From Verrucomicrobium sp. (GTDB lineage: Bacteria; Verrucomicrobiota; Verrucomicrobiia; Methylacidiphilales; GAS474): a stretch of 64,000 nucleotides of DNA. How positions within the stretch are numbered: position 1 is the stretch's first letter; the number at the start of each line of letters is the position of its first letter. A program made the position numbers and the translations under genes. The notes under the pieces are model-generated. The model made no database searches and had not been told where the DNA came from. It worked only from the letters and a program-made list of their open reading frames with translations. Positions 1 to 64,000 of this stretch are shown in pieces. The stretch covers positions 62,001-126,000 of the forward strand of contig JAPWJX010000005.1 of NCBI GenBank assembly GCA_028283855.1, read 5' to 3'.

Positions 1-593
1 ACGAAGACGCAGAGAAGCGCGCCCAGGAGCAGGAGGATGGTCTGGATCACGTCGGTCCAGACGACGGCGGCGTAGCCGCCCTTCACCGTGTAGAAGGCGG
101 TGATGCCGCCGGTGAGGAGGAGGCTGACCAGGAAGTCGAGGCCCAGGATCGACTGCACCAGGACGGAGAGCAGGTAGAGGATCATGCTGATCCGGAAGAG
201 CTGGGAGAAGAGGAAGAGGACCGCCGCGTAGGCGGAGAGGGAGGCGCCGAAGCGGGCGCGCAGGTAGCCGTAGGCGGAGGAGATGGTCCCGCGCCGGAAG
301 AACGGGATGAAGAAGACGGCGGCGATCACCGCCACCAAGGGGAAGGCCAGGTTGGGCAGGAAGCGGATCCACGTCGTCTTGAAGGCGTCGGCGGGCGCGG
401 CGATGAAGGTGACGGAACTGATGAGCGAGCCGATGAGGCTGATGCCCACCACCACGCCGGAGAAGGAGCGGCCTCCCAGGAAGTATTGGTCGGTCCCGGT
501 GTTCCGCCGGGAAACATAGAGGCCGATCCCGATCATCGACGCGAAGTAGAGGAAGAGGACCGCGAGGTCCACGGGGCCGAGCTGAAGGGTCAT
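1..593 (-). CDS. Sodium/solute symporter (SSS family), C-terminus outside window
   Basis: Reading leftward from the ATG at 593-591, the frame stays open to the window edge and gives 197 residues of a polytopic membrane protein. The start MTLQLGPVDLAVLFLYFAS, a following GLYVSRRNTGTDQYFLGGRS segment and the later FYTVKGGYAAVVWTDVIQ segment are typical of Na+/solute symporters of the sialic acid, sugar and proline type. It should import the sugar released by the neighbouring enzymes, coupled to Na+. Its ATG overlaps the stop of the YhcH gene by 4 bases, so translation is probably coupled. Substrate cannot be read from the sequence; sialic acid or an amino or acetylated sugar is an inference from context. 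Confidence 0.9.
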   Translation of the reverse strand, partial: MTLQLGPVDLAVLFLYFASMIGIGLYVSRRNTGTDQYFLGGRSFSGVVVGISLIGSLISSVTFIAAPADAFKTTWIRFLPNLAFPLVAVIAAVFFIPFFRRGTISSAYGYLRARFGASLSAYAAVLFLFSQLFRISMILYLLSVLVQSILGLDFLVSLLLTGGITAFYTVKGGYAAVVWTDVIQTILLLLGALLCVF

Positions 594-1063
594 GCCAGGA
601 GATGGGCGGCGATTTTTACGACGACCTTGCGCATCGACTTGTGGGTGCCGTCGGCGACTTTCGGCCGGTGCGGCTCCCCGGGGGGAAAGAAGGCGAAGTG
701 GCCGGGGAGGAGGTTGAGGGAGCCCAGGGGCCTGGCCTCGGTCTGCCAGAACTGGACTTCCTTTTCCGGATCGTAGGCGCCCAGGGGGCGGAGCGTGTCG
801 GGCAGGATCCAGTCGATCACCTCGCCGCCGGAAAGGCAGACCTGGACGTCGGCCGTGTGGCGGTGGGACTCCCAGCGGCACTGCTCCGCGGGCAGCGTGT
901 CGTAGCCGTGGACGTTGCCGAACATCTCCTTCCCGCGCAGCTCGACGATGCCGTCGGGATGGGCCGGGGTGACCGTCCTGGCCCAGGCGATGGCCTCCGC
1001 CAGGACGGGATGGAAGGGGGTCACCCAGCGGGCGGTGATGCCGTCGAGCGTGTCGGTGATCAT
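590..1063 (-). CDS. YhcH/YjgK/YiaL family cupin-like protein
   Basis: 157 residues, the usual size for this family (about 150). The cupin-like fold is indicated by WESHRHTADVQVCLSGGEVI and the HFAFFPPGEPHRPKVADG segment with its metal-type histidines. YhcH is encoded with sialic acid catabolism genes in enterobacteria and relatives process or bind sugar intermediates, possibly as anomerases or lyases; the exact reaction is not settled. It lies 8 bases after the sialate O-acetylesterase and overlaps the symporter start by 4 bases, so it belongs to this sugar operon. The only in-frame ATG in the family region is at 1063. Confidence 0.88.
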   Translation of the reverse strand: MITDTLDGITARWVTPFHPVLAEAIAWARTVTPAHPDGIVELRGKEMFGNVHGYDTLPAEQCRWESHRHTADVQVCLSGGEVIDWILPDTLRPLGAYDPEKEVQFWQTEARPLGSLNLLPGHFAFFPPGEPHRPKVADGTHKSMRKVVVKIAAHLLA

Positions 1064-1071
1064 GGGGGGGA

Positions 1072-2607
1072 TTACTTCTTGGGGGTGGGGAAGGGGGCGG
1101 TGTCGGTGCGGAAGGGGGCGGCGGGAAGTCCGGCTTGGTTGACCAGGTTGGCGTCGGCAGGGTCGTCGTGCCACGCGTAGCGGACGAAGGCGGGGGAGAG
1201 GACCTCCGGGCTGGTGAGGACTGCCTCGTCCCCCTCGATCCGGGCGGCGGCGGGCTTGTAGCCGCCGTTGCTGCCCGCGATCTCGAAGCCGCCGGGCGCC
1301 GCGTCGCTCCGGCCGGAAAGGCCCTCCGCGTGGGTGAAGCGGACGCGGGCGGAGGCACCGTCCGCCTTCCAGCTTTCGAAGACGGGGCCGGAATCGGCGA
1401 CGGCCTCCCCGTAGACGCGGGCGCGGGCCAGGAGGGCCAGCCGGTGGCCGACGGGCTCCTTGTCCTTCGGGTGGCGGTTCTTCGGATCGCCCACGTCGAT
1501 CGTCACGGCCAGGCCGGTGGAGGGGACCTGGGCCTGCGCCTCCCGCAGATAAGGCCAGCCGACGTGGCCGGGGGTATGGTCGCCGCTCATGGCGTCGGAG
1601 ATATTCGGCAGCTGGACGACGAAGAAGGGCAGGTCTTCCCGCTCCCAACGCTTACGCCAGTCGGCGATGAGGGCGGTGAGGAGGGGGGCATATTCGTCCG
1701 CGCGGTTGACGTTTTCCTCTCCCTGGTACCAGAGGACGCCGCGGATCGCGTAGGGGACGAGGCCGTTCAGCATCCCGCCGTGGAGGCCGGTGGGGGTGTG
1801 GAAGTCCCCGGGGCCGAAGGGCGGGGCGGGCTTGTGGGGCGGCACGGGCTGCGCGTCGACTTGGGCGTCGTCCGCCTTGATCTGCCAGGCGGCCAGGTCC
1901 TTCTCATAGGCTTCCTTCAGCCGGGGATAGTCGGCCATCGCCTGGGCCCAGCGGCTGCGGATGGCGGAAAACTTCGGCTCGGAGTCCAGGGCCTCGGGAG
2001 ACAGCCAGGCCTCGATGGGGGAGCCGCCCTTGGAGGAATTGATGAGGCCGACGGGAACGTTCAGGGCCTTCCGCAGGTCGCGGGCGAAGTAGTAGCCCGC
2101 GGCGGTGTAGTCTCCCACGGTCTGCGGCGTGCAGGGGATCCACTTGCCCTTCACCGTGTCGAGCGGCTTTTCCGAAAGGACGTAGGCGACCTTGAACTCG
2201 CGCAGGAGGGGGTCGTTGGCGGCCGCCGCCGCTTCCTGGGCGCCGTTGGCCTGCTTGACCATGAAGGCCATGTTCGACTGGCCGGAGCAGAGCCAGACCT
2301 CGCCCGTCACCACGTCGGTGAAGCGGAGGCTTTCCGTGCCGGAGCGGATCTCCAGCTCGCCGCTCTTGCCGGTTTCCAGGGCGGGGAGGGTGGCGCGCCA
2401 GCGGCCCTCGCCGTCGGCAGCCGCCTGCGCGGTTTTCCCGTCGTAGGAGACGGCCACTTCCTGCCCCGGAGAGGCGGTGCCCCAGACGGGGACGGGGACG
2501 CCCTGCTGGAGGACGGCGTGGTCGCCGAAGAGGGAACCCGCCGTCAGCGCCGCATGGAGCGGCAGGGCGGAAAGAAGCAGAAATCCGGGGAGGAGGCTTT
2601 TCTTCAT
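1072..2607 (-). CDS. Sialate O-acetylesterase family protein (SGNH hydrolase, SASA domain)
   Basis: 511 residues with a signal peptide (MKKSLLPGFLLLSALPLHA). The SGNH nucleophile block VWLCSGQSNMAF places the catalytic Ser at about residue 111. Further family marks are the WYQGEENVNR block and DVGDPKNRHPKDKEPVGHRL near the C-terminus, which carries the catalytic His region. Enzymes of this family remove O-acetyl groups from sialic acids or from acetylated plant or algal polysaccharides, in the periplasm or outside the cell. Its ATG overlaps the stop of the GH2 gene by 4 bases. The upstream GH2 frame, as given, runs into this gene without a stop, which is a consequence of the GH2 frameshift and not evidence of a fusion enzyme. 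Confidence 0.93.
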   Translation of the reverse strand: MKKSLLPGFLLLSALPLHAALTAGSLFGDHAVLQQGVPVPVWGTASPGQEVAVSYDGKTAQAAADGEGRWRATLPALETGKSGELEIRSGTESLRFTDVVTGEVWLCSGQSNMAFMVKQANGAQEAAAAANDPLLREFKVAYVLSEKPLDTVKGKWIPCTPQTVGDYTAAGYYFARDLRKALNVPVGLINSSKGGSPIEAWLSPEALDSEPKFSAIRSRWAQAMADYPRLKEAYEKDLAAWQIKADDAQVDAQPVPPHKPAPPFGPGDFHTPTGLHGGMLNGLVPYAIRGVLWYQGEENVNRADEYAPLLTALIADWRKRWEREDLPFFVVQLPNISDAMSGDHTPGHVGWPYLREAQAQVPSTGLAVTIDVGDPKNRHPKDKEPVGHRLALLARARVYGEAVADSGPVFESWKADGASARVRFTHAEGLSGRSDAAPGGFEIAGSNGGYKPAAARIEGDEAVLTSPEVLSPAFVRYAWHDDPADANLVNQAGLPAAPFRTDTAPFPTPKK

Positions 2608-5600
2608 GGGATGGGGGTAAAGGTCTGCGCGGCGTTCCAGCCGTCGAGGCCCAGGGCGGCGGGCTCGCCCTTCAGATCGTCGACGGCGCAGTCGATCGTG
2701 ACGGTCTTCGCCTCGCCAGGGAGGAGGGAGAGGTCGTTCTCGCTGGAGAAGGCGGGCAGCACCCGCTCGTGGGAGGCGGCGCGGCGCAGGGTGGCGCGGG
2801 CCATCAGCACGGGGCTGGCGGAGGGATTGGAGACCGTGGCCGTGACCAGGAGGCGGCCGTTTTCCTGCCGGGCGGAAACCTTCACTTCCAGCGGCACGCG
2901 CGGCAGCGCGTTGAGGGCGCGGTAATCCTCTTCCTGCGCGGCCTGCCAGTAGAAGTTGTCCGAAAGCAGGAGGCCGGAGGCGTCCCGCAGTTCCAGCTTC
3001 ACCAGGCGCGCCGCGCCGGGGGCGGGCGCGGGGAGGGCGAAGGCGCGCGTGGCCGACTGGCCGGGAGCGTTCACCCGGCCTTCCTTGGAGGCCAGGAGCT
3101 TCCCGTCGACGGAGTAGGCCCTCGCCGAGGCGCGCAGGCCCTTGAGCGGGGCGGCCTGGTGGTTGATCACGCTGACGGAGGAGTCGTCCAGGTTGAGCTG
3201 GATGTGGAGCGGCTCGCACCCCTTCTGTGCGCCGAAGAGGGCGGACGTCGGCTCCAGGTCGTAGGCGTAGAGCTGCCAGACGGTGCTGGGCCACGCCGGG
3301 TGGCTCATCCAGAGGAGGACGCCGCTGGAATCGCGCCACAGGTTCTTGTTCCACGCCTCGAAGATGGCGCGGTGGCTCTCGTAATTGAGCATCTGCGCCT
3401 TGCGGCAGAAGTCCTCCAGGCTCGTCGGGCGGCCGAAGCGGCGGGCCAGCGCGTCGTAGTAGCCGCCGGCGAACATCCCCCCCTTTGCGGCAGAAGTCGT
3501 GGTAGTTCCAGGTGTCGTTGGTGGAGGGATCGCCATTGGCGGGCCAGGTTTCCGAGGCGGGCATCATCGCGCGGATGCTGTCCGCGGAGGGGACGGAGGG
3601 CAGGCCGATCTCCGTGGTGAAGCCGTGGGCGAAGCGGGAGAAGTAGAGCTGCGGCGGCACGTACCAATAGGGTCCGCGGCCGTGGACGCCGTCCCGGTCG
3701 GAGGAGCGCTGGTAGCGGCGGGTGCCGTCCTCCTCCGCGATGATGCGGGCCAGGCCGCGGTCGATGCCCGCGGGGGGCCAGCCCTCGTTCCGCGCGCACC
3801 AGAGGGCGATGGAGGGATGGTTCCGGTAGCGGCGCACGACGTCCCGCGCGTTGTCCAGGAAGAGGTCCTCGTCGTCCGGGTTGGGGCCGTCGTTCGGGTT
3901 GGCCAGCCAGAAATCGTTCCAGACCAGGATGCCGTAGCGGTCGCAGGCGCGGTAGAATTCCTCGCCGGTGCTCTGGCCCACCCAGTTGCGGATCATGGTC
4001 AGGTGGGCATCCCGGTGGAGGCGGACGAAGGCGTCGATCCGCTTGGCGGGGATCCGCTTCAGCGCCTCGTCGATGCCCCAGTTGCCGCCGCGGCAAAGGA
4101 CTTTCACGCCGTTGACCAGCAGCTCCATGTCGGGGTCGTGCGGCGCGGCGGGGACGGGCTGGAAGACGGCGGCGTCGGACCCCCACGGCACGCGCAGGTG
4201 GGCCGGGCCGTAGGCCACATCGTCCCACTGCTTCCCGTCGACGGAGGTCTGCATCGTGTAGTAGGCGCCGTGGCGGTCCGGTTGGGTCCATTGGAGGACG
4301 ACACGGTCGACGGGCTGCTCCGCGCCCAGGTCGACCTGGATCGAGTGCTTTCCGTGCGAGCCGGTATCGAGGGGGTTGGTCGCCGCGCTGCCCCAGCCGG
4401 TGGCGGGGTTGCCGTCGGTCACCGCGTCGCTGCCCGGCACGGTGCCGGTGGTCGGCGCGTGAAGGGCCAGGTCTTTCCGGCCGCCGGGGCCGAAGACCTC
4501 GAAGGCGCCCAGCTCCAGCCCGGCGCGGGTCCAGCCCTGCAGGTTGATGAGGCGGACGTAGCGCGCGCGGCGGGGGGAGAAGCGGGCCTCGAACCGCGCG
4601 GAGGCAGGCGAAAGGGCGGGCTCGTGGTAGGTGATCTCCCGGATGCCGAAGGGGACGTCGACGGTGTCGGTCGGCGCGCCGTCCGCCAGGAAGGAGAGGT
4701 GGAGGGTGTACAGCTCCTGCGGGCCGTAGCCGTTCGGCCACCAGAGGCGGGGCTTTTCCAGCACCAGCTGGGGGAACTTGGCGGGGTCGAACTCGACCGT
4801 CCGCGTCTCCCCGGGGGAGAGAAGGACGGGCTCGGCGAGGACGAAGGGCAGGCCCTCGACGCGGGCTTCCAGGCGGCCGCTCTGCGGCGCGGCGGAGGCG
4901 TTGCGGACCTCGGCGCGCACGGTCAGCCGGGCGGGGGCCAGCGCGGGCAGGGGGAGGTGGGAGACGACCTGCGCGTCCCCGATGCGGACTGCGCCGGTGG
5001 GCCGCAGGAAGGCGCGGTCCCACAGGCCGATGTCCCGGTCCCGGATGCCGGGGATCCAGTCCCAGCCCACCGTGCAGGAGAAGGTGGGGCCGTTGCGCGT
5101 CGTCTCCCCGCCGTTCTTACCGGCGCCGTCGACGGCGTTCTGTTCAAAGGGGAGGCCGGTCCACTTGAGCGGATCGATCCGCACCGCGATCACGTTCTCC
5201 CCGGCGTGGAGGAGCGGAGCCACGTCGAAGCGGCCCCGGCGGAACGCGCCGCGCACGTCGCCGACGCGCTGGCCGTTGAGCCAGACCTCCGCGCCGTAGT
5301 TGGCGCCGTCCAGGCCCAGGAGCACGGGGCCCTTGGCGGCCCCTTCCGGATAAAGGAAGGAGCGGCGGTACCACCACGCGTGATGGCCCAGCGCCTCGGG
5401 GATTTGCAGGTTGTTCAGGCCGTAGAGGGGATTCGGGAACCGGCCCGCGTCGACCAAGGCGCCCAGGACCGTGCCGGGAACGGTGGCAGGGTACCACGCG
5501 CCCTTGAGGGGGCCCAGACGCGGTCGGGCGGCGGAAAGGTCGGCGCCGGAGAAGCCGGGGGCGTCCTCCGCCAGGTCCCAGCGTCCGTTAAGGGAGAGGC

Positions 5601-6240
5601 CGCCGTCCGGTGTCTGCGCCAGAGGCGCGGCCTTTTCCGGGGTGAGGGGCGGGGGCGGGACGGTCCAGCCCTGGGGGGCCGGGCGGTTCTTGGAGAGGGG
5701 ATAGCCCAGGACGCGCAGCTCGGAGACAGCCCAGCCTTCCGTGCCGGAATAGGCCGCCGCGGCGACGCGGACGTAGCGGGCGCGGGTCGCCTCCATGGGG
5801 AGCGTCTCCGCGCCGCCCTTGCCGGAATCGGTCCGGAAGGCTTCGCGCCAAGTGATGCCGTCGTCGGAAAAAGAGAGGGCGTAGGAGGTGGCGTAGCTGG
5901 AGGGGATTTCCTTGCCGGTATACCATTTGTTTTCCAGCGCGGCGGGGTGGGCCTCCGCCGGATCGGCGGCGCCGGCGGGGGAGGAGAGGGTGACGCCGGT
6001 GATCGCGCACGGGCCGCCGAGATCGACGGTCAGGGACTGCGGACCGTCTCCCGCCGCGTGCCAAAAGGTGTCCTCTTCCCCGTCGACGGCGAAGGCGGCC
6101 TGAGCGGGCAGAAAAGCCGTGCTGGAAGCCGTGGCTGGGCGATTCCAGGCGAGGTCCTCGGTCCTGCGCGGGCCGTGTTGGGCCCACCACACCAGCGCGA
6201 TTATAACAGCGATCCCGATAACGACACCCGTACGTCTCAT
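2604..6240 (-). CDS. Glycoside hydrolase family 2, exo-beta-glucosaminidase-like, with two F5/8 C domains; frameshifted
   Basis: About 1211 residues after correcting one base. Order: membrane anchor or uncleaved signal (3-20), discoidin-like F5/8 C domain (about 30-180), GH2 sugar-binding and sandwich domains (about 205-530), a second discoidin-like domain inserted before the barrel (about 530-700), then the TIM barrel. The acid/base is probably Glu819 in WCARNEGW, and the nucleophile Glu877 in FTTEIGLPS. This architecture resembles CsxA-type exo-beta-D-glucosaminidases and related mannosidases. The frame breaks in a run of seven G (3477-3483), after both catalytic residues; deleting one G restores a normal C-terminal sandwich ending at 2604. 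Most likely sequence error, less likely a true mutation or slippage. The start at 6240 (MRRTGVVIG) fits the membrane segment. Confidence 0.85.
3477..3483 (-). other. Frame-breaking homopolymer in the GH2 gene (G7 on the coding strand)
   Basis: The coding strand reads CGCAAAGGGGGGGATG. With seven G the frame becomes Arg/Pro-rich nonsense for about 290 codons; with six G it continues as KGGMFAGGYYDALARRF, the expected GH2 sequence. The break is therefore located to this run. Confidence 0.85.
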
Positions 6241-6272
6241 GAGAAGAAGAAAAATTAAAGGCCGCTTCGGCC

Positions 6273-6300
6273 TTGTCCAGGGGACGCTACCATATATTAT
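6273..6300 (+). promoter_or_regulatory. Sigma-70-like promoter for the hydrolase pair
   Basis: TTGTCC (6273-6278), a 16-base spacer and TATTAT (6295-6300, 5 of 6 matches) lie just before the ATG at 6314. Predicted transcription starts near 6307, leaving a leader of only a few bases. On the other strand a perfect TATAAT (6301-6296) points toward the GH2 gene, so divergent promoters overlap here. Confidence 0.5.
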
Positions 6301-6307
6301 AACGTGG
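6290..6307. promoter_or_regulatory. Candidate operator in the divergent GH2/hydrolase promoter
   Basis: The 18-mer CCATATATTATAACGTGG has symmetric positions CCA..T..TA..A..TGG and covers the -10 elements of both divergent promoters. The nearby GntR-family gene at 9671 is the obvious candidate to bind it. Symmetry is imperfect and no second copy was found, so this is tentative. Confidence 0.3.
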
Positions 6308-6313
6308 TTGCGA

Positions 6314-7990
6314 ATGAAATTAAGGCAGCTTTTGCGAATTGCCATGGCGGGCATGGCATTGCCTTGGGCGGTTCAGGCCCAGGTTCCGGCCCCACCGTGG
6401 AAAATGCTTTATAGCAACGACACCACGCATATCCCCAGCTGCGTCAGCCCGTATAATCCGACGCTCCAAAACCAGCTGGGCCGCCCCGTCGACCCGAACG
6501 CAAAGGGGACTTTCACCGAGGCGATGCTCCGCGCCTCCGTCGACGAGGCCGCCGTGCCCGGCATGGGGGCGGAGCTGCTTCAGCCCGGCACCGGCTGGGT
6601 GGCCTGGTGGCCGAGCAAGGTCTACCCCCTGAAAGACCATCTGGCCTGGTTCCAGAAACGCTATGGCAAGCTTCAGCCCTGGCCGATCCATGACTATCTC
6701 CTTTCCGGCGGCGACCTGATCGGGCCCTTCGTCGACGAGTGCCATAAGAAGCGCGTCGCCGCGTTGGTTTCCTACCGGATGAACGACGTTCACTTCCTGG
6801 AGACGGCCGATATGGAGGAGCCGCCTTACGGGGCTGTCTATGCCTTGTCGAAATTCTACGTCGACCATCCGGACTGGCGTCTGGGTCCTCCGCCCCCGCC
6901 GCCGGCCCAGCAGGGGCGCGGCCAAAACTGGCTCCTGCCGGAAGTGCGCGCGCACAAGCTGGCTTTCCTGCGGGAGATCGTGGGCCAATACGACCTCGAC
7001 GGCGTGGAGCTGGACTTCATGCGTTATTGGAACTACTTCCCGCCCGAGACGCCGACGCCCCAGCGGGTGAAGGTCATGACCGGCTTCCTGCGGGAGGTCC
7101 GCGCCATGCTCAACGCCAAGCGGAAGCCGGAAGACCGCCGCCTCTGGCTCCAGGTGCGCGTACCGTCCGTGGCGGCCAATTGGGGAAAGATGGGCTTCGA
7201 CCCGAAGGCCTGGAACCGCGCGGGCGTCGACGCCTTCAACCTTAGCGCCTTCTATCCCACCTCCCAGCAGGGGGACATCCCCGCCGTGCGGGCCGCCGCT
7301 CCGCGCGCCACCATCTATCTGGAGCTGACCCACACCCCGCAGGTCTGGCATCTGGTGGCCACGGCGATGGACGGCTTCGACCACCGCCGCTCCACGCCGG
7401 AGATGCTGGAGACGACGGCCCGTCTGGCCTACCTCCGCGGGGCGGACGGCGTCACGATTTTCAACTTCCCCTACTACCGGGAATTCGGCCCTGTCATCGA
7501 GCAGCGCGGGCCGTTCGACGAGCCGCCCTTTGCCGCCCTCACGCCGCTGGCCAATCGGGCCCGGCTGGAAAAGCGCCTGCCCTCCTATTTCTTCCTGGCC
7601 GTGGGGAAGGACCTCTCCTCCGGGCAGGGCAGGGAACTGCACATGGACGTGGCTCCCCCTTCGCCGAAGAGCGCGGGCGTCCTCCGTCTCCAGGTGCTCA
7701 CCCAGGCGGAATCCCACGCCGGGGAGGGGGTCCCCGCGGAAAAGGCCGACCGGGGCCGGTGGATCGTCACCCTCAACGGCAAGGAGCTGAAGCCGATTTC
7801 CAATCCCGTGGGCGCCTACCCGTTCCCCACCTCCATCAAGGCGGGCTTCGGCGACGCCTCCCAATACCTCGCCTGGGAAGTGCCTCCCGGCACGGCGATA
7901 GACGGGGTCAACGACCTCTACGCCAAGCTGGAGCACGCCTCCGGCCCCCGCCATCTGCGCTGGGTGGAAATCTGGTATCCCAAAAAATAG
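6314..7990 (+). CDS. Secreted TIM-barrel glycoside hydrolase-like protein, paralogue 1
   Basis: 558 residues with a signal peptide (MKLRQLLRIAMAGMALPWAVQA). The central part looks like the GHL10/YddW-like TIM barrels: a strand end QYDLDGVELDFMRYWNYF with acidic residues as in hydrolase active sites, and RGADGVTIFNFPYYREFG later. The last about 140 residues look like a beta-sandwich ending in LRWVEIWYPKK. Substrate unknown; acting on an exported glycan is inferred from the secretion signal and from the divergent GH2/sialate-esterase operon. It is followed after 4 bases by a close paralogue and differs from it by an insertion near residues 36-55. The chosen ATG precedes a clear signal peptide. 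Confidence 0.8.
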   Translation: MKLRQLLRIAMAGMALPWAVQAQVPAPPWKMLYSNDTTHIPSCVSPYNPTLQNQLGRPVDPNAKGTFTEAMLRASVDEAAVPGMGAELLQPGTGWVAWWPSKVYPLKDHLAWFQKRYGKLQPWPIHDYLLSGGDLIGPFVDECHKKRVAALVSYRMNDVHFLETADMEEPPYGAVYALSKFYVDHPDWRLGPPPPPPAQQGRGQNWLLPEVRAHKLAFLREIVGQYDLDGVELDFMRYWNYFPPETPTPQRVKVMTGFLREVRAMLNAKRKPEDRRLWLQVRVPSVAANWGKMGFDPKAWNRAGVDAFNLSAFYPTSQQGDIPAVRAAAPRATIYLELTHTPQVWHLVATAMDGFDHRRSTPEMLETTARLAYLRGADGVTIFNFPYYREFGPVIEQRGPFDEPPFAALTPLANRARLEKRLPSYFFLAVGKDLSSGQGRELHMDVAPPSPKSAGVLRLQVLTQAESHAGEGVPAEKADRGRWIVTLNGKELKPISNPVGAYPFPTSIKAGFGDASQYLAWEVPPGTAIDGVNDLYAKLEHASGPRHLRWVEIWYPKK

Positions 7991-7994
7991 CCTC

Positions 7995-9623
7995 ATGCGC
8001 GCCCCCCGTCTTTTCCCCGTCGTCCTCCTCCTGGCCGCGGCCGTCGCCGCGCGGGCGGAAAAGCCCGCCTGGAAGGTCCTCTACAGCAACGACGCCACCA
8101 ACCTCCTTTCCTGCCAAAGCCCCTTCCGGCCGGAGGTGCTGAAGACCTTCACCGACGCGATGATCCGCGCCTCCGTCGACGAGGCGGCCGTCCCCGGCAT
8201 GGGCGCGGAGATCCTCCAGCCCGGCACCGGCTGGGTCCCGTGGTGGAACAGCAAGGTCTATCCCCTGGCCGAGCACCTGGCCTGGTTCAAGGAAAAGTAC
8301 CCCGGCGCGCCCGCCTCCTACCCCATCCTCGATTTCGTGCTCCAGGGGAACGACTTCGTCGGCGCCTTCGTCGACGAGTGCCACAAGAAGGACGTCGCCG
8401 CCATCGTCTCCTTCCGCGTGAACGACATCCATTTCCAGGACATGGCCGACGCGCCGAAGCCCGGCTACGGCGCCGTCTACGCCGTCTCCAAGTTCTACGC
8501 CGACCACCTCGACTGGCGGCTGCCCGCGCCGAAGCGCCACGCCACGCAGAAGGGCCGCGGCCTCGACTGGTCCCGGCAGGAGGTGCGGGACTACAAGCTC
8601 GCCCTCATCCGGGAAATCGCCGAGCAATACGACCTCGACGGGCTGGAACTCGACTTCATGCGCTTCCCCAATTACTTCCTGCCGGAGGTGCCGGAAGCCC
8701 AGCGGACCGCGATCATGCGGGAATTCATCGGGAAGGCCCGCGCCCTCCTCAACGAGACGGAGCGGGGCGGGAAGCACCGCTGGCTCCTGGCCCGCGTCCC
8801 CGGCGAGCGCGCCGATTGGCCTGACGTCGGCTTCGATCCGGCCGTCTTCGCCCAGGCGGGCATCGAGGCCTTCACGCTGGCCAACTTCTACACCACCACC
8901 CAGCAGACGGAAGTGGCCGCGGTGCGCGCCGCCGCGCCGGGCGCCGCCGTCTACCTGGAGATGAACCACACCTCCCAGACGTGGAAGATCGCCGACCGGA
9001 CGGAGGGCTTCGACTACCGGCGCTCCACCAAGGAAGCCCTGGAGAGCACCGCGCGGCTGGCCTACAAGCGCGGGGCCGACGGCGTCGCCCTCTTCAACAT
9101 CGCCTACTACCGGCAATACGGCCCCCTGCTGGAGCGGCGCGGCCCCTTCGACGAGCCTCCCTTCGCGCAATTCGCCGCCTTGGCCGATCCCGTGGCGTTG
9201 GAAAAGAGCCTGCCCTACTTCTTCCGCGCCTTCGGCTCCCCCATGGAGATCGGCCGTCCGCGCGACGTGAAGATGGACATGGCGCCCCCCGCCGGCCGCC
9301 CGGGCGTCCTGCGCCTCCAGGTCCTGGCCCCGGAAGAGGCCCAGCAGGGGGAGGAGCCGGTCACCGGCACCGCGGAGATCGACCGGGGCCAATGGAAAGT
9401 CACCTTCAACGGGCAGGTGTTGGAGCCCCTGGACACCGCCTTTCCCGCCTATCCGTTTCCCACCACTTACAAGGCCGGGTTCGGCCATCCGGAGCAGTAT
9501 CTGGCCTGGAAAGTCCCCGCCGACGCGGCGAAGGACGGTCCCAACACCCTCACGATCGAGGAAGTCCAAGGCCCCGGCCCTCGCCTCCTCCGCTGGATCG
9601 AGGTTTGGTTCCCCCAAGAGTAG
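7995..9623 (+). CDS. Secreted TIM-barrel glycoside hydrolase-like protein, paralogue 2
   Basis: 542 residues with a signal peptide (MRAPRLFPVVLLLAAAVAARA). It is alignable to the preceding gene along its full length: shared blocks include RASVDEAAVPGMGAE, QPGTGW, FVDECHKK, QYDLDG.ELDFMR, RRGPFDEPPFA and a C-terminal LRWIEVWFPQE. The acidic residues after the LDG strand are kept, so both copies may be active. The pair is probably a tandem duplication that has diverged in substrate or cleavage mode. It starts 4 bases after the first gene and ends at a strong terminator, so the two form one transcript. Confidence 0.8.
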   Translation: MRAPRLFPVVLLLAAAVAARAEKPAWKVLYSNDATNLLSCQSPFRPEVLKTFTDAMIRASVDEAAVPGMGAEILQPGTGWVPWWNSKVYPLAEHLAWFKEKYPGAPASYPILDFVLQGNDFVGAFVDECHKKDVAAIVSFRVNDIHFQDMADAPKPGYGAVYAVSKFYADHLDWRLPAPKRHATQKGRGLDWSRQEVRDYKLALIREIAEQYDLDGLELDFMRFPNYFLPEVPEAQRTAIMREFIGKARALLNETERGGKHRWLLARVPGERADWPDVGFDPAVFAQAGIEAFTLANFYTTTQQTEVAAVRAAAPGAAVYLEMNHTSQTWKIADRTEGFDYRRSTKEALESTARLAYKRGADGVALFNIAYYRQYGPLLERRGPFDEPPFAQFAALADPVALEKSLPYFFRAFGSPMEIGRPRDVKMDMAPPAGRPGVLRLQVLAPEEAQQGEEPVTGTAEIDRGQWKVTFNGQVLEPLDTAFPAYPFPTTYKAGFGHPEQYLAWKVPADAAKDGPNTLTIEEVQGPGPRLLRWIEVWFPQE

Positions 9624-9624
9624 A

Positions 9625-9646
9625 GAAAGCGGGCTTTCCTTTTTTT
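9625..9646 (+). terminator. Rho-independent terminator after the hydrolase pair
   Basis: GAAAG-CGGG-CTTTC hairpin (9625-9638) followed by an eight-base T-rich run that ends near 9646, two bases after the stop codon. It separates the hydrolase transcript from the GntR gene. Confidence 0.75.
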
Positions 9647-9658
9647 CCCAGCCGTTCC

Positions 9659-9664
9659 TATACT
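9659..9664 (+). promoter_or_regulatory. Candidate -10 element of the GntR gene
   Basis: TATACT lies seven bases before the ATG at 9671. If used, transcription would begin at or next to the start codon, giving a leaderless mRNA. No good -35 is seen at the usual distance (the terminator T-run occupies it). Confidence 0.35.
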
Positions 9665-9670
9665 GCGAAT

Positions 9671-10420
9671 ATGCTCGAGGGTTCCGATAATGGCAATGGC
9701 GGCGCGGCTTACTCCAAAGCCATGGCCGTTTCCGCTTTCGTCTCCCGGTCCGAAGGTTCCTCCGAAGTGGAGCGCGTCCAAAACGGCGTGCTCGACCTGA
9801 TCCGGTCCCATCAGATCCTTCCCGGCCAGCGCCTCGACCAGCGCCGCCTGGCCAAGCAGCTCGACTCCACCACCGCGCCCCTGCGCGAGGCGCTCAGCTC
9901 CCTGGAGGCCAAGGGCTTCCTGGTGCGCGAGCGCGGGCTGGGCGTCTTCTGCCGCTCCTACACCGTGCGGGAGCTGGAGGAGATGATCGAGATCCGCGGC
10001 GTGCTGGAAGGCCTGGCCGCGCGCTGGGCCGTCTCCCGGCTGACGCCGGAGACCCGCAAGGAGTTGCAGCGCCTGGCCGTGGAGCTGGAGCAGCCCATTC
10101 CCGCGGGCGGCGAGGAGCAGTTCATCCGCACCCACGTCCTCTTCCACCGCACCATCATGGAGGTTTCCCAGAACTCGATGCTGCGGAACCTGATGGACCA
10201 CCACTACCTGATCGACGCGGTCCTCGGCAACGTGGCCCCGGCCCTGTGGTCCGTGCAGCCGCACGACCACCATTCCATCGTGGAAGCCCTGGCCAGCGGC
10301 GACGCCGACCGGGCGGAGGCCGCCATGCGCGCCCACATCGCCCCCACCTTCAAGAGCCGCCTGGAGGCTCTGCGCCAGATTTACGGCGAGGGGCCGATCC
10401 TCCCCACCAAGACAGCCTAG
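9671..10420 (+). CDS. GntR-family transcriptional regulator, FadR (FCD) subfamily
   Basis: 249 residues. An N-terminal winged helix-turn-helix (about 35-100) reads VLDLIRSHQILPGQRLDQRRL...APLREALSSLEAKGFLVRERG, the usual GntR pattern. The C-terminal FCD domain (about 105-230) has EEMIEIRGVLEGLAARWAV and the metal/ligand-type histidines in LFHRTIMEVS, HHSIVEALASGD and MRAHI. FCD regulators sense sugar acids, sialic acid-type or other small organic ligands and usually repress catabolic genes. Its place after the hydrolase pair suggests it controls the divergent sugar genes, perhaps through the site at 6290-6307; the ligand is unknown. Confidence 0.93.
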   Translation: MLEGSDNGNGGAAYSKAMAVSAFVSRSEGSSEVERVQNGVLDLIRSHQILPGQRLDQRRLAKQLDSTTAPLREALSSLEAKGFLVRERGLGVFCRSYTVRELEEMIEIRGVLEGLAARWAVSRLTPETRKELQRLAVELEQPIPAGGEEQFIRTHVLFHRTIMEVSQNSMLRNLMDHHYLIDAVLGNVAPALWSVQPHDHHSIVEALASGDADRAEAAMRAHIAPTFKSRLEALRQIYGEGPILPTKTA

Positions 10421-10609
10421 CTTTCTTTCTGCGATCATATCGCTTTGCGTTAGTATCGCGGGTTGATATTAATCTGGGAGAGGTGCTGGCTGGTTTTAAA
10501 GACCGCTATGCGCGGATCAACCGCGCCATGGATTTGCTTCCGCTGGACCGGCACTGCCGCTTACGGTTGACCGCGTGAAGATGCGGGGAAGCAAAATAAG
10601 GAGGTGGGA
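10421..10609. other. Intergenic stretch before higA, no confident gene
   Basis: 189 bases. One plus-strand frame is open up to a TGA at 10578 and its last part reads FKDRYARINRAMDLLPLDRH, which I do not recognise and which has no convincing start. A HigB-type toxin, expected here for a HigBA pair, is not visible in any frame. A strong AGGAGG (10599-10604) at the end serves higA. Confidence 0.5.
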
Positions 10610-10915
10610 ATGAAGATGAAAATGTTGCCTCACCCGACGCCGGGGGAGACTTTGAGGCAGGATTTCATGGAACCGCTGGGGCTTAAGCCTTACGGATTGG
10701 CCAAAGCGCTTGGCGTTGGTCAGACCGCCGTGGGGGAAATCTTGGCAGGGACTCGCGCGATCTCCACGGAGATGGCTCTTCGATTGGAAGCGGTTACGGG
10801 CTCTTCGGCACAGTTTTGGTTGGCACTGCAATGTGCCTGCGATTTAGCTGTGGCGCGCGAGAATCCTGTGTTGAAAGCGAAGATCGGCGAGATTCATCGC
10901 TTGCGAACGGCCTGA
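10610..10915 (+). CDS. higA: HigA-family XRE antitoxin-like regulator, orphan
   Basis: 101 residues from the ATG at 10610, five bases after AGGAGG; a GTG at 10604 overlaps that site and is unlikely. The family pattern is clear: HPTPGETLRQDFMEPLGLKP, then the Cro/C1 helix-turn-helix ALGVGQTAVGEILAGTRAIS, and TGSSAQFWLALQCACDLAVA. HigA proteins neutralise the HigB RNase and repress their own operon. No HigB gene is found on either side, so this copy is either an orphan regulator or the remains of a toxin-antitoxin pair. Confidence 0.88.
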   Translation: MKMKMLPHPTPGETLRQDFMEPLGLKPYGLAKALGVGQTAVGEILAGTRAISTEMALRLEAVTGSSAQFWLALQCACDLAVARENPVLKAKIGEIHRLRTA

Positions 10916-10931
10916 TTTCCTCCATGCAGGC

Positions 10932-11003
10932 AGCCGGTTGTCGGGTTCGAACCGACGACCCACGCTTTACAAAAGCGTCGCTCTACCACTGAGCTAAACC
11001 GGC
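10932..11003 (-). tRNA. tRNA-Thr (anticodon UGU)
   Basis: A complete 72-nt cloverleaf on the minus strand: acceptor GCCGGTT/AACCGGC, D-arm GCTC-AGTGGTA-GAGC, anticodon stem ACGCT/AGCGT with loop TTTGTAA (anticodon TGT), T-arm GTCGG-TTCGAAC-CCGAC, discriminator T. CCA is not encoded. It is convergent with higA, 16 bases apart. Confidence 0.97.
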
Positions 11004-11019
11004 GGATTTGGTTGTTAAT

Positions 11020-11043
11020 CCTGGCATGGCGCAAAGTGCCAGG
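11020..11043 (-). terminator. Hairpin between the membrane protein gene and tRNA-Thr
   Basis: CCTGGCA (11020-11026) and TGCCAGG (11037-11043) form a perfect 7-bp stem with a 10-base loop, downstream of the leftward membrane protein gene. There is no T-run after it, so terminator function is weakly supported; it could also be a processing signal before the tRNA. Confidence 0.3.
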
Positions 11044-11068
11044 CGAGAGAAAGGTGGGGGCTCTGGCC

Positions 11069-11479
11069 TCAATATCCCCGCGTGCGCATGAGCGCCAGCA
11101 GCCCGCCGAAGGGAAGAAGCACGTACGCGACCGTCCGATGATAAGGCTGCACCGCGAAGCTCAAAATCAAATAGGCCGCCGAGGCGACGACGTACGGGGC
11201 CGCCAGCGGCCACTTGTTCCGGGAGACGAAGAAACCGAGGCCCTGGACAAAGAGGCCGACGATGAGCCAGTTGAAGATGGCGAATCCGCCGTCGTCCCAC
11301 TCCAGCCGCCCGTCGGCGGCGGCGGCGCACAGGTCGACGGCGTATCCCAGCGCCCACGCCGCGAAGGAGGAAAGGCAGAAGGCCCAGGCGTAGCGGCTGC
11401 GGGGATACCGATGGGTCAATTCCACGGCGGCGGCCGTCAGGAGCGGGCCAAGGAGGAGGATTTCAAAAATGAGGACCAT
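11069..11479 (-). CDS. Small polytopic membrane protein of unknown function
   Basis: 136 residues from the ATG at 11479 (MVLIFEILLLGP). Hydrophobic segments at about 2-20, 30-50, 63-82, 88-106 and 112-130 suggest five membrane spans with few charges between. I do not recognise the family. It is divergent from the MntR-like gene with an 18-bp palindrome between them, so it may belong to the same metal-responsive circuit. It does not look like a known Mn exporter, and function is left open. Confidence 0.7.
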   Translation of the reverse strand: MVLIFEILLLGPLLTAAAVELTHRYPRSRYAWAFCLSSFAAWALGYAVDLCAAAADGRLEWDDGGFAIFNWLIVGLFVQGLGFFVSRNKWPLAAPYVVASAAYLILSFAVQPYHRTVAYVLLPFGGLLALMRTRGY

Positions 11480-11497
11480 GCGTTTTATTTGGAACAA

Positions 11498-11515
11498 GTG
11501 TTGTCTACACAACAC
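11498..11515. promoter_or_regulatory. Palindromic candidate operator at the mntR/membrane gene divergence
   Basis: GTGTTGTCTACACAACAC is symmetric at 16 of 18 positions. It sits midway in the 56-base divergent gap, where a DtxR/MntR-type repressor could control both genes. Confidence 0.6.
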
Positions 11516-11535
11516 CTTTTTTATAGAAAGATAAA

Positions 11536-12060
11536 GTGCCAGCTAAGAAAACAAATGTTTCCCGTGCGACCTTGAGCAACCGTCCCCGCGAGAGCGGGCC
11601 GAAGGGAAAGCTCAGCGCCCACCATCGTGGCGGTGCCACGGAGAGTATGGAGGACTACTTGGAGTCGATCGCGGACATCATCGCCGCGCAGGGCTTCGTC
11701 CGCGTGACCGATGTGGCGGAGCGGCTCGACATCCGGCGCGCCTCCGTCTCCATCATGATCCAGCGGCTGGCCGACCTCGGCTTCCTCAATTACGTGCCTT
11801 ACCGGGGCTTTACCCTGACTCCGCGCGGGGAGGAGGTGGCGGCCCGCGTGAAGGAGCGCCATGAGACGCTGGAGGAATTTTTCCACCTCCTGCGCCTCCC
11901 CGCGGAGGCGCTCAAGCGGGACGTGGAAGGCATCGAGCACCATGTCTCCGGCGACACGCTCCGTTTCCTGCGTGGCTTCATCGCCTTTTGGAAGCAGCAT
12001 CCCTCCTTGAACGCGGATTATGGGGTGTTCCTCAACCGCGACCGCACGGACGGAGCGTAG
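11536..12060 (+). CDS. mntR: MntR/DtxR-family metal-dependent transcriptional regulator
   Basis: 174 residues from GTG at 11536; the conserved part begins at the ATG at 11647 (MEDYLESIADI), so the first about 37 residues are an extension or that ATG is the true start. The winged helix FVRVTDVAERLDIRRASVSI and dimerisation domain are complete. Metal ligands of the MntR type are kept: the D..E pair in MEDYLE, His in RHETLEEF and DVEGIEHH. This favours Mn(II) sensing, by family knowledge. No C-terminal SH3 domain is present. Transcription is divergent from a membrane protein gene across a palindrome. Confidence 0.87.
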   Translation: MPAKKTNVSRATLSNRPRESGPKGKLSAHHRGGATESMEDYLESIADIIAAQGFVRVTDVAERLDIRRASVSIMIQRLADLGFLNYVPYRGFTLTPRGEEVAARVKERHETLEEFFHLLRLPAEALKRDVEGIEHHVSGDTLRFLRGFIAFWKQHPSLNADYGVFLNRDRTDGA

Positions 12061-12080
12061 TTTTTTTCGCTTATTTCTCC

Positions 12081-12097
12081 CCGCGCAGCGGTTTTTT
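12081..12097 (+). terminator. Short terminator after the MntR-like gene
   Basis: CCGC-GCA-GCGG stem (12081-12091) followed by six T. The stem is only 4 bp, so strength is doubtful. Confidence 0.45.
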
Positions 12098-12108
12098 GTT
12101 GGCGAATG

Positions 12109-12124
12109 TTTAGGATTACCTAAA
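12109..12124. promoter_or_regulatory. TTTAGG-N4-CCTAAA dyad, DtxR-type box
   Basis: A perfect 6-bp inverted repeat with a 4-base spacer (TTTAGGATTACCTAAA), 25 bases before the lipoprotein start. The half-site TTAGG is typical of DtxR-family operators, and the adjacent upstream gene is an MntR/DtxR regulator. Confidence 0.6.
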
Positions 12125-12149
12125 TAGATTAAGCTCTTCACTATAACGT

Positions 12150-12536
12150 ATGCGCTTCTCTCTTCGCTCTCTCTCTTTGGGATGTGGTTTCTTGGTCGCC
12201 CTTTTCCTGTTTCTTCAGGGGTGCGGGCCCCGCTATTCCTCCAATGTCCGCAAAATTGAGGAGGCCTGCGCTCAGGTGGCCGCCAAGCACGCGGTGGCTC
12301 TGCAGGGGAATGTCCATGAGGTGATCTTCCCGGGTGAGTGGCCCGCGGCGATCGAGGGGGAGAACCCGAAGGCGGTCGAGGTTTTTGATGATTCCGTCTG
12401 GGTCTTCCTCAAGCGGAAGACGGGGGACGTGGCGGAAGGTTTCGTGTACTGCCAGGCGGGAGAGCCCAAGACTTTCGGCACCCATTGCCAAAAGACGCGG
12501 GCGCCTCACCTGTATTATTTTACCTGGCGCCCGTAG
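12150..12536 (+). CDS. Small lipoprotein of unknown function
   Basis: 128 residues. The N-terminus is a lipoprotein signal with hydrophobic core and lipobox LFLQGC (Cys at about 26), so the mature protein should be anchored in the inner or outer membrane. The rest, about 100 residues, has no recognised domain; it contains YCQ and HCQK segments with two further Cys. A DtxR-type dyad lies just upstream, so metal-dependent expression is possible. The end overlaps the convergent PAP2 gene by 17 bases. Confidence 0.72.
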   Translation: MRFSLRSLSLGCGFLVALFLFLQGCGPRYSSNVRKIEEACAQVAAKHAVALQGNVHEVIFPGEWPAAIEGENPKAVEVFDDSVWVFLKRKTGDVAEGFVYCQAGEPKTFGTHCQKTRAPHLYYFTWRP

Positions 12537-13221
12537 GTCCCGCCGGCAGCCACGCTTCCAGTTCCTTCTGCGCGCGCTGGAAGTCGGCGCGGAAGCCGGG
12601 ATGTTCCAGGAAGCGGCAGGCCAGGTAATTGCCCAGTTTTTCCCCCGCCGCCACGTCGGACGGGAATTCGACGCCCGCCAGGGAGCGGTCCGAGCCGATC
12701 TGGCCGCCGCGATGGAGGAGTTCCTGTGATTTTCCCGGCAGGAGCTCCGCCAGGATGAGGGACCAGCAGGCGCCGACGGCGGCATGAATGCTGGGATAGG
12801 GGGGGGCCTTGGGCAGGCCGATGGCGGGCTGGATGCGGGTGTCGACCATGGGGGGGCGCGGTCGGTGCCAGAGGTCTTTTCCGGCGGCGGCTACGGTGCG
12901 CAGATCGTGTTCCGCGCGGTCCAGGAGCAGTTCCGTCTGGGGGACGTTCTGCGGGTTGAACCACCCTCCCAGCACGTCCCGGAACACGCCGGTGTTCAGG
13001 GTGACCTCTTCGGCAATGCGGGAGAGATCGTCATAGGAGCGGTTCTCCTGGAGTTTCAAAAGGGTGTCGATTTCATCCTGCCCGGCAGGAGGCGGACCGA
13101 GGAGTGCGGCCAGATCGACGCCGGCTGGGTCGACATAATAGCAGGTGTCTGCGGCCCCCGCGCTAAGGCGGTGGGGAAGCGCGATGGCCGCCCAGATTAA
13201 AGCGAACCAGAGAAGCCGCAT
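12520..13221 (-). CDS. PAP2 / class A acid phosphatase-like protein with altered catalytic motif
   Basis: 233 residues with a signal peptide (MRLLWFALIWAAIALPHRLSA). The three PAP2 motifs are present: K-x6-RP as KDLWHRPRP, PSxH as PSIH, and R-x5-?-x3-D as RSLAGVEFPSD. In the last motif the nucleophilic His is Glu (residue 185, codon GAA at 12669-12667). Normal class A enzymes hydrolyse phosphomonoesters in the periplasm through that His. Either the protein is inactive or binding-only, or it uses different chemistry. A sequence error would need at least two base changes, so the substitution is probably real. The start at 13221 gives a proper signal peptide. Confidence 0.85.
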   Translation of the reverse strand: MRLLWFALIWAAIALPHRLSAGAADTCYYVDPAGVDLAALLGPPPAGQDEIDTLLKLQENRSYDDLSRIAEEVTLNTGVFRDVLGGWFNPQNVPQTELLLDRAEHDLRTVAAAGKDLWHRPRPPMVDTRIQPAIGLPKAPPYPSIHAAVGACWSLILAELLPGKSQELLHRGGQIGSDRSLAGVEFPSDVAAGEKLGNYLACRFLEHPGFRADFQRAQKELEAWLPAGPTGAR

Positions 13222-13286
13222 CGGGCCGATCCTTTCATGGCGCCGCAAGCGGCGTCAACCCCGGGACTTACCTATATGGAATAGAA

Positions 13287-13317
13287 GGGGCGCCGCATGA
13301 CGCGGCGCCCCTTTTTT
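13287..13317. terminator. Strong GC-rich terminator between PAP2 and carbonic anhydrase genes
   Basis: GGGGCGCCGC (13287-13296) pairs with GCGGCGCCCC (13302-13311) with a 5-base loop; six T follow on the plus strand. On the minus strand it lies just after the carbonic anhydrase stop and is followed by a TTCTATT stretch, so it probably ends that operon. Confidence 0.75.
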
Positions 13318-13331
13318 CCGGGAAAGGCGGA

Positions 13332-13991
13332 TTAGGCCTTGGTGGCGTCGATGACCTTGTCGATGGCGGTGGAGAAGACGCTCTCTCCTTCCTCGGCGTT
13401 GGTGACGCAGAGGTCCAGGTCGTGAATCAGGCCGTTGTTCAGGCCGTAGATCCAGCCGTGGACGGAGATCTCCGCGCCGCGCGCCCAGGCGTCCCGGAGC
13501 ACGGTGGTCTGGCAGACGTGGCGGGCCTGTTCAAGGACGTTGAGCTCGCACAGGCGGTCGCACTGCCAGTTGGGGTCTTCTTTAGCGTGGACGGGCTCGT
13601 AGTATTTCTCCGCCACGTTGCGGAGGTGGCAGAGCCAGTTGTCCGCGAGGCCCACGCGCTTGTTCTCCAGCGCCGCGCGGACGCCGCCGCAGCCGTAGTG
13701 GCCGACGACCATGATGTGCTTCACCTGCAGGATATCGACGGCGAACTGGATGGTGGAAAGGCAGTTCAGGTCGCTGTAGACGACGAGGTTGGCCACATTG
13801 CGGTGGACGAAGACCTCGCCCGGGGGAAGGCCGATGATTTCGTTGGCCGGGACGCGGCTGTCCGAGCAGCCGATCCAAAAGTGCTTGGGCTTTTGCTGCT
13901 TGGAGAGGTTTTCGAAGAACTGGGGATTGATGGCCAGCATGTGATTGGCCCATGCGGCGTTTTGATCGAAGAGGTTTTGAAGGAGTTTCAT
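13332..13991 (-). CDS. can: Beta-class carbonic anhydrase
   Basis: 219 residues, the normal length. The zinc site of the beta class is complete: Cys-x-Asp-Ser-Arg in IGCSDSRVPAN and His-x2-Cys in VVGHYGCGGVRA. It interconverts CO2 and bicarbonate in the cytoplasm, for biosynthetic carboxylations and pH balance. The ATG overlaps by 4 bases the stop of the secreted protein gene, so it is the last gene of an operon with that gene and superoxide dismutase. Confidence 0.97.
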   Translation of the reverse strand: MKLLQNLFDQNAAWANHMLAINPQFFENLSKQQKPKHFWIGCSDSRVPANEIIGLPPGEVFVHRNVANLVVYSDLNCLSTIQFAVDILQVKHIMVVGHYGCGGVRAALENKRVGLADNWLCHLRNVAEKYYEPVHAKEDPNWQCDRLCELNVLEQARHVCQTTVLRDAWARGAEISVHGWIYGLNNGLIHDLDLCVTNAEEGESVFSTAIDKVIDATKA

Positions 13992-14683
13992 TGGAATTCA
14001 GGATCCCTTGCAGGAAGGGGCGGTTGAATGTTGAGAGTGTTCGTGCTGGAGGCGGGGGCGGGGATGGCCTGGGCTTTCGGAGGCGGCGTCTCCGGCGCGG
14101 CGCCGGTGGCGGGCGTGGCGGTTGCGGGCTCCGGAGTGACGGGCGCGGCGGAGGGGGGCGCGGATTTGACCGGCTCCGGCGCGGGGGCGACGAGCTGCTT
14201 GATTTTCTCGTCGACGTTCAGGCTCAGGTCGAAGTTTTGCAGCATCCAGCCGGTGCCGGAGTTGTAGAAGGTGAACGCGAAGGCGGCGGGCTGGCTCTTG
14301 TAAATGCCCAGGCCGAAGATGTACTCGACGTGGTCTCCCAGTTTCTGATCCTGGAGGGTGTCGAAGCCGGAGAAGGAGCCGCAGCGCTGGCTGAATTCCC
14401 CCAGCACGTATTTGAGCTTTACGATGATGTCCGGCTTGGCGCTCATGAGCGGGTTGGACCCGCAGAGCCATTCGGCGGCGTAGGAGGCTTTGCCCTCCTT
14501 GAGGATGCCGAAGAAGCGGTCGAGGATGCCGCGGACGTCGGCCGGGTAGGGCAGGGGAGGACCGGAGGGGGCGCTGTCCGCTCCCGCGGGCGCCGCCGAC
14601 GCCGCTCCCGGGTCCTGGTCGGCCTGGGCGGCCGCCAGAAGGGAGAGCGAGATCAGCAGGACGACCCGGAGGAGCAGGCTCAC
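13988..14683 (-). CDS. Secreted protein of unknown function with Pro/Ala-rich C-terminus
   Basis: 231 residues from a GTG three bases after the superoxide dismutase stop; no nearby in-frame ATG would keep the signal peptide (MSLLLRVVLLISLSLLAAAQA). A folded middle part (about 45-150, with two Cys and the segment FAFTFYNSGTGWMLQNFD) recalls DUF3887-type NTF2-like periplasmic domains, but this is uncertain. The last about 70 residues are low complexity, Pro/Ala/Thr rich. It lies between sod and can with overlaps on both sides, so it is co-translated with them. Confidence 0.75.
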   Translation of the reverse strand: MSLLLRVVLLISLSLLAAAQADQDPGAASAAPAGADSAPSGPPLPYPADVRGILDRFFGILKEGKASYAAEWLCGSNPLMSAKPDIIVKLKYVLGEFSQRCGSFSGFDTLQDQKLGDHVEYIFGLGIYKSQPAAFAFTFYNSGTGWMLQNFDLSLNVDEKIKQLVAPAPEPVKSAPPSAAPVTPEPATATPATGAAPETPPPKAQAIPAPASSTNTLNIQPPLPARDPEFQ

Positions 14684-14686
14684 GGC

Positions 14687-15301
14687 TTAGCTGACGGGCA
14701 GGAGGGCGTTGACCGTGTTCCAGTCGATGAACTGGAAGAACTCCTCGATGTAGCTGGCGCGGGCGGTGTAGAAGTCGGCGTAGTAGGCGTGCTCGTAGAC
14801 GTCCAGGCCCAGGAGCGGGGTGACGCCCCAGACGGGGTAGGTGTTCTGGGCGTCGCCCAGGTAGTTGAAGAGCTTGCCGGTGGTGTGGTCCAGGCCGGTC
14901 CAGACCCAGCCGCGGGCGGAGAGGCCGGAGGCCTTCAGGTCCTTCTTGTAGTTCTCGTAGGAGCCGAAGTCGCGGTCGATCAGCTCGGCGATCTTGCCGG
15001 AGGCCTTCCCGGTGCCGCCCAGGATGTTGAAGTAAAGCTCGTGGTTCTTGATGCCGCCCAGGGCGAAGGTGAGGTCGATCTTCAGGGCGCGGACCTGGGA
15101 GTAGATCTGGTTGCCGTGGTTGGGGTTGGCGGGATCGGGGGTGCCCAGCTTTTCCAGTTCTTCGAAGATGGCGTTGGTCCGGTTGACGTAGCCGGTGTAG
15201 AGTTTGAGGTGTTCCTCGTGGGTCTTGTCGGAGATCTTGCCGGTCTTTCCTTTGACCTTGGCGAACAGCTTTTCCTGATGATTGGCGAAGACGTGAGGCA
15301 T
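14687..15301 (-). CDS. sod: Iron/manganese superoxide dismutase
   Basis: 204 residues from the ATG at 15301. Metal ligands are seen in KTHEEHLKLYTGYV (first His), GIKNHELYFNIL (second His) and DVYEHAYYADF (Asp and His), the usual Fe/Mn-SOD set. It disproportionates superoxide in the cytoplasm. No signal peptide. The metal (Fe or Mn) cannot be read with confidence, though an MntR-type regulator is nearby. A longer reading to 15337 would use TTG codons that overlap the likely -35 box and is rejected. Confidence 0.95.
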   Translation of the reverse strand: MPHVFANHQEKLFAKVKGKTGKISDKTHEEHLKLYTGYVNRTNAIFEELEKLGTPDPANPNHGNQIYSQVRALKIDLTFALGGIKNHELYFNILGGTGKASGKIAELIDRDFGSYENYKKDLKASGLSARGWVWTGLDHTTGKLFNYLGDAQNTYPVWGVTPLLGLDVYEHAYYADFYTARASYIEEFFQFIDWNTVNALLPVS

Positions 15302-15309
15302 AATGGCCG

Positions 15310-15337
15310 ACGTTATGGGCCGCATCGGCCTTGTCAA
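15310..15337 (-). promoter_or_regulatory. Candidate sod promoter inside the end of the pterin dehydratase gene
   Basis: A perfect TTGACA (15337-15332) with TAACGT (15315-15310) 16 bases on; the -10 is poor. The start point would be a few bases from the sod ATG at 15301, so the mRNA would be nearly leaderless. Confidence 0.35.
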
Positions 15338-15639
15338 CCCGCGGTGAAGAGGGCGCGGCTTCCCGCCGCGATCCGCTCCAGGGGGAGGCGGTCGATCTCG
15401 GCCGCCAGGGAGTGATCTTTTTCCGTAATGCGCCCCGCGCTGTGGGTGAGGAGGGTGAGTGAGACCTTATTGTAGCGCAGGTCGACGTCGGGATGGTGCC
15501 CGGCCTGTTCGGCCAGGCGGCCCACTTCCACCAAAAAGGACAAGGCATGGCGGAAGTCCTGAAATTGGAAGGTCTTATGCAGGCCCGCTTCGTCTTCCTT
15601 CCAGGCCCCCAGGACGAGGTTCATTTCCATGCCGCCCAT
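15334..15639 (-). CDS. 4a-hydroxytetrahydrobiopterin dehydratase (PCD/DCoH family)
   Basis: 101 residues. The signature HHPDVDLRYNKVSLTLLTHS with the catalytic double His is intact, followed by GRITEKDHSLAAEID. The enzyme regenerates pterin cofactor by dehydrating 4a-hydroxytetrahydropterin; some bacterial copies act in molybdopterin or folate-related metabolism instead. The N-terminal part is slightly shorter than in typical members. The ATG at 15639 follows GGAG at a good distance; ATGs at 15630 and 15624 are alternatives. No hydroxylase gene is seen nearby. Confidence 0.9.
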   Translation of the reverse strand: MGGMEMNLVLGAWKEDEAGLHKTFQFQDFRHALSFLVEVGRLAEQAGHHPDVDLRYNKVSLTLLTHSAGRITEKDHSLAAEIDRLPLERIAAGSRALFTAG

Positions 15640-15744
15640 TCTACTCCGGAAGGGGCCGTTCCGCTCATAAGTTTTTTAATATTAGGGGTTAAAAATCTTG
15701 TTTGGATGCCGACAAAAGATAGAACTAGTTACCCGCATTGCCCG

Positions 15745-16044
15745 ATGAGCGAGTCCGGATTTAAGCCGAAACCCCCCAAACCCCACCACCTGGAACAGGC
15801 TGGGGAGGGAGACTCGCAGCAGGTGGAGATGTTTGATCGCCGCAAACGCGCGGAAAAGATCATTCACACACCTGAGAAATACAAAGTCTGCGAGGGGTGC
15901 GAGTCGATCGTCGTGGTCAAGGCCTCCACCTGCCCCAGCTGCCATGGCTACCGGTTCGACGAAGAGTCGGCGCGCGTCGTCACCCAGGCCAAAGTTCTGG
16001 CCTCCCGGCCCGCGACGACGATTTCCTGGCAGGATTACCTCTAA
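15745..16044 (+). CDS. Small zinc-ribbon protein of unknown function
   Basis: 99 residues from the ATG at 15745; an upstream ATG at 15706 in an AT-rich stretch is possible. It has two CxxC knuckles in CEGCESIVVVKASTCPSCHG, enough for one zinc site, then a helix-rich tail ending SWQDYL. The N-terminal third is rich in Pro, Lys and His. I do not recognise a function. It sits alone between a pterin dehydratase (opposite strand) and the flagellar operon, with its own terminator. Confidence 0.7.
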   Translation: MSESGFKPKPPKPHHLEQAGEGDSQQVEMFDRRKRAEKIIHTPEKYKVCEGCESIVVVKASTCPSCHGYRFDEESARVVTQAKVLASRPATTISWQDYL

Positions 16045-16047
16045 GAG

Positions 16048-16066
16048 CCGCCTCATGGCGGTTTTT
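16048..16066 (+). terminator. Terminator of the zinc-ribbon gene
   Basis: CCGCC-TCAT-GGCGG (16048-16061) and five T, four bases after the stop. It isolates the flagellar promoter region from upstream transcription. Confidence 0.75.
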
Positions 16067-16072
16067 GTCCTG

Positions 16073-16087
16073 GGGAAAATTTTACCC
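16073..16087. promoter_or_regulatory. GGGAA-N5-TTCCC-type dyad A, upstream of flgB
   Basis: GGGAAAATTTTACCC, one mismatch to the dyad GGGAA-N5-TTCCC. Centre at about -136 from the predicted sigma-54 start. One of five such sites found only at the two flagellar sigma-54 promoters in this window. Confidence 0.6.
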
Positions 16088-16097
16088 CTCCCAAATT

Positions 16098-16112
16098 GGG
16101 AAAAAAGTTCCC
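16098..16112. promoter_or_regulatory. GGGAA-N5-TTCCC dyad B, upstream of flgB
   Basis: GGGAAAAAAGTTCCC, a perfect dyad centred at about -111, 25 bp after site A. Followed by CCCTTTGCC, which also occurs between sites D and E before flgF. Likely an enhancer site for a sigma-54 activator. Confidence 0.65.
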
Positions 16113-16188
16113 CTTTGCCTGGGGCGGCAAAAAGCTCCTAATTTGTAAGTAGCTTATAGCAAGTTAGTTGAGTTCGACTTTAAGAGGG

Positions 16189-16205
16189 GTGGCATAACGC
16201 TTGCT
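16189..16205 (+). promoter_or_regulatory. Sigma-54 promoter of the first flagellar operon
   Basis: TGGCATAACGCTTGCT: GG at 16191-16192 and GC at 16203-16204 with exactly 10 bases between, and TTGCT at the -12 side as in the consensus. Predicted start at about 16216, just before flgB. Confidence 0.88.
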
Positions 16206-16242
16206 AAATACCCTGGCGATGACCAGTGGTATCGAGAAGCTC

Positions 16243-16623
16243 ATGAATGAGCCCACCTTGGCGAGCCTGAAGCTTACCCTTCAGGAAGCCTCTTTGCGCC
16301 ATGACGCGCTGGCCAGCAACGTGGCCAACGTCAATACCCCCGGGTATCACCGCGTCGACGTTGCTTCCTCTTTCGCCTCCAGCCTTAACACGGCTCTCCA
16401 CCAGATCGACAAGGGGGAAACCCCGACGGATATCCCCAAGGGGACGGTTTCCGTGGCCGACGTGCAGAACCCCGCCCGTTACGACGGCAATACGGTCAAC
16501 CTGGATCAGGAAATGACCGAACTGATGAAGAACCAAAGCGACTTCGATTTTTCCGCCCGCATGTTGGCCCTGCACTACAGCCGGGTGAAGCAGGCGATCG
16601 GCGGCGGCACGAGCGGTTCCTAA
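16243..16623 (+). CDS. flgB: Flagellar proximal rod protein FlgB
   Basis: 126 residues from the ATG at 16243, which puts the family block ASNVANVNTPGYHRVDV at the usual distance from the N-terminus. An ATG at 16219 would add 8 residues and lies at about +4 of the sigma-54 transcript. The C-terminal coiled segment YSRVKQAIGG is normal. FlgB forms part of the proximal rod in the periplasm and is exported by the flagellar type III system without a cleaved signal. First gene of the long flagellar operon. Confidence 0.95.
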   Translation: MNEPTLASLKLTLQEASLRHDALASNVANVNTPGYHRVDVASSFASSLNTALHQIDKGETPTDIPKGTVSVADVQNPARYDGNTVNLDQEMTELMKNQSDFDFSARMLALHYSRVKQAIGGGTSGS

Positions 16624-16636
16624 CTCCTAGCACCTC

Positions 16637-17068
16637 ATGGCAAACCTAATTCCGGCTATCGACGTCAGCGGCAGCGCCCTCCAGGCGGAGCGGACCCGGT
16701 TGGAAATCGTCGCGGGCAACATCGGCAACGCGCAGACGACCCGCGGCCCGGACGGCAAGGCCTACCAGCGCAAGGAAGTCGTCTTCGAGACGGTCGCCAA
16801 CCAGAACGGCGTCCCGGCCGCCCCCGGCCAGCAGATCGGCGGCGTGAAGGTGGCCAAGATCGTCGACGATCCCTCTCCCGGCCAGAAGCTTTACATGCCC
16901 GGCCATCCGCACGCCGACGCCCAGGGCTTCGTCACCATGCCGAACGTGAACGTCGTCGATGAGATGGTCGACATGATGACCGCCAGCCGCTCCTTCGAGG
17001 CCAATCTCCAGGTCATCAAGACCGGGCGCGACATGGTCAACCGCTCCATCGCCATCGCCGAAGCTTAA
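16637..17068 (+). CDS. flgC: Flagellar proximal rod protein FlgC
   Basis: 143 residues, standard length. The rod motif appears as IVAGNIGNAQTTRGPDG with the FlgC-specific insert KAYQRKEVVFETV, and the C-terminus has the conserved NVNVVDEMVDMMTASRSFEANLQV and MVNRSIAIAEA blocks. It polymerises with FlgB and FlgF on the FliE adaptor. It lies 13 bases after flgB and 10 before fliE, within one transcript. Confidence 0.97.
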   Translation: MANLIPAIDVSGSALQAERTRLEIVAGNIGNAQTTRGPDGKAYQRKEVVFETVANQNGVPAAPGQQIGGVKVAKIVDDPSPGQKLYMPGHPHADAQGFVTMPNVNVVDEMVDMMTASRSFEANLQVIKTGRDMVNRSIAIAEA

Positions 17069-17078
17069 GCCGTAAGAT

Positions 17079-17495
17079 ATGGATCCCCTTTCCGCCGCCT
17101 CCGCCCTGACCTCCACGCCGCTCGACCCGGGCGCGGCGGTGGGCCAGGCCGGCACAGTCCTGCAGCAGGGCAACGGCGCCACCTTCGCCTTCAAGCTGCC
17201 CCAGGCCGCCGAGGCGCCGCAGGCTTCCGCCGCGGTCTCCGGGCCCAGCCAGGTTTACGCCGCCGGCGCCGAGCCGACGACCTACACGGGCATCGTGCAG
17301 GACATGATCCGGCAGACCAATCAGCTGGATCAAACGGCGGGCGCCAAGGTGCGCGACGTTCTTATGGGAGGGCCGACGACCGTCAATGACGCGATGGTCG
17401 CGGAGGAGGAGGCCGGAGTCGCCTTCAAGCTGGTGTCGCAGGTGCGGAACCAGGTCGTCAGCGCGTATCAGGAAGTCATGAGGATGCAGATTTAA
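17079..17495 (+). CDS. fliE: Flagellar hook-basal body complex protein FliE
   Basis: 138 residues, longer than the usual about 105 because of an Ala/Pro-rich N-terminal part. The conserved C-terminal block VNDAMVAEEEAGVAFKLVSQ followed by VRNQVVSAYQEVMRMQI identifies it. FliE joins the MS ring (FliF) to the rod and is an early export substrate. It lies between flgC and fliF as in most flagellar operons. Confidence 0.95.
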   Translation: MDPLSAASALTSTPLDPGAAVGQAGTVLQQGNGATFAFKLPQAAEAPQASAAVSGPSQVYAAGAEPTTYTGIVQDMIRQTNQLDQTAGAKVRDVLMGGPTTVNDAMVAEEEAGVAFKLVSQVRNQVVSAYQEVMRMQI

Positions 17496-17528
17496 TCCCG
17501 CATCATTTTTTCAAGGAGGAAGCCAACC

Positions 17529-19136
17529 ATGAACGAATTCTTTAAAAACCTGCAGCAAGTCTGGGCCGGAATCCCAGTCAGCCGCCGCATCCCCATCATC
17601 GCCACCACGGTCGCCATCATCGTCGGCCTGGGAATGGTCATCTCCTACGCGAACAAGCCGCACATGGACGTTCTCTTCAGCGGCATGCAGCCGAGCGAGG
17701 CGTCCAAGGTCGTCGAGTTCCTCAAGGGAAAGAAAATCCGTTACGAGTTGGAGGATAGCGGCGCCACCGTCATGGTCCCCAGCGCCAGCGTCTACGAGAC
17801 GCGCCTCGACCTGGCCGCCAACGGCATCCCCCGCGCCCCGGATACCGGCGGCGGCGTCGGCTTTGAGCTGTTCGACAAGCCCAGCTTCGGCATGCCGGAC
17901 TTCATGCAGAAGGCCAATTACTACCGCGCCATCCAGGGCGAGCTGGCCCGCACGATCAAGCAGTTCAACGACATCTCCGACGCCCGCGTCATGATCGTCG
18001 TGCCGGAAGAGCGGCTCTTCAGCAAGGACCGGAAGGAAGCCAAGGCCTCCGTCCTCATCCAGATGAAGCAGGGCCGCACGCTGGCCCCGGAACAGGTCGC
18101 CGCCATCCGCTTCCTGGTTTCCAACAGCGTCGAGGGGCTCCAGCCCAACCACGTCGCCATCGTCGACACCGCCGGCCGCTCCCTGGCCCCGGACGACGCG
18201 GGCAACGGCCTGGGCGCCCTCAGCAACACCCAGCTGAGCGTCCAGCGCCAGTATGAGGACCACCTGCGGGAGAAGGTGCAGTCGATGCTCGACCAGACCC
18301 TGGGCGTCGGCCAGTCCACCGTCCAGATCACCGCCGAGCTGAACTTCGACACCATCCAGCAGACCTCCGAGCGGTTCGACCCGAAGAGCGCCGTCGTCGG
18401 CGCCGAGCACACCACCAGCGAGGCGACCCACACCAAGACCCAGCAGGCCAACGCCACCGTCGGCTCCACCCCGAACACCACGGACGAGAGCAACAGCGGC
18501 GACAAGACCCAGACGGAAGCCTCCACGGAAAAGGCGACCGCCGAGAACCAATACGACATCAACCGCACAGTCGAGAGCCTGCAGAAGGCCGTCGGCGTGC
18601 CCACCCGCATCACCGCCGCCGTCTTCGTCAATGTGCGCCACAGCGGCACCGGCCCCACCTCCTCCGTCCGTCCCCGCACGCCGCAGGAGCTGCAGCAGCT
18701 AGACCAGATGGTGAAGGAGGCGATCGGCTTCACCCAGAGCGACGCGCGGAAAGACTCCGTCACCGTGCAGGAGATCGAGTTCGCCCCCGCCTTCGAGCAG
18801 GCGGAGCCCGCCACCACCGCCGCCGCCACCATCCTGGCCAACAAGAACCAGTGGATCCCCTGGGTCACCCAGGGCTGCCTGGGCGTCCTGGCCGTCGTGG
18901 TGCTGCTCTACCTGCGCAGCATCCTGCGCAGCTCCAGCATGTTCGAGAGCGCGGAGTCGGGCGAGTTCTCCTCCCTCCTCTCCCGCTACAAAAAGATGGC
19001 GGACGACGCCCTGGCCGAGATCGACCGGGAGAAAGCCCAGCCCAACGCCCTTTCCGTCGACGACCTGAGCAAGCTGATCCGCGACAACCCCGGCAACACC
19101 TCGCAGGCCCTCAAGGCCTGGATGATGCGCAACTAA
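17529..19136 (+). CDS. fliF: Flagellar MS-ring protein FliF
   Basis: 535 residues, normal size. Two membrane spans at about 20-40 and 440-462 bracket the periplasmic ring-building domains (early block DVLFSGMQPSEASKVVEFLK, later VQRQYEDHLREKVQSMLDQ). A low-complexity Ser/Thr linker lies near residues 290-340. The cytoplasmic tail LSVDDLSKLIRDNPG is the FliG-binding end. Its ATG follows a strong AGGAGG, one of few good ribosome sites in the window, in line with the high copy number needed for the ring. Confidence 0.98.
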   Translation: MNEFFKNLQQVWAGIPVSRRIPIIATTVAIIVGLGMVISYANKPHMDVLFSGMQPSEASKVVEFLKGKKIRYELEDSGATVMVPSASVYETRLDLAANGIPRAPDTGGGVGFELFDKPSFGMPDFMQKANYYRAIQGELARTIKQFNDISDARVMIVVPEERLFSKDRKEAKASVLIQMKQGRTLAPEQVAAIRFLVSNSVEGLQPNHVAIVDTAGRSLAPDDAGNGLGALSNTQLSVQRQYEDHLREKVQSMLDQTLGVGQSTVQITAELNFDTIQQTSERFDPKSAVVGAEHTTSEATHTKTQQANATVGSTPNTTDESNSGDKTQTEASTEKATAENQYDINRTVESLQKAVGVPTRITAAVFVNVRHSGTGPTSSVRPRTPQELQQLDQMVKEAIGFTQSDARKDSVTVQEIEFAPAFEQAEPATTAAATILANKNQWIPWVTQGCLGVLAVVVLLYLRSILRSSSMFESAESGEFSSLLSRYKKMADDALAEIDREKAQPNALSVDDLSKLIRDNPGNTSQALKAWMMRN

Positions 19137-19151
19137 CCACGGAGCACCCCT

Positions 19152-20237
19152 ATGGCCACCGCTACCGAGACTCCCGCAGCCCCGAAGCAGCTCAACAGCC
19201 CCGGAGGAGGAGGAAAATCCGCCGAGGAAGCCCTGCGCAGCTGGTCGAAAAAGCAGCGCCTGGCCGGCCTCCTGGTCGTCCTGGGGAAGGAGCTGGCCGC
19301 CCAGATTCTCAACGAGTTCGACGAGCGCGACGTCGAGGAAGTCACCACGGAGATGGCCCGCATCGACTTCATTTCGATGGACATGCAGCGCGCCCTTCTC
19401 AAGGAATTCACCTCCGTCACCGTCGACGCGGTGGCCTCCGCCGCGGGCGGCCCGCAGTTCGCCAAGGACGTGCTGGAGCGCTCCATCGGCACCTTTAAGG
19501 CCAACGAGCTGATCAACCGCATCGCCCCCAACAAGGCGCGCACCGTCGACAGCAGCGTGCTGCGGGACATCCAGCCCCGCCAGCTGATCAACCTCCTGCG
19601 CAAGGAGCAGATCCAGACCTGGGCGCTGGTCCTCTCCTACCTCGATCCCGCCCGCTGCGCGGAGGTCCTCTCCCTCCTTAACACCGATTTCCGCACCGAC
19701 GTGGTCGAGCGTATCGCCACCATGGAGCCGACCTCGGCCGAAGTGGTGGAACAGATCCTCAATCACATCAAGCGCCGCGTGGCGATGAAGAGCACCGTTT
19801 CCGTCACCAGCTCCGGCGGCGCCCGCATCCTGGCGGACGTCATCAACGCCCTGGACGACAACGTTTCCAAGCAGCTCCTCACCGGCCTGGAGGAGCGCAA
19901 TCCCGATCTGGCGAAAAACATCCAAAAGCTCCTCTTCGTCTTCGAGGACATCGCCGACATGGACAAGCAGACCCTGGCCCGCATCCTGCGGGAGGTCGAC
20001 TACCACCAGCTGGCCATCGCCCTCAAGACCGCCTCGGAACGCCTCCGCAGCACCGTGCTGGGCGGCCTCTCCAAGCGCGCCGCGGAAGGCCTTCAGGAAG
20101 AAATCCAGTTCATGCCCCCCGTCCGCCTCACGGAGGTGGAGGAGGCGCAGCAGAAGATCATCGACGTTGTCCGCCAGTTGGAAGCCAGCGGCGAAATCAC
20201 CATCAGCAAGGGCGGCGGACGCCGCGAGCTGGTCTAA
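19152..20237 (+). CDS. fliG: Flagellar motor switch protein FliG
   Basis: 361 residues. An extra N-terminal Pro/Ala/Gly stretch precedes the FliF-binding domain. Middle and C-terminal armadillo-like domains follow; the C-terminal torque helix is kept as KRAAEGLQEEIQFMPPVRL and TEVEEAQQKIIDVVRQLEAS. FliG transmits torque from the MotA stator and links the MS ring to FliM. It starts 15 bases after fliF and is followed by fliH, the classic order. Confidence 0.98.
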   Translation: MATATETPAAPKQLNSPGGGGKSAEEALRSWSKKQRLAGLLVVLGKELAAQILNEFDERDVEEVTTEMARIDFISMDMQRALLKEFTSVTVDAVASAAGGPQFAKDVLERSIGTFKANELINRIAPNKARTVDSSVLRDIQPRQLINLLRKEQIQTWALVLSYLDPARCAEVLSLLNTDFRTDVVERIATMEPTSAEVVEQILNHIKRRVAMKSTVSVTSSGGARILADVINALDDNVSKQLLTGLEERNPDLAKNIQKLLFVFEDIADMDKQTLARILREVDYHQLAIALKTASERLRSTVLGGLSKRAAEGLQEEIQFMPPVRLTEVEEAQQKIIDVVRQLEASGEITISKGGGRRELV

Positions 20238-20255
20238 AGCCGCCCTCTCCCTCCG

Positions 20256-20900
20256 ATGAAATCCTTCCAGGTCCAGATTCCCGCGCGCGTCGACCGCCTC
20301 ACGGTCCGCCGCCGCGTTCTGGCGCCCGCTCCGGTCCTGCCGGAGGGGGAAGGGGAGGAGGGCGCCGAGGCCGCGCCCGCGCCGGAAGTGGTCGCCTCGG
20401 AAGAGACCCTTTACGACGGCAGCTATGACGCCGGCCTCCGCGAGGGGCGCCGCCGCGCCCTGCAGGAGATGGCCGCGGCCCGCGCCGCCGACCAGAAGGA
20501 GATGCAGGCCTCCCTCCGCCAGTTCGACTTGGTGCTGCAAAAGCTCCTGGAAGTGGCGGAGAAGAATCTTCCCGAGCTGCTCCTGGCCGCCCTGGGCCGC
20601 GTTTTCCGCGAACACTCCTTCACTCATGAGGAGATGGCTGCCGAGGTTTCCGCCCTGGTGCGGGAAGTCGGCCAGGCCCAGGCGATCTCGATCGAAGCCT
20701 CCCAAGAGGAGATCGGCATCCTGGAGCGCCGTTTGGACAAGCTCGGGCTGGCTCTCCATCACGGCCGTGTCCAATGGCGCGCCAATCCCACCCTCGGCAA
20801 GGGGGAATACGTTTTGCAGACCGACCTCGGCATGGTTGACGGCCGCCGCCTGTCTAAGCTGGCCCAGATCCGCCTGGCTCTTGAGGAGGAGGCCGCCTGA
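20256..20900 (+). CDS. fliH: Flagellar assembly protein FliH
   Basis: 214 residues. The glycine-patterned helix of FliH is only partly visible (YDGSYDAGLREGRRRALQEM), followed by a long coiled coil and an ATPase-stator-like C-terminal domain (FREHSFTHEEMAAEVSALVR...YVLQTDLGMVDGRRLSKLAQ). It holds and regulates the FliI ATPase at the export gate. The stop overlaps the fliI ATG by one base (TGATG), consistent with coupled synthesis of the complex. Confidence 0.92.
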   Translation: MKSFQVQIPARVDRLTVRRRVLAPAPVLPEGEGEEGAEAAPAPEVVASEETLYDGSYDAGLREGRRRALQEMAAARAADQKEMQASLRQFDLVLQKLLEVAEKNLPELLLAALGRVFREHSFTHEEMAAEVSALVREVGQAQAISIEASQEEIGILERRLDKLGLALHHGRVQWRANPTLGKGEYVLQTDLGMVDGRRLSKLAQIRLALEEEAA

Positions 20901-22291
20901 TGCATCCCGGGCTGAATTATCCCGGGCTGGTCGCCAAGACCCGGCGCGCCCTTTCCCAGATCCGCCCCGTCGGCCTCGTCGGGCGCGTGGCCAAGGTCGT
21001 CGGCCTGACCGTCGAGTCCCAGGGGCCGGCCGCCGCGCTGGGGGAAGCTTGCTGGATCTACTGCGGCGCCTCGCAAAAGCGCCGTTTGGCGGAAGTCGTC
21101 GGTTTCCGCGAGGGGCGCATTCTCCTTATGCCCTGGGAGGGGCTGGAAGGGATCGGGATCGGCGACGGCGTCCAGTCCACCGGCGCGCCGCCGCAGATCC
21201 CCGTCGGCCCGTCCGTCCTGGGGCGCATCCTCGATCCCCTGGGCCGCCCCATTGACGATCTGGGCCCGCTGCCGGCGGAGACGCCGACGGCTCCGCTTAT
21301 CCGCAGCGTGCCGCCCCCGGCCCGCCGTCCCCGCATCAGCAACATCTTCCAGACCGGCGTCCGCGCCATCGACTCCTTCGCCACGGCGGGCGCGGGGCAG
21401 CGCCTGGGCATCTTCGCGGGCAGCGGCGTGGGCAAGAGCACGCTCCTGGGCATGATCTGCCGCTACGCCAGCGCGGACATCAACGTCATCGCCCTCATCG
21501 GCGAGCGCGGCCGCGAGGTGCTCGAGTTCGTCGAGCGGGACCTGGGTCCCGAGGCGCTCAAGCGCAGCGTCATCGTCGTCGCCACCTCGGACCAGCCCGC
21601 CCTGGCCCGTATCAAGGCCGCCTTCACCGCCAATACGATCGCCGCCCACTTCCGCGCGCAGGGGAAGCACGTCCTCCTCATGATGGATTCGCTCACCCGC
21701 CTGGCTATGGCCCAGCGGGAAATCGGCCTGGCCGTCGGTGAGCCCCCGGCCACCCGCGGCTATCCGCCCTCCGTCTTCGGCCTCATGCCGATCCTGTTGG
21801 AGCAGGCGGGCTGCCTGGATCAAGGCATCATTACCGGCTTCTACACCGTCCTGACGGAAGGCGACGACTGGAACGACCCCATCAGCGATTGCGCCCGCTC
21901 CATTCTGGATGGCCACCTCCTCCTGACCCGCCGTCTGGCCTCGGAGAACCACTATCCGGCCATCGACGTCCTGGAGAGCCTCAGCCGCCTCCAGAGCAAC
22001 CTGATCGGCGCGCCCCAGCGGGAGCTCATTGGCCGCGCCCGGCACATCCTGGCCGTGCAGCGGCAATACCGGGAACTGGTGGAAATCGGCGCCTACACCC
22101 CGGGCAGCAACACCCAATTGGACCACGCCTTGGCCCTCTATCCCCAGCTCGTCCAGTTCCTCCGCCAGTCGGTGGAGGAGCCGGGCACCGTCAACGGCGC
22201 CTTTGCGGTGCTGGAGCGCATCCTCAACAGCCAGGGAGGAGGCGCGGCGCCCGTCGTTTCCTCTTCCTCCGCCGCCCTGGCCCGCAACTAA
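20900..22291 (+). CDS. fliI: Flagellum-specific ATPase FliI
   Basis: 463 residues. Walker A IFAGSGVGKSTLLGM and Walker B VLLMMDSLTRLAMAQREI are intact, with the F1-beta-like ERGREVLEFVERDLG and the export-ATPase GEPPATRGYPPSVFGLMP blocks. It energises delivery of flagellar substrates to the export gate in the cytoplasm, with FliH and FliJ on either side in the operon. Confidence 0.98.
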   Translation: MHPGLNYPGLVAKTRRALSQIRPVGLVGRVAKVVGLTVESQGPAAALGEACWIYCGASQKRRLAEVVGFREGRILLMPWEGLEGIGIGDGVQSTGAPPQIPVGPSVLGRILDPLGRPIDDLGPLPAETPTAPLIRSVPPPARRPRISNIFQTGVRAIDSFATAGAGQRLGIFAGSGVGKSTLLGMICRYASADINVIALIGERGREVLEFVERDLGPEALKRSVIVVATSDQPALARIKAAFTANTIAAHFRAQGKHVLLMMDSLTRLAMAQREIGLAVGEPPATRGYPPSVFGLMPILLEQAGCLDQGIITGFYTVLTEGDDWNDPISDCARSILDGHLLLTRRLASENHYPAIDVLESLSRLQSNLIGAPQRELIGRARHILAVQRQYRELVEIGAYTPGSNTQLDHALALYPQLVQFLRQSVEEPGTVNGAFAVLERILNSQGGGAAPVVSSSSAALARN

Positions 22292-22297
22292 GAGCCG

Positions 22298-22738
22298 ATG
22301 AAGCACCGCTCCCTCGAAATCCTCCACCGCCTGCGGGAATACGACCTCGAACAGGAGGAAGGAAAACTCGTCCAACGCCAGCGGGAGGAAAAGGCCAAGG
22401 AGCAGGACTGCTACCGTTCCCTGGATGTGTTGCAGGGCAGCTACCACCACAGCGTGGACAACGCCCAGGTGCATGACTATTCCCGCCGCGACGGCTGCGT
22501 GCGGGAGGCCGGGCTGCGCCACAACTACGACCTGCGCCAATACGGCATGGCCCAGATCGCCCGCAACGAGCAGGTGCAGGAAACCCTCAAGGCGAAGACC
22601 CGCGCCGACATGATCGCCAAGGTGCTCGAAAAGCGCCGCGAGCAGGACCGCGTCGAGGCCGACCTGCGCGACCGCCGCGAGATGGACGACGTGGCGCAGA
22701 ACCAGTTCATCTATTCCCGCAACGAGCCCCTTTTCTAG
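22298..22738 (+). CDS. fliJ: FliJ-like flagellar export coiled-coil protein
   Basis: 146 residues, almost entirely charged alpha helix, directly after fliI. Length, helical character and place match FliJ, the central stalk of the export ATPase; sequence itself is too divergent to be diagnostic. Clusters such as LHRLREYDLEQEEGKLVQRQ support an antiparallel coiled coil. The assignment rests mostly on synteny. Confidence 0.75.
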   Translation: MKHRSLEILHRLREYDLEQEEGKLVQRQREEKAKEQDCYRSLDVLQGSYHHSVDNAQVHDYSRRDGCVREAGLRHNYDLRQYGMAQIARNEQVQETLKAKTRADMIAKVLEKRREQDRVEADLRDRREMDDVAQNQFIYSRNEPLF

Positions 22739-22751
22739 ACTCTTCTTCTAC

Positions 22752-23405
22752 ATGCCCTCCCTCATCATCTCCCTGGCGGCCGGAATCGGCCTTCTCTTCG
22801 GCCTGCTCGGCGGCACCTTCGTCGCCGCCGGCAAGGTTAAGCTCCCCCCGCGCCCGGCTCCCCATGCGGTCAAGCCTGTCTCCATGGCGACTTCCTCCGC
22901 CAAGTCTTTCGACGATTTCACCAAGATCGCCGCGGAGCTCGATTCCTGGCGCCGGGAACTGACGGAGCGGAACAACAAGGCCCTCCTCCTCGACGCCGAG
23001 CTGGCCAAGCGGGAGCAGCTCCTCCAGGCGGAGCGCGGCGCGCTGGACCAGGAGCGCAGCCGCCTGGAGCACGTGCAGAAGGACATGGAAGATCGTCTTA
23101 TCAAAATCAAACAGAACGAGACTCCGCGCCTTCAGGAGCTGGCCGATCTCTATAGCACGATGAAGCCGGACGACGCGGTGTCCCTCCTGCGCGTCCTTCC
23201 GCCGGAGCAGGCGACGAAGGTCGTCACCGTCATGAAGCAGAAGACGGCGGCCAAGCTCCTCTCCAATTGGATCGAAAAGTATCCCGGCGACAAGGCCCTC
23301 GTCGCCCAGATCACCAACGACCTGGTCCGCACCATCGACCAGCCCTCCTCTTCCACCGACCTTTCCAGCAATAACCCGAGCTCAAGCTCTCCCGCCAACC
23401 CTTAA
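22752..23405 (+). CDS. MotE-like membrane coiled-coil protein with MgtE-N type domain
   Basis: 217 residues: an N-terminal membrane span (about 4-26), coiled coil (about 55-120), then a compact domain LADLYSTMKPDDAVSLLRVLPPEQ...VVTVMKQKTAAKLLSNW that resembles the MgtE-N/FliG-like fold of MotE, and a Ser-rich tail. In other bacteria MotE chaperones the stator protein MotC. Between fliJ and fliK this is a common place for such genes. A role in motor or export assembly is inferred. Confidence 0.75.
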   Translation: MPSLIISLAAGIGLLFGLLGGTFVAAGKVKLPPRPAPHAVKPVSMATSSAKSFDDFTKIAAELDSWRRELTERNNKALLLDAELAKREQLLQAERGALDQERSRLEHVQKDMEDRLIKIKQNETPRLQELADLYSTMKPDDAVSLLRVLPPEQATKVVTVMKQKTAAKLLSNWIEKYPGDKALVAQITNDLVRTIDQPSSSTDLSSNNPSSSSPANP

Positions 23406-23419
23406 CCCCTTCATTCTTT

Positions 23420-25036
23420 ATGGCACTTTCCGCCGCGCTTTCCGCGATGTTCAACGCCGCCAAGGCCGCCACGGGGACTTCCTCCAGCGCCTCGGCCTCG
23501 TCTTCCGCCTCCGCTTCCTCCTCGCACGCTTCCGCCACGGATTCCGGGTCCAGCGCGGGTTCCGACTTCAGCTCCTACATGGATCAGGTCACCCACGGAC
23601 ATGATGCGCCGGCGAAGTCCTCTTCCTCCTCCTCCACCCGGCAAACGACCGCCCAGGACTCCTCCCACACGCAGGCTTCCCAAACTCAGGGCCAGGCTCA
23701 GGCCGCGCATCCTCATGCGGCCGATGCGACGCCCTCCGGAAAACCTTCCAAGTCCGGGGACAAGCATGATGACCAAGCCGATGTGACCGATGACGACGGG
23801 GCGGATAAGGACGACGCCCAGGCCGATTCTTCCACGACCCCCGTGGCCGTCGACGCCACCCAGTGGATGAACCAGATCATCGCCTCCGGCGTCATTCCCC
23901 CCCCGACGCAGGCCGCCGTTGCCGCGAATGCCTCGGCCGGGGATGACGCCTCCACCGACAGCGCCGACGCGGCCACCGTGACGACTTCCGGCGCGGCGCT
24001 CTTTGACGTGGCGACCGCCGAGACGGCCCAGCCCGCCGCGCCTCCCCCGATTTCCCTGGCAGCACAGGCGGCTCAAGCGGCCCAGACGGGGCAAAATGCG
24101 CAAGCCGGAGAGGAGACCGATGACGCCACCGCTTCCAACGATGTGACGGCATCGACCGGGGAAAATAATGCCGCCACCACGCCGCAATCCGGAATAAATG
24201 TGACCACGATGAGCCAGTCGCTGACGGCCACCGCCGCCGGAAATACCGGCAAACATTCTTCCAAGGACGAAAATTCGGAGAATTCGGACAAAAAGAAGGG
24301 GGATCAGCCCGCTAACGACCTATTGACGCCTCTTTCCACGCAGGTTGGCACGGTTTTTTCTGAAAGCACTGTAATGCCCGCGATTGCGCAAAATTTGCCG
24401 ACGCACGGAACCGACGCAAAGACGACCGGCGATCTGCTGGCCGCCCTGACGGCGGTGAAGCCTGAGCGTGCCCGCTCCACCTCCGCCACGGCCGGAGCGG
24501 CCGCGGACGCCAGCCAGACCGCGGCGGCCGCCACGGCTTCCATTCAGGGGCAGGCCGGCGTGCAGGCCAGCTCCCAGGATGCGATCACGGAAAAGCGCGT
24601 TGCGCTCCAGTCGAACGATCAGTTCGTCGACGTCATCCGGCAGACGTTGAACGAGGCGCCGGTCCTCACCCCCCAGCGCATCGCCGTGGAACTGCAGACT
24701 CCCCCGGGAGAAACGGTCACCGTCTATTTTTCCCAATCCAACGGGCAATTACGCGCCCAGCTGAGCGCCAGCGACTCCAGCTCGCTGCAATGGCTCCAGC
24801 AGCAGGTCGGCGGGCTGAAGGAAGCCGGTTCCGGCTCCGGCGTCGTCTGGCTGCCTCCCCAGTTGGACAATCCCAATTCCGGCAACGGTCAACAGGGCGG
24901 CTCCGGCCAGAACGCCCACTACCAGCAGCAACAGCAGCAGAACGGTAGTGCCGATGCCGACATGGACGACCGCGCCTTGGCCGAGGCGATCTTCGGAGGA
25001 TCCGACCTTAACCTAACCCTCACGGAGAATCGCTAA
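23420..25036 (+). CDS. fliK: Flagellar hook-length control protein FliK
   Basis: 538 residues. The first about 390 are Ser/Ala/Thr/Asp-rich and disordered, as expected of the molecular ruler part. The conserved C-terminal FliK domain (about 395-475) reads LTPQRIAVELQTPPGETVTV, then LRAQLSASDSSSLQWLQQ, the part that signals FlhB to switch export specificity. A poly-Gln stretch follows. Place before flgD and flgE is typical. Confidence 0.93.
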   Translation: MALSAALSAMFNAAKAATGTSSSASASSSASASSSHASATDSGSSAGSDFSSYMDQVTHGHDAPAKSSSSSSTRQTTAQDSSHTQASQTQGQAQAAHPHAADATPSGKPSKSGDKHDDQADVTDDDGADKDDAQADSSTTPVAVDATQWMNQIIASGVIPPPTQAAVAANASAGDDASTDSADAATVTTSGAALFDVATAETAQPAAPPPISLAAQAAQAAQTGQNAQAGEETDDATASNDVTASTGENNAATTPQSGINVTTMSQSLTATAAGNTGKHSSKDENSENSDKKKGDQPANDLLTPLSTQVGTVFSESTVMPAIAQNLPTHGTDAKTTGDLLAALTAVKPERARSTSATAGAAADASQTAAAATASIQGQAGVQASSQDAITEKRVALQSNDQFVDVIRQTLNEAPVLTPQRIAVELQTPPGETVTVYFSQSNGQLRAQLSASDSSSLQWLQQQVGGLKEAGSGSGVVWLPPQLDNPNSGNGQQGGSGQNAHYQQQQQQNGSADADMDDRALAEAIFGGSDLNLTLTENR

Positions 25037-25039
25037 CCC

Positions 25040-25438
25040 ATGAATCCATTCCTCGTTGCCCCGGCCGCCTCGGCCGCCGCCTCCGCCGCTAAAGGCGGCG
25101 TGGCGGCAGCTTCCTCGGCCCTTACGACCGCCTCCAGCGGCGCCGACTTCCAGCGCTATACCGCCGGCCTGCAGGCGAGCCACGGCGTCGACGCCAACCA
25201 GCTCGTCGGCCTTAAATCCGGCGACCTGCAGGAGAAGATATCCTCGCTCACTTCCTCACAGAAGATCAGCCTGGCCCAGCAGCTCGTGGGTTCCACCGTC
25301 ACGGTGGTGAACCAGGGCGGCCAGTTTGTCCAGGGCAAGGCCGAAAAGCTCCAGATCAGCCACGGCGTGCCGACGTTCCAGGTCGCCGGGCAATCCTACA
25401 GCCTCAGCCAGCTCGCCTCCGTGGCGAAGACCGCTTAA
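25040..25438 (+). CDS. FlgD-like small protein, probable second hook-assembly factor
   Basis: 132 residues, starting 4 bases after fliK. N-terminal part is Ala/Ser-rich. The rest, QQLVGSTVTVVNQGGQFVQG then ISHGVPTFQVAGQSYSLSQL, follows the pattern of the small beta domain after the FlgD N-terminal region (LxGKTVTV...G.V..V....G.....V.G..Y.LS.V). It lacks the FlgD N-terminal block DFYKIITTQLQNQ present in the next gene. So it may be a second, partial FlgD paralogue or a hook-cap partner. I know of no named family for it; the similarity is by eye. Confidence 0.65.
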   Translation: MNPFLVAPAASAAASAAKGGVAAASSALTTASSGADFQRYTAGLQASHGVDANQLVGLKSGDLQEKISSLTSSQKISLAQQLVGSTVTVVNQGGQFVQGKAEKLQISHGVPTFQVAGQSYSLSQLASVAKTA

Positions 25439-25458
25439 CCCCCACCTTTTTTACCACC

Positions 25459-25905
25459 ATGAGCGTTTCAAGCGTTTCCTCGACGAGCAGCAGTTCCAGC
25501 TCGACCAGCACGAGCAATAGCAACATCGGCAATCTGTCTCAGTCCGACTTTTACAAGATCATCACCACCCAGCTGCAGAATCAAAATCCGGACGATGCGA
25601 CCGATACCAACGAGCTGCTCCAGCAGATGATGTCGCTGGCCAACTACGTGGCGACGCAGAACAGCGCCACGAATGTCTCGAGCCTGACCAACTATTCGAC
25701 GGCCACCACCCTCCTGGGGAAGACCGTGGACGTTTCCATCCCTGCCAGCACGGTCACGTCCGCGTCGACGGTCACCGGCGAGGTCACCGACGCCAGCTTC
25801 AGCTCCGGCGGAGCCACAGTCACCGTCAACGGCACTTCCTATCCGCTGAGCTACGTCACCAGCGCCTACGCCGCCAGCAGCGGCACCGGCACGAGCAGCA
25901 ACTAA
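25459..25905 (+). CDS. flgD: Hook assembly protein FlgD (short form)
   Basis: 148 residues. After a Ser/Thr-rich leader the FlgD signature appears: LSQSDFYKIITTQLQNQNPD, then LLQQMMSLANYVATQNS. The beta part that follows (ATTLLGKTVDVSIPA, VTVNGTSYPLSYV) is short; the FlgD Ig/FnIII domains of 220-residue forms are missing. FlgD caps the growing hook and is discarded. The neighbour at 25040 carries a similar beta domain, so cap functions may be shared between two proteins. Confidence 0.92.
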   Translation: MSVSSVSSTSSSSSSTSTSNSNIGNLSQSDFYKIITTQLQNQNPDDATDTNELLQQMMSLANYVATQNSATNVSSLTNYSTATTLLGKTVDVSIPASTVTSASTVTGEVTDASFSSGGATVTVNGTSYPLSYVTSAYAASSGTGTSSN

Positions 25906-25938
25906 TCTCCAACCCAAAACGAAAAAGGAGCAAATTTT

Positions 25939-26880
25939 ATGATCCGCGCCCTCTACTCCGCCGTCAGCGGCCTGACCAGTGACCAGACTGCCATGGACGT
26001 CATCGGCAACAACGTGGCCAACTTGAACACCACGGGCTTCAAGGCCAGCACGGCCGAATTCAGCGAAGCCTACTACCAAACCTCCCGGCTGGCCGACTCC
26101 TCCACGCCCATCGGCCTTAGCGTCGGCTTGGGCACCAAGATCGCCGGCACGGTCACGGATTTCACCCAGGGCTCGATCGCCCAGACCGGCATCCCCAGCG
26201 ACGTGGCGATCAGCGGCAACGGCTACTTCGTGGTCAACACGCAGAGCACCACGGCCGCCTCCAATACCTACTACACCCGCGCCGGCGACTTCGTCGTCGA
26301 CGTGAACGGCAACCTTCGCACCGTCGACGGCTATTACGTGCAGGGGTATAGCGCCGGCACTTCCACCCAGGACGCGACGGAGACGACCGGCTTCCAGTCC
26401 GTCGTCCAGTCCGACTTTGCCGCGACCGATTCCGGCAGCGCCGCCATTGACCAAACCAGCATGAGCAACATCGTCATCCCCTCGACGATCAGCTCCCTCG
26501 ACGCGAGCGGCAATACGGTGACCGAGCAGGTCGTCAGCTACAGCGTGGGGAACAACGGTGCCATCTCCGTCATCGGTCAAAACGGTACCTCCGTCGTCGT
26601 CGGTTACCTGCCCATCGCCCTGGTTTCTGCCAACAACGGCCTGAACAGCGTGGGCGGCGGTTATTACCAGGCGACCGAAGCCTCCGGCGTCCCCACTGTC
26701 TACGAGGCCAGCACTAACCAGACGGGCAGCCTGCAGGGCAGCGCGTTGGAGCTTTCCAACGCCGACGTGGCCACGCAGTTCTCCAACATGATCATCATCC
26801 AGAACTCCTACGCGGCCAATGCCAAGGTCATCAGCACCAGCAGCCAGATGCTCCAGGTGGTGACCAACATGGTCCAGTAA
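25939..26880 (+). CDS. flgE: Flagellar hook protein FlgE
   Basis: 313 residues, shorter than enteric FlgE (about 400). N-terminal block MIRALYSAVSGLTSDQTAMD with NNVANLNTTGFKAS and C-terminal block VATQFSNMIIIQNSYAANAK, ISTSSQMLQVVTNMVQ are the conserved D0 helices. Composition of the middle is Ser/Thr/Gly-rich. Place after fliK and flgD favours hook over distal rod. The ATG follows AAGGAG, one of few strong ribosome sites, as expected for an abundant protein. Confidence 0.95.
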   Translation: MIRALYSAVSGLTSDQTAMDVIGNNVANLNTTGFKASTAEFSEAYYQTSRLADSSTPIGLSVGLGTKIAGTVTDFTQGSIAQTGIPSDVAISGNGYFVVNTQSTTAASNTYYTRAGDFVVDVNGNLRTVDGYYVQGYSAGTSTQDATETTGFQSVVQSDFAATDSGSAAIDQTSMSNIVIPSTISSLDASGNTVTEQVVSYSVGNNGAISVIGQNGTSVVVGYLPIALVSANNGLNSVGGGYYQATEASGVPTVYEASTNQTGSLQGSALELSNADVATQFSNMIIIQNSYAANAKVISTSSQMLQVVTNMVQ

Positions 26881-26932
26881 GGCGGAAAGGCGTCCCCACG
26901 ACCTTAAACTTTTAACCAGGAAACCCCAGCGG

Positions 26933-26976
26933 CGCGGCATCCGGGCACGTCATATGATCGGCGGCCGGGTGCCGCG
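26933..26976 (+). other. Long hairpin in the flgE-fliL gap
   Basis: Arms CGCGGCATCCGG (26933-26944) and CCGGGTGCCGCG (26965-26976) pair over 12 positions with one G-U, with a 20-base loop that contains TCATATGA. No T-run follows, so it is not a standard terminator; 3' end protection of the flgE part of the message or partial termination is possible. The rest of the 158-base gap (26881-27038) shows no gene. Confidence 0.55.
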
Positions 26977-27038
26977 GCCTGGTAGGGGAGCAAATAACTT
27001 GACCCCCCCGCACCGCAAATCCAAAGTCACGATCTGAT

Positions 27039-27605
27039 ATGTCCGATCCCGCCCCCGTAGCCGCTCCCGACGCCTCTTCCGGTAAGGGAGGCCCGTCCCC
27101 GCTCATCCTGGCCATCATCGTGGCGGTGCTGATGCTGGGTGGCGGCTTTGCCCTGGCTTACTTCGTCCTTCCGGCCCGCATTGCCGCGGCCATCCAGCAG
27201 AGTGCCCCTCCCGCCGCCGGCGGAGAAGAGGCCGCCCCGGCCCCCGCCGAGCATGCGGAAAAGGAAAAGGGCGGAGAAAAGGGCGAGAAAGGGGAGGGGA
27301 AAGCGGGCGACAGCTTCGTTATCACGGACATCCTGGTGAACATCGCCGGGACCAAGGCGGGCCGTTTTCTGAAGGCCACCGCCTACTTCGCCGCTCCGCC
27401 GAGCGTCGTCGCTGAGCTGGAGCGCAAGCGCCCCCAGATCACCGACATCGTTTCCGCCACTTTGGGGCAGAAGAGCTTGGAGGAGCTGTCCGATCCCTCC
27501 GTCCGCGGCAAGCTCCGCTCCGAGCTGCTCAATACGATCAATCCCCTCCTTGAGACTAAGGGGGAAGTGACCAACATCTACTTCCCCGAATTCATCATCC
27601 AATAA
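27039..27605 (+). CDS. fliL: Flagellar basal body-associated protein FliL
   Basis: 188 residues: one membrane span (about 22-46), a Lys/Glu/Gly-rich linker (about 58-88) and a C-terminal stomatin-like FliL domain (FVITDILVNIAGTKAGRFLK ... LLETKGEVTNIYFPEFIIQ). FliL surrounds or stabilises the stator units at the inner membrane. Its stop is directly followed by the fliM ATG. It heads the fliLMNOPQR-flhBA series after the hairpin gap. Confidence 0.93.
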   Translation: MSDPAPVAAPDASSGKGGPSPLILAIIVAVLMLGGGFALAYFVLPARIAAAIQQSAPPAAGGEEAAPAPAEHAEKEKGGEKGEKGEGKAGDSFVITDILVNIAGTKAGRFLKATAYFAAPPSVVAELERKRPQITDIVSATLGQKSLEELSDPSVRGKLRSELLNTINPLLETKGEVTNIYFPEFIIQ

Positions 27606-28628
27606 ATGGCCCAGGATTCCTCCGGCGATGTCTTAAGTCAGGCCGAGGTCGAGGCGATATTAGCCTCGGTGCAGAGCGGCGTCGATCCGGGCGCCACCGT
27701 CATCAGCGCGGGGACGGAAAAGCGCCGCCCTTCCGAAGGGCAGAAGAGCCACCACATCCAGCCGTATGACTTCCGCTCGCCCGTCTTCCTGACGCCGGCG
27801 CAGATGCGGCGCCTCCGCATCAAGCATGAGGAATTCATCCGGAACCTGAGCGCGGCCCTCTCCGTCTTCCTGCGCATGGAGTTCCTGCTCCAGATGTCCC
27901 GCCTGGAGACGACGACTTACAAGCAGCTCATCGAAAGCATGGGCATGCCCAGCTATTTGACCCTCTTCCGCATGAAGCCGCTGCCGGGCATCGCGGTGTT
28001 GGACCTGACTCCCCGCCTGGGCCTGACCATCATCGACCGCATGCTGGGAGGCCCCGGCCACTCCGTGAAGGTGGAACGCGAGTTCACCGACATGGAGCAG
28101 ACCGTCCTGGAGAATTTCATCCAGCTAATCATCAAGGAATACACGGAGAGCTGGATCCGCTTCCAAAAGCTGGAGTGGGAGAAGGTGGGCAATGAAAACA
28201 CCATCCGCTTCCTGGACATCGCGGAGCCGGACCAGACCATGCTCTACCTGGAGATGGAAGCCCGTTTCGGCGACTGCGTTTCCACGCTGCGTTTCGTCTT
28301 CTGCTACGAGACGTTGGAGACCCTCGTGGATCAGATGATGCACGAGATGAGCGACGGGGATGACGGGAAGGAGTCGGAGGTCAGCCCCAGCTTCGAGCCC
28401 AATGCGCCGACTTACAACATCCAGATTCCGCTCACCGCCTACTGGCGCGGCTTCTCCCTGAGCCTGGAGGATATCAGCGGCCTTTCCCCGGGGGACGTCC
28501 TCATGCTCGACCCGGATAAGGTTAGCCACGTCGAGGTCGACTTGGGCGCGTTGCCGAAATTCCAGGCCTCCTTGGACCGGAAGGGAAAGCAGGTCAGCAT
28601 CCAATTAACCAACAAGATAGAAGGGTAG
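27606..28628 (+). CDS. fliM: Flagellar motor switch protein FliM
   Basis: 340 residues. The N-terminal CheY-binding peptide is present as VLSQAEVEAILASVQ, followed by the CheC-like middle domain (YDFRSPVFLTPAQMRRLRI ... GLTIIDRMLGGPG) and the C-terminal SpoA domain (ISGLSPGDVLMLDPDKVSHV). It forms the C ring and receives phospho-CheY, so chemotactic switching is expected although cheY is not in the window. Confidence 0.98.
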   Translation: MAQDSSGDVLSQAEVEAILASVQSGVDPGATVISAGTEKRRPSEGQKSHHIQPYDFRSPVFLTPAQMRRLRIKHEEFIRNLSAALSVFLRMEFLLQMSRLETTTYKQLIESMGMPSYLTLFRMKPLPGIAVLDLTPRLGLTIIDRMLGGPGHSVKVEREFTDMEQTVLENFIQLIIKEYTESWIRFQKLEWEKVGNENTIRFLDIAEPDQTMLYLEMEARFGDCVSTLRFVFCYETLETLVDQMMHEMSDGDDGKESEVSPSFEPNAPTYNIQIPLTAYWRGFSLSLEDISGLSPGDVLMLDPDKVSHVEVDLGALPKFQASLDRKGKQVSIQLTNKIEG

Positions 28629-28632
28629 GGCT

Positions 28633-28890
28633 ATGAACGATAAGAACGTCGATCTGGTGATGGACATCATGGTGGGGCTCAGCGTGGAGCTGGGCCGCGC
28701 CCAGATGAAGGTGCGGGACATCGTGGCCCTGACCAGCGGCACCGTCGTGCAGCTGGACAAGAAGGTGGACGAGAACGTCGACCTCTACGTGAACGGCAAG
28801 CTCATCGGCCGCGGGGAGGTCGTCATGGTCGACGAGTCCCTGGGAATCAAAATCACGGAAGTCTTCAAACAGGCCACCCAGCCGCGGTAA
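28633..28890 (+). CDS. fliN: Flagellar motor switch protein FliN (SpoA domain only)
   Basis: 85 residues, the minimal SpoA form: VMDIMVGLSVELGRAQMKVR, then SGTVVQLDKKVDENVDLYVN and GRGEVVMVDESLGIKITEV. It makes the lower C ring with FliM and docks FliH-FliI. No CheC domain. It starts 4 bases after fliM. Confidence 0.97.
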   Translation: MNDKNVDLVMDIMVGLSVELGRAQMKVRDIVALTSGTVVQLDKKVDENVDLYVNGKLIGRGEVVMVDESLGIKITEVFKQATQPR

Positions 28891-28903
28891 GCGGCCCGCG
28901 CCC

Positions 28904-29245
28904 ATGCATCCGGCTTGGTTCCTGGCGCTGGCCGAGGCTCAGCAGCCCGCGCCGCCACTGCCCTGGTGGCGGCTGGTGGTCCTGGTCGTCATCTTCGCCG
29001 CCCTTTTGGCGGTTTGGGCCGCCGTGAACCGGCGGCATTGGACGCGGGACAACCTCCGCCGCTGGCTCTCCCTCAATCCGGAGGCCTCCCAGATCGTCGT
29101 CCGGGAGCAGCGCTGGCTTAATTCCAAGACCCATCTCTGCCTGGTGGAAGTTTCCGGGGAGCGCTTCCTCGTCGCCCAGACGCAGGGGGCCGTTTCCTGG
29201 CAGCCTTTAGCCAAGGCGGAAGCCGCGCAACCTTCCGATTCATGA
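28904..29245 (+). CDS. fliO: Flagellar biosynthesis protein FliO-like
   Basis: 113 residues: short N-terminal segment, one membrane span (about 22-42) and a cytoplasmic domain with the FliO-type pattern IVVREQRWLNSKTHLCLVEV then FLVAQTQGAVSWQPL. FliO assists assembly of the FliP ring. Sequence conservation of FliO is weak in general; order fliN-fliO-fliP makes the call secure. The stop overlaps the fliP ATG by 4 bases. Confidence 0.9.
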   Translation: MHPAWFLALAEAQQPAPPLPWWRLVVLVVIFAALLAVWAAVNRRHWTRDNLRRWLSLNPEASQIVVREQRWLNSKTHLCLVEVSGERFLVAQTQGAVSWQPLAKAEAAQPSDS

Positions 29246-30021
29246 AGCAAAAGTCTTTTTTCCGCGGCAGGCCCGGCTTTTGGGCCCTGGTCCTGGGCCT
29301 GGCTCTGGCTTTTCTGGCCGTTCCGGCGCAGGCCGCTCCCGGCGACACTATCAATTTCTCCCTCAACACCGGCTCGGGCGGCGGGGCGAACATGAGCGTG
29401 AGCCTTCAGCTCCTTGTCCTCTTCACCATCCTCAGCCTGGCGCCGGGCATCATGATTATGACGACGTGTTTCGTCCGCATCGTCATCGTCCTTTCCTTTT
29501 TGCGCAATGCGCTGACCCTGCAGACCCCGCCGAATCAGGTAGTCATCGGCCTGGCCCTTTTCCTGACCTTCTACATCATGCAGCCCACCTGGGACCGCAT
29601 CTCCAAGGAGGCCATCGATCCCGTGCGGGATAACAAGATCACCTTTCAGCAGGGGATGGACAAGGCCGTCATCCCGCTCAAGGAGTTCATGCTCCGCTAT
29701 GCCGGGGAACAGGATTTGCGCCTCTTCCTGAGCATGTCCCCCACGCCGATCACCCTGACCACGCCGGAGGCGCTGCCCATTTCCGTCGTCGTCCCGGCCT
29801 TCATGCTCTCCGAGCTGAAGCGCGGTTTTGAGATGGGGCTCCTCATTCTCCTGCCCTTCCTGGTGATCGACATGGTGGTGGCCTCCATCCTCATGGCCCT
29901 GGGCATGATGATGCTGCCGCCCTCCACCGTCTCCCTGCCGGTGAAGCTGATGGTCTTCGTCCTGGTCGACGGATGGACGCTCGTCGTCCGCTCCCTCGTC
30001 GACAGCTTTCGCGTGTCATGA
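29242..30021 (+). CDS. fliP: Flagellar export gate protein FliP
   Basis: 259 residues with a cleavable signal peptide (about 1-30, ending AQA), as usual for FliP. The conserved block LAPGIMIMTTCFVRIVIVLS follows, with LRNALTLQTPPNQVVIGLAL, and the C-terminal LLPFLVIDMVVASILMALGM. It forms the export pore with FliQ and FliR. It overlaps fliO and fliQ by 4 bases each. Confidence 0.98.
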   Translation: MKQKSFFRGRPGFWALVLGLALAFLAVPAQAAPGDTINFSLNTGSGGGANMSVSLQLLVLFTILSLAPGIMIMTTCFVRIVIVLSFLRNALTLQTPPNQVVIGLALFLTFYIMQPTWDRISKEAIDPVRDNKITFQQGMDKAVIPLKEFMLRYAGEQDLRLFLSMSPTPITLTTPEALPISVVVPAFMLSELKRGFEMGLLILLPFLVIDMVVASILMALGMMMLPPSTVSLPVKLMVFVLVDGWTLVVRSLVDSFRVS

Positions 30022-30287
30022 ACATCGACGCCGCCCTCGACATCATCCGCATCTGCCTCTGGGAAGGCATCTATGTTTGCGCGCCGATCGTCTTGGGGGC
30101 GCTCGTCATTGGCCTGGGCATCAGCATCCTGCAGAGCATCACCACCATCCAGGAGACTTCCCTTTCCTTCGTGCCCAAGCTCCTGTGGGCCGTGGCGGGG
30201 ACCTGGATTTTCGCCCCCTTCATGCTGGCCCACCTGCGCCAGCTGACCACCACCCTCTTCCAGCGCGCCGCGGAGATCGCCAGGTAA
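30018..30287 (+). CDS. fliQ: Flagellar export gate protein FliQ
   Basis: 89 residues, two membrane spans, with GLGISILQSITTIQETSLSF and FVPKLLWAVAGTWIFAPFML, the standard FliQ sequence. Starts inside the last codons of fliP (ATGA overlap). Four copies normally wrap the FliP-FliR core. Confidence 0.97.
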   Translation: MNIDAALDIIRICLWEGIYVCAPIVLGALVIGLGISILQSITTIQETSLSFVPKLLWAVAGTWIFAPFMLAHLRQLTTTLFQRAAEIAR

Positions 30288-30302
30288 GCGCGCGCCCGGC
30301 AA

Positions 30303-31079
30303 ATGGAACTTTTCGTCAACCCGATCGCCCTCTGGCTTATCGCCTCGCGGCTGAGCGGCTGGATGCTCCTGTCCCCGGGTTTCGCGGAGATCAACACGCC
30401 GCAGCTCACCCGCGCGGCCATGATTCTCTGGCTTAGTTACCTGCTGTTGCCGTTGGTCGGTCCCATCACGCCGCAGGCCCACCTTTATACCATGCCGGAT
30501 ATCATCGTGGCCGTGGTGGGGGAGTTCATCATCGGCGCGGGCTACGGACTGGTGCTCCGCCTCATCTTCGGCGCCGTCCAGTTCGGCGGCGTGCTGTTGG
30601 ACAATGAGCTGGGTTTTCTCTACGCCCAGCAGGTCAATCCCGCCCTGCCGGTCAGCGGCGGCATTTTCAGCCGCCTGTTCCTCCTCATGGCCATTCTCTA
30701 TTTCTGGACCTTCGACTACTTCCGCATCGTCATGGCGGCGATCCACCAGAGCTTCATCCTCATTCCCCTGGGAGTTATGGACCGGCCGCTGTTCGACTTC
30801 GCCATGCTGGTCAAGCTGGGCGCGGCCCTTTTCGCCGGGGGACTCACCTTCGCCGCGCCCATCATGGCCCTCATGTTCTTCGTCACGATTACCGTCGGCT
30901 TCCTGGCCCGCACCGTGCAGGGGATGAACATCTTCTCGGACGTCTTCGTCTTTAAGGTCGCCGTGGGCCTTATCGGCATCCTGGTTTTCCTGCCCCTTCT
31001 TTTCTTCATCATGAAGGTGCAGATGGAGAAGATCATCCCGATGTCGTCGGAATACTTCAAATTCCTCAGCCCTTCCTGA
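30303..31079 (+). CDS. fliR: Flagellar export gate protein FliR
   Basis: 258 residues, about six membrane spans. Family features: LSGWMLLSPGFAEINTPQLT near the N-terminus, then GEFIIGAGYGLVLRLIFGAV with the Q.GG motif, and a C-terminal amphipathic tail. One copy completes the export pore and contacts FlhB, whose gene follows after one base. Confidence 0.97.
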   Translation: MELFVNPIALWLIASRLSGWMLLSPGFAEINTPQLTRAAMILWLSYLLLPLVGPITPQAHLYTMPDIIVAVVGEFIIGAGYGLVLRLIFGAVQFGGVLLDNELGFLYAQQVNPALPVSGGIFSRLFLLMAILYFWTFDYFRIVMAAIHQSFILIPLGVMDRPLFDFAMLVKLGAALFAGGLTFAAPIMALMFFVTITVGFLARTVQGMNIFSDVFVFKVAVGLIGILVFLPLLFFIMKVQMEKIIPMSSEYFKFLSPS

Positions 31080-31080
31080 C

Positions 31081-32175
31081 ATGCCCCAGGACGACCTGAA
31101 AAATCTGCCGGCCTCCGCCAAAAAGCGCGCCAAGCTCCGCGAAAGCGGCATGGTCGTGCGCAGCCATGATCTGGCCACCACGGTCATCGTGGCCACCGGC
31201 CTGTTCTCCCTCATGTATTTCGGCTCCCAGATCGGGATCGGGCTGGCTGACTTCATGCGGGAGTGTTTCACGGAGCTGGGGAAGCCGGCCGGGCACACCT
31301 CCGCCACCACGCCCCTTTATCCGATGCTGAGCAATCACCTGCTCCTGGTTCTCATCTTGTTCATGGGGGGCATGGCCCTGGTGGCCGTGCTGGCCAACAT
31401 GGTCCAGAGCGGCCCCCTGTGGATCGCCGACAAGCTGTTGGAGCAGGGCCGCGGCCGCCTCAACCCCCTCAAGGGGATCAAAAATCTCTTTTCCCTCCGC
31501 AAGCTCGTCGCCACCTCCCAGTCCGTTATCAAGCTCCTGCTCATCGCCTCCTTCGCCTACGCGGCGGTGCGGGAGCTGTCGGAAGCGCCGGTCTTCAGCC
31601 GCCCCGTCTCCGTGCAGGAGTTGGGGGCCTTTTTCCTGCAGGCCTGCTGGGCCGTCGGCTGGCGGGTCATTCTGGCCCTGCTTATCCTGGGAGTGATCGA
31701 CTATCTCTACCAGAGGTGGCAGTATGAAAAGGACAACCGCATGAGCTTCCAGGACGTAAAGGACGAGGTGAAGCAGTCCGAGGGCTCCCCGGAAATCCGG
31801 GCGCGCCGCCGCGGCATCATGCGCCGGATGCGCTCCCTCCGCCGCCAGCTGGAAGACATGGCGGACGCCACCATCGTCGTCAACAACCCGACCCACTACT
31901 CCGTGGCCCTCCGCTACGTCCGCGGCCTCACGCCCACGCCTATCGTCGTCGCCAAGGGGACGCGCCGCAACGCCCTCCGCATCCGGGAACGCGCCGCCGA
32001 TTTGGGCATCCCCATGCTGGAGAACGTCCCCCTGGCGCAGGGCCTCTACAAGCACGGGGAAGTCGGGGAGCCGATCCCGCCTCTTTATTACCAAGCCGTG
32101 GCCCAGGTTCTGGCCGACCTCTTCCGCCGCGGCTACCGCCCCACATCCGGGGAAGGGCAGGGGAGCCCCAACTGA
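31081..32175 (+). CDS. flhB: Flagellar export switch protein FlhB
   Basis: 364 residues: four membrane spans, then the cytoplasmic domain with the autocleavage site NPTH in TIVVNNPTHYSVALRY (about residue 270). N-terminal LPASAKKRAKLRESGMVVRS is typical. FlhB, with FliK, switches export from rod/hook to filament substrates. Autocleavage residues are intact, so switching should work. Confidence 0.98.
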   Translation: MPQDDLKNLPASAKKRAKLRESGMVVRSHDLATTVIVATGLFSLMYFGSQIGIGLADFMRECFTELGKPAGHTSATTPLYPMLSNHLLLVLILFMGGMALVAVLANMVQSGPLWIADKLLEQGRGRLNPLKGIKNLFSLRKLVATSQSVIKLLLIASFAYAAVRELSEAPVFSRPVSVQELGAFFLQACWAVGWRVILALLILGVIDYLYQRWQYEKDNRMSFQDVKDEVKQSEGSPEIRARRRGIMRRMRSLRRQLEDMADATIVVNNPTHYSVALRYVRGLTPTPIVVAKGTRRNALRIRERAADLGIPMLENVPLAQGLYKHGEVGEPIPPLYYQAVAQVLADLFRRGYRPTSGEGQGSPN

Positions 32176-32183
32176 CGCCCTAG

Positions 32184-34271
32184 ATGAATTCCAACCTTCT
32201 CACCCGGTTCCTGCAGCGCGGCGACGTGATCTTCAGCATCGCCCTGCTCGGCATCGTCGTCATCCTGGTGCTGCCGCTGCCGCCGGTCCTCATCGACGTC
32301 TTCCTGACCCTGAGCATCACCCTCTCGGTCATCATCATCCTTACCGTTGCCTTCCTTAAGGACCCCACGGAGTTCTTCGTCTTTCCCACGATCCTGCTCT
32401 TCACCACCCTCTTTCGGCTGGGGTTGAACGTGGCCACCACCCGCTCCATCCTTATCAACGGGGAGGCGGGCAAGCTCATCTCCGCCTTCGGCGACTTTGG
32501 CGTGCAGGGAAACCCGATCGTAGGGCTCATCGTCTTCATCATTTTGACGGCGATCAACTTCATGGTCATCACCAAGGGCGCGGGCCGCGTGGCGGAAGTC
32601 TCCGCACGCTTCACCTTGGACGCCATGCCGGGCAAGCAGATGGCCATCGATGCCGACCTTAACGCGGGCATCATCTCGGAGAAGGACGCCCGGGAACGCC
32701 GCTCGGCCATTCAGAAGGAGGCCAGCTTCTACGGCGCGATGGACGGCGCCAGCAAGTTCGTCAGCGGCGACGCCATCGCGGGCATCTTCATCACCCTGGT
32801 GAACCTCATCGGCGGCTTCGCCGTGGGCATGCTGCAGATGAACCTCAGCGCCTCGGACTCCATCCACAAGTTCTCCCTCCTCTCCATCGGCGACGGCCTG
32901 GTGACGCAGATCCCCGCCCTCATCACCTCCACTGCCGCCGGTATCCTGGTCACCCGCTCCAGCTCCAACTCGGCGCTCGGCGGGGACGTCTCCCGGCAGC
33001 TCTTCAACAGCTCCATGGTGCTGCGCATCACCGCGATGGCCCTCATCTTCTTCGCCTTCATCCCCGGCTTCCCCTCCGGGGCCATGGGCGGCGTGGCGGG
33101 CGCCCTCCTCCTCATCTCCTTCTTCTTCCTTCCCCGGAACAAGGCGGAGGCGAACAAGCTTCAGGAAGAGATGAAAGCCCGCGAGGTCAAGGAAAAGGAA
33201 GCCGCCGCTGCCAAGGACCAGCGGCCGGAAGTCCTCCTCAAGCTCGATCCCCTGGCGCTGGAGATCGGCCTGGACCTCCTGCCTTTGGTGCAGGGGCAAA
33301 TGAAGAGCATGCTCGACCGCATCGGCCTCCTGCGCCGGAACATTTCCCAGGAACTGGGCATCATCATCCCTTCCATCTCCGTGCGGGACAATTCCGCCCT
33401 GCCTTCCCACAGCTACGCCGTCCTGGTCCGCGGGCACGAGGTGGCGGGAGGCGAGCTTTTCATCGGCCAATACCTGGCCATGGGCGTGGGCACCCCGCAG
33501 CGGCCCCTGCGCGGCAAGGTGACCACGGAACCGGCCTTCGGCCTGCCGGCCACCTGGATCGCGGAGGGCGACCGCCGGGAGGCCGAGCGCCTGGGCCACG
33601 CCGTCATCGATCCTCTCTCCGTCCTCATCACCCACGTCGGCGAGACCCTGCGCCGTTCCGCCGCGGAAATCTTCACCCGCCAGGACACCCAGAACCTCCT
33701 GGACGCCATGAAGGAGACCCACGCCGCCGTTTTGTCCGAAATGAAGACCCTGCAGATCAACGTCGGCACGGTGCACCGCGTCCTGCAAAGCCTCCTGCGG
33801 GAGGGCCTCTCGATCCGGGAGCTGGGCGTCATCCTGGAAAAGCTGTGCGACCAGGTGGCCTTCACGAAGAACCCGGACGAGCTGAGCGAGGCCTGCCGCC
33901 GCGTCCTGGCCATGGAAATCAGCCGCCATTGCGAAATCGAAAAGAACAAGATCCTCTGCGTCACCATGCACCCGGAGCTGGAGCAGCACGTCGCCAAGGG
34001 CATCCGCCAAAGCCAGCAGGAGATCAACCTGGTCCTCGACCCCGGCCTGGCCCGCTACCTGCACGACCACATCCAGCGCGGCGTGGCGGAAATGGGCAAG
34101 CGGGGGAAAACCCCCCTCATGCTGACCTCCCCCACCGTCCGCCTGGGGCTCAAGCGCTTCTACGCGGACAGCTTTCCTCTCCTGCGCGTGGTGGCTTATA
34201 ATGAAATTCCGGCCAAATACGAGATCGAGCCTGTTTACAATATCCCGCCGCAGAATATGGTGGCGGCATAG
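32184..34271 (+). CDS. flhA: Flagellar export protein FlhA
   Basis: 695 residues. Eight N-terminal membrane spans with the FHIPEP-type signature NFMVITKGAGRVAEVSARF followed by TLDAMPGKQMAIDADLN, and a large cytoplasmic substrate-binding domain from about 345 on. FlhA is the proton-driven export channel and chaperone dock. It starts 8 bases after flhB; the usual downstream flhF-flhG pair is replaced by one small membrane protein gene. Confidence 0.98.
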   Translation: MNSNLLTRFLQRGDVIFSIALLGIVVILVLPLPPVLIDVFLTLSITLSVIIILTVAFLKDPTEFFVFPTILLFTTLFRLGLNVATTRSILINGEAGKLISAFGDFGVQGNPIVGLIVFIILTAINFMVITKGAGRVAEVSARFTLDAMPGKQMAIDADLNAGIISEKDARERRSAIQKEASFYGAMDGASKFVSGDAIAGIFITLVNLIGGFAVGMLQMNLSASDSIHKFSLLSIGDGLVTQIPALITSTAAGILVTRSSSNSALGGDVSRQLFNSSMVLRITAMALIFFAFIPGFPSGAMGGVAGALLLISFFFLPRNKAEANKLQEEMKAREVKEKEAAAAKDQRPEVLLKLDPLALEIGLDLLPLVQGQMKSMLDRIGLLRRNISQELGIIIPSISVRDNSALPSHSYAVLVRGHEVAGGELFIGQYLAMGVGTPQRPLRGKVTTEPAFGLPATWIAEGDRREAERLGHAVIDPLSVLITHVGETLRRSAAEIFTRQDTQNLLDAMKETHAAVLSEMKTLQINVGTVHRVLQSLLREGLSIRELGVILEKLCDQVAFTKNPDELSEACRRVLAMEISRHCEIEKNKILCVTMHPELEQHVAKGIRQSQQEINLVLDPGLARYLHDHIQRGVAEMGKRGKTPLMLTSPTVRLGLKRFYADSFPLLRVVAYNEIPAKYEIEPVYNIPPQNMVAA

Positions 34272-34283
34272 CCCTTTCAAAAA

Positions 34284-34604
34284 ATGTTCAAACTCCTGAC
34301 CCAAACCAAGCTCCCGACGATCATCAACAAAGTGGTCGTCGTGATCGGCCTGTCCGGCATGATCGTCGGCCTCTTCCTGTCCTACATCAACGGGCAGGAA
34401 CTGGGATGGTCGATGTTTTGCGCCGCCGGCCTGGGCCTCCTTTTTGCGGCCAGCGCGAAATATATCGTCGTCAAATTCATGCGCGCCTGGATGGAGGGGA
34501 AACTGGAACAGGCATCCCGCGAGCGGGACGAGGCCAAGAAGCAGGCCGAGGCGCTCCGCCTCCAGGAAAAAGAGGCCAAGGCCGAAGCCAAGAACCAAGT
34601 CTAG
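34284..34604 (+). CDS. Small membrane protein with charged C-terminal helix, between flhA and fliA
   Basis: 106 residues: two hydrophobic segments (about 17-35 and 42-62), then a highly charged helix (EQASRERDEAKKQAEALRLQ). I do not recognise it. It occupies the place where flhF and flhG are common, but resembles neither (no GTPase or ATPase motif). Its position inside the operon, 12 bases after flhA and before fliA, suggests a flagellar role, perhaps at the membrane near the export gate. Confidence 0.65.
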   Translation: MFKLLTQTKLPTIINKVVVVIGLSGMIVGLFLSYINGQELGWSMFCAAGLGLLFAASAKYIVVKFMRAWMEGKLEQASRERDEAKKQAEALRLQEKEAKAEAKNQV

Positions 34605-34616
34605 GACTAGCCGTTT

Positions 34617-35420
34617 TTGAAATCTAAGTCCAAACCCCAGCCCTCGGTCCCTCCGGCGCCCGCTGCGCCGGCTCAAGGGGCCGTGCCCCAGGCGAAGATA
34701 GAGACGGAGGCGGAGCGCGACGCCCTCATCCGCTCCATGATTCCGCTGGTTCACCACATCGTGGCGCGGATGGGGCTCTTCCTTCCGCCCCACATCGCTC
34801 AGGAAGACCTAGTCAGCGCGGGCGTCATCGGCCTGATCGATGCCGTGGAACGCTACGACGCCTCCCGCGGCTCCAGCCTGAAGACCTTTTGCTCCTTTCG
34901 CATCCGGGGAGAGGTCCTCGACGAATTGCGCCGCTTGGACTGGGTGCCCCGCTCCGTCCACAGGGAGGCCCGGATGTTGGAAGGGGCGCAGGAGGCCATC
35001 GCCCAGCGGCTCGGCCGGGAACCGACGGAGGACGAGCTTTGCCAGGAGCTGCACATCGGTAGACAGCAGCTCACCGAGCTGCTGGACCGGATCAAGCCCA
35101 CCACCTACTTTTCCCTCCAGGAACCGATCTACGAGGGGGAGGGGGGAGACACCCTTTCCCATGAGGATATTCTGGCCGACGAAAGCGCCCAAACGCCATT
35201 TGCAAGCTTGCTAAATGAGGAAGATAAACTCATCTTACGCAAAACGATGGGAAAACTTCCCGCCCAGCAACTTCAGGTCCTAAGCTTTTATTACATGGAA
35301 AACCTGCGCCTGAAGGAAATCGCCGAATTGCTGGGGATCACCGAGTCCCGCGTTTCGCAGGTTCACACCTTGGCCATCACCCGGTTGCGCGCCGTCTTCC
35401 TGCGCGAGAGAAAGCGCTAG
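34617..35420 (+). CDS. fliA: RNA polymerase sigma-28 factor FliA
   Basis: 267 residues from a TTG at 34617; the next in-frame ATG (34738) would remove part of region 2. Region 2 reads SMIPLVHHIVARMGLFLPPH then EDLVSAGVIGLIDAVERYDA, and region 4 VLSFYYMENLRLKEIAELLG ITESRVSQVHTLAI. A Pro/Ala-rich N-terminal extension is unusual. FliA drives late genes such as flagellin; no clear FliA promoter and no flagellin lies in this window, so its targets are elsewhere. No FlgM was recognised nearby. Confidence 0.95.
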   Translation: MKSKSKPQPSVPPAPAAPAQGAVPQAKIETEAERDALIRSMIPLVHHIVARMGLFLPPHIAQEDLVSAGVIGLIDAVERYDASRGSSLKTFCSFRIRGEVLDELRRLDWVPRSVHREARMLEGAQEAIAQRLGREPTEDELCQELHIGRQQLTELLDRIKPTTYFSLQEPIYEGEGGDTLSHEDILADESAQTPFASLLNEEDKLILRKTMGKLPAQQLQVLSFYYMENLRLKEIAELLGITESRVSQVHTLAITRLRAVFLRERKR

Positions 35421-35424
35421 GCCT

Positions 35425-36285
35425 ATGCTCCTTCTCATCGGTTGGGCCATCGTCTTCGGCTCGGTGCTTGGCGGCTTCATGTACAATGGCGGCCACATCG
35501 AGTCGCTTCTCCACCCCGGCGAATGGATCATCATCGTCGGCGTCATGATCGGCTTCCTCGTCGGCTCCAGCCCGGGCTCCGTGCTGAAGCTGATGATCGC
35601 CAAGATCAAGCAGGCCGTCGGAGCGCCGCCCTACACCCAGCAGCGCTACATGGACCTGTGCAAGGCCCTCTACGAGCTGTTCATGGTCGCGCGCGAGCAG
35701 GGCGTCGTCGGCATCGAGGAACACGTCATCAACCCCTCCACCAGCTCCGTCTTCTCCAAGTATCCCAGCTTCCTGAACGACCACCACGCCGTCTCCTTCC
35801 TGCAGGACGCCCTGCGCCCCCTCATCGAAGGCCGCATGAAGCCGGAGCAGCTCCGCGCCTCCCTCAACGAAGACCTGGAGCGCCTTTCCATCCACTCGGA
35901 AGCGCCCATCATGATCCTCACCAAGGTGGCGGACGCGCTGCCGGGCGTCGGCATCGTCGCGGCGGTGCTCGGCATCGTCGTCACCATGGGCTTCATCGCG
36001 GGCGAGAAGGCGAAGATCGGCGAGAAAGTCGCCGCGGCGCTCGTCGGCACCTTCCTGGGCCTTCTCATCAGCTACGGCCTCTTCCAGCCCATGATCCTCA
36101 AGCTGGAATTCATCAATGAGGACGAGCTGGCCTACTACCAGGTCATGTGCAACATGATCGTCAGCTACGCCACCGGCTCCCCGCCGGTCATGGCCGCCGA
36201 GGCCGGCCGCCGCACCATCCCGGCGGACCGCCAGCCCGCGGGCGACGCCTTTGAAACCGAGCTGAAGGCCCTCAAGAAGGCCTGA
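35425..36285 (+). CDS. motA: Flagellar motor stator protein MotA
   Basis: 286 residues, four membrane spans. Conserved parts: LHPGEWIIIVGVMIGFLVGS, the cytoplasmic loop with charged residues, and TKVADALPGVGIVAAVLGIV with the essential Pro, then KVAAALVGTFLGLLISYGLF. With MotB it forms the ion-conducting stator. It starts 4 bases after fliA, so stator synthesis is tied to the early operon. Confidence 0.97.
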   Translation: MLLLIGWAIVFGSVLGGFMYNGGHIESLLHPGEWIIIVGVMIGFLVGSSPGSVLKLMIAKIKQAVGAPPYTQQRYMDLCKALYELFMVAREQGVVGIEEHVINPSTSSVFSKYPSFLNDHHAVSFLQDALRPLIEGRMKPEQLRASLNEDLERLSIHSEAPIMILTKVADALPGVGIVAAVLGIVVTMGFIAGEKAKIGEKVAAALVGTFLGLLISYGLFQPMILKLEFINEDELAYYQVMCNMIVSYATGSPPVMAAEAGRRTIPADRQPAGDAFETELKALKKA

Positions 36286-36309
36286 TCCTCATGACCGGCC
36301 CCCTCCGCC

Positions 36310-37065
36310 ATGTCTAAGAAAGGTGGACACCACGGCGGTTCCTGGAAAGTCGCCTACGCCGACTTCGTCACCTCCATGTTCGCGCTCTTCCTGGTCCTCT
36401 GGATCATCGGGGCGGACGAGGAAACCCGCCGCGCCGTGGAAGACTACTTCCAGGGCCGGAAAATCCACGTCACCAACGGCTCCCGCTCCGTCACGAAGTG
36501 GGAGGAGAACTCCACCTTCCACACCATCCCGCAGGACGCCCCCAGCCAGGACCTCCAGTCGATCAACGAACTGACCCAGGCCCTGGAGCAAATCCGCCAG
36601 CAGCTCAAGAACAGCAGCGATCCCGGCGACGACCAAATCCGCTTCGACTTCACCTCCGACGGCGTCCGCATCAACGTCATCGACAAGTCCAAGCGCCCTT
36701 TCTTCGACCCCAACAGCTCCAATCTGACCCCTTTCGGCTCCTTCGTCCTGCAAACCATCGGCTGGCAGCTGGAGCGGCTCCCCGTCCAGGTAGAGGTGGA
36801 AGGGCACACGGAAAACAACCCCAACAACGGTGACCCGATGCAGCCCTGGACCCTTTCCTCCGAAAGAGCCCTTTCCTCCGAAAAGGCCCTGACGGACAGC
36901 GGGGTGAAGCCGGACAAATTCTTCCGCGTGGCGGGGAAGGGGGCCACCGATCCCCTCGACGCCGCCCACCCGGAGAGCGAAAACAACCGGCGGATTACCA
37001 TTGTGGTCCGCCCCGCGAAGGGGGAGGATCTCTCCTCCTTCCGCCAAAAGATGATGCAGCCATGA
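36310..37065 (+). CDS. motB: Flagellar motor stator protein MotB
   Basis: 251 residues. One membrane span with the ion-carrying Asp in KVAYADFVTSMFALFLVLW, then a plug/linker and a C-terminal OmpA-like peptidoglycan-binding domain (NLTPFGSFVLQTIGWQLERL ... VEVEGHTENNP, ENNRRITIVV). Ala after the Asp motif gives no firm clue to H+ or Na+. Its stop overlaps the next ATG by 4 bases. Confidence 0.97.
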   Translation: MSKKGGHHGGSWKVAYADFVTSMFALFLVLWIIGADEETRRAVEDYFQGRKIHVTNGSRSVTKWEENSTFHTIPQDAPSQDLQSINELTQALEQIRQQLKNSSDPGDDQIRFDFTSDGVRINVIDKSKRPFFDPNSSNLTPFGSFVLQTIGWQLERLPVQVEVEGHTENNPNNGDPMQPWTLSSERALSSEKALTDSGVKPDKFFRVAGKGATDPLDAAHPESENNRRITIVVRPAKGEDLSSFRQKMMQP

Positions 37066-37418
37066 ATTTCCTGAACCCGGAAGAACAGAAGCGCGTGGCG
37101 ATCCGCAAGGCAGCCGATGTGGCTCCTCCGCCCGCCGCGGCTCCCGCTCCTGCCGCCCCGGGCGCCAAAGGAGCTGCCGCCCCGGCCAAGCCGGCAGCCA
37201 AACCCGGCGCAACCGCTCCCGCTAAGCCGGGCGCTCCGGCTGGAGCGGCCCCCACCGTCGTCAACGCCGTCGTGAAGCCGAAGCCGGCTCCCCAAGTCCA
37301 GGTCCTTCAGGTGGAAGACGGAGTTTTCGAAGTTCATTTCACCTGCTCCTGCGGCGAGCAGTACGTCATCCGGTGCGACTCCGTCGCCAAGCCCGGGGAA
37401 GCGCCTAAGGCTTCGTAG
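37062..37418 (+). CDS. Small Ala/Pro-rich protein with CxC...C motif, coupled to motB
   Basis: 118 residues: N-terminal charged stretch, a low-complexity Ala/Pro/Lys middle (about 20-75), and a compact C-terminal part VLQVEDGVFEVHFTCSCGEQ, YVIRCDSVAK with three Cys that could bind metal. No signal peptide. I do not recognise it. The 4-base overlap with motB indicates coupled translation, so a role in stator assembly or regulation is possible. It is the last gene of the first flagellar unit. Confidence 0.65.
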   Translation: MNFLNPEEQKRVAIRKAADVAPPPAAAPAPAAPGAKGAAAPAKPAAKPGATAPAKPGAPAGAAPTVVNAVVKPKPAPQVQVLQVEDGVFEVHFTCSCGEQYVIRCDSVAKPGEAPKAS

Positions 37419-37420
37419 GC

Positions 37421-37435
37421 AGGAAAATTCTTCCC
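37421..37435. promoter_or_regulatory. GGGAA-N5-TTCCC-type dyad C, upstream of flgF
   Basis: AGGAAAATTCTTCCC, one mismatch, centre at about -177 from the predicted sigma-54 start of flgF. Confidence 0.5.
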
Positions 37436-37454
37436 AGAAAATTTGGGCGGGCGA

Positions 37455-37469
37455 AGGAAAAATACTCCC
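37455..37469. promoter_or_regulatory. GGGAA-N5-TTCCC-type dyad D, upstream of flgF
   Basis: AGGAAAAATACTCCC, two mismatches, centre at about -143, 26 bp before site E; followed by CCTTTGCC as is site B before flgB. Confidence 0.5.
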
Positions 37470-37480
37470 CTTTGCCGAGT

Positions 37481-37495
37481 GGGAAAATAATTCCC
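37481..37495. promoter_or_regulatory. GGGAA-N5-TTCCC dyad E, upstream of flgF
   Basis: GGGAAAATAATTCCC, a perfect dyad centred at about -117. Its distance to the promoter matches site B before flgB (-111). Confidence 0.65.
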
Positions 37496-37516
37496 TCCTC
37501 TCTTGGGAAATCTTTT

Positions 37517-37535
37517 AGAGAGGGTTTCTCTCTTT
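37517..37535 (+). terminator. Weak terminator of the first flagellar unit
   Basis: AGAGAG-GGTTT-CTCTCT hairpin (37517-37533) then TT. AT-poor T-run, so probably partial. It lies between the activator sites and the flgF promoter. Confidence 0.4.
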
Positions 37536-37547
37536 AAACAAGCTTCC

Positions 37548-37568
37548 GGCAGCGACTTTTTCGCTGCC
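37548..37568. other. Perfect inverted repeat just upstream of the flgF sigma-54 promoter
   Basis: GGCAGCGA-CTTTT-TCGCTGCC: an 8-bp perfect stem with a 5-base loop at about -57 to -37, ending 9 bases before the -24 element. It could be a second terminator of the preceding unit (no T-run follows) or a binding site for a protein acting between enhancer and promoter. Confidence 0.5.
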
Positions 37569-37577
37569 GTGAACCAC

Positions 37578-37595
37578 TTGGCATGAACTGTGCAA
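37578..37595 (+). promoter_or_regulatory. Sigma-54 promoter of the second flagellar unit
   Basis: TTGGCATGAACTGTGCAA: GG at 37580-37581 and GC at 37592-37593, exactly 10 bases apart. Predicted start at about 37605, only four bases before the flgF ATG at 37609, so the message should be leaderless or nearly so. Confidence 0.88.
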
Positions 37596-37608
37596 ATAGA
37601 GCTGAAGC

Positions 37609-38400
37609 ATGCAAGTAGGTCTCTACGAAGCCGTGAGTGGAATGAAGGCCCAGAGCGCCTATGAGGACGTCCTTTCCTCCAATCTGGCGCGCTCCAGCAT
37701 TCCTGGCAGCAAGCAGGTGCTGACCGCCTTCGAACTGCCGAAGCCCTCCGCCCTTCAGGAAGCCAATGCGCTGCCCGGCACCACCCAAAACCTGGGCGTG
37801 GCGGGAGCCCCCCTGCAGTCCCGCACGGTGATCGACTTCTCCCCCGGCCTTGTCCGCGCCACCGGCAACCCGACCGACTTCGCCATCGAAGGCGACGCCT
37901 TTTTCAAGGTCCGCAACAAAGACGGCTCCATGGGCTACACCCGGGACGGCCAATTCCGCGTCAATACCAACGGCGTGCTGGTCACCGGCGACGGCTCCGA
38001 GGTGCTCATGGATAACGACGTGCCGCTGAACCTGAGCAAGGCCGACGCGGGCATCATCAACATCGACCCTCAGGGCGTGGTGAAAGTCGGCCCCCAGGGC
38101 GTCTCCCGCGGCAGCCTGGCCATCGTCCACATGGACGATCCCCGCACCGTCCTCCACCAGGGCCAGGGCGGTCGCTTCCAGGCCGACACGGACAAGACCG
38201 ACCAGCTCCAGACCGGCCTGGGCAAGAGCGCCTTCGTCCGCCAGGGCTACCTGGAAGACAGCAACGCCAATCCCGTCACCTCCATGATCCAGCTCGTCGA
38301 AGTCGTGCGCGCGTATGAGGCCAATCAGCGCGCCGTCACCATGCAGGACTCGGTCACCGGCCAGATCATCCAAGCCGCCTCCGACAACGCCAATTCGTAA
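37609..38400 (+). CDS. flgF: Flagellar basal-body rod protein FlgF
   Basis: 263 residues. N-terminal rod helix MQVGLYEAVSGMKAQSAYED is followed by SSNLARSSIPGSK, a divergent form of the usual NNLAN..T.GFK motif. Middle and C-terminal parts (FAIEGDAFFKVRNKDGSMGY TRDGQFRVN; VTSMIQLVEVVRAYEANQRA) are typical. It extends the proximal rod toward FlgG. First gene behind the second sigma-54 promoter; there is no room for a ribosome site upstream if that promoter is used. Confidence 0.93.
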   Translation: MQVGLYEAVSGMKAQSAYEDVLSSNLARSSIPGSKQVLTAFELPKPSALQEANALPGTTQNLGVAGAPLQSRTVIDFSPGLVRATGNPTDFAIEGDAFFKVRNKDGSMGYTRDGQFRVNTNGVLVTGDGSEVLMDNDVPLNLSKADAGIINIDPQGVVKVGPQGVSRGSLAIVHMDDPRTVLHQGQGGRFQADTDKTDQLQTGLGKSAFVRQGYLEDSNANPVTSMIQLVEVVRAYEANQRAVTMQDSVTGQIIQAASDNANS

Positions 38401-38421
38401 TCCCCTCCCAAGCCCAAGCCT

Positions 38422-39219
38422 ATGATCCGATCCCTCTACTCCGCCGCCAGTGGCATGCAGGCGCAGCAGACGAACATTGACGTCATCTCCAACAATTTGG
38501 CCAACGTCAACACCCCCGGCTTCAAGGGCTCCAGCGCCCAGTTTGAGGATCTCCTTTACGACGTGGAGAAGCAGCCCGGCGCCATCCTGGGCAACGGCAG
38601 CAACACCCCCGGCAGCCTCAGCGTCGGCTACGGCACCAAGCTCGTCGCCACCAACATGGACATGACCCAGGGCGAAATGGTGCAGCAGAGCGGCTCCCAG
38701 CTCTCCCTGGCCATTCAGGGCAACGGCTTCTTCCAGGTCCAGCTGGCGGACGGCTCCGGCCTCAACGCCTACACCCGCAACGGCTCCTTCCAGGTCAACC
38801 AGAGCGGCCAGATCGTGACCAACGACGGCCTCGTCCTCGTCGGCGCGCCTCAGGTGCCCCAGGGCGTCACCCAAATCTCCGTCAGCCAGGACGGCACCTT
38901 CACCTTCCAGGTCAACGGACAGACCCAGAACGGCGGCCAGGTCCAGCTCACCCAGTTCATCAACCCCCAGGGCCTGGACAACCACCTGGGCGGCGGCCTC
39001 TTCCTCCAGACCACCGCTTCCGGCCCCCAGCTCCAGGGCAAGCCGATGACCAACGGCCTGGGCAGCATCCAGCAGGGGTACATTGAAAACTCCAACGTCC
39101 AGGTCGTCACCCAGATGGTGCAGATGATCCAGGCCCAGCGCGCTTACGAAGTGAACGCCAAATCGATCCAGGCCGCCGACCAGATGATGCAGCAGGCCGA
39201 CAACCTCCGCCAAAGCTAA
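38422..39219 (+). CDS. flgG: Flagellar distal rod protein FlgG
   Basis: 265 residues, normal length. MIRSLYSAASGMQAQQTNID then SNNLANVNTPGFKGS, a rod-specific loop, and the C-terminal NSNVQVVTQMVQMIQAQRAY EVNAKSIQAADQMM block are all conserved. It builds the distal rod that passes the P and L rings encoded just downstream. Confidence 0.98.
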   Translation: MIRSLYSAASGMQAQQTNIDVISNNLANVNTPGFKGSSAQFEDLLYDVEKQPGAILGNGSNTPGSLSVGYGTKLVATNMDMTQGEMVQQSGSQLSLAIQGNGFFQVQLADGSGLNAYTRNGSFQVNQSGQIVTNDGLVLVGAPQVPQGVTQISVSQDGTFTFQVNGQTQNGGQVQLTQFINPQGLDNHLGGGLFLQTTASGPQLQGKPMTNGLGSIQQGYIENSNVQVVTQMVQMIQAQRAYEVNAKSIQAADQMMQQADNLRQS

Positions 39220-39233
39220 CCCGCCTTCGCTAA

Positions 39234-40175
39234 ATGAAGCGCCACCTTCTCCTCGCCGTTCTCCTCGCCTGCGGGGTCTCCGCGCAGGCCGCCACGCTGG
39301 CCCTTCGGCCGGAGGCCCGCGTTTCCGGCGCCAACGTGACGGTGGGGGACGTGGTCGTTTCGGACAGCAGCCTGCCCGCCGGGCTGCTCCAGCTTCCCCT
39401 AGGCAGCGCCCCCGCCCTCAACGCCAAGAGCGTTTTCACCCGGGAAGTCGTCGCCGCGGCCGTCGCCGGCCATCCGGAATACGGCAAATACGACGTCACC
39501 GGAAGCGCCTCCTGCCAGATCCTGCGCCCCGCCCGCATCGTCCACCCGGAAAACCTCTCCGGCGTCCTCCTCATGGAGCTGCAGAAGGCCACCGGCAGCC
39601 AAGGCCAGGTGAAGATTGAGGAATTCGCCGCCACCGCCCCCGTCACCCTGCCCGCCGGGCAGATCGGCGCCCAGGCCCAGCTTTCCCCCACCGCCCTCCT
39701 CCACCCCTGGGCCACGGCCACCATCAACTATTACATCGGAAAGGAAATGGTCGGCAGCTCCGAGGTGCGCTTCCGCTGGAGCTGGCAGCGCCAGGCCTAT
39801 CAGGCCGTCCGCAGCATCCAGGCGGGCGAGCCCTACAGCCCCCTCGACTTCCGCCTGACCACCATCGACGCCATCCGCGCCTCCGGCAACTACATGACCC
39901 AGCTTCCCACGGGGGAAGACCAGGTCATCGGCCGCCAGATCACTGCCGGCCAGCTCCTGCTGCCCTCCTTCCTGGCGCCCAAGAAACTCGTCCAGCGCGG
40001 CGATCAAGTCGTCGTCAACTACGTCCAGTCCACCTTCAAGGTGAGCATGAAAGGCGTGGCCATGCAGGACGGCACCAAGGGCCAGACCATCTCCGTCCAG
40101 AACAGCGACTCCAAGAAATCCCTTTTCGCCAAGGTCGTCGACGCCGACACCCTGGAAGCCGTAGCCGTCCAATAA
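39234..40175 (+). CDS. flgA: Flagellar P-ring assembly chaperone FlgA
   Basis: 313 residues with a signal peptide (ending SAQA). The C-terminal SAF domain is recognisable: YQAVRSIQAGEPYSPLDFRL, then IGRQITAGQLLLPSFL and RGDQVVVNYVQSTFKVSMKG VAMQDGTKGQTISVQN. It assists FlgI assembly in the periplasm. Place before flgH and flgI supports this. Confidence 0.94.
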   Translation: MKRHLLLAVLLACGVSAQAATLALRPEARVSGANVTVGDVVVSDSSLPAGLLQLPLGSAPALNAKSVFTREVVAAAVAGHPEYGKYDVTGSASCQILRPARIVHPENLSGVLLMELQKATGSQGQVKIEEFAATAPVTLPAGQIGAQAQLSPTALLHPWATATINYYIGKEMVGSSEVRFRWSWQRQAYQAVRSIQAGEPYSPLDFRLTTIDAIRASGNYMTQLPTGEDQVIGRQITAGQLLLPSFLAPKKLVQRGDQVVVNYVQSTFKVSMKGVAMQDGTKGQTISVQNSDSKKSLFAKVVDADTLEAVAVQ

Positions 40176-40195
40176 CCCCATTTGCGCCATTTGCC

Positions 40196-40831
40196 ATGAA
40201 GCACCTCGCCCTTCTCTCCCTCCTTTGGATCGCCGCCGCCGGGCTGGCCTCCGCCCAGATCGCCAACCCGGCCCGCGTCTCCCCCTACAGCGGCCCCGGC
40301 TCCATCTTCCCCAGCCAGGCGGACGGGCGCGTCACCTCCCTGACCGCCGACCCCATCGCCTTCGCCGTCGGGGACTTCATCACCATCATCGTCAACCTGA
40401 ACACCAGCGCCTCCCTTTCCAAGCAGCTGAGCACGGCCAAGACCTCCAGCGTCAACGACTCCATCACCTCCCTCATCAATCCGAACAACGCCAACATCGC
40501 CAACCAGTGGAGCGGCGCCCAGTCCTTCGCCGGCGGCGGCACCCAGGCCGATAGCGAGGGCCTGACCACCACCATCCAGGCCCGCATCGACGAGGCCCTG
40601 CCCAACGGCACCTTCCACGTCGTGGCCACGCGCCAGATGACCGTCGGCAAGGAAAAGTCGACCATGGTCCTCACCGGCTACGTCCGCCGCCAGGACCTGG
40701 CCGCCGACAATTCCGTCAGCTCCACCCAGGTCGCCGAATTGGCCATCAACCAGACCGGCAACGGCGACCTCTCCCGCGCCGAGCGGAAGGGCTGGCTCAC
40801 CACTCTCTATGAATTCGTCAGCCCTTTCTAA
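40196..40831 (+). CDS. flgH: Flagellar L-ring protein FlgH, without a lipobox
   Basis: 211 residues. Family blocks FAVGDFITIIVNLNTSASLS, LPNGTFHVVATRQMTVGKEK then LTGYVRRQDLAADNSVSSTQ VAELAI identify FlgH. FlgH is normally an outer-membrane lipoprotein with a Cys at the mature N-terminus; here the signal peptide ends GLASAQIANPAR, a type I site, and no Cys is present in the whole signal region. The L ring must be anchored differently, or the outer membrane contact is weaker. Confidence 0.93.
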   Translation: MKHLALLSLLWIAAAGLASAQIANPARVSPYSGPGSIFPSQADGRVTSLTADPIAFAVGDFITIIVNLNTSASLSKQLSTAKTSSVNDSITSLINPNNANIANQWSGAQSFAGGGTQADSEGLTTTIQARIDEALPNGTFHVVATRQMTVGKEKSTMVLTGYVRRQDLAADNSVSSTQVAELAINQTGNGDLSRAERKGWLTTLYEFVSPF

Positions 40832-40838
40832 ACCCGGT

Positions 40839-42173
40839 ATGAGCCGCCTTTTCCTCATTGCCGCCGCCTTCCTCACCCTGGTCTCCGGCCTCTGCGCCCA
40901 GACCCGCGTGAAGGACGTCGCCGTGGTCCAGGGCACCCGCGACAATCAGCTCATCGGCGTCGGCCTGGTCACCGGCCTGGCGGGCCAGGGCGATTCGGAC
41001 CCGATCAGCACCCAGCAGCTCATGACCAACTTCATGAAGAAGTTCGGCATCACCGTGAACGCGCAGAACATGGAAGTGAAAAACTCCGCCGCCGTCACCG
41101 TCACCGGCCTCATCCACGGCGGCGCCAAGAACGGTTCCAAGTTCGACATCGTCGTCTCCTCCATCAGTAACGCCAAATCCCTCCAGGGCGGCACGCTGAC
41201 CCCCACCATCCTTTACGGTCCGGACGGCAAGGCCTACGCCCAGGCCCAGGGCCCGCTCTCCATCGGCGGCTTCTACGCGGAAGGCAGCGGGGGAGGGGCC
41301 AGCGCCTCCTTCGCAAAGAACCACCCCACCGTCGGCGAGATTCCGGACGGAGCCATCGTCGAGCGGGAGATCGTGCCCGACTACTTTTCCAACGGCGTCC
41401 TGGAAGTCTCCCTCCGGGACGGCGACTTCACCTCCGCCGTCCGCATGGCCAACGCGATCAACGAGCAGATCGGCCCCATCGCCGACGCGGTCAGCTCCAA
41501 GACCGTCCGGGTCTACGTGCCCAAGGAAGCCCAGGCTTCCGAGAAGCAGCTGGAATTTATCGCCCGGGTGGAGAACGTCGTCTTCCGCCCCGACGTTGCC
41601 GCCCGCATCGTCATGAACGAGAAGACCGGCACCATCGTCGCCAATTCCCGGATCAAGATCGACTCCGTCGCCGTCGCCCACGGCAACCTGACCGTCTCCA
41701 TCGTCAATTCCCTGAACGTTTCCCAGCCCAACGCCTTCACCGGCAACACCACCGTGGTCCCCGGCTATGGCGGCAGCGCGCAAGTGCCGCTCACCTCCGG
41801 CGGCAACCAGGCCTACTACGACCCCGCCACCGGCAACCAGATCTTCGTCCCCCTGGGGCAGGCTCCCCCCTCCGGCTACCAGGTGGTCATGACCTCCGCC
41901 AACGTGAACTCGCCCGCTCCGGCCGCCGCCGCCCAGGCCGGAGCTCCCGCCGGTCCCGTCGTGGCCAACGGCCCCGCCACCGCCGTCACCGGCGCCACCA
42001 CCATCAACGTCCAGGAAGAGAAGAAAAACCTGGTCGTCTTCAACGACCTGCCCAGCGTGCAGGACGTCGCCTCCGCCCTGAACGCCCTGGGCGTCACCCC
42101 GCGCGACATGATGGCGATCTTCCAGGAAATGAAGGAGGCCGGCGCCCTCCAAGCCGAACTCGTCGTCCACTAA
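40839..42173 (+). CDS. flgI: Flagellar P-ring protein FlgI with a C-terminal insertion
   Basis: 444 residues against about 365 in most species. ATG at 40839 starts a signal peptide (MSRLFLIAAAFLTLVSGLCA); a longer start at 40809 would overlap flgH and is rejected. Conserved parts: VKDVAVVQGTRDNQLIGVGL VTGLAGQGDS, IPDGAIVERE and the C-terminal LNALGVTPRDMMAIFQEMKE AGALQAELVV. Residues about 300-392 are an extra Gly/Ala/Pro-rich loop. The P ring is a bushing in the peptidoglycan. Confidence 0.95.
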   Translation: MSRLFLIAAAFLTLVSGLCAQTRVKDVAVVQGTRDNQLIGVGLVTGLAGQGDSDPISTQQLMTNFMKKFGITVNAQNMEVKNSAAVTVTGLIHGGAKNGSKFDIVVSSISNAKSLQGGTLTPTILYGPDGKAYAQAQGPLSIGGFYAEGSGGGASASFAKNHPTVGEIPDGAIVEREIVPDYFSNGVLEVSLRDGDFTSAVRMANAINEQIGPIADAVSSKTVRVYVPKEAQASEKQLEFIARVENVVFRPDVAARIVMNEKTGTIVANSRIKIDSVAVAHGNLTVSIVNSLNVSQPNAFTGNTTVVPGYGGSAQVPLTSGGNQAYYDPATGNQIFVPLGQAPPSGYQVVMTSANVNSPAPAAAAQAGAPAGPVVANGPATAVTGATTINVQEEKKNLVVFNDLPSVQDVASALNALGVTPRDMMAIFQEMKEAGALQAELVVH

Positions 42174-42179
42174 GGAGCC

Positions 42180-42527
42180 ATGACGCCGATTCCTCCCACC
42201 GACTCCCTGGCCTCCCTGGCCGGTCCCAGCGCCACCACGGCGAACATGACCGACAAGGACCTGGCCAAGCTGAAGAAGGCCGCCACCCAGCTGGAATCGG
42301 TCTTTGACGGCTATCTCATGGAGGAGTTCGACAAGGGCCTGCCCGGCACCTCCGGCGGATTCGCCTCCCAGATTTACTCCAGCATGTTCAAAGACGCCGT
42401 GGCCACGAAGGTCGCGGAAAGCAACACGGGCCACGGATTGGCACAACAAATTTACAATGCATCCGTCAAACTCGCCCACCTCGACAAATCGGCTTCAACC
42501 TCCGCCGGAGACCAGCCGACTCTCTGA
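42180..42527 (+). CDS. flgJ: Rod-binding protein FlgJ (no muramidase domain)
   Basis: 115 residues. The rod-binding domain is seen in LKKAATQLESVFDGYLMEEF DKGLPG and GFASQIYSSMFKDAVATKV, GHGLAQQIY. The peptidoglycan hydrolase domain of enteric FlgJ is absent, as in many bacteria, so a separate lytic enzyme must open the wall. It lies between flgI and the flgN-like gene. Confidence 0.93.
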   Translation: MTPIPPTDSLASLAGPSATTANMTDKDLAKLKKAATQLESVFDGYLMEEFDKGLPGTSGGFASQIYSSMFKDAVATKVAESNTGHGLAQQIYNASVKLAHLDKSASTSAGDQPTL

Positions 42528-42540
42528 GGAAGATTCCGCC

Positions 42541-42996
42541 ATGGAAACCATCCCCCCCACCGCCGCCGTCCCGGAAGAGAGCCAGCGCGTCCTCCAGCAG
42601 CTGGACGACATGCTGGAACAGCTCCTCGTCCGCCAGCGTGAGGAGCAGGAGTGCATCCTCAACCGCAACGTCACCCGCCTGCCCGTCGTCTGCGAGGAGA
42701 TCAAGGTCCTTTCCCAGCAGCTGGAGCAGCAGCAGCTCAACCTGCGGACCTTCATCCAATCCCGCCGCCTGCCGGCCCCCCAGGAAAAGCTGCGGGGCGA
42801 GTGCATGCGCAAGTTCAAGCGCATCCAGCAGCTGGCCCGGCAGAACCATATGCTCCTGGAGAACAGCCTCCGCTTCCTCCAGCAGGTCATGAGCGAGTTC
42901 CTGGGCGCCAAGCGCAAGCAGGGAACCTACAACCACATGGGCATGGTCGAGGCGCCGCTCACCGGCAGCGGCCTACTCGTCGACGTCCAACTCTGA
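42541..42996 (+). CDS. flgN: FlgN-like export chaperone
   Basis: 151 residues, almost all alpha-helical (LQQLDDMLEQLLVRQREEQE CILNRNVTRLPVVCEEIKVL ...). Size, helix pattern and the place directly before flgK and flgL match FlgN, the chaperone of the hook-filament junction proteins. Sequence alone is not diagnostic. Confidence 0.82.
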   Translation: METIPPTAAVPEESQRVLQQLDDMLEQLLVRQREEQECILNRNVTRLPVVCEEIKVLSQQLEQQQLNLRTFIQSRRLPAPQEKLRGECMRKFKRIQQLARQNHMLLENSLRFLQQVMSEFLGAKRKQGTYNHMGMVEAPLTGSGLLVDVQL

Positions 42997-43008
42997 TCCC
43001 ACCCCACT

Positions 43009-44556
43009 ATGTCCGGCATCGGTCTTAACGGTTCCCTTTATGTTGGCTTGAGCGGCTTGCAGGCCGCCCAGGCGAGCATCTCGGTCGCCGGCCAGAATCT
43101 GACGAACCAGAGCAACAGCGCCTCCTCCCGGCAAATCGTGGTGATCAGCTCCGGCACCTCCATCAACGTGGCTGGCACCAACTTGGGAACCGGCGTCACG
43201 GTCACGGGCATCGAAAACACCCGCAGCAACTATCTGGACACCCTCGTCCAGCAGTCCAACTCCAGCCTGGGTTACGCCAACACGGTCAACACCTACATGT
43301 CGAGCGTGCAGAACTCCCTCTCGGAGTCCCTCAGCTCCAGCCAGGTCGATGCCAGCTCCAGCCAGACCGGCCTGGAGGCGGCTTCCACCGACTTCTTCAA
43401 CGCCTGGACCAGCCTGGCCGCCGATCCCACCTCCCAGGTGGCCCAGGATGCCGTGGCCAACGCGGGCCTGACATTCGCCAACACGGCCAACACGGTCGAG
43501 AATCAGATCCTCTCCGTCAAATCGAGCGTCTACAGCCAGGCTTCCGACGAGGTGACCACGGCCAACCAGCTCATCACCCAGATCGCCGATCTCAACTCCC
43601 AGATCCAGCGCGCGGAGGCGGGCACCACCGTCGACGCCCAGGGGCTCACCCTCAACCAGGCCACCACCCTGCGCGACCAGCGGGAAGCCCTCGTCGAGCA
43701 GCTCAGCACCATCGTCAACATCACGGTGACGAACAACCCGCAGAATTCCGCGATGGTCGACATCACCCTGACCGATTCCCCCACCACCACGCTGGTGAGC
43801 GGCACGGTGGGGGGAGGGGGCTCCAACAACCTGACGGGCGTCCAGACCTACAAGCTGGCCTCCAACACCTACGATCCCACCGGCAGCCTGACGATCAGCG
43901 CGGAAACCAGCGGCGGGACCACGGTCAACTTCACCCCCACGGGCGGCGACCTGGGCGGCCTGGTCTACCTGGACAACGACGTCATCGGCGCCCAGACGAC
44001 GATGCCCCCCACCGGCACGCCGACGACGCTTCTCGACCAATTCAACAACTACGTCTACCAGGTGGTCACCGCCGTCAACGGGCTGACCAATACCGGCCAG
44101 GGCTCCGATGGCACCGCCGGCGACGACTTCTTCCACATCGGCACCGACGCCAACGGCGTCAACCAGGTCACCGTGGAGGATCCCTACAACATCACCAGCT
44201 CCTCCTACAACAGCGGGGCCATTCCCGCCGCCGCGGCCGGTGCGGGATCGGCCGACGCGACCATCGCCAACGCGATCGCCGCCCTGAACACCTCCACCAC
44301 CAGCGCGGCCAACGTTTCCAAGTATGCCTCCGTGGTGAGCGGCATCGGCTTCACCACTAGCGCGGCGCAGACCAACTACACCAACCAGGCCCTCCTCAGC
44401 ACCCAGGTGAGCAACCAGCGGGCCTCCTATTCCGGCATCTCCACCAATGAGGAGACCACGGACCTCATCACCTTCCAGCAGGCCTACCAGGCTTCCGCCC
44501 ACTTCATCAGCGTGCTCCAGCAGCTCTACAATTCCCTGGTCAACATGGGGACCTGA
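43009..44556 (+). CDS. flgK: Flagellar hook-associated protein FlgK (HAP1)
   Basis: 515 residues. N-terminal SLYVGLSGLQAAQASISVAG QNLTNQSNSASSRQIV and C-terminal LSTQVSNQRASYSGISTNEE TTDLITFQQAYQASAHFISV are the conserved D0/D1 helices; EQLSTIVNITV lies in the middle. It forms the junction between hook and filament with FlgL, encoded next. Confidence 0.97.
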   Translation: MSGIGLNGSLYVGLSGLQAAQASISVAGQNLTNQSNSASSRQIVVISSGTSINVAGTNLGTGVTVTGIENTRSNYLDTLVQQSNSSLGYANTVNTYMSSVQNSLSESLSSSQVDASSSQTGLEAASTDFFNAWTSLAADPTSQVAQDAVANAGLTFANTANTVENQILSVKSSVYSQASDEVTTANQLITQIADLNSQIQRAEAGTTVDAQGLTLNQATTLRDQREALVEQLSTIVNITVTNNPQNSAMVDITLTDSPTTTLVSGTVGGGGSNNLTGVQTYKLASNTYDPTGSLTISAETSGGTTVNFTPTGGDLGGLVYLDNDVIGAQTTMPPTGTPTTLLDQFNNYVYQVVTAVNGLTNTGQGSDGTAGDDFFHIGTDANGVNQVTVEDPYNITSSSYNSGAIPAAAAGAGSADATIANAIAALNTSTTSAANVSKYASVVSGIGFTTSAAQTNYTNQALLSTQVSNQRASYSGISTNEETTDLITFQQAYQASAHFISVLQQLYNSLVNMGT

Positions 44557-44593
44557 CCGTTTAAATTTTTCTTAACCTAACAAGGGAAAACTC

Positions 44594-45580
44594 ATGCGCA
44601 TCACGGAAACGATGTTTAGCAACTCCTTCCTGCAACAGGCCAACAACCTGCAGGAAGCCATGGCCACCAACTCCTCGCAAATATCGAGCGGCATGAGCAT
44701 CATCAATCCGGGGGACGATCCGGTCGCCTTCGGCCAGGTCAGCGCGCTGCGGCAGCAGAACTCCCAGAATGCCGTTTACACCAGCACCACCAACACGCTG
44801 AGCACCACCGCCCAGTCCACGTATAACGTGCTGACGCAGATGCAGACCTTGGCCACCAGCATCACCTCCCTGATGACCCAGGCCTCCTCCACCGGCTCCG
44901 CCAACTACGCCGATTACGGCCAGCAGCTGCAGACCTACGCCGACCAGCTCGCCCAGCTGGTCAACACGCAGGTCAACGGAGTCTACATCTTCGGGGGCAC
45001 GGGCAATCAGGCGCCCCTGGTTGCGATCACCCCCACCCCGTCTTCCGACGCCCCGCAATACCAGCTCAACAACACCAGCGCGGGTTACGTCTCCAACGTC
45101 ACCACGGCGGCGATCAATTCCAACCTGACCGTCAGCATCGGCCTGACCGCGGGCAGCAACACCAGCGGCGCGAGCAATTTCGGCGGTTTCCTGACCGACG
45201 GCAGCGGGGTTGATTTCTACACCATGGTAGCCAGCGCCGCGCAGGACCTCCTAAACGCCTCCAGCGGCACCAGCGACCCCTTCAGCGCCGATACCAACCT
45301 GGGCAGCAGCTACTCCAACGCCGTCAGCGCCATCAACGCGGGCGCCGACAACATCTCCCGCTACCTGGGCCGCGCCTCCTCCCAGTTGGCCGTCCTGACC
45401 AACAACCAGACCGACCTGGCCACCGCCGCCACCACCCAAACGACGACGCTCGACAGCCTGACCTCGGCGGACACCGCGACTTTGGCCACGCAGCTCTCCA
45501 CCCTCCAGACCGCCTACTCGGCCTCCCTGCAATCCGCGGCCACCATTTTGAAGTTGAACATGCTCGATTATATTTCTTGA
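44594..45580 (+). CDS. flgL: Flagellar hook-associated protein FlgL (HAP3)
   Basis: 328 residues. MRITETMFSNSFLQQANNLQ then IINPGDDPVAFGQVSALRQQ resembles the flagellin/FlgL N-terminal helix; the C-terminal helix ends the filament-type coiled coil (LQTAYSASLQSAATILKLNM). Length and position after flgK favour FlgL over flagellin. AAGGGA at 44583-44588 is a weak ribosome site. Confidence 0.93.
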   Translation: MRITETMFSNSFLQQANNLQEAMATNSSQISSGMSIINPGDDPVAFGQVSALRQQNSQNAVYTSTTNTLSTTAQSTYNVLTQMQTLATSITSLMTQASSTGSANYADYGQQLQTYADQLAQLVNTQVNGVYIFGGTGNQAPLVAITPTPSSDAPQYQLNNTSAGYVSNVTTAAINSNLTVSIGLTAGSNTSGASNFGGFLTDGSGVDFYTMVASAAQDLLNASSGTSDPFSADTNLGSSYSNAVSAINAGADNISRYLGRASSQLAVLTNNQTDLATAATTQTTTLDSLTSADTATLATQLSTLQTAYSASLQSAATILKLNMLDYIS

Positions 45581-45617
45581 GCGGTATGAATCGTTTCGTC
45601 AGCCTTTGGAGGAAGAT

Positions 45618-46034
45618 ATGGAAGCGTGCGTGAGCGTGGAGCAGGAGATCCTGGACAAGACGTTCACGTTCCCCGTCGGCCTTCCCGGGTTCCTTCAATT
45701 CCATCGTTTCGTCTTTACCCAGACGGAGGAAGAGCGCCCCTTCGCCTTCATGCGGTCGGTGGACGATCCCTCCGTCTCCTTCCTGGTGATCGAGGCCTTC
45801 TACCTGAAAGGGGACTACGTGATGGACGTCGACGACACCCTCCTGGAGGACATCGGCTCCCCCGGCCCGCTCGATTGTCTCGTCTTCTTCATTTTAAAGG
45901 TGGAAAGCTGGAAACCCTTCGTCTTCCATGCCAATCTCCGCGCCCCCCTCATTATCCATAAGGAGAAGAGGCTGGGCCGTCAGATCACCTTGAACGAAAG
46001 CAGCTACTCCACGCAGGAGAGGTTCGAATTTTAA
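45618..46034 (+). CDS. fliW: Flagellar assembly factor FliW
   Basis: 138 residues from the ATG at 45618, five bases after GGAGG. Blocks FPVGLPGFLQFHRFVF and NLRAPLIIHKEKRLGRQITL with the terminal YSTQERF are typical FliW. It binds and inhibits CsrA until flagellin titrates it, so that flagellin translation matches export. csrA follows after nine bases. The flagellin partner gene is not in the window. Confidence 0.96.
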   Translation: MEACVSVEQEILDKTFTFPVGLPGFLQFHRFVFTQTEEERPFAFMRSVDDPSVSFLVIEAFYLKGDYVMDVDDTLLEDIGSPGPLDCLVFFILKVESWKPFVFHANLRAPLIIHKEKRLGRQITLNESSYSTQERFEF

Positions 46035-46043
46035 AGGCGGCCT

Positions 46044-46316
46044 ATGCTCGTCCTGTCACGTAAACCGGGGGAGGCTGTCAAACTCGGCGATGAGATCGAG
46101 ATTATCATCGTCGCCGTCGAAGGTCAGCGCGTCCGCCTGGGCATCAAGGCCCCCCGGGATGTCCGCATCCTTCGCACGGAAATCGACCCGCAGCTGGCCC
46201 ATTTCAACCAACAAGCCGTGGTGAAGGCCGATGCCGCCTCCCTTCTGGGCCAGGCCGCGGCCAAGGCCAAGCAGGCCTCCGCCAACGCCAATCCGGACGG
46301 CAGCGCCGCTTCCTAA
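46044..46316 (+). CDS. csrA: Carbon storage regulator CsrA with extended C-terminus
   Basis: 90 residues. MLVLSRKPGEAVKLGDEIEI with the RNA-binding N-terminal strand is intact; VRLGIKAPRDVRILRTEI follows. About 25 residues of Ala/Gln/Lys-rich tail extend past the usual 60-70 residues, similar to CsrA forms that interact with FliW through an extended C-terminus. It represses target mRNAs at GGA sites, expected to include flagellin. Confidence 0.97.
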   Translation: MLVLSRKPGEAVKLGDEIEIIIVAVEGQRVRLGIKAPRDVRILRTEIDPQLAHFNQQAVVKADAASLLGQAAAKAKQASANANPDGSAAS

Positions 46317-46394
46317 AAGCCGCTGCGGGAAGATTTCGCCATCCATCATGGCCCTTTTGTTGACCCTGAAGCGGAAACGACTTACAACGGGTCG

Positions 46395-47216
46395 ATGCAC
46401 AAGGGTGCGATGCAATTGATGCGCTGGCGGCAGAGCCGACGCCGGGAGTCGGGCCGTGTCGGCCCGGAGATTCTCCTGGCGCTGGCCATCGTTGCATGCG
46501 GCGTCTGCATCGGCGCCCTCTACTACCAGACCCAGCAGGACGTTCAGTCCCTTCACGCCAGCATCGACACCGTCCAGGCCCGCTCGGACAGCAACGTCAA
46601 GCAGCTGGAGACCCAGCTGGGTCAGCGTTACCTCCAGCTCCTGAAACTGGCGGAAGACCTGGCCATGCAACAGGGCCGGATGGTCACGCTGGAACGGAAC
46701 CTGACCCTTCAGAAAAACTCCGTCACCCAACTCCAGGACACCTTCCACGGCGAGGTCGATTCCCTGAAGAAAGAAGGAGGAGCCCGGGCTAAGGAAGTCT
46801 CCCTCCTGGAAGACAAGTTTAAGAACGCGATCGCCCTCAAGGAAAAGTCGATCACCCAGCTTCAGGAGGAATACGACGTCCTGAAAAACCTGATGGACGA
46901 CCAATCCGCCCTCTTAGTCATGATGCGGGAGCAGGCCATCGTCAACGGGGGCAGCACCAATTCCTCCGGCGCCATTCCCCCGGGCGGCCCGGATGCCGTC
47001 CTGCCCGTGGCCAATCCCGGCACTCAGAGCCCCCTGGCTCCAGGCATTCCGCCTGCAGGCAGCCAGGGGCCGCAGTCCTTCCAGACCGGCGCCATCGTTC
47101 CCATTCCCTCCACCGAGGCGCCCCAGCCCACCACCCAGCCGCCGCCGCCCATGCCGATCCACGATGCGGACCAATCTCCGGCGGCTCCGGCCCAGGCTAC
47201 GGCGCCTCAGCCTTAA
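46395..47216 (+). CDS. Membrane-anchored coiled-coil protein with Pro-rich tail, function unknown
   Basis: 273 residues. After a basic N-terminus comes one membrane span (about 24-44), a long coiled coil (about 46-180, including QLQDTFHGEVDSLKKEGGAR and QLQEEYDVLKNLMDD) and a disordered Pro/Ala/Gln tail. I do not recognise it. It lies between csrA and cheD on the same strand, so it is probably part of the flagellar/chemotaxis unit. ATG at 46410 is an alternative start. Confidence 0.65.
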   Translation: MHKGAMQLMRWRQSRRRESGRVGPEILLALAIVACGVCIGALYYQTQQDVQSLHASIDTVQARSDSNVKQLETQLGQRYLQLLKLAEDLAMQQGRMVTLERNLTLQKNSVTQLQDTFHGEVDSLKKEGGARAKEVSLLEDKFKNAIALKEKSITQLQEEYDVLKNLMDDQSALLVMMREQAIVNGGSTNSSGAIPPGGPDAVLPVANPGTQSPLAPGIPPAGSQGPQSFQTGAIVPIPSTEAPQPTTQPPPPMPIHDADQSPAAPAQATAPQP

Positions 47217-47236
47217 GCCTTTTCCAGCTCAGCCCT

Positions 47237-47755
47237 GTGGCTCTCGCATCCATTTCCACCTCCAACGCGGGAAACCCGCCGGAAACCGTCGTCGGCGTCG
47301 CCGACCTCAAGCTGGTCTCCACCCCCGGCTCCATTCTGAGCACCTACGCCCTGGGATCGTGCATCGCCGTCACCCTGTTCGATCCCTACCGGAAAATCGG
47401 CGGCCTTTTGCACGCCATGTTGCCCGACTCCAAGCTGCACCGCAGCGGCGTGACCAACCGCTCCATGTTCGTCGACACCGGTTTGACGGACCTGGTCGCC
47501 CAGCTGACCCGCACCGGCGGCGCGCCGGAAGTCCTGGAATGCAAGGTTTTCGGCGGCGCCCGCGTCATGGGAGCCGATCAGTTTTTCCGCATTGGTGACC
47601 GCAATGTGGAAGCGTTCCGCGCCTTGAGCCAAAAGATGGGGCTGCGGGTAAAAGTCTGGGAAACCGGGGGACAGGTCAACCGCACCATCAAGCTCTACCT
47701 GGAGACCGGCCACGTCCTGGTCAAGACTCCCGGCAAGCCCCTGTACTGGATATGA
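47237..47755 (+). CDS. cheD: Chemoreceptor glutamine deamidase CheD
   Basis: 172 residues from GTG at 47237. The catalytic set is intact: Thr, then Cys six residues later in STYALGSCIAVTLFD, and His 17 residues after Cys in GGLLHAMLPDS; later CKVFGGARVMGADQFFRIGD RN. CheD deamidates receptor glutamines and can interact with CheC. It implies methyl-accepting chemoreceptors elsewhere. Its stop overlaps the HDOD gene by 4 bases. Confidence 0.96.
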   Translation: MALASISTSNAGNPPETVVGVADLKLVSTPGSILSTYALGSCIAVTLFDPYRKIGGLLHAMLPDSKLHRSGVTNRSMFVDTGLTDLVAQLTRTGGAPEVLECKVFGGARVMGADQFFRIGDRNVEAFRALSQKMGLRVKVWETGGQVNRTIKLYLETGHVLVKTPGKPLYWI

Positions 47756-48618
47756 GTTCCATCCTTCCCATCTCCATGGTTTGCGAGCTGGCCCGCACCC
47801 TTCCTTGCGCGCCGGCGCTTCTGCCGAAGCTCATCGCGCTCCTTTCCGATCCGGAGAAGGCCAATGCGAAGGAAATGGAAAGCCTGATCATGCGGGATCC
47901 GGGTTTGGCCACCTCCGTCCTGCGCTTTGCCAATTCCGCCTTCTTCTCCAGGACCTTCCCCTGCGAAACCGTGGGTGACGCCGTCATGCGCATCGGCTTC
48001 CGCCAGGTCTACCGCATCGCCGCCAGCTCCATCGCGGGCCGCTGGCTCATCAACCAGCCCCAGGGCTACGGCTGGGAGCCGGGAGACCTTTACAAACACT
48101 CCCTCTGCGTCGGCGTCTCCGTCGAGCACCTGGCCAAAAAGACCAAGCAGGTTCCGGAAGAGCTGGCCTACACCTCCGGCCTCCTGCACGACGTGGGCAA
48201 GCTGGCCTTGGCCCACGCCTGCGCCGACCATTTTGAATCCATCCGCAGCTACCAGGAGATCAAGCAGGTCAGCTGGCGCCAGGCGGAGCACACCATCCTG
48301 GGATACGATCATACGGAAATCGGCGGCGTCCTCATGGAAGAGTGGGGCTATCCCGCCAGCCTCGTGCAGGTCGCCCGCTTCTATCCCCGTCCCAGCCTGG
48401 CCACGCCGGACCAGCGCCTCCTCGTCGGCCACGTCCATGCCGCCAAGCACCTGGCCACCCTCCTGGGCTACGGCGTGGGGGAGGACGGCTTCCACACGGA
48501 GTTGGATGAGGCCGTGCTAAAGGAATGCGGCATTACCGAGGAACTTCTCGAAGAACTGCTCCCCAGCGTCGTCAAAGACGCCGAAAAGCTTATCGCCGCA
48601 GGAATGGGGACCGAATAA
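47752..48618 (+). CDS. HDOD domain protein
   Basis: 288 residues. An HDOD domain fills most of the protein: LIALLSDPEKANAKEMESLI MRDPGLATSVLRFANSAFF, then the HD-like GLLHDVGKLALAHA with intact His-Asp. HDOD proteins act in signalling and are often linked to chemotaxis and motility, without a proven common activity. The 4-base overlap with cheD supports such a role here. Last gene of the flagellar locus. Confidence 0.9.
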   Translation: MSSILPISMVCELARTLPCAPALLPKLIALLSDPEKANAKEMESLIMRDPGLATSVLRFANSAFFSRTFPCETVGDAVMRIGFRQVYRIAASSIAGRWLINQPQGYGWEPGDLYKHSLCVGVSVEHLAKKTKQVPEELAYTSGLLHDVGKLALAHACADHFESIRSYQEIKQVSWRQAEHTILGYDHTEIGGVLMEEWGYPASLVQVARFYPRPSLATPDQRLLVGHVHAAKHLATLLGYGVGEDGFHTELDEAVLKECGITEELLEELLPSVVKDAEKLIAAGMGTE

Positions 48619-48670
48619 GGGGAATGCAAGCCTTTTCCCGCCTTTTTTAAGGGGGCCGGAAGGAGAGGGG

Positions 48671-48695
48671 AAAAGAGGCCGTTTTAGGCCCTTTT
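48671..48695 (+). terminator. Terminator of the flagellar locus
   Basis: AAAAGAGGCC-GTTTTA-GGCCCTTTT, a hairpin with one bulged A ending in TTTT, between the HDOD gene and rpsL. Confidence 0.6.
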
Positions 48696-48812
48696 CAAGA
48701 AACTTCGGGAATTTTGAAAATAATTCTTGAAGGAAAAATTCTTTTTCGCATTCTAACCGTTCCCGTTTTAAGGGGAAAATTTAAGAAACGATACTGAAAA
48801 AAGCGAAACAAC
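48696..48812 (+). promoter_or_regulatory. AT-rich promoter/leader region of the ribosomal protein cluster
   Basis: 117 bases with clearly lower GC than the neighbours. TTGAAA and TTGAAG boxes (around 48713-48732) and GATACT (48790-48795) are possible promoter parts, but no pair has good spacing. No ribosome binding site is seen before rpsL. No gene in the gap. Confidence 0.4.
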
Positions 48813-49238
48813 ATGCCGACTATTAACCAGTTAGTGCGCAAGGGCCGCCGGAAGATCCGCAACAAAACCAAGGCCCCGGCGCTGAAGAACAGCCCGCAGC
48901 GGCGCGGTGTTTGCGTGCAGGTCATGACCCGTACGCCTAAGAAGCCGAACTCGGCGCTGCGTAAAGTCGCCAAGGTTCGCCTCACCAACGGGCAGGAAGT
49001 CATCGCCTACATCCCCGGCGAAGGCCACAACCTCCAGGAGCACTCCATCGTCCTGGTCCGCGGCGGCCGCGTGAAGGACTTGCCCGGCGTTCGCTACCAC
49101 ATCGTCCGCGGCACCCTCGACGCCACCGGCGCCGTCGGGCCCAGCAGCACCAACAAGGTCAACCGCAACGTCAGCCGTTCCAAATACGGCGTGAAGAAGC
49201 CGAAGGCCGGCGCCGCCGCCGCTGCCGCGAAGAAGTAA
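48813..49238 (+). CDS. rpsL: 30S ribosomal protein S12
   Basis: 141 residues with an Ala/Lys tail (GAAAAAAKK) beyond the usual end. [31 protein letters not shown] and [17 protein letters not shown] are conserved; both lysines where streptomycin-resistance mutations occur are present as wild type. It shapes the decoding centre. First gene of the str-S10-spc cluster. Confidence 0.99.
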
Positions 49239-49274
49239 TTTACCCGAAGAACCAACCTCAGCTCATCCCTCCTT

Positions 49275-49748
49275 ATGGCTAGACGTCGCCGCGCCCAGAA
49301 GCGCGAAATCATTCCCGATGCCAAGTTCGAATCGACCATGGTCACCTGCCTCATCACCACCGTGATGCAGAGCGGCAAGCGCGCCACCGCGGAGCGCATC
49401 GTCTATGGCGCCATCGACTCCATCAACGAAAACAACAAGGACAGCAATCCGCTGGACATCCTCAAGCGCGCGATCGACAACGTGAAGCCGAAGCTCGAGG
49501 TCAAGTCCCGCCGCGTCGGCGGCGCCACCTACCAGGTGCCCATGGAAGTCCCGCCCGAGCGCCAGCTCGCGCTGGCCATGCGCTGGCTCGTCGGTTTCGC
49601 CCAGAAGCGCCGCGGCACCTCCATGCTCAAGGCCTTGGCCTCCGAGCTGAAGGACGCCTCCAACGCCCAGGGCAACGCCATCAAGAAGCGCGACGACGTG
49701 CACAAGATGGCGCAGGCCAATCGTGCCTTCGCCCACCTCCGCTTCTAG
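49275..49748 (+). CDS. rpsG: 30S ribosomal protein S7
   Basis: 157 residues, normal. MARRRRAQKREIIPDAKFES, NVKPKLEVKSRRVGGATYQV PMEV and AFAHLRF at the end. It nucleates assembly of the 30S head. rpsL-rpsG-fusA order is conserved. Confidence 0.99.
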   Translation: MARRRRAQKREIIPDAKFESTMVTCLITTVMQSGKRATAERIVYGAIDSINENNKDSNPLDILKRAIDNVKPKLEVKSRRVGGATYQVPMEVPPERQLALAMRWLVGFAQKRRGTSMLKALASELKDASNAQGNAIKKRDDVHKMAQANRAFAHLRF

Positions 49749-49781
49749 TCTCTTAGACACCACCTTTCGAAGATCACACCT

Positions 49782-51944
49782 ATGTCCGCCGTCGCTGAAA
49801 CCAAGAAAAGCCCTAATTCCCCGAACCGCCCCTTCCCCATGGAGCGGACGCGGAACTTCGGCATTTGCGCGCACATCGACGCGGGCAAGACCACGCTGAC
49901 CGAGCGTATCCTCTTCTACACCGGCGCCGTCCATAAGATGGGCGAGGTGCACGAAGGCACCACCGTCACCGACTGGATGGAGCAGGAGCGCGAGCGCGGC
50001 ATCACCATCACCTCCGCCGCCACCACCTGCTTCTGGCCCCAGCGCAAGGAAGAGGGCATCTCCAAAGTCTTCGAAGGCCAGAAATTCCGCATCAACATCA
50101 TCGACACCCCGGGACACGTCGACTTCACCGCCGAAGTGGAGCGCTCCCTGCGCGTCCTGGACGGCGCCGTCGCCGTATTCTGCGGCGTCGCGGGCGTCCA
50201 GCCTCAGTCTGAGACCGTCTGGCGCCAGGCCACCAAATACGGCGTCCCCCGCATCGCGTTCGTCAACAAGATGGACCGCGTCGGCGCCAATTTTGAGAAC
50301 GCCGTCAACGAAATGCGCGAGAAGCTCGGCGCCAACGCCTGGCCCATCCTCCTGCCCTGGGGCAAAGAAGACCAGCTCCACGGCCAGATCGACATCATCA
50401 ACCAGCGCGCCGTCCGCTACCTGGACAACGACCGCTTCGGCTCCACCTACGAGCTGGTCGAAATTCCCGACGACCTGAAGGCCAACGCCAAGCAGGCCCT
50501 GGAAGACCTCATCGGCGCCATCGCCGACAAGGACGAAAAGATCGGTGAAATGTTCCTCGAGGAAAAAGTCCCCACCGCGATGGAGATCAAGCAGGCCCTC
50601 CGCCGCCTTGTCATCGCCAACCAGATCGTCCCCGTCGTCGGCGGCTCCGCCTTCAAGAACAAGGGCGTCCAGTTCCTCGTCGACGCCGTCGTCGACTACC
50701 TGCCCGGCCCCCTCGACAAGGAAGCCGCCAAGGGCCACAACCCGGACGACAGCAGCGAAGTCCTGGCCCCCGCCGACGACAACTCCAAGTTCTGTTCCCT
50801 GGCCTTCAAGCTCTGGACCGACCCCTTCGTCGGCAAGCTCGTCTTCTTCCGCGTCTACTCCGGCCAGCTCAACAAGGGCGACACCGTCTACAACCCGCGC
50901 ACCAACAAGACCGAGCGCATCAGCCGCATCGTCCAGATCCAGGCCGACAAGCGCGAAGACATCGAGACCGTCTACGCGGGCGACATCGCCGCCCTCGTCG
51001 GCGTGAAGAACATCAAGACCGGCGACACCCTCGCCGATCCCGACTACAGCATCCAGCTCGAGCCGCCCTCCTTCCCTGAGCCCGTCATCTCCATGGCCGT
51101 CGAGCCCAAGACCAAGGCCGACCGCGAGAAGATGGCCGAAGGCCTCCAGCGCCTGATGGAAGAGGACCCCACCTTCTTCGTCTCCACCAACGAAGAGACC
51201 GGCCAGACCATCATCGCCGGCATGGGCGAGCTGCACCTCGACATCATCTGCGACCGCCTCAAGCGCGAATTCAACGTCCAGACCAACGCCGGCGCCCCCC
51301 AGATCGCCTATCGCGAGACCATCCTCAAGCAGGCCGGCGGCGAGGGGAAGCTGGTCAAGCAGTCCGGCGGCCGCGGCCAATACGGCCACGTCGTCCTCGA
51401 AGTCATCCCCAACGAGCGGGGCAAGGGCATCGAAGTCGAGAGCAAGGTCGTCGGCGGCAACATTCCGAAGGAGTACATCCCCGCCTGTAAGAAAGGCGTC
51501 GAGGAAGCCCTCCTCAACGGCATCGTCAACAGCAGCCCCGTCATCGACGTCAAGGTCAACATCCTCGACGGCAGCTACCACGAGGTCGACTCCAACGAGT
51601 TGGCCTTCAAGATGGCCGCCATCTTCGCGCTCAAGAACGCCCTGGAAAAGGCCAACTCCATCCTCCTGGAGCCGATCATGAAGGTCGAAGTCTCCACCCC
51701 GGACGAGTATCAGGGCGACATCCTCGGCGACTTGAACCGCCGCCGCGGCAAGATCATGAACGTCGAAACCAAGGGCAACAGCTCCCTGGTCCACTCCGAA
51801 GTGCCCCTCTCGGAAATGTTCGGCTACGTCAACAACATCCGTTCCATGTCGAAAGGCCGCGCGGCCTACTCCATGGAGCCGTCCCACTTTGAGCAGGTCC
51901 CGGCGCAAATCCTGGCCCAGATCAAGGAACAGAAGAAGAGTTAA
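49782..51944 (+). CDS. fusA: Translation elongation factor G
   Basis: 720 residues. G1 [15 protein letters not shown], switch [10 protein letters not shown] and NKMD of the G domain are intact, with domain IV ([13 protein letters not shown]) and domain V ([20 protein letters not shown]) complete. It drives translocation with GTP. The next gene is rpsJ; tuf, often found here, is missing. Confidence 0.99.
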
Positions 51945-51962
51945 CCGTCACTACGCACACAT

Positions 51963-52277
51963 ATGGCAGCTACCAAGATTCGCATCCGCCTGAAAAGCTT
52001 CGACTACCGGCTCCTCGACCGCGCCGCAGTGGAGATCGCCGACACGGCCAGCCGCAGCGGCTCCGCCGTTGCCGGTCCCATCCCGCTCCCGACCAAAATC
52101 GAGAAGTTCACCGTGAACCGCTCGCCCCACGTCGACAAGAAGAGCATGGACCAATTCGAGATCCGCACCCACAAGCGCCTCCTGGACATCGTCGAGCCCA
52201 CCTCCAAGACCGTCGATGAGCTCAAGAAGCTCAACCTGCCGGCCGGCGTCGACATCATCATCAAAATCGAAAACTAA
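51963..52277 (+). CDS. rpsJ: 30S ribosomal protein S10
   Basis: 104 residues. [20 protein letters not shown] and [31 protein letters not shown] are typical S10/NusE, ending in the helix with [12 protein letters not shown]. Head of the S10 part of the cluster, which continues without a terminator to rpmC. Confidence 0.99.
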
Positions 52278-52286
52278 GAAAGACCC

Positions 52287-52976
52287 ATGAGCGTCGGTAT
52301 TTTAGGCAAGAAAATCGGCATGACCCGCGTCTACGACGAGGCGGGCATCGCCACCACCGTGACCGTCATTGAGGCGGCCCCCAACACCGTCCTCCAGGTG
52401 AAAAGCCTGGAAAAGGACAAGTACCAGGCCGTCCAGGTCGGCTTCTCCGACCAGAAGGAACACCGCGTTTCCAAGCCCCTCCTGGGCCACTTCAAGAAGG
52501 CCAGCGCCACCCCCAAGCGCTTCGTCCGCGAGTTCCGCACCACCGACGCCCTGAACGTCGGTGACGCCGTCAAGGTCGACATCTTCAAGGTCGGCCAGAT
52601 CGTCGACGTCATCGCGATCTCCAAGGGCAAGGGCTTCCAGGGCCCCATGAAGAAGCACAACTTCTCCGGCCAGGGCGCCGCACACGGTTCCAAGACCCAC
52701 CGCCGTAACGGCGCCGTTGGTCAGCGTTCCACTCCCGGCCGCATCTTCAAGAACATGGGCATGGCCGGCCACATGGGCGACGAGCGCAAAACCGTGCAGA
52801 ACCTCCGCGTCCTGCAGGTCCGTCCCGATGACAACACCCTGTTGGTCACCGGCTCCGTCCCCGGCGCCCGCGGCAACCTCGTGGTCGTCCGCACCGCCAT
52901 CAAGGGCCAGCCCAAGCCCAAGCAGGTTCAGGCCTCCAAGCCGACGAACCCGATGAAGGAATCGAAAAAGAAGTAA
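52287..52976 (+). CDS. rplC: 50S ribosomal protein L3
   Basis: 229 residues. GILGKKIGMTRVYDEAG at the start and KGKGFQGPMKKHNFSGQGAA HGS, RRNGAVGQRSTPGRIFKNM in the long loop, including the Gln methylated in enterobacteria (GQR). A short Lys-rich tail is added. Confidence 0.99.
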   Translation: MSVGILGKKIGMTRVYDEAGIATTVTVIEAAPNTVLQVKSLEKDKYQAVQVGFSDQKEHRVSKPLLGHFKKASATPKRFVREFRTTDALNVGDAVKVDIFKVGQIVDVIAISKGKGFQGPMKKHNFSGQGAAHGSKTHRRNGAVGQRSTPGRIFKNMGMAGHMGDERKTVQNLRVLQVRPDDNTLLVTGSVPGARGNLVVVRTAIKGQPKPKQVQASKPTNPMKESKKK

Positions 52977-52979
52977 TCC

Positions 52980-53609
52980 ATGAAAGCGACCCCCTTATCC
53001 CTCGAGCAGGCCTCCAAGCTCCTCAAGGTCGAACTCATCTCCAACGGCATCGGCACCCAGGCCCTGCACGAAACGGTTGTGGCCTACCGCGCCAACCGCC
53101 GTTCCGGCACCCGCGGCACCAAGACCAAAGCCACCGTCAGCAAATCCGGCAAGAAGCCCTGGCGCCAGAAAGGCACCGGCCGCGCCCGCGCCGGCTACGC
53201 CTCCTCCCCCGTGTGGCGCGGCGGCGGCGTCGTCTTCGGCCCGCAGCCCCGTGACTTCTCCAAGATCACCCCGCGCAAGGTCAAGCAGCTGGCCCTCAAA
53301 AAGGCCCTTTCCGAGCGCGTCAAGTCACAGAGCCTCCTGCTCGTCGACACCCTGACCCTGGCCGCCCCGAAGACCAAGGACCTCGTCGCCCTCCTGGACG
53401 GTTACCAGGTTGACGGCACCGCCCTCCTGGTCCTGGAAAAGGCCGACCAGAACGTCTACCTGGCCGCCCGCAACCACGCCTCCCTGGAAGCCGTCACCGC
53501 CGACCAGGTCAACGCCGAAGACCTCCTCCGTTACGACAGCGTCGTCGTCACGCAGGGCGCCCTCGACAAGATCTCGGCCCGCCTCCAGGCGGCCGCCAAA
53601 CAGAGCTAA
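52980..53609 (+). CDS. rplD: 50S ribosomal protein L4
   Basis: 209 residues. Tunnel loop KPWRQKGTGRARAGYASSP, VWRGGGVVFGPQPRDF is conserved, C-terminal domain normal. In enterobacteria L4 represses its own S10 operon through the leader; no similar leader was seen before rpsJ here. Confidence 0.98.
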   Translation: MKATPLSLEQASKLLKVELISNGIGTQALHETVVAYRANRRSGTRGTKTKATVSKSGKKPWRQKGTGRARAGYASSPVWRGGGVVFGPQPRDFSKITPRKVKQLALKKALSERVKSQSLLLVDTLTLAAPKTKDLVALLDGYQVDGTALLVLEKADQNVYLAARNHASLEAVTADQVNAEDLLRYDSVVVTQGALDKISARLQAAAKQS

Positions 53610-53612
53610 GCC

Positions 53613-53897
53613 ATGCGCGATCCCTACGACATCATCAAGACCGCCCGCGTCACCGAGAAGGCCACCGCCCTCGGCGAGCGCGGCAACCAATACGTTTTCG
53701 AAGTCTGCCGCAAGGCGACCAAGATCGAAATCAAGTACGCCATCCAGCGTATCTTCAACAAGACCGTCACCAACGTGAACACCCTGAACGTGCGCGGCAA
53801 GCTCAAGCGCACCCGTCTGGGCAAGCTCACCACCACCTCGGCCAAGAAAAAGGCCGTCGTGACCCTCAAGGCTGGCGAAAAGATCGAACTGGTCTAA
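53613..53897 (+). CDS. rplW: 50S ribosomal protein L23
   Basis: 94 residues. [39 protein letters not shown] is the standard fold start; the long basic loop ends in [17 protein letters not shown]. It sits at the exit tunnel and docks the nascent chain factors. Three bases after rplD. Confidence 0.98.
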
Positions 53898-53922
53898 CGC
53901 CCACCGAAACAGGATACCTCCC

Positions 53923-54762
53923 ATGGCCATCAAGTCCTTCCGTCCCCTGACGCCGTCCCTGCGTTTCACGCAGCTCGACGACTTCGCCGACATCACCAAG
54001 AGCAAGCCGGAGCGCTCCCTCACGGAGCCCCGCCGCAAGAGCGGCGGCCGTAACAACAACGGCCGCCTGACCTCCCGCCACCGTGGCGGCGGTCACAAGC
54101 AGCGCTACCGGATCATCGACTTCAAGCGCAGCAAGCACGGCGTCACCGCCGTCGTCGAGGCGATCGAATACGATCCGATCCGCACCTCCCGCATCGCCCT
54201 CCTGAAGTACCAGGACGGGGAAAAGCGCTACATCATCGCCCCCAACGGACTGGAAGTCGGCGCCAAGATCGTCAGCGGTCCGGAAGTTGAGCCCGCCGTC
54301 GGCAACTCCCTGCCCATCGACAAGATTCCCCTGGGCCTCCCGATCCACAACATCGAGGTGATCCCCGGCCGCGGCGGCCAGCTGGTCCGCTCCGCGGGCG
54401 GCAGCGCCACCGTCATGGCCATCGACGCCGGCTACGCCAACATCCGCCTGCCGTCGGGGGAGATCCGCAAGATCTTCGCCGGCTGCTACGCCACCGTCGG
54501 CCAGGTCGGCAACCTGGAGCACTTCAACCAGTCCCTGGGCAAGGCCGGCCGCACCCGCTGGCTGGGCATCCGTCCCACCGTCCGCGGCATGGTTATGAAC
54601 CCCGTCGACCACCCCAACGGTGGCGGCCAGGGCAAGAGCAAGGGCGGCGGCGGACGCCAGCAGCTCAAGAGCCCGTGGGGCCAGTACGCCAAGGGCCTCA
54701 AGACCCGCGCGCGCTACAAGCCGAGCAACAAGTTCATCGTCGAGCGCCGCAAGAAGAAATAG
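53923..54762 (+). CDS. rplB: 50S ribosomal protein L2
   Basis: 279 residues, normal. [17 protein letters not shown] and the C-terminal [20 protein letters not shown] with the conserved His near the peptidyl transferase centre. Ends [10 protein letters not shown]. Confidence 0.99.
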
Positions 54763-54782
54763 TCAGATAGAATTCCAAAGTT

Positions 54783-55062
54783 ATGGGACGTAGTCTTAAA
54801 AAAGGTCCGTATGTCGCCGAGCATCTCCTCGAGAAAATCGAGAAGATGGAGAAGGCGGGTAATCGCAAGCCGATCAAAACCTGGTCGCGCCGTTCGCTGA
54901 TCACCCCCGACTTCGTCGGCCACACCTTCCTGGTGCACAACGGGAAGATTTTCAATTCCGTCTTCGTGACGGAAAACATGGCTCGGCCACCGCCTGGGCG
55001 AGTTCTCACCCACCCGCATCTTCAAGCGGCACGGCGGCCACACCGAGAAGGTCTCCAAGTAA
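54783..55062 (+). CDS. rpsS: 30S ribosomal protein S19, with a one-base insertion
   Basis: The first about 66 residues ([20 protein letters not shown] ... [12 protein letters not shown]) are normal S19. After ENM the given frame turns to [12 protein letters not shown] and ends at 55082. Removing one C at about 54982 restores [26 protein letters not shown] with a stop at 55060-55062, a normal 92-residue protein. S19 is essential and no second copy is visible, so a sequence or assembly error is far more likely than a mutation. Confidence 0.9.
54982..54982 (+). other. Probable extra base in rpsS
   Basis: ACATGGCTCGGCCACCG is read where ACATGGTCGGCCACCG is expected (Met-Val-Gly-His). The inserted C explains the frame change. 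Confidence 0.8.
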
Positions 55063-55078
55063 TTAGAGACCCAAAGCG

Positions 55079-55855
55079 GTGAACCGCTGGATGATCTGGG
55101 CCTTCATCGGCCCGTTTCTCTGCGGTCTTTGCAGTTTTCAGGTAGGGGCTCAAGTCCCTGCCGGTGGTTCTTTGAGTAAAAGGGCGGAGCCGGTCCGAGG
55201 TTCGGATTCGGCAAAGGTTTTGGCGGCGGACCAGCCGGAGCTGGCCGCGCTGCGCGAAGAAAACGCGCGGCTGCGGCAAAGCTTGCAGCTGGCCAATGCC
55301 GATGCGGAGGCATTCCGCGAGCGGCTGCAGGAACTGCGGCTGCGCGAGCAGGCCATCGGCGTCGACGCCCTCACGGAGGACGGTCGGCGGCTGGAGGCCC
55401 GCTTGGTCCAGGCGGTCCGGGAACTCTACCGGGCCGAGGAAGACCGGCGCAGCGCGGAAAACCGCCTGCGGCAGCTCCTCGACGCCGGCCAGGAAGTGCT
55501 GAAAAGCGCGCAAAAAATCGCGCCTCAGCCCCGGGCCGACTATGAGGTGGCCCTGCGGGCCTCGCGCGAGCTGTTGGAAGGGAAGGGGAAACCCCCCGTT
55601 CCGGCAGCAGGCAGCCTCCAGGAAGGTCGCATCGTCGACGTGAACCGCTCCTTGGGCGCGGTGATCGTCAACATGGGGGCGGAACTGGGCGTAAAGCCCG
55701 GGATGCCCTTCCGGGTCCTGCGCGATGAGCGCGAGATCGGCCGCCTCAAGGCCTTTGAAGTCCGGGAAACGGCCTGTGCCGCCCTGGTCGAAGCCGCCGA
55801 GAAAGAGAAGGAATTTAAGTCAGGTGATCGTGTCGTGTTAGCGGCGCAAAAATGA
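55079..55855 (+). CDS. Secreted coiled-coil protein inserted in the S10 operon, function unknown
   Basis: 258 residues from GTG at 55079. Signal peptide or anchor (about 5-25), a Glu/Arg/Leu-rich coiled coil (about 52-165, [20 protein letters not shown]), and a C-terminal beta domain ([35 protein letters not shown] ... [10 protein letters not shown]) of the kind seen in FlgT-C-like and other envelope proteins. It splits rpsS and rplV, which adjoin in nearly all bacteria. An envelope role is inferred; coupling to ribosome genes is unexplained. Codon usage looks like its neighbours, so recent transfer is not indicated. Confidence 0.8.
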
Positions 55856-55897
55856 ATGCGCCGGATAACGACCAAAACGTAGGAAAAGAAAACGGAG

Positions 55898-55921
55898 CGG
55901 GCCGCCGATAAAATCGGCCCG
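55898..55921 (+). other. Hairpin before rplV
   Basis: CGGGCCG/CGGCCCG can pair over 7 bp, or alternatively GCCGAT-AAA-ATCGGC over 6 bp; the two are mutually exclusive and lie 10 bases before the rplV ATG. Could control rplV translation after the inserted gene, or be a terminator-like remnant without T-run. Confidence 0.4.
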
Positions 55922-55930
55922 AAGAAAAAT

Positions 55931-56326
55931 ATGGAAGTGAAAGCAGTGACAAAGTTTGCGCGTATCTCCGCCTTCAAGGCGCGGGAGGTGACGCGGGAGA
56001 TTCAGGGTCTGCCGGCGGCGGACGCCCTGGAGCGCCTGCAGTTCTACCCGAAGAAGGCCGCCCGGCTGATCTTCAAGACGCTGCACTCCGCCGTTGCCAA
56101 CGCGGAAAACAACAACAACCTGCGCCGCGAAAACCTGGTCGTGAAGGAAGCCACCGTCGGCGAAGGCCCGACCTTCAAGCGCTTCCAGCCCAAGGCCCGC
56201 GGCAGCGCCGGCCCCATCCGCAAGCGCACCAGCCACGTTCGCATCATCCTGACTGAGCAGGAAGAGCCCGTCGCCCCGAAGAAGGCGAAGAAGGTCAAGG
56301 CTGAGAAAGCCGAAAAGCAGAGCTAA
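55931..56326 (+). CDS. rplV: 50S ribosomal protein L22
   Basis: 131 residues. Core ISAFKAREVTREIQGLPAAD and tunnel hairpin FKRFQPKARGSAGPIRKRTS HVRIIL are conserved; a Lys/Ala-rich tail (PKKAKKVKAEKAEKQS) is extra. Starts 75 bases after the inserted gene. Confidence 0.98.
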   Translation: MEVKAVTKFARISAFKAREVTREIQGLPAADALERLQFYPKKAARLIFKTLHSAVANAENNNNLRRENLVVKEATVGEGPTFKRFQPKARGSAGPIRKRTSHVRIILTEQEEPVAPKKAKKVKAEKAEKQS

Positions 56327-56343
56327 TCCAACAGAGAATCGTT

Positions 56344-56991
56344 ATGGGTCAAAAAGTTAATCCGATCGGCTTCCGCGTTGCGGTCAACCGCAACTGGCGC
56401 TCCATGTGGTACGCCAACAAAAAGGACTTCCCCGTTTACGTCGTGGAAGACTACCGCATTCGCCGCTTCGTGAAAAAGAAGCTGGAGCAGGCGGCCGTCT
56501 CCAAGATCGTCATCGAGCGCGCCGGCAATCGTGTCCGCGTCAACATCCACACCGCTCGCCCCGGCCTGGTCATCGGCCGCAAGGCCGCGGAGCTGGACAA
56601 GCTTAAGGAAGAGATCCGCGCCTTCACCAGCAAGGAGCGCGAAATCCTCATCGACGTCAAGGAAGTCAAGAATCCGGAGCTGGACGCTCAGCTCGTGGCG
56701 GAAAACATCGCCACGCAGATCGAGCGCCGCATCTCCCACCGCCGCGCCATGAAGAAGGCCGTGCAGCTGACCATGGACATGGGCGCCCTCGGCATCCGCG
56801 TTCGTGCCGCCGGCCGCTTGGGCGGTTCGGAAATCGCCCGCGTGGAGCGTTACCTGGAAGGTAAAGTTCCCCTTCACACCCTGCGCGCCGACGTCGACTA
56901 CGGCTTCACCGAAGCCAACACCATCGCCGGCAAAATTGGCATCAAGGTTTGGATCTGCCGTAAGGAAGAAGCCGCCCTTCTGCCCGCCTAA
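56344..56991 (+). CDS. rpsC: 30S ribosomal protein S3
   Basis: 215 residues. GQKVNPIGFRVAVNRNWRSM, a KH domain with LVIGRKAAELDKLKEEI and the C-terminal KVPLHTLRADVDYGFTEANT IAGKIGIKVWICRKEE. It lines the mRNA entry channel. Confidence 0.99.
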   Translation: MGQKVNPIGFRVAVNRNWRSMWYANKKDFPVYVVEDYRIRRFVKKKLEQAAVSKIVIERAGNRVRVNIHTARPGLVIGRKAAELDKLKEEIRAFTSKEREILIDVKEVKNPELDAQLVAENIATQIERRISHRRAMKKAVQLTMDMGALGIRVRAAGRLGGSEIARVERYLEGKVPLHTLRADVDYGFTEANTIAGKIGIKVWICRKEEAALLPA

Positions 56992-57014
56992 TCGCTTAAC
57001 ATTGGAATAAAGCC

Positions 57015-57437
57015 ATGCCTCTTCTCCCCAAGCGGGTCAAATACCGCAAGACCCAGCGCGGCAGCCGCAAAGGCGTCGCCACGCGCAATATCCATATCGA
57101 CTTTGGCAACTACGCGCTCCAAACCCTGGAGCGGGCGTGGATCACCAACGTCCAGATCGAAGCCTGCCGCGTTGCCATCACCCGCAACATGAAGCGCAAG
57201 GGCAAGCTCTGGATCCGCATCTTCCCGGACAAGTCCGTCACCTCCCGCCCGCCTGAGACCCGAATGGGTAAGGGCAAGGGCCAGCCCGAGCATTGGGTCG
57301 CCGTCGTCAAACCCGGCAACATTCTTTTCGAGCTGGACGGTCTTACCGAGCCGATCGCCAAGGAATGCTTCCGTCTGGCCGCCAGCAAGCTGCCCATCCG
57401 CACCCGCTTCATCACTCGCGCCGGAAAGAGCGCCTAA
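57015..57437 (+). CDS. rplP: 50S ribosomal protein L16
   Basis: 140 residues. [19 protein letters not shown]-like start (here [20 protein letters not shown]), [34 protein letters not shown] and [17 protein letters not shown]. It binds near the A-site tRNA. Confidence 0.99.
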
Positions 57438-57448
57438 TCCGCCAGCAT

Positions 57449-57721
57449 ATGACCAAGATCTCCGATATCCGCAACCTTTCCGACGCCGAGCTGGTTTCCA
57501 AGAAGAAGGAAGCCCGCCAGGAAATCTTCAACCTGCGCCTGCAGCAGCAGACCGGCCGCTTGGAAAAGCCCAGCCGCCTGCGCGAGCTCAAGCGCCAGAT
57601 CGCCCACATCGAAACGGTCGCCACCGAGCGGAAGAGCGGGAAGACCGTCGCCGCGAAGGCCGAAACCGCCCCGAAAGCCCCCAAGGCCAAAGCGAAAAAG
57701 GCTGCCACGGCAGAAAAATAA
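57449..57721 (+). CDS. rpmC: 50S ribosomal protein L29 with Lys/Ala-rich tail
   Basis: 90 residues; the core (DIRNLSDAELVSKKKEARQE IFNLRLQQQTGRLEKPSRLR ELKRQIAHIETV) is about 60 and is followed by an Ala/Lys tail of about 28. ATG at 57449 is 11 bases after rplP. Confidence 0.97.
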   Translation: MTKISDIRNLSDAELVSKKKEARQEIFNLRLQQQTGRLEKPSRLRELKRQIAHIETVATERKSGKTVAAKAETAPKAPKAKAKKAATAEK

Positions 57722-57827
57722 GCCTCTTTTATAAAAAAAGCTTAACAGAGGCGCAGTTTTTCTATAGGTTCCACCTTCCCCCGAAAAAAGAGGGGAAATT
57801 TTTAGAGATTTTAAAGAGAAGATTGAT
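57722..57827 (+). promoter_or_regulatory. AT-rich gap between rpmC and rpsQ
   Basis: GCCTCT (57722-57727) and AGAGGC can pair across an A-rich loop, followed by GCAGTTTTT, which resembles a weak terminator; CCCC-GAAAAAAGA-GGGG with AAATTTTT follows near 57780. This is the largest gap in the S10-spc part and may contain a partial terminator plus a new promoter. No gene seen. Confidence 0.4.
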
Positions 57828-58097
57828 ATGACCCAGACCGCTTCCCAACCCGTGCGCAAAGAACGCACCGGCACGGTCGTCTCGACCAAGATGGCCAAGA
57901 CGATCGTTGTCAAAGTAGTGCGCCGCGTGCCGCACCCCCGCTACAAGAAAATCGTCAACGTGACGAAAAAGTTCTATGCCCACGACGCGGAAAGCGCCGC
58001 CAAGGAAGGGGATCAGGTTCGCATCCGCGAAACCCGTCCCATGAGCCGCCTCAAGCGCTGGGAACTGATCGAAGTCGTTATCGCCGCCAAGGCCTAA
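57828..58097 (+). CDS. rpsQ: 30S ribosomal protein S17
   Basis: 89 residues. [40 protein letters not shown] and [20 protein letters not shown] are standard S17. Confidence 0.98.
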
Positions 58098-58118
58098 GCA
58101 AGGAATAGAGAGAGCGTT

Positions 58119-58484
58119 ATGATTCAGATCCGCACCTGGCTCGATGTGGCCGACAACTCCGGCGCCAAGCTCGCCACCATGATCGGCGTCATCGGCAAGA
58201 AGACCCTGCACGCCCGTGTTGGCGACGTTATCACCGCCAACGTCAAGGAAGCCGCCCCGGACGGCACCGTCAAAAAGAGCGAAGTCGTTCGCGCCGTCAT
58301 CGTTCGCACCAAGCAGCCCATTCGCCGCAACGACGGCTCCTACCTTCGGTTCGACAGCAACGCCATCGTCATCATCGACAAAGACCTCAATCCCCGGGGC
58401 ACCCGCATCTTCGGTCCCGTCGCGCGTGAACTGCGCGAGAAGAACTTCATGAAGATCGTCTCCCTCGCCCCGGAGGTCGTGTAA
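58119..58484 (+). CDS. rplN: 50S ribosomal protein L14
   Basis: 121 residues, normal. [49 protein letters not shown]; contacts L19 and the 30S bridge. Confidence 0.99.
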
Positions 58485-58485
58485 C

Positions 58486-58830
58486 ATGAAATCCCTCTTC
58501 AAAAGCTCCCGCCAACCCAAGCAGGCCACCTTCCACCTCAAAAAGGGTGACGAGGTCGTCATCATCGCCGGCACCCAGCGTGGCAAACGCGGCAAGGTCC
58601 TCAAGATCAACCGCAACAGCAACCGCGTCCTGGTCGAAGGCGTCAACATGATCAAGAAGGCCATCCGGCCCACCCAGGAAAATCCCAAGGGCGGCGTCAA
58701 CGAGCTGGAAGGCTCCATCCACATCTCCAACCTCATGCTGGCTTCCGCCCACACGGACAGCCGTGCCAGCAAGGCCGCCTCGGCCGCTCCTGCGGCCAAG
58801 AAGGCGACCAAAGCCAAGAAACAGGACTAG
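58486..58830 (+). CDS. rplX: 50S ribosomal protein L24
   Basis: 114 residues. KOW motif [20 protein letters not shown] and [20 protein letters not shown] are typical; a Lys/Ala-rich tail extends the C-terminus. One base after rplN. Confidence 0.98.
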
Positions 58831-58837
58831 CAAGTAA

Positions 58838-59431
58838 ATGACCGCTCCCGCTCCCACGCTGCAGACGCAGTACAACGAAAAAGTCGTCCCGGCCCTCAAG
58901 AAGGCCCGCGGCTATACCAACGTCCACCAGATTCCCCGGGTGGAGAAGATCGTCGTCAACTCCTGCGTCGGCTCCTCTCCTGAGATCAAGCTGGCTTTGG
59001 AAGACGCCATCCGCGACATCACCCTCATCACCGGCCAGAAGCCCATCCGCACCGTTTCCAAGAACAGCATCGCCAACTTCAAGCTGCGCGAGAACCAGGA
59101 AATCGGCTGCAAAGTGACTCTCCGCGGCCGCATCATGTGGGAATTCCTGGAGCGCCTCATCGTGGCCGCTCTGCCCCGCATCCGTGACTTCCGCGGCATC
59201 TCCCACCGCGCCTTCGACGGCCGCGGCAGCTACACGCTGGGCGTCAAGGACCACACCATCTTCCCGGAAATCGAGCTCGACAAGGTCAAGCGCACGATCG
59301 GCATGGACGTGACCATCGTCACCTCCGCCGACACGAACGACGAAGCCCGCGAATTGCTCACCCTCCTGGGCATGCCCTTCACCGAAAAGAAGGTCAAGAC
59401 CGCGGAAACCGCCGAAGCGGCCGCCGCTTAA
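58838..59431 (+). CDS. rplE: 50S ribosomal protein L5
   Basis: 197 residues. VPRVEKIVVN-type block (here IPRVEKIVVNSCVG), GQKPIRTVSKNSIANFKLRE NQEIGCKVTLRG and FRGISHRAFDGRGSYTLGVK are conserved. Short Ala/Glu tail. Binds 5S rRNA. Confidence 0.99.
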   Translation: MTAPAPTLQTQYNEKVVPALKKARGYTNVHQIPRVEKIVVNSCVGSSPEIKLALEDAIRDITLITGQKPIRTVSKNSIANFKLRENQEIGCKVTLRGRIMWEFLERLIVAALPRIRDFRGISHRAFDGRGSYTLGVKDHTIFPEIELDKVKRTIGMDVTIVTSADTNDEARELLTLLGMPFTEKKVKTAETAEAAAA

Positions 59432-59462
59432 TCAACCACAATAGAAGAGAAGAAATAGAGTT

Positions 59463-59648
59463 ATGGCTAAGAAAGCTTGGGTCAACCGCCAGCAGCGCAA
59501 GGCGAAGTTTGCCTCCCGCGCCTACAACCGCTGCAAGATCACTGGCCGCCGCCGCGCCTTCATGCGCAAGTTCGGCGTCAGCCGCCTCCAGTTCCGTGAA
59601 ATGGCCCTGTCGGCGGAGATCCCCGGCGTGACCAAGTCCAGCTGGTAA
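59463..59648 (+). CDS. rpsN: 30S ribosomal protein S14, short form lacking the zinc cysteines
   Basis: 61 residues, the length of zinc-type S14. The C-terminal core [40 protein letters not shown] is S14, but of the four zinc-binding Cys (CxxC and CxxC) only one remains: CKIT replaces CxxC and VSRLQ replaces CxxC. So it has the short architecture with a zinc-free sequence. Confidence 0.97.
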
Positions 59649-59670
59649 GCCACTCCCCACCCGTAATCGT

Positions 59671-60072
59671 ATGCAGACCGATCCTCTCGCCGACTTCCTG
59701 AGCGCCATTCGCAACGCGTCGCTCGCCTCCAAGAAGGAAGTCCTCCTCCCTTACTCCCGCCTCAAGCAGCAGGTGGCCGTCGTCCTCCAGGAGGAAGGTT
59801 ACCTGGAAAACGTCGAAGTCCTCAACCAGGACGAAAACAAGGTGAAGCCCAAGCTCAAGGTGACCCTCCGTGGCTCCAGCAAGCTGAAGGCCGTTCGCAG
59901 CATCAAGCGCATCAGCAAGCCGGGTCTGCGCCGCTACGTCGGTGCCGGGGAAATTCCCCGCGTGCTCGGCGGCCTTGGAATTTCCATTTTGTCGACGCCC
60001 CAAGGCGTCATGGCCGGCCACCGCGCCAAGAAACTGAACGTCGGGGGCGAGCTGCTCCTGACTGTTTACTAA
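59671..60072 (+). CDS. rpsH: 30S ribosomal protein S8
   Basis: 133 residues. TDPLADFLSAIRNASLASKK, VLGGLGISILSTPQGVMAGH and GGELLLTVY at the end. In E. coli S8 represses the spc operon. Confidence 0.99.
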   Translation: MQTDPLADFLSAIRNASLASKKEVLLPYSRLKQQVAVVLQEEGYLENVEVLNQDENKVKPKLKVTLRGSSKLKAVRSIKRISKPGLRRYVGAGEIPRVLGGLGISILSTPQGVMAGHRAKKLNVGGELLLTVY

Positions 60073-60089
60073 AGCTAGAGAGAACACGT

Positions 60090-60632
60090 ATGTCCCGCGT
60101 CGGAAATAAGCCCATTCCCCTGCCTAGCGGCGTCAAAGTCGCCGTCAACGGCTTGGAGATCAAAATCGAAGGCCCCAAGGGCAAGGCCGCGTCCCAGCTG
60201 CCGAAGGCGCTTAGCGCCCTGCTGGAAAACAACGTCCTGACCCTCAAGAACGAGAGCGAAGCCCGCGAAGATCGCGCCCTGCACGGCCTGCACCGCAGCC
60301 TCCTGGCCAACCACGTCACCGGCGTCTCCCAGGGTTTCCAGAAAAAGCTGGAAATCCAGGGCGTCGGCTTCAAGGCCAACGTTGCCGGGAAAAACCTGAA
60401 CCTGGCCCTCGGCTTCTCCCACCCTGTCGTTTACAACATTCCCGAGGGGATCAAGGTGACCGTCACCGACAACACCAACATCCTCGTCGAAGGGATCGAC
60501 AAGCACCTCGTCGGCCAGGTTGCCGCCGACGTTCGTAGCTTCTATCCGCCTGAGCCTTATAAGGGCAAGGGTGTCCGCTACGCCGGCGAACAGATCCGCC
60601 GCAAACAGGGCAAGACCGCCCAGAGCAAGTAA
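60090..60632 (+). CDS. rplF: 50S ribosomal protein L6
   Basis: 180 residues. SRVGNKPIPLPSGVKVAVNG, LLANHVTGVSQGFQKKLEIQ GVGFKA and the C-terminal PPEPYKGKGVRYAGEQIRRK are conserved. Confidence 0.99.
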   Translation: MSRVGNKPIPLPSGVKVAVNGLEIKIEGPKGKAASQLPKALSALLENNVLTLKNESEAREDRALHGLHRSLLANHVTGVSQGFQKKLEIQGVGFKANVAGKNLNLALGFSHPVVYNIPEGIKVTVTDNTNILVEGIDKHLVGQVAADVRSFYPPEPYKGKGVRYAGEQIRRKQGKTAQSK

Positions 60633-60658
60633 AGAGCACCGCAACAGGACCTCGTATC

Positions 60659-61021
60659 ATGGCCATCGCATCCAAAAAAACCATCCGGCAGCGGCTGCAC
60701 ACCCGTCTCCGCCGCAAAGTGAGCGGCACCTCGGAACGGCCCCGCCTTTCCGTCAACTTCTCCGGCCGGCACATCTACGCCCAGCTCATCGACGACCAGA
60801 TCGGCAAGACTCTCGTCAGCGCCATGAGCACGGAGAAGAGCCTGGACTCTTCCAAGCTCAAGCCCAACGCCAAGAGCGCCGAGCAGATCGGCAAGCTCGT
60901 CGCCGAACGCGCCAAGGCCAAGTCGATCGCCAAGATCGTCTTCGACCGTGGCGGCTTCAAATACCATGGCAAGGTCAAGGCCTTGGCCGACGCGGCTCGT
61001 GCGGCCGGTCTCGAATTCTAA
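60659..61021 (+). CDS. rplR: 50S ribosomal protein L18
   Basis: 120 residues. RLHTRLRRKVSGTSERPRLS VNFSGRHIYAQLIDDQIGKT and VFDRGGFKYHGKVKALADAA R are typical; binds 5S rRNA. Confidence 0.99.
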   Translation: MAIASKKTIRQRLHTRLRRKVSGTSERPRLSVNFSGRHIYAQLIDDQIGKTLVSAMSTEKSLDSSKLKPNAKSAEQIGKLVAERAKAKSIAKIVFDRGGFKYHGKVKALADAARAAGLEF

Positions 61022-61034
61022 ATTGTAACTGTAT

Positions 61035-61739
61035 ATGGCCGAAAATACCGAAGCTTCCCAGACTCCCCAGCCCGCCGCTCCCGCGCCCACTCCCGCTCCC
61101 GCGCGCGAAGAGGGACATCAGCCGCAGCAGCCGCAACAGAGCGGTGGCGGATACCGCGGCCCCCGCGGCAACGGCCCCGGCGGCCGTCGCGGCCCCGGCG
61201 GTCGCCGCCCCCGCAACGACAATCGCCAGCCCGCCGAGGGCATGAGCGACCTGTCGGACAAGGTCGTCCACATCAACCGCTGCTCCAAGGTCGTCAAAGG
61301 CGGCCGCCGTTTCAGCTTCAGCGCCCTCGTCGTCGTCGGCGATAAGAAGGGGAAGGTTGGCATCGGTTTCGGCAAGGCCAACGAAGTGGCTGATTGCGTC
61401 CGCAAGGCCACGGAAAACGCCCGCCGCAACATGGAGCCCATCGCCCTCAAGGACGGCACCATCCCCCACGAGGTGTTCGGCACCTTCGACGGCGGCAAGG
61501 TGCTTCTCAAGCCCGCCTCCCAGGGTACCGGCCTCATCGCCGGTTCCTCCGTCCGCGCCGTCATCGAGCTGGCCGGCGTGAAGGACGTGCTGACCAAGTC
61601 CCTCGGCTCCGACAACCCCTACAACGTCGTCAAGGCCACCCTCGACGCCCTGCGCCAGCTCCGCACTCGGGAGACCATCTTCCAGCTGCGTGGCAAGCCT
61701 GTCCGCCAGAAGAAGGCGGAGGTTGCCGTGGCCGCCTAA
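61035..61739 (+). CDS. rpsE: 30S ribosomal protein S5 with long disordered N-terminus
   Basis: 234 residues against about 165. The core starts near residue 70 ([20 protein letters not shown]) and is complete ([36 protein letters not shown]). The first about 70 residues are Pro/Ala/Gln then Gly/Arg-rich ([18 protein letters not shown]). Next gene is rplO; rpmD (L30) is missing. Confidence 0.98.
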
Positions 61740-61765
61740 GCAACACCTAGACAGAGATAAGAACT

Positions 61766-62242
61766 ATGCGACTTCACCAACTCAAGCCCCGTCCCGGCGC
61801 GCGCCACCGTATCAAGCGCCTCGGCTGCGGCGAAAGCTCCGGCCACGGTAAGACCAGCGGCAAGGGCCACAAGGGCCAGAAAGCCCGCTCCGGCGGCAGC
61901 ATCCGCCTCGGCTTCGAAGGCGGCCAGATGCCCCTCATCCGCCGTATCCCCAAGCGCGGCTTCAACAACACCGATTTCGCCACCGTCTACGCCCCCGTGA
62001 ACGTCGGCGACCTGGAGAAGCTCTCCGCCGCCGAAGTGAACGAGAAAGCCCTGCGCGCCGCGGGCCTCGTCAACGGCAACTGGGACGGCGTCAAGATCCT
62101 GGGCACGGGAGAACTTAAAAAGAAGCTCGCCGTTACCGTCCACGCCATCAGCGAGGGCGCCCGCAAGAAGATCGAGGCTGCGGGAGGCACCGTCACCCTT
62201 CTGGAAAAGAAGGTGGCTGCCCCGAAGGCCAAGAAAGTCTAA
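61766..62242 (+). CDS. rplO: 50S ribosomal protein L15
   Basis: 158 residues. RLHQLKPRPGARHRIKRLGC, GHGKTSGKGHKGQKARSGGS, RLGFEGGQMPLIRRIPKRGF are standard. Last ribosomal gene before the secY terminator. Confidence 0.99.
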   Translation: MRLHQLKPRPGARHRIKRLGCGESSGHGKTSGKGHKGQKARSGGSIRLGFEGGQMPLIRRIPKRGFNNTDFATVYAPVNVGDLEKLSAAEVNEKALRAAGLVNGNWDGVKILGTGELKKKLAVTVHAISEGARKKIEAAGGTVTLLEKKVAAPKAKKV

Positions 62243-62250
62243 GCCCGGGC

Positions 62251-62279
62251 CTAAAAGCCCTAAAAAGCCGTAAAAAGCG
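62251..62279 (+). repeat. Three short repeats with A-tracts phased at 10 bp
   Basis: CTAAAAGCC, CTAAAAAGCC and GTAAAAAGCG follow one another (62251-62279), giving A-tracts at 10-base steps, a spacing that bends DNA. Confidence 0.6.
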
Positions 62280-62309
62280 CCGTCCTCATAAAGGACGGCG
62301 CGCTTTTTT
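62277..62309 (+). terminator. Strong intrinsic terminator directly before secY
   Basis: GCGCCGTCCT (62277-62286) and AGGACGGCGC (62292-62301) form a perfect 10-bp stem with 5-base loop, then GC and six T. It ends 6 bases before the secY ATG, so it is a terminator of the ribosomal unit or an attenuator for secY. Confidence 0.88.
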
Positions 62310-62315
62310 GAAGAT

Positions 62316-63806
62316 ATGCTCTCCGCGTTCGCCAATAGCTTCAAGATTCCCGAACTTCGCCAGCGAATCCTGTTCACTCTGGCCGTCATTGTCGTCGTCC
62401 GTATCGGGGCGGCCATTCCTTGCCCGGGAGTGAATCCCCACGTCCTTGGCGAGTTCTTCTCCAAGGTCGTCGACCAGCAGGCGCAAGGCTCGGTCATTGG
62501 CATGTTTAACCTCTTCTCCGGCGGCGCGCTGGAGAACTGCGCTATCTTCTCCCTGGGCGTCATGCCCTACATCAGCGCCAGCATCATGATGCAGCTGCTC
62601 ACGGCGGTCATTCCTTCCTTGGGCAAGATGGCCCGCGAGGACGGCGGCCGTCAGAAGATCAGTCAATATTCCCGCGTCATGACCCTCGGCCTTTGCCTGG
62701 TCCAGGGCTACCTCCTGGCCCTCGGCTTCGAAAAGCCGGAAAGCATCCCCTTCCTGCACGGCATCAGCGGCGTCATCGACCGTCTGGGCGTTCCCCTTGT
62801 TTCCGATCCGGGATGGGTCTTCCGCATCCTCACCGTTCTCTCCCTGACCACCGGCACCATGGTCCTCATGTGGCTAGGCGAGCAGATCACGGACAAAGGC
62901 ATCGGCAACGGCGTCTCCCTCATCATCGCCATCGGCATCGTTGCCCGCCTGCCGGCCGCCCTCCTTCAGGGCTGGGAAAAGCTCACCACTTCCGGTGCTG
63001 GAGGTATCTACCTTATCGTCCTCCTTCTGGCCTTCCTTTTTGGCGTCATCGCCGCCACCGTGGCCATGACGCAGGGGCTTCGGAAAATCATCGTTCAATA
63101 CGCCAAGCAAGTTCGCGGCAACAAGGTCTACGGCGGCCAGGCCGCCTTCCTGCCGTTGAAGGTGAACTACGCGGGCGTCATGCCCATCATCTTCGCCCAG
63201 GCCATCCTTCTTTTCCCCTCGGTCATTCTTAACCTGCTCTTCCCGCAGCAGGGGTGGGCCATTCAGCTGGCGCAGAGCCTGAGCGTGGGCTGGCTCCACT
63301 ACACCTTGTCCGCGCTGATGATCCTCTTCTTCTCCTACTTCTGGGTCGCCACGCAGTTCAATGCGGTGCAGATCGCCGACGATTTGAAGAAGCACGGCGG
63401 GTTTATTCCCGGCGTCCGCCCCGGACAGGCCACGGCTGATTTCCTGGATTACACCATGACACGCCTCACCCTGGCCGGCGCCATCTTCCTGGCCGTTCTG
63501 GCGGTGCTGCCCATGCTCATTCAGAGCACCTTGCAGATCCCCGCCATCACGGCGCAGTTCTTCGGCGGCACCAGCCTCCTCATCATGGTCGGTGTCGTCC
63601 TGGACACGATGCGCCAGACGGAGACCTACCTGCTGCAGCGCCACTACGACGGCTTCCTCAAGAAAGGGCGCATCAAGGCCGGAGGCCGCACCTACGGCCC
63701 GGCGCAGGCTACCGGCCCCGCTTTGGCCAGCGGCTCCATGCTCTGGCTCTATGTCTGCATCGCCGTGTTGGCCATCGCCGGCATCACGCTCAGCCTCGTC
63801 AAGTGA
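62316..63806 (+). CDS. secY: Protein translocase subunit SecY
   Basis: 496 residues, ten membrane spans. Start MLSAFANSFKIPELRQRILF, later GMFNLFSGGALENCAIFSLG VMPYISASIMMQLL, LGEQITDKGIGNGVSLIIAI, and HGGFIPGVRPGQATADFLD near the C-terminus. It forms the Sec channel. Somewhat longer than E. coli SecY (443). No adk follows; map overlaps by 4 bases. Confidence 0.98.
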   Translation: MLSAFANSFKIPELRQRILFTLAVIVVVRIGAAIPCPGVNPHVLGEFFSKVVDQQAQGSVIGMFNLFSGGALENCAIFSLGVMPYISASIMMQLLTAVIPSLGKMAREDGGRQKISQYSRVMTLGLCLVQGYLLALGFEKPESIPFLHGISGVIDRLGVPLVSDPGWVFRILTVLSLTTGTMVLMWLGEQITDKGIGNGVSLIIAIGIVARLPAALLQGWEKLTTSGAGGIYLIVLLLAFLFGVIAATVAMTQGLRKIIVQYAKQVRGNKVYGGQAAFLPLKVNYAGVMPIIFAQAILLFPSVILNLLFPQQGWAIQLAQSLSVGWLHYTLSALMILFFSYFWVATQFNAVQIADDLKKHGGFIPGVRPGQATADFLDYTMTRLTLAGAIFLAVLAVLPMLIQSTLQIPAITAQFFGGTSLLIMVGVVLDTMRQTETYLLQRHYDGFLKKGRIKAGGRTYGPAQATGPALASGSMLWLYVCIAVLAIAGITLSLVK

Positions 63807-64000
63807 TTTCGATCAAGCAAGGCGCGGAAATCGACGGGATGCGGCGCAGCGGCGCCGCCGTCGGCGCTATCCTTGAAAAAGTCGCCGCCGTTCTGGAGCC
63901 CGGTATGACGACCCGCGAGGTCGACTCCTTCGCCGCCGAGCAGATCCGCGCGGCCGGCGCGCGCAGCGCTTTCCTTAACTACCGCGGCTTCCCCGGAAAT
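63803..64000 (+). CDS. map: Methionine aminopeptidase type I, N-terminal part
   Basis: 66 residues to the window edge from GTG at 63803 (GTGA overlap with the secY stop). IKQGAEIDGMRRSGAAVGAI and the C-terminal part FLNYRGFPGN match type I enzymes. It removes N-terminal Met from nascent proteins; metal ligands lie beyond the window. Confidence 0.92.
   Translation, partial: MISIKQGAEIDGMRRSGAAVGAILEKVAAVLEPGMTTREVDSFAAEQIRAAGARSAFLNYRGFPGN

Follow-up and report, generated by a model that had tools for sequence, protein, structure and literature searches.

Candidate tandem enhancers and their probable activator at the flagellar sigma-54 promoters of a Verrucomicrobium genome

Palindromic sites (dyads) precede both flagellar sigma-54 promoters in the window studied here, a 64,000-nucleotide stretch (G000:C5:62001-126000) of a 2.56-Mb Verrucomicrobium assembly. 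Judging from sequence comparisons, these dyads are probably tandem enhancers that serve a single sigma-54 activator of flagellar genes, the response regulator P0001 encoded at G000:C3:103908-105332 (probability about 0.85). This reading is drawn from a third dyad and promoter at a flagellin gene, matrix hits in held-out relatives, the class-wide pattern GGNAA-N3-TTNCC, the 10.5-bp phase of the sites in the class, the co-occurrence and linkage of the activator with flgB, the presence of RpoN, and a dyad before the activator's own ATG. Our confidence is tempered by one genome without a dyad (G089), weak flgF sites, the frequency of N4 spacing, the existence of six activators in the genome, and weak phasing in the lineage of this genome. 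An enhancer layout suited to an activator of the NtrC/FleQ/FlrC type had been proposed in the first-pass annotation, and it is now supported by the flagellin site, the conservation of the dyads and the tracking of flgB by the activator.

The promoter pattern TGGCAYN6TGCW has just two matches in the window (0.38 expected), both on the forward strand: TGGCATAACGCTTGCT at 16190-16205 and TGGCATGAACTGTGCA at 37579-37594. The first gene 3' of the former is a flgB-like rod gene (16219-16623, forward strand, ATG at 16219) with a Flg_bb_rod domain, and the first gene 3' of the latter is a flgF-like rod gene (37609-38400, forward strand) with FlgE/F/G domains. The flgB promoter overlaps the start, at 16201, of a longer ORF. 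Also 3' of the flgB promoter, the forward-strand gene at 34617-35420 encodes a factor of the sigma-70 family in which regions 2, 3 and 4 are present, taken here as FliA/sigma-28-like; it is likely the next tier of the flagellar cascade, presumably co-transcribed with flgB.

Two perfect copies of GGGAA-N5-TTCCC had been described and both were located, namely the main dyad of flgB, GGGAAAAAAGTTCCC, at 16098-16112, and the main dyad of flgF, GGGAAAATAATTCCC, at 37481-37495 (all dyads given here are on the forward strand). Shuffled sequences are expected to hold 0.19 such copies, and two or more occurred in 2 of 100 shuffles. All three near copies were likewise present. The upstream dyad of flgB, GGGAAAATTTTACCC (16073-16087), and the distal dyad of flgF, AGGAAAATTCTTCCC (37421-37435), carry one mismatch each, and the middle dyad of flgF, AGGAAAAATACTCCC (37455-37469), carries two; a further one-mismatch copy at 20559-20573 had been missed. 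It is the fifth window site with no more than one mismatch (3.85 expected), and lies inside a FliH-like ORF (20256-20900; Pfam FliH 22.3 bits, below the cut-off of 24.1). With up to two mismatches, the 53 matches in the window are at chance level (46.6 expected), so that significance rests on the exact sites, the A-rich core and the clustering. The inner 13-mer GGAAAATTTTACC of the upstream flgB dyad fits GGNAANNNTTNCC at 8/8 fixed letters, and a 13-bp dyad describes the conserved core better: GGAAA-N3 with TTTCC/TTCC.

The centres of the dyads lie 85 nt (main) and 110 nt (upstream) 5' of the T in TGGC at flgB, and 91 nt (main), 117 nt (middle) and 151 nt (distal) 5' of it at flgF. With this T placed by convention at -26, the centres fall at about -111 and -136 for flgB and about -117, -143 and -177 for flgF. 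The earlier placement of the best site at about -111 to -117, with a second site 25-26 bp further upstream in both regions, was therefore correct. A neighbouring sequence, CCTTTGCC, had also been named as a shared element; it does adjoin a site in both regions (at 16112 and 37469), but its count in the window is near chance (6 copies versus 3.8 expected) and it is absent beside the flagellin dyad, and we rejected it as part of the enhancer.

Restriction of the dyad to the regions before flgB and flgF, as first stated, is true of exact copies within the window but not genome-wide, where 19 exact copies of GGGAA-N5-TTCCC exist (7 for the reversed control pattern). Coding-like ORFs hold 11 of the 16 copies inspected, leaving five: those at flgB, flgF and the flagellin, plus C3:3995 and C3:1186077. 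The A-rich dyad RGGAAAANNNTTCCY has nine exact copies in the genome; four of them precede three flagellar sigma-54 promoters (flgB, flgF and flagellin), and coding-like ORFs account for the remaining five. The third of these promoters, TGGCACGACCGGTGCT at C9:228775, stands with the dyad GGGAAAATTATTCCC (C9:228650) before an unlinked flagellin gene. A genome scan of dyads against sigma-54 promoters had been set as a check beforehand: dyads of this type occur at -180 to -40 in 3 of 21 sigma-54-like sites, namely the flagellar three. A GGCAA-type dyad (8/8 letters) before another sigma-54-like site (L059) was discarded; it lies in an inverted repeat with a T run just 3' of a tRNA-Pro gene and looks like a terminator, and its place before the sigma-54-like site is taken as coincidence. 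Among the upstream regions of 24 of the 31 flagellin matches, only two, L155 of this genome and L156 of G002, combine a dyad with a good sigma-54 promoter. One flagellin (L157) came without upstream DNA, and in two others (L158 and L182) the promoter matches are poor, the L158 dyad having p = 0.35.

Conservation in relatives, a check also set beforehand, was followed in 60 genomes of the order Methylacidiphilales, including this one; flgB was found in 11, flgF in 11 and flagellin in 10. A sigma-54-type promoter lies close 5' of flgB in 11/11 and of flgF in 11/11 genomes. A matrix was built from six sites of this genome and tested on the held-out relatives against dinucleotide shuffles, with p-values that ignore kinship among relatives of shared ancestry. 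For flgB, eight of the ten held-out genomes gave a best site at p < 0.05 (the misses being G015, 0.129, and G004, 0.081), and for flgF five of the ten did (misses 0.063 to 0.385), flgF sites being weak in four of the five genomes of family f9 and one of the three of f3; a second flgB-like locus of G039 (p = 0.35) was left out of the ten. With the generic class pattern, 4 of 11 flgF regions match at 7/8 letters or more (1.7 expected), none perfectly. Palindromic sites 80-200 bp 5' of a GG-N10-GC promoter are conserved, clearly at flgB and more weakly at flgF, and across the class they appear mostly as GGCAA-N3-TTGCC.

The class search covered 286 genomes that are at least 85% complete, and flgB turned up in 71 of them. 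We examined 72 flgB regions, 11 from the order and 21 plus 40 from the class, leaving out G181 (one of the 71 matches); 56 were testable, 15 having no near match to TGGC[AT]N8GC and one being too short. Some of these 15 show a looser promoter-like match. GGNAA-N3-TTNCC is perfect in 26 of the 56 regions (0.38 expected), or 25 of 55 without this genome, and at least seven of its eight letters are found in 48 of 56 (5.1 expected). Five permuted or reversed half-sites and N2 spacing, used as controls, gave 0/56 each, N4 gave 12/56 and N5 3/56. In an unbiased enumeration of that dyad shape with spacers of 0-11, GGNAA-N3 came top (26), followed by GGNAA-N4 (12), CGNCA-N5 (5) and the rest at four or fewer; CGNCA-N5 is a flanked CGGCAA dyad in a frame shifted by one base. 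In a set of named genomes, which overlaps the 56 regions and is not an independent test, a perfect dyad was found at 21 of the 49 testable Verrucomicrobiota loci and a dyad with at least seven letters at 39 of them, but at 0/4 testable loci of other phyla and 0/3 unassigned ones (few being testable). One of the three unassigned loci (L338), which has no dyad, is identical to G089 in promoter and best match, and so is probably G089. In G089 itself no recognisable dyad was found, despite the presence of flgB, promoter and activator. Site positions in the wider class follow a 10.5-bp phase (36 sites; R = 0.75, with 0.59 at 10 and 0.70 at 11), and in the lineage of this genome the phasing is weak (17 sites; R = 0.48 at 10.5 bp, 0.53 at 10, 0.16 at 11); in both cases the sites share ancestry and are non-independent.

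No activator gene had been seen in the window, and this is borne out: six strong matches to the Sigma54_activat domain exist in the genome, all outside the window, as are four weak partial matches in ORFs of 842-893 aa (excluded from the count), and the best candidate is on another contig. The search for a sigma-54 activator with a DNA-binding domain, likewise decided on beforehand, led to P0001 (474 aa), an NtrC-type response regulator with a receiver, an AAA+ domain with GAFTGA and a Fis-type helix-turn-helix (HTH). PF00072, PF00158 and PF02954 are above their cut-offs in this one chain, and GAFTGA was read in the sequence. P0001 has the domains of the NtrC-type sigma-54 enhancer-binding proteins, and a sigma-54 factor is also in the genome (RpoN, PF04552 197.6 bits, G000:C1:65908-66381). 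A one-mismatch dyad, GGGACAATTCTTCCC, lies 22-36 bp 5' of the P0001 ATG and is possibly an autoregulatory site of the activator gene. Weaker dyads precede the activator gene of other genus members at 67 bp (G001) and 56 bp (G002, whose best-scoring dyad is at 150 bp), and the matrix from this genome's sites reaches p < 0.05 on activator-gene upstream regions in 3/3 cases within the genus and 0/11 outside it.

Orthologues of P0001 (at least 61% identity) are found in 11/11 of the flgB-bearing genomes of the order and 1/49 of the others (G024), among 60, and an activator match at E = 1e-100 or better is found in 51/51 further class genomes; in two of the 51 (G087 and G260) the best match is another paralogue, outside the flagellar clade by tree. 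The best match adjoins flgB, upstream and on the same strand, in 6 of 62 genomes (G020, G010, G117, G244, G113 and G222), where the gap between the matches is 199 to 679 bp and may contain short ORFs, and it lies within 25 kb of flgB in 10 more of the 62. Many contigs are short, so missing linkage of activator and flgB means little. By eye, a TPR-like gene lies 5' of the activator in 5 of 7 loci, the one in this genome being confirmed by Pfam. Because this genome has six strong activator genes, the pairing of the dyads with P0001 rests on phylogeny and linkage.

The DNA-reading part of the activator varies together with the half-site. We compared 63 best-match activators (from 62 genomes and G024; four could not be parsed) at HTH residues that we take, from the Fis fold, to touch DNA. 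The INV turn of 14 of the 63 (the order of this genome, G024, G073 and G089) goes with NRNE or HRNE in 13 cases and with QRTE in G039, and 45 of 63 are NRT/NKT/NRA..ISI-like, 34 being exactly ISI. At base 3, the 28 half-sites of INV-type genomes show A 21 times and C three times; the 66 of ISI-like genomes show C 43 times and A 15 times, and the 17 with an untyped activator show C eight times and A five times. Regions were available for 13 INV-type genomes (two of which, G089 and G028, have no seven-letter site) and 32 ISI-like ones; the top site shows C as its third base or G as its eleventh in 2/11 INV-type, 25/29 ISI-like and 5/8 untyped genomes. The association of HTH type with half-site base has a Fisher p of 1e-6, which counts sites and not evolutionary events. 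In two genomes (G295 and G272) INI with NRTQ goes with sites that are still C or mixed, which means that the N residue alone is insufficient for the switch, and two others (G113 and G227) have NRT-type activators with GGAAA on both sides. On a quick tree, the INV type is one clade (16 rows, SH-aLRT 100), sister (92) to 13 order-level paralogues, which mostly have NRT/NKT..ISL HTHs and eight of which are from genomes without flgB; the tree omits L142 and L146, two of the 15 loci of the 49-53% identity group. Since the INV type forms one clade, the switch counts as a single event and the correlation as a hint rather than a proof. GGAAA with NRNE..INV in the lineage of this genome, as against GGCAA with NRT..ISI in most of the class, probably represents a switch of specificity, seen once on the tree. 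Tentatively, and at somewhat less than even odds, the activator may have been duplicated in the Methylacidiphilales, with one copy, present also in flgB-less genomes, that retained an HTH of the ancestral type (NRT..ISL) and an NRNE..INV copy that became specific to flagella as the enhancers went from GGCAA to GGAAA.

Given six strong activator domains, the enhancers could serve another of these proteins, such as the one at G000:C5:38052, which shares a contig with flgB at a distance of about 40 kb; L018, with a receiver and a Fis-type HTH, is nearer to flgB in this genome. We regard this as unlikely, because on the quick tree the other five activators lie outside the clade of flagellar activators (their branches are long and their placement unsure), and it is the C3 activator, the one traced through relatives, that tracks flgB (11/11 with, 1/49 without) and adjoins it in some of them. 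The nearest activator on the contig, C5:38052, was accordingly dropped in view of the C3 activator's own dyad, its co-occurrence with flgB and the tree.

Another proposal is that a repressor or nucleoid protein occupies the dyads, with the activator binding elsewhere or working without an enhancer, as Helicobacter FlgR reportedly does. The dyad at the activator's own promoter region lends this something: no sigma-54 promoter was seen there in this genome, and repression is as likely as activation. We nevertheless think it very unlikely, for the sites lie in tandem 40-180 bp 5' of sigma-54 promoters, follow the 10.5-bp phase in the class and covary with the HTH. It is most improbable that A-rich intergenic DNA in a GC-rich genome yielded GGGAA...TTCCC by chance. 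The chance-level count at two mismatches in the window and the 11 of 16 inspected exact copies in coding-like ORFs would fit such an origin, but the held-out relatives and the class-wide enumeration argue otherwise; chance is refuted for flgB across the class, and single weak sites, such as flgF in some relatives, may still be due to it.

In the preferred reading, enhancers bound by P0001, a signal would activate this response regulator, whose dimers would bind the dyads about 85-150 bp 5' of the promoter. Once bound, the dimers would form an oligomer that reaches the sigma-54 RNA polymerase through a DNA loop and triggers open-complex formation at three promoters, those of flgB, flgF and one flagellin gene. 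The FliA-like sigma factor, if it belongs to the gene run that starts at flgB, would then turn on later genes, including later flagellins.

In Caulobacter, FlbD, whose partner is FliX, binds the ftr element, a palindrome built around a GGCAA-like core that the class-wide GGCAA-N3-TTGCC presumably resembles. The earlier view that the dyad matches no known activator site thus needs softening, and in this lineage most half-sites are GGAAA rather than the GGCAA of ftr and of most of the rest of the class. NtrC also uses tandem dyads about 100 bp upstream of its promoters, and P0001 has the same domain order, but the NtrC site TGCACC-N5-GGTGCA is unlike the dyads here. By curated cut-offs, P0001 is none of FlbD (379.8 bits; equivalog cut-off 750), FlgR (323.1 bits; model cut-off 750) and NtrC (414.2 bits; equivalog cut-off 558.6). 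Its best PDB sequence match is an NtrC-family regulator (4l4u, E = 1.1e-100), and FlrC enters these matches through its AAA+ domain (4qhs, E = 1.1e-77). Caulobacter crescentus FlbD is a sigma-54 activator that acts at flagellar promoters via ftr and represses the early fliF through one ftr (PMC3930126, PMC3096577), and FlrC of Vibrio, FleR of Pseudomonas and FlgR of Campylobacter, with their partner kinases FlrB, FleS and FlgS, are response regulators that activate sigma-54 rod/hook genes, a putative sigma-54 site being reported 5' of flgF in V. cholerae (PMC7064773). The regulatory scheme proposed here is that of FlbD, FlrC, FleR and FlgR (PMC3930126, PMC7064773).

In the accessible parts of the openly licensed literature on flagellar sigma-54 regulation in Verrucomicrobia and Methylacidiphilum (including PMC12316311, PMC3162934 and PMC6180460), no account of the activator or its sites was found, and for the half-site sequences no relevant title was among the matches listed. 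A survey, in its available portion, names sigma-54 motility promoters in Opitutia and describes no enhancer sites there (PMC12316311). We offer here, for the class, a candidate activator, its predicted sites and a first flagellar regulon. The DNA-reading helix and its target have apparently changed together, which lets specificity residues be tested in this large activator family. If the duplication did take place, a flagellar sigma-54 regulon would have been rewired in nature by changes that can be named on the protein side and on the DNA side alike.

For the two tandem flagellin genes of the same genome, G000, the combination of dyad and sigma-54 promoter was not found in either upstream region (L166 and L174; G000:C3:721427-723284). 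The first of these regions contains TAAAGTCT-N12-GCCGATGT, which is sigma-28-like by its consensus. The relative G039 carries another flgB-like gene, its second, on contig C348 (locus L095); this copy has a sigma-54-like promoter, shows no significant dyad, and perhaps belongs to a second flagellar set. A perfect GGCAA-type dyad was recognized in locus L059 of G000 (C3:1073455), 105 nt before a sigma-54-like site; it lies inside a terminator-like repeat immediately after a tRNA-Pro gene, and the pairing is probably a coincidence.

A second, paralogous clade of activators (L138-L146 and L149-L154) exists within the order; its helix-turn-helix is mostly of the ISL type, and its members are also found in genomes without flgB. 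Directly upstream of the candidate activator gene itself is a gene for a TPR protein of 391 aa (L080:7454-8629, minus strand), and, as judged by eye, similar genes also precede the activator in G010, G020, G017 and G015. The candidate activator gene also has a one-mismatch dyad (L080:7355-7369, minus strand, namely G000:C3:105354-105368) 22-36 bp ahead of its start codon, with no sigma-54 promoter seen at this dyad. The gene may possibly be autoregulated through this dyad.
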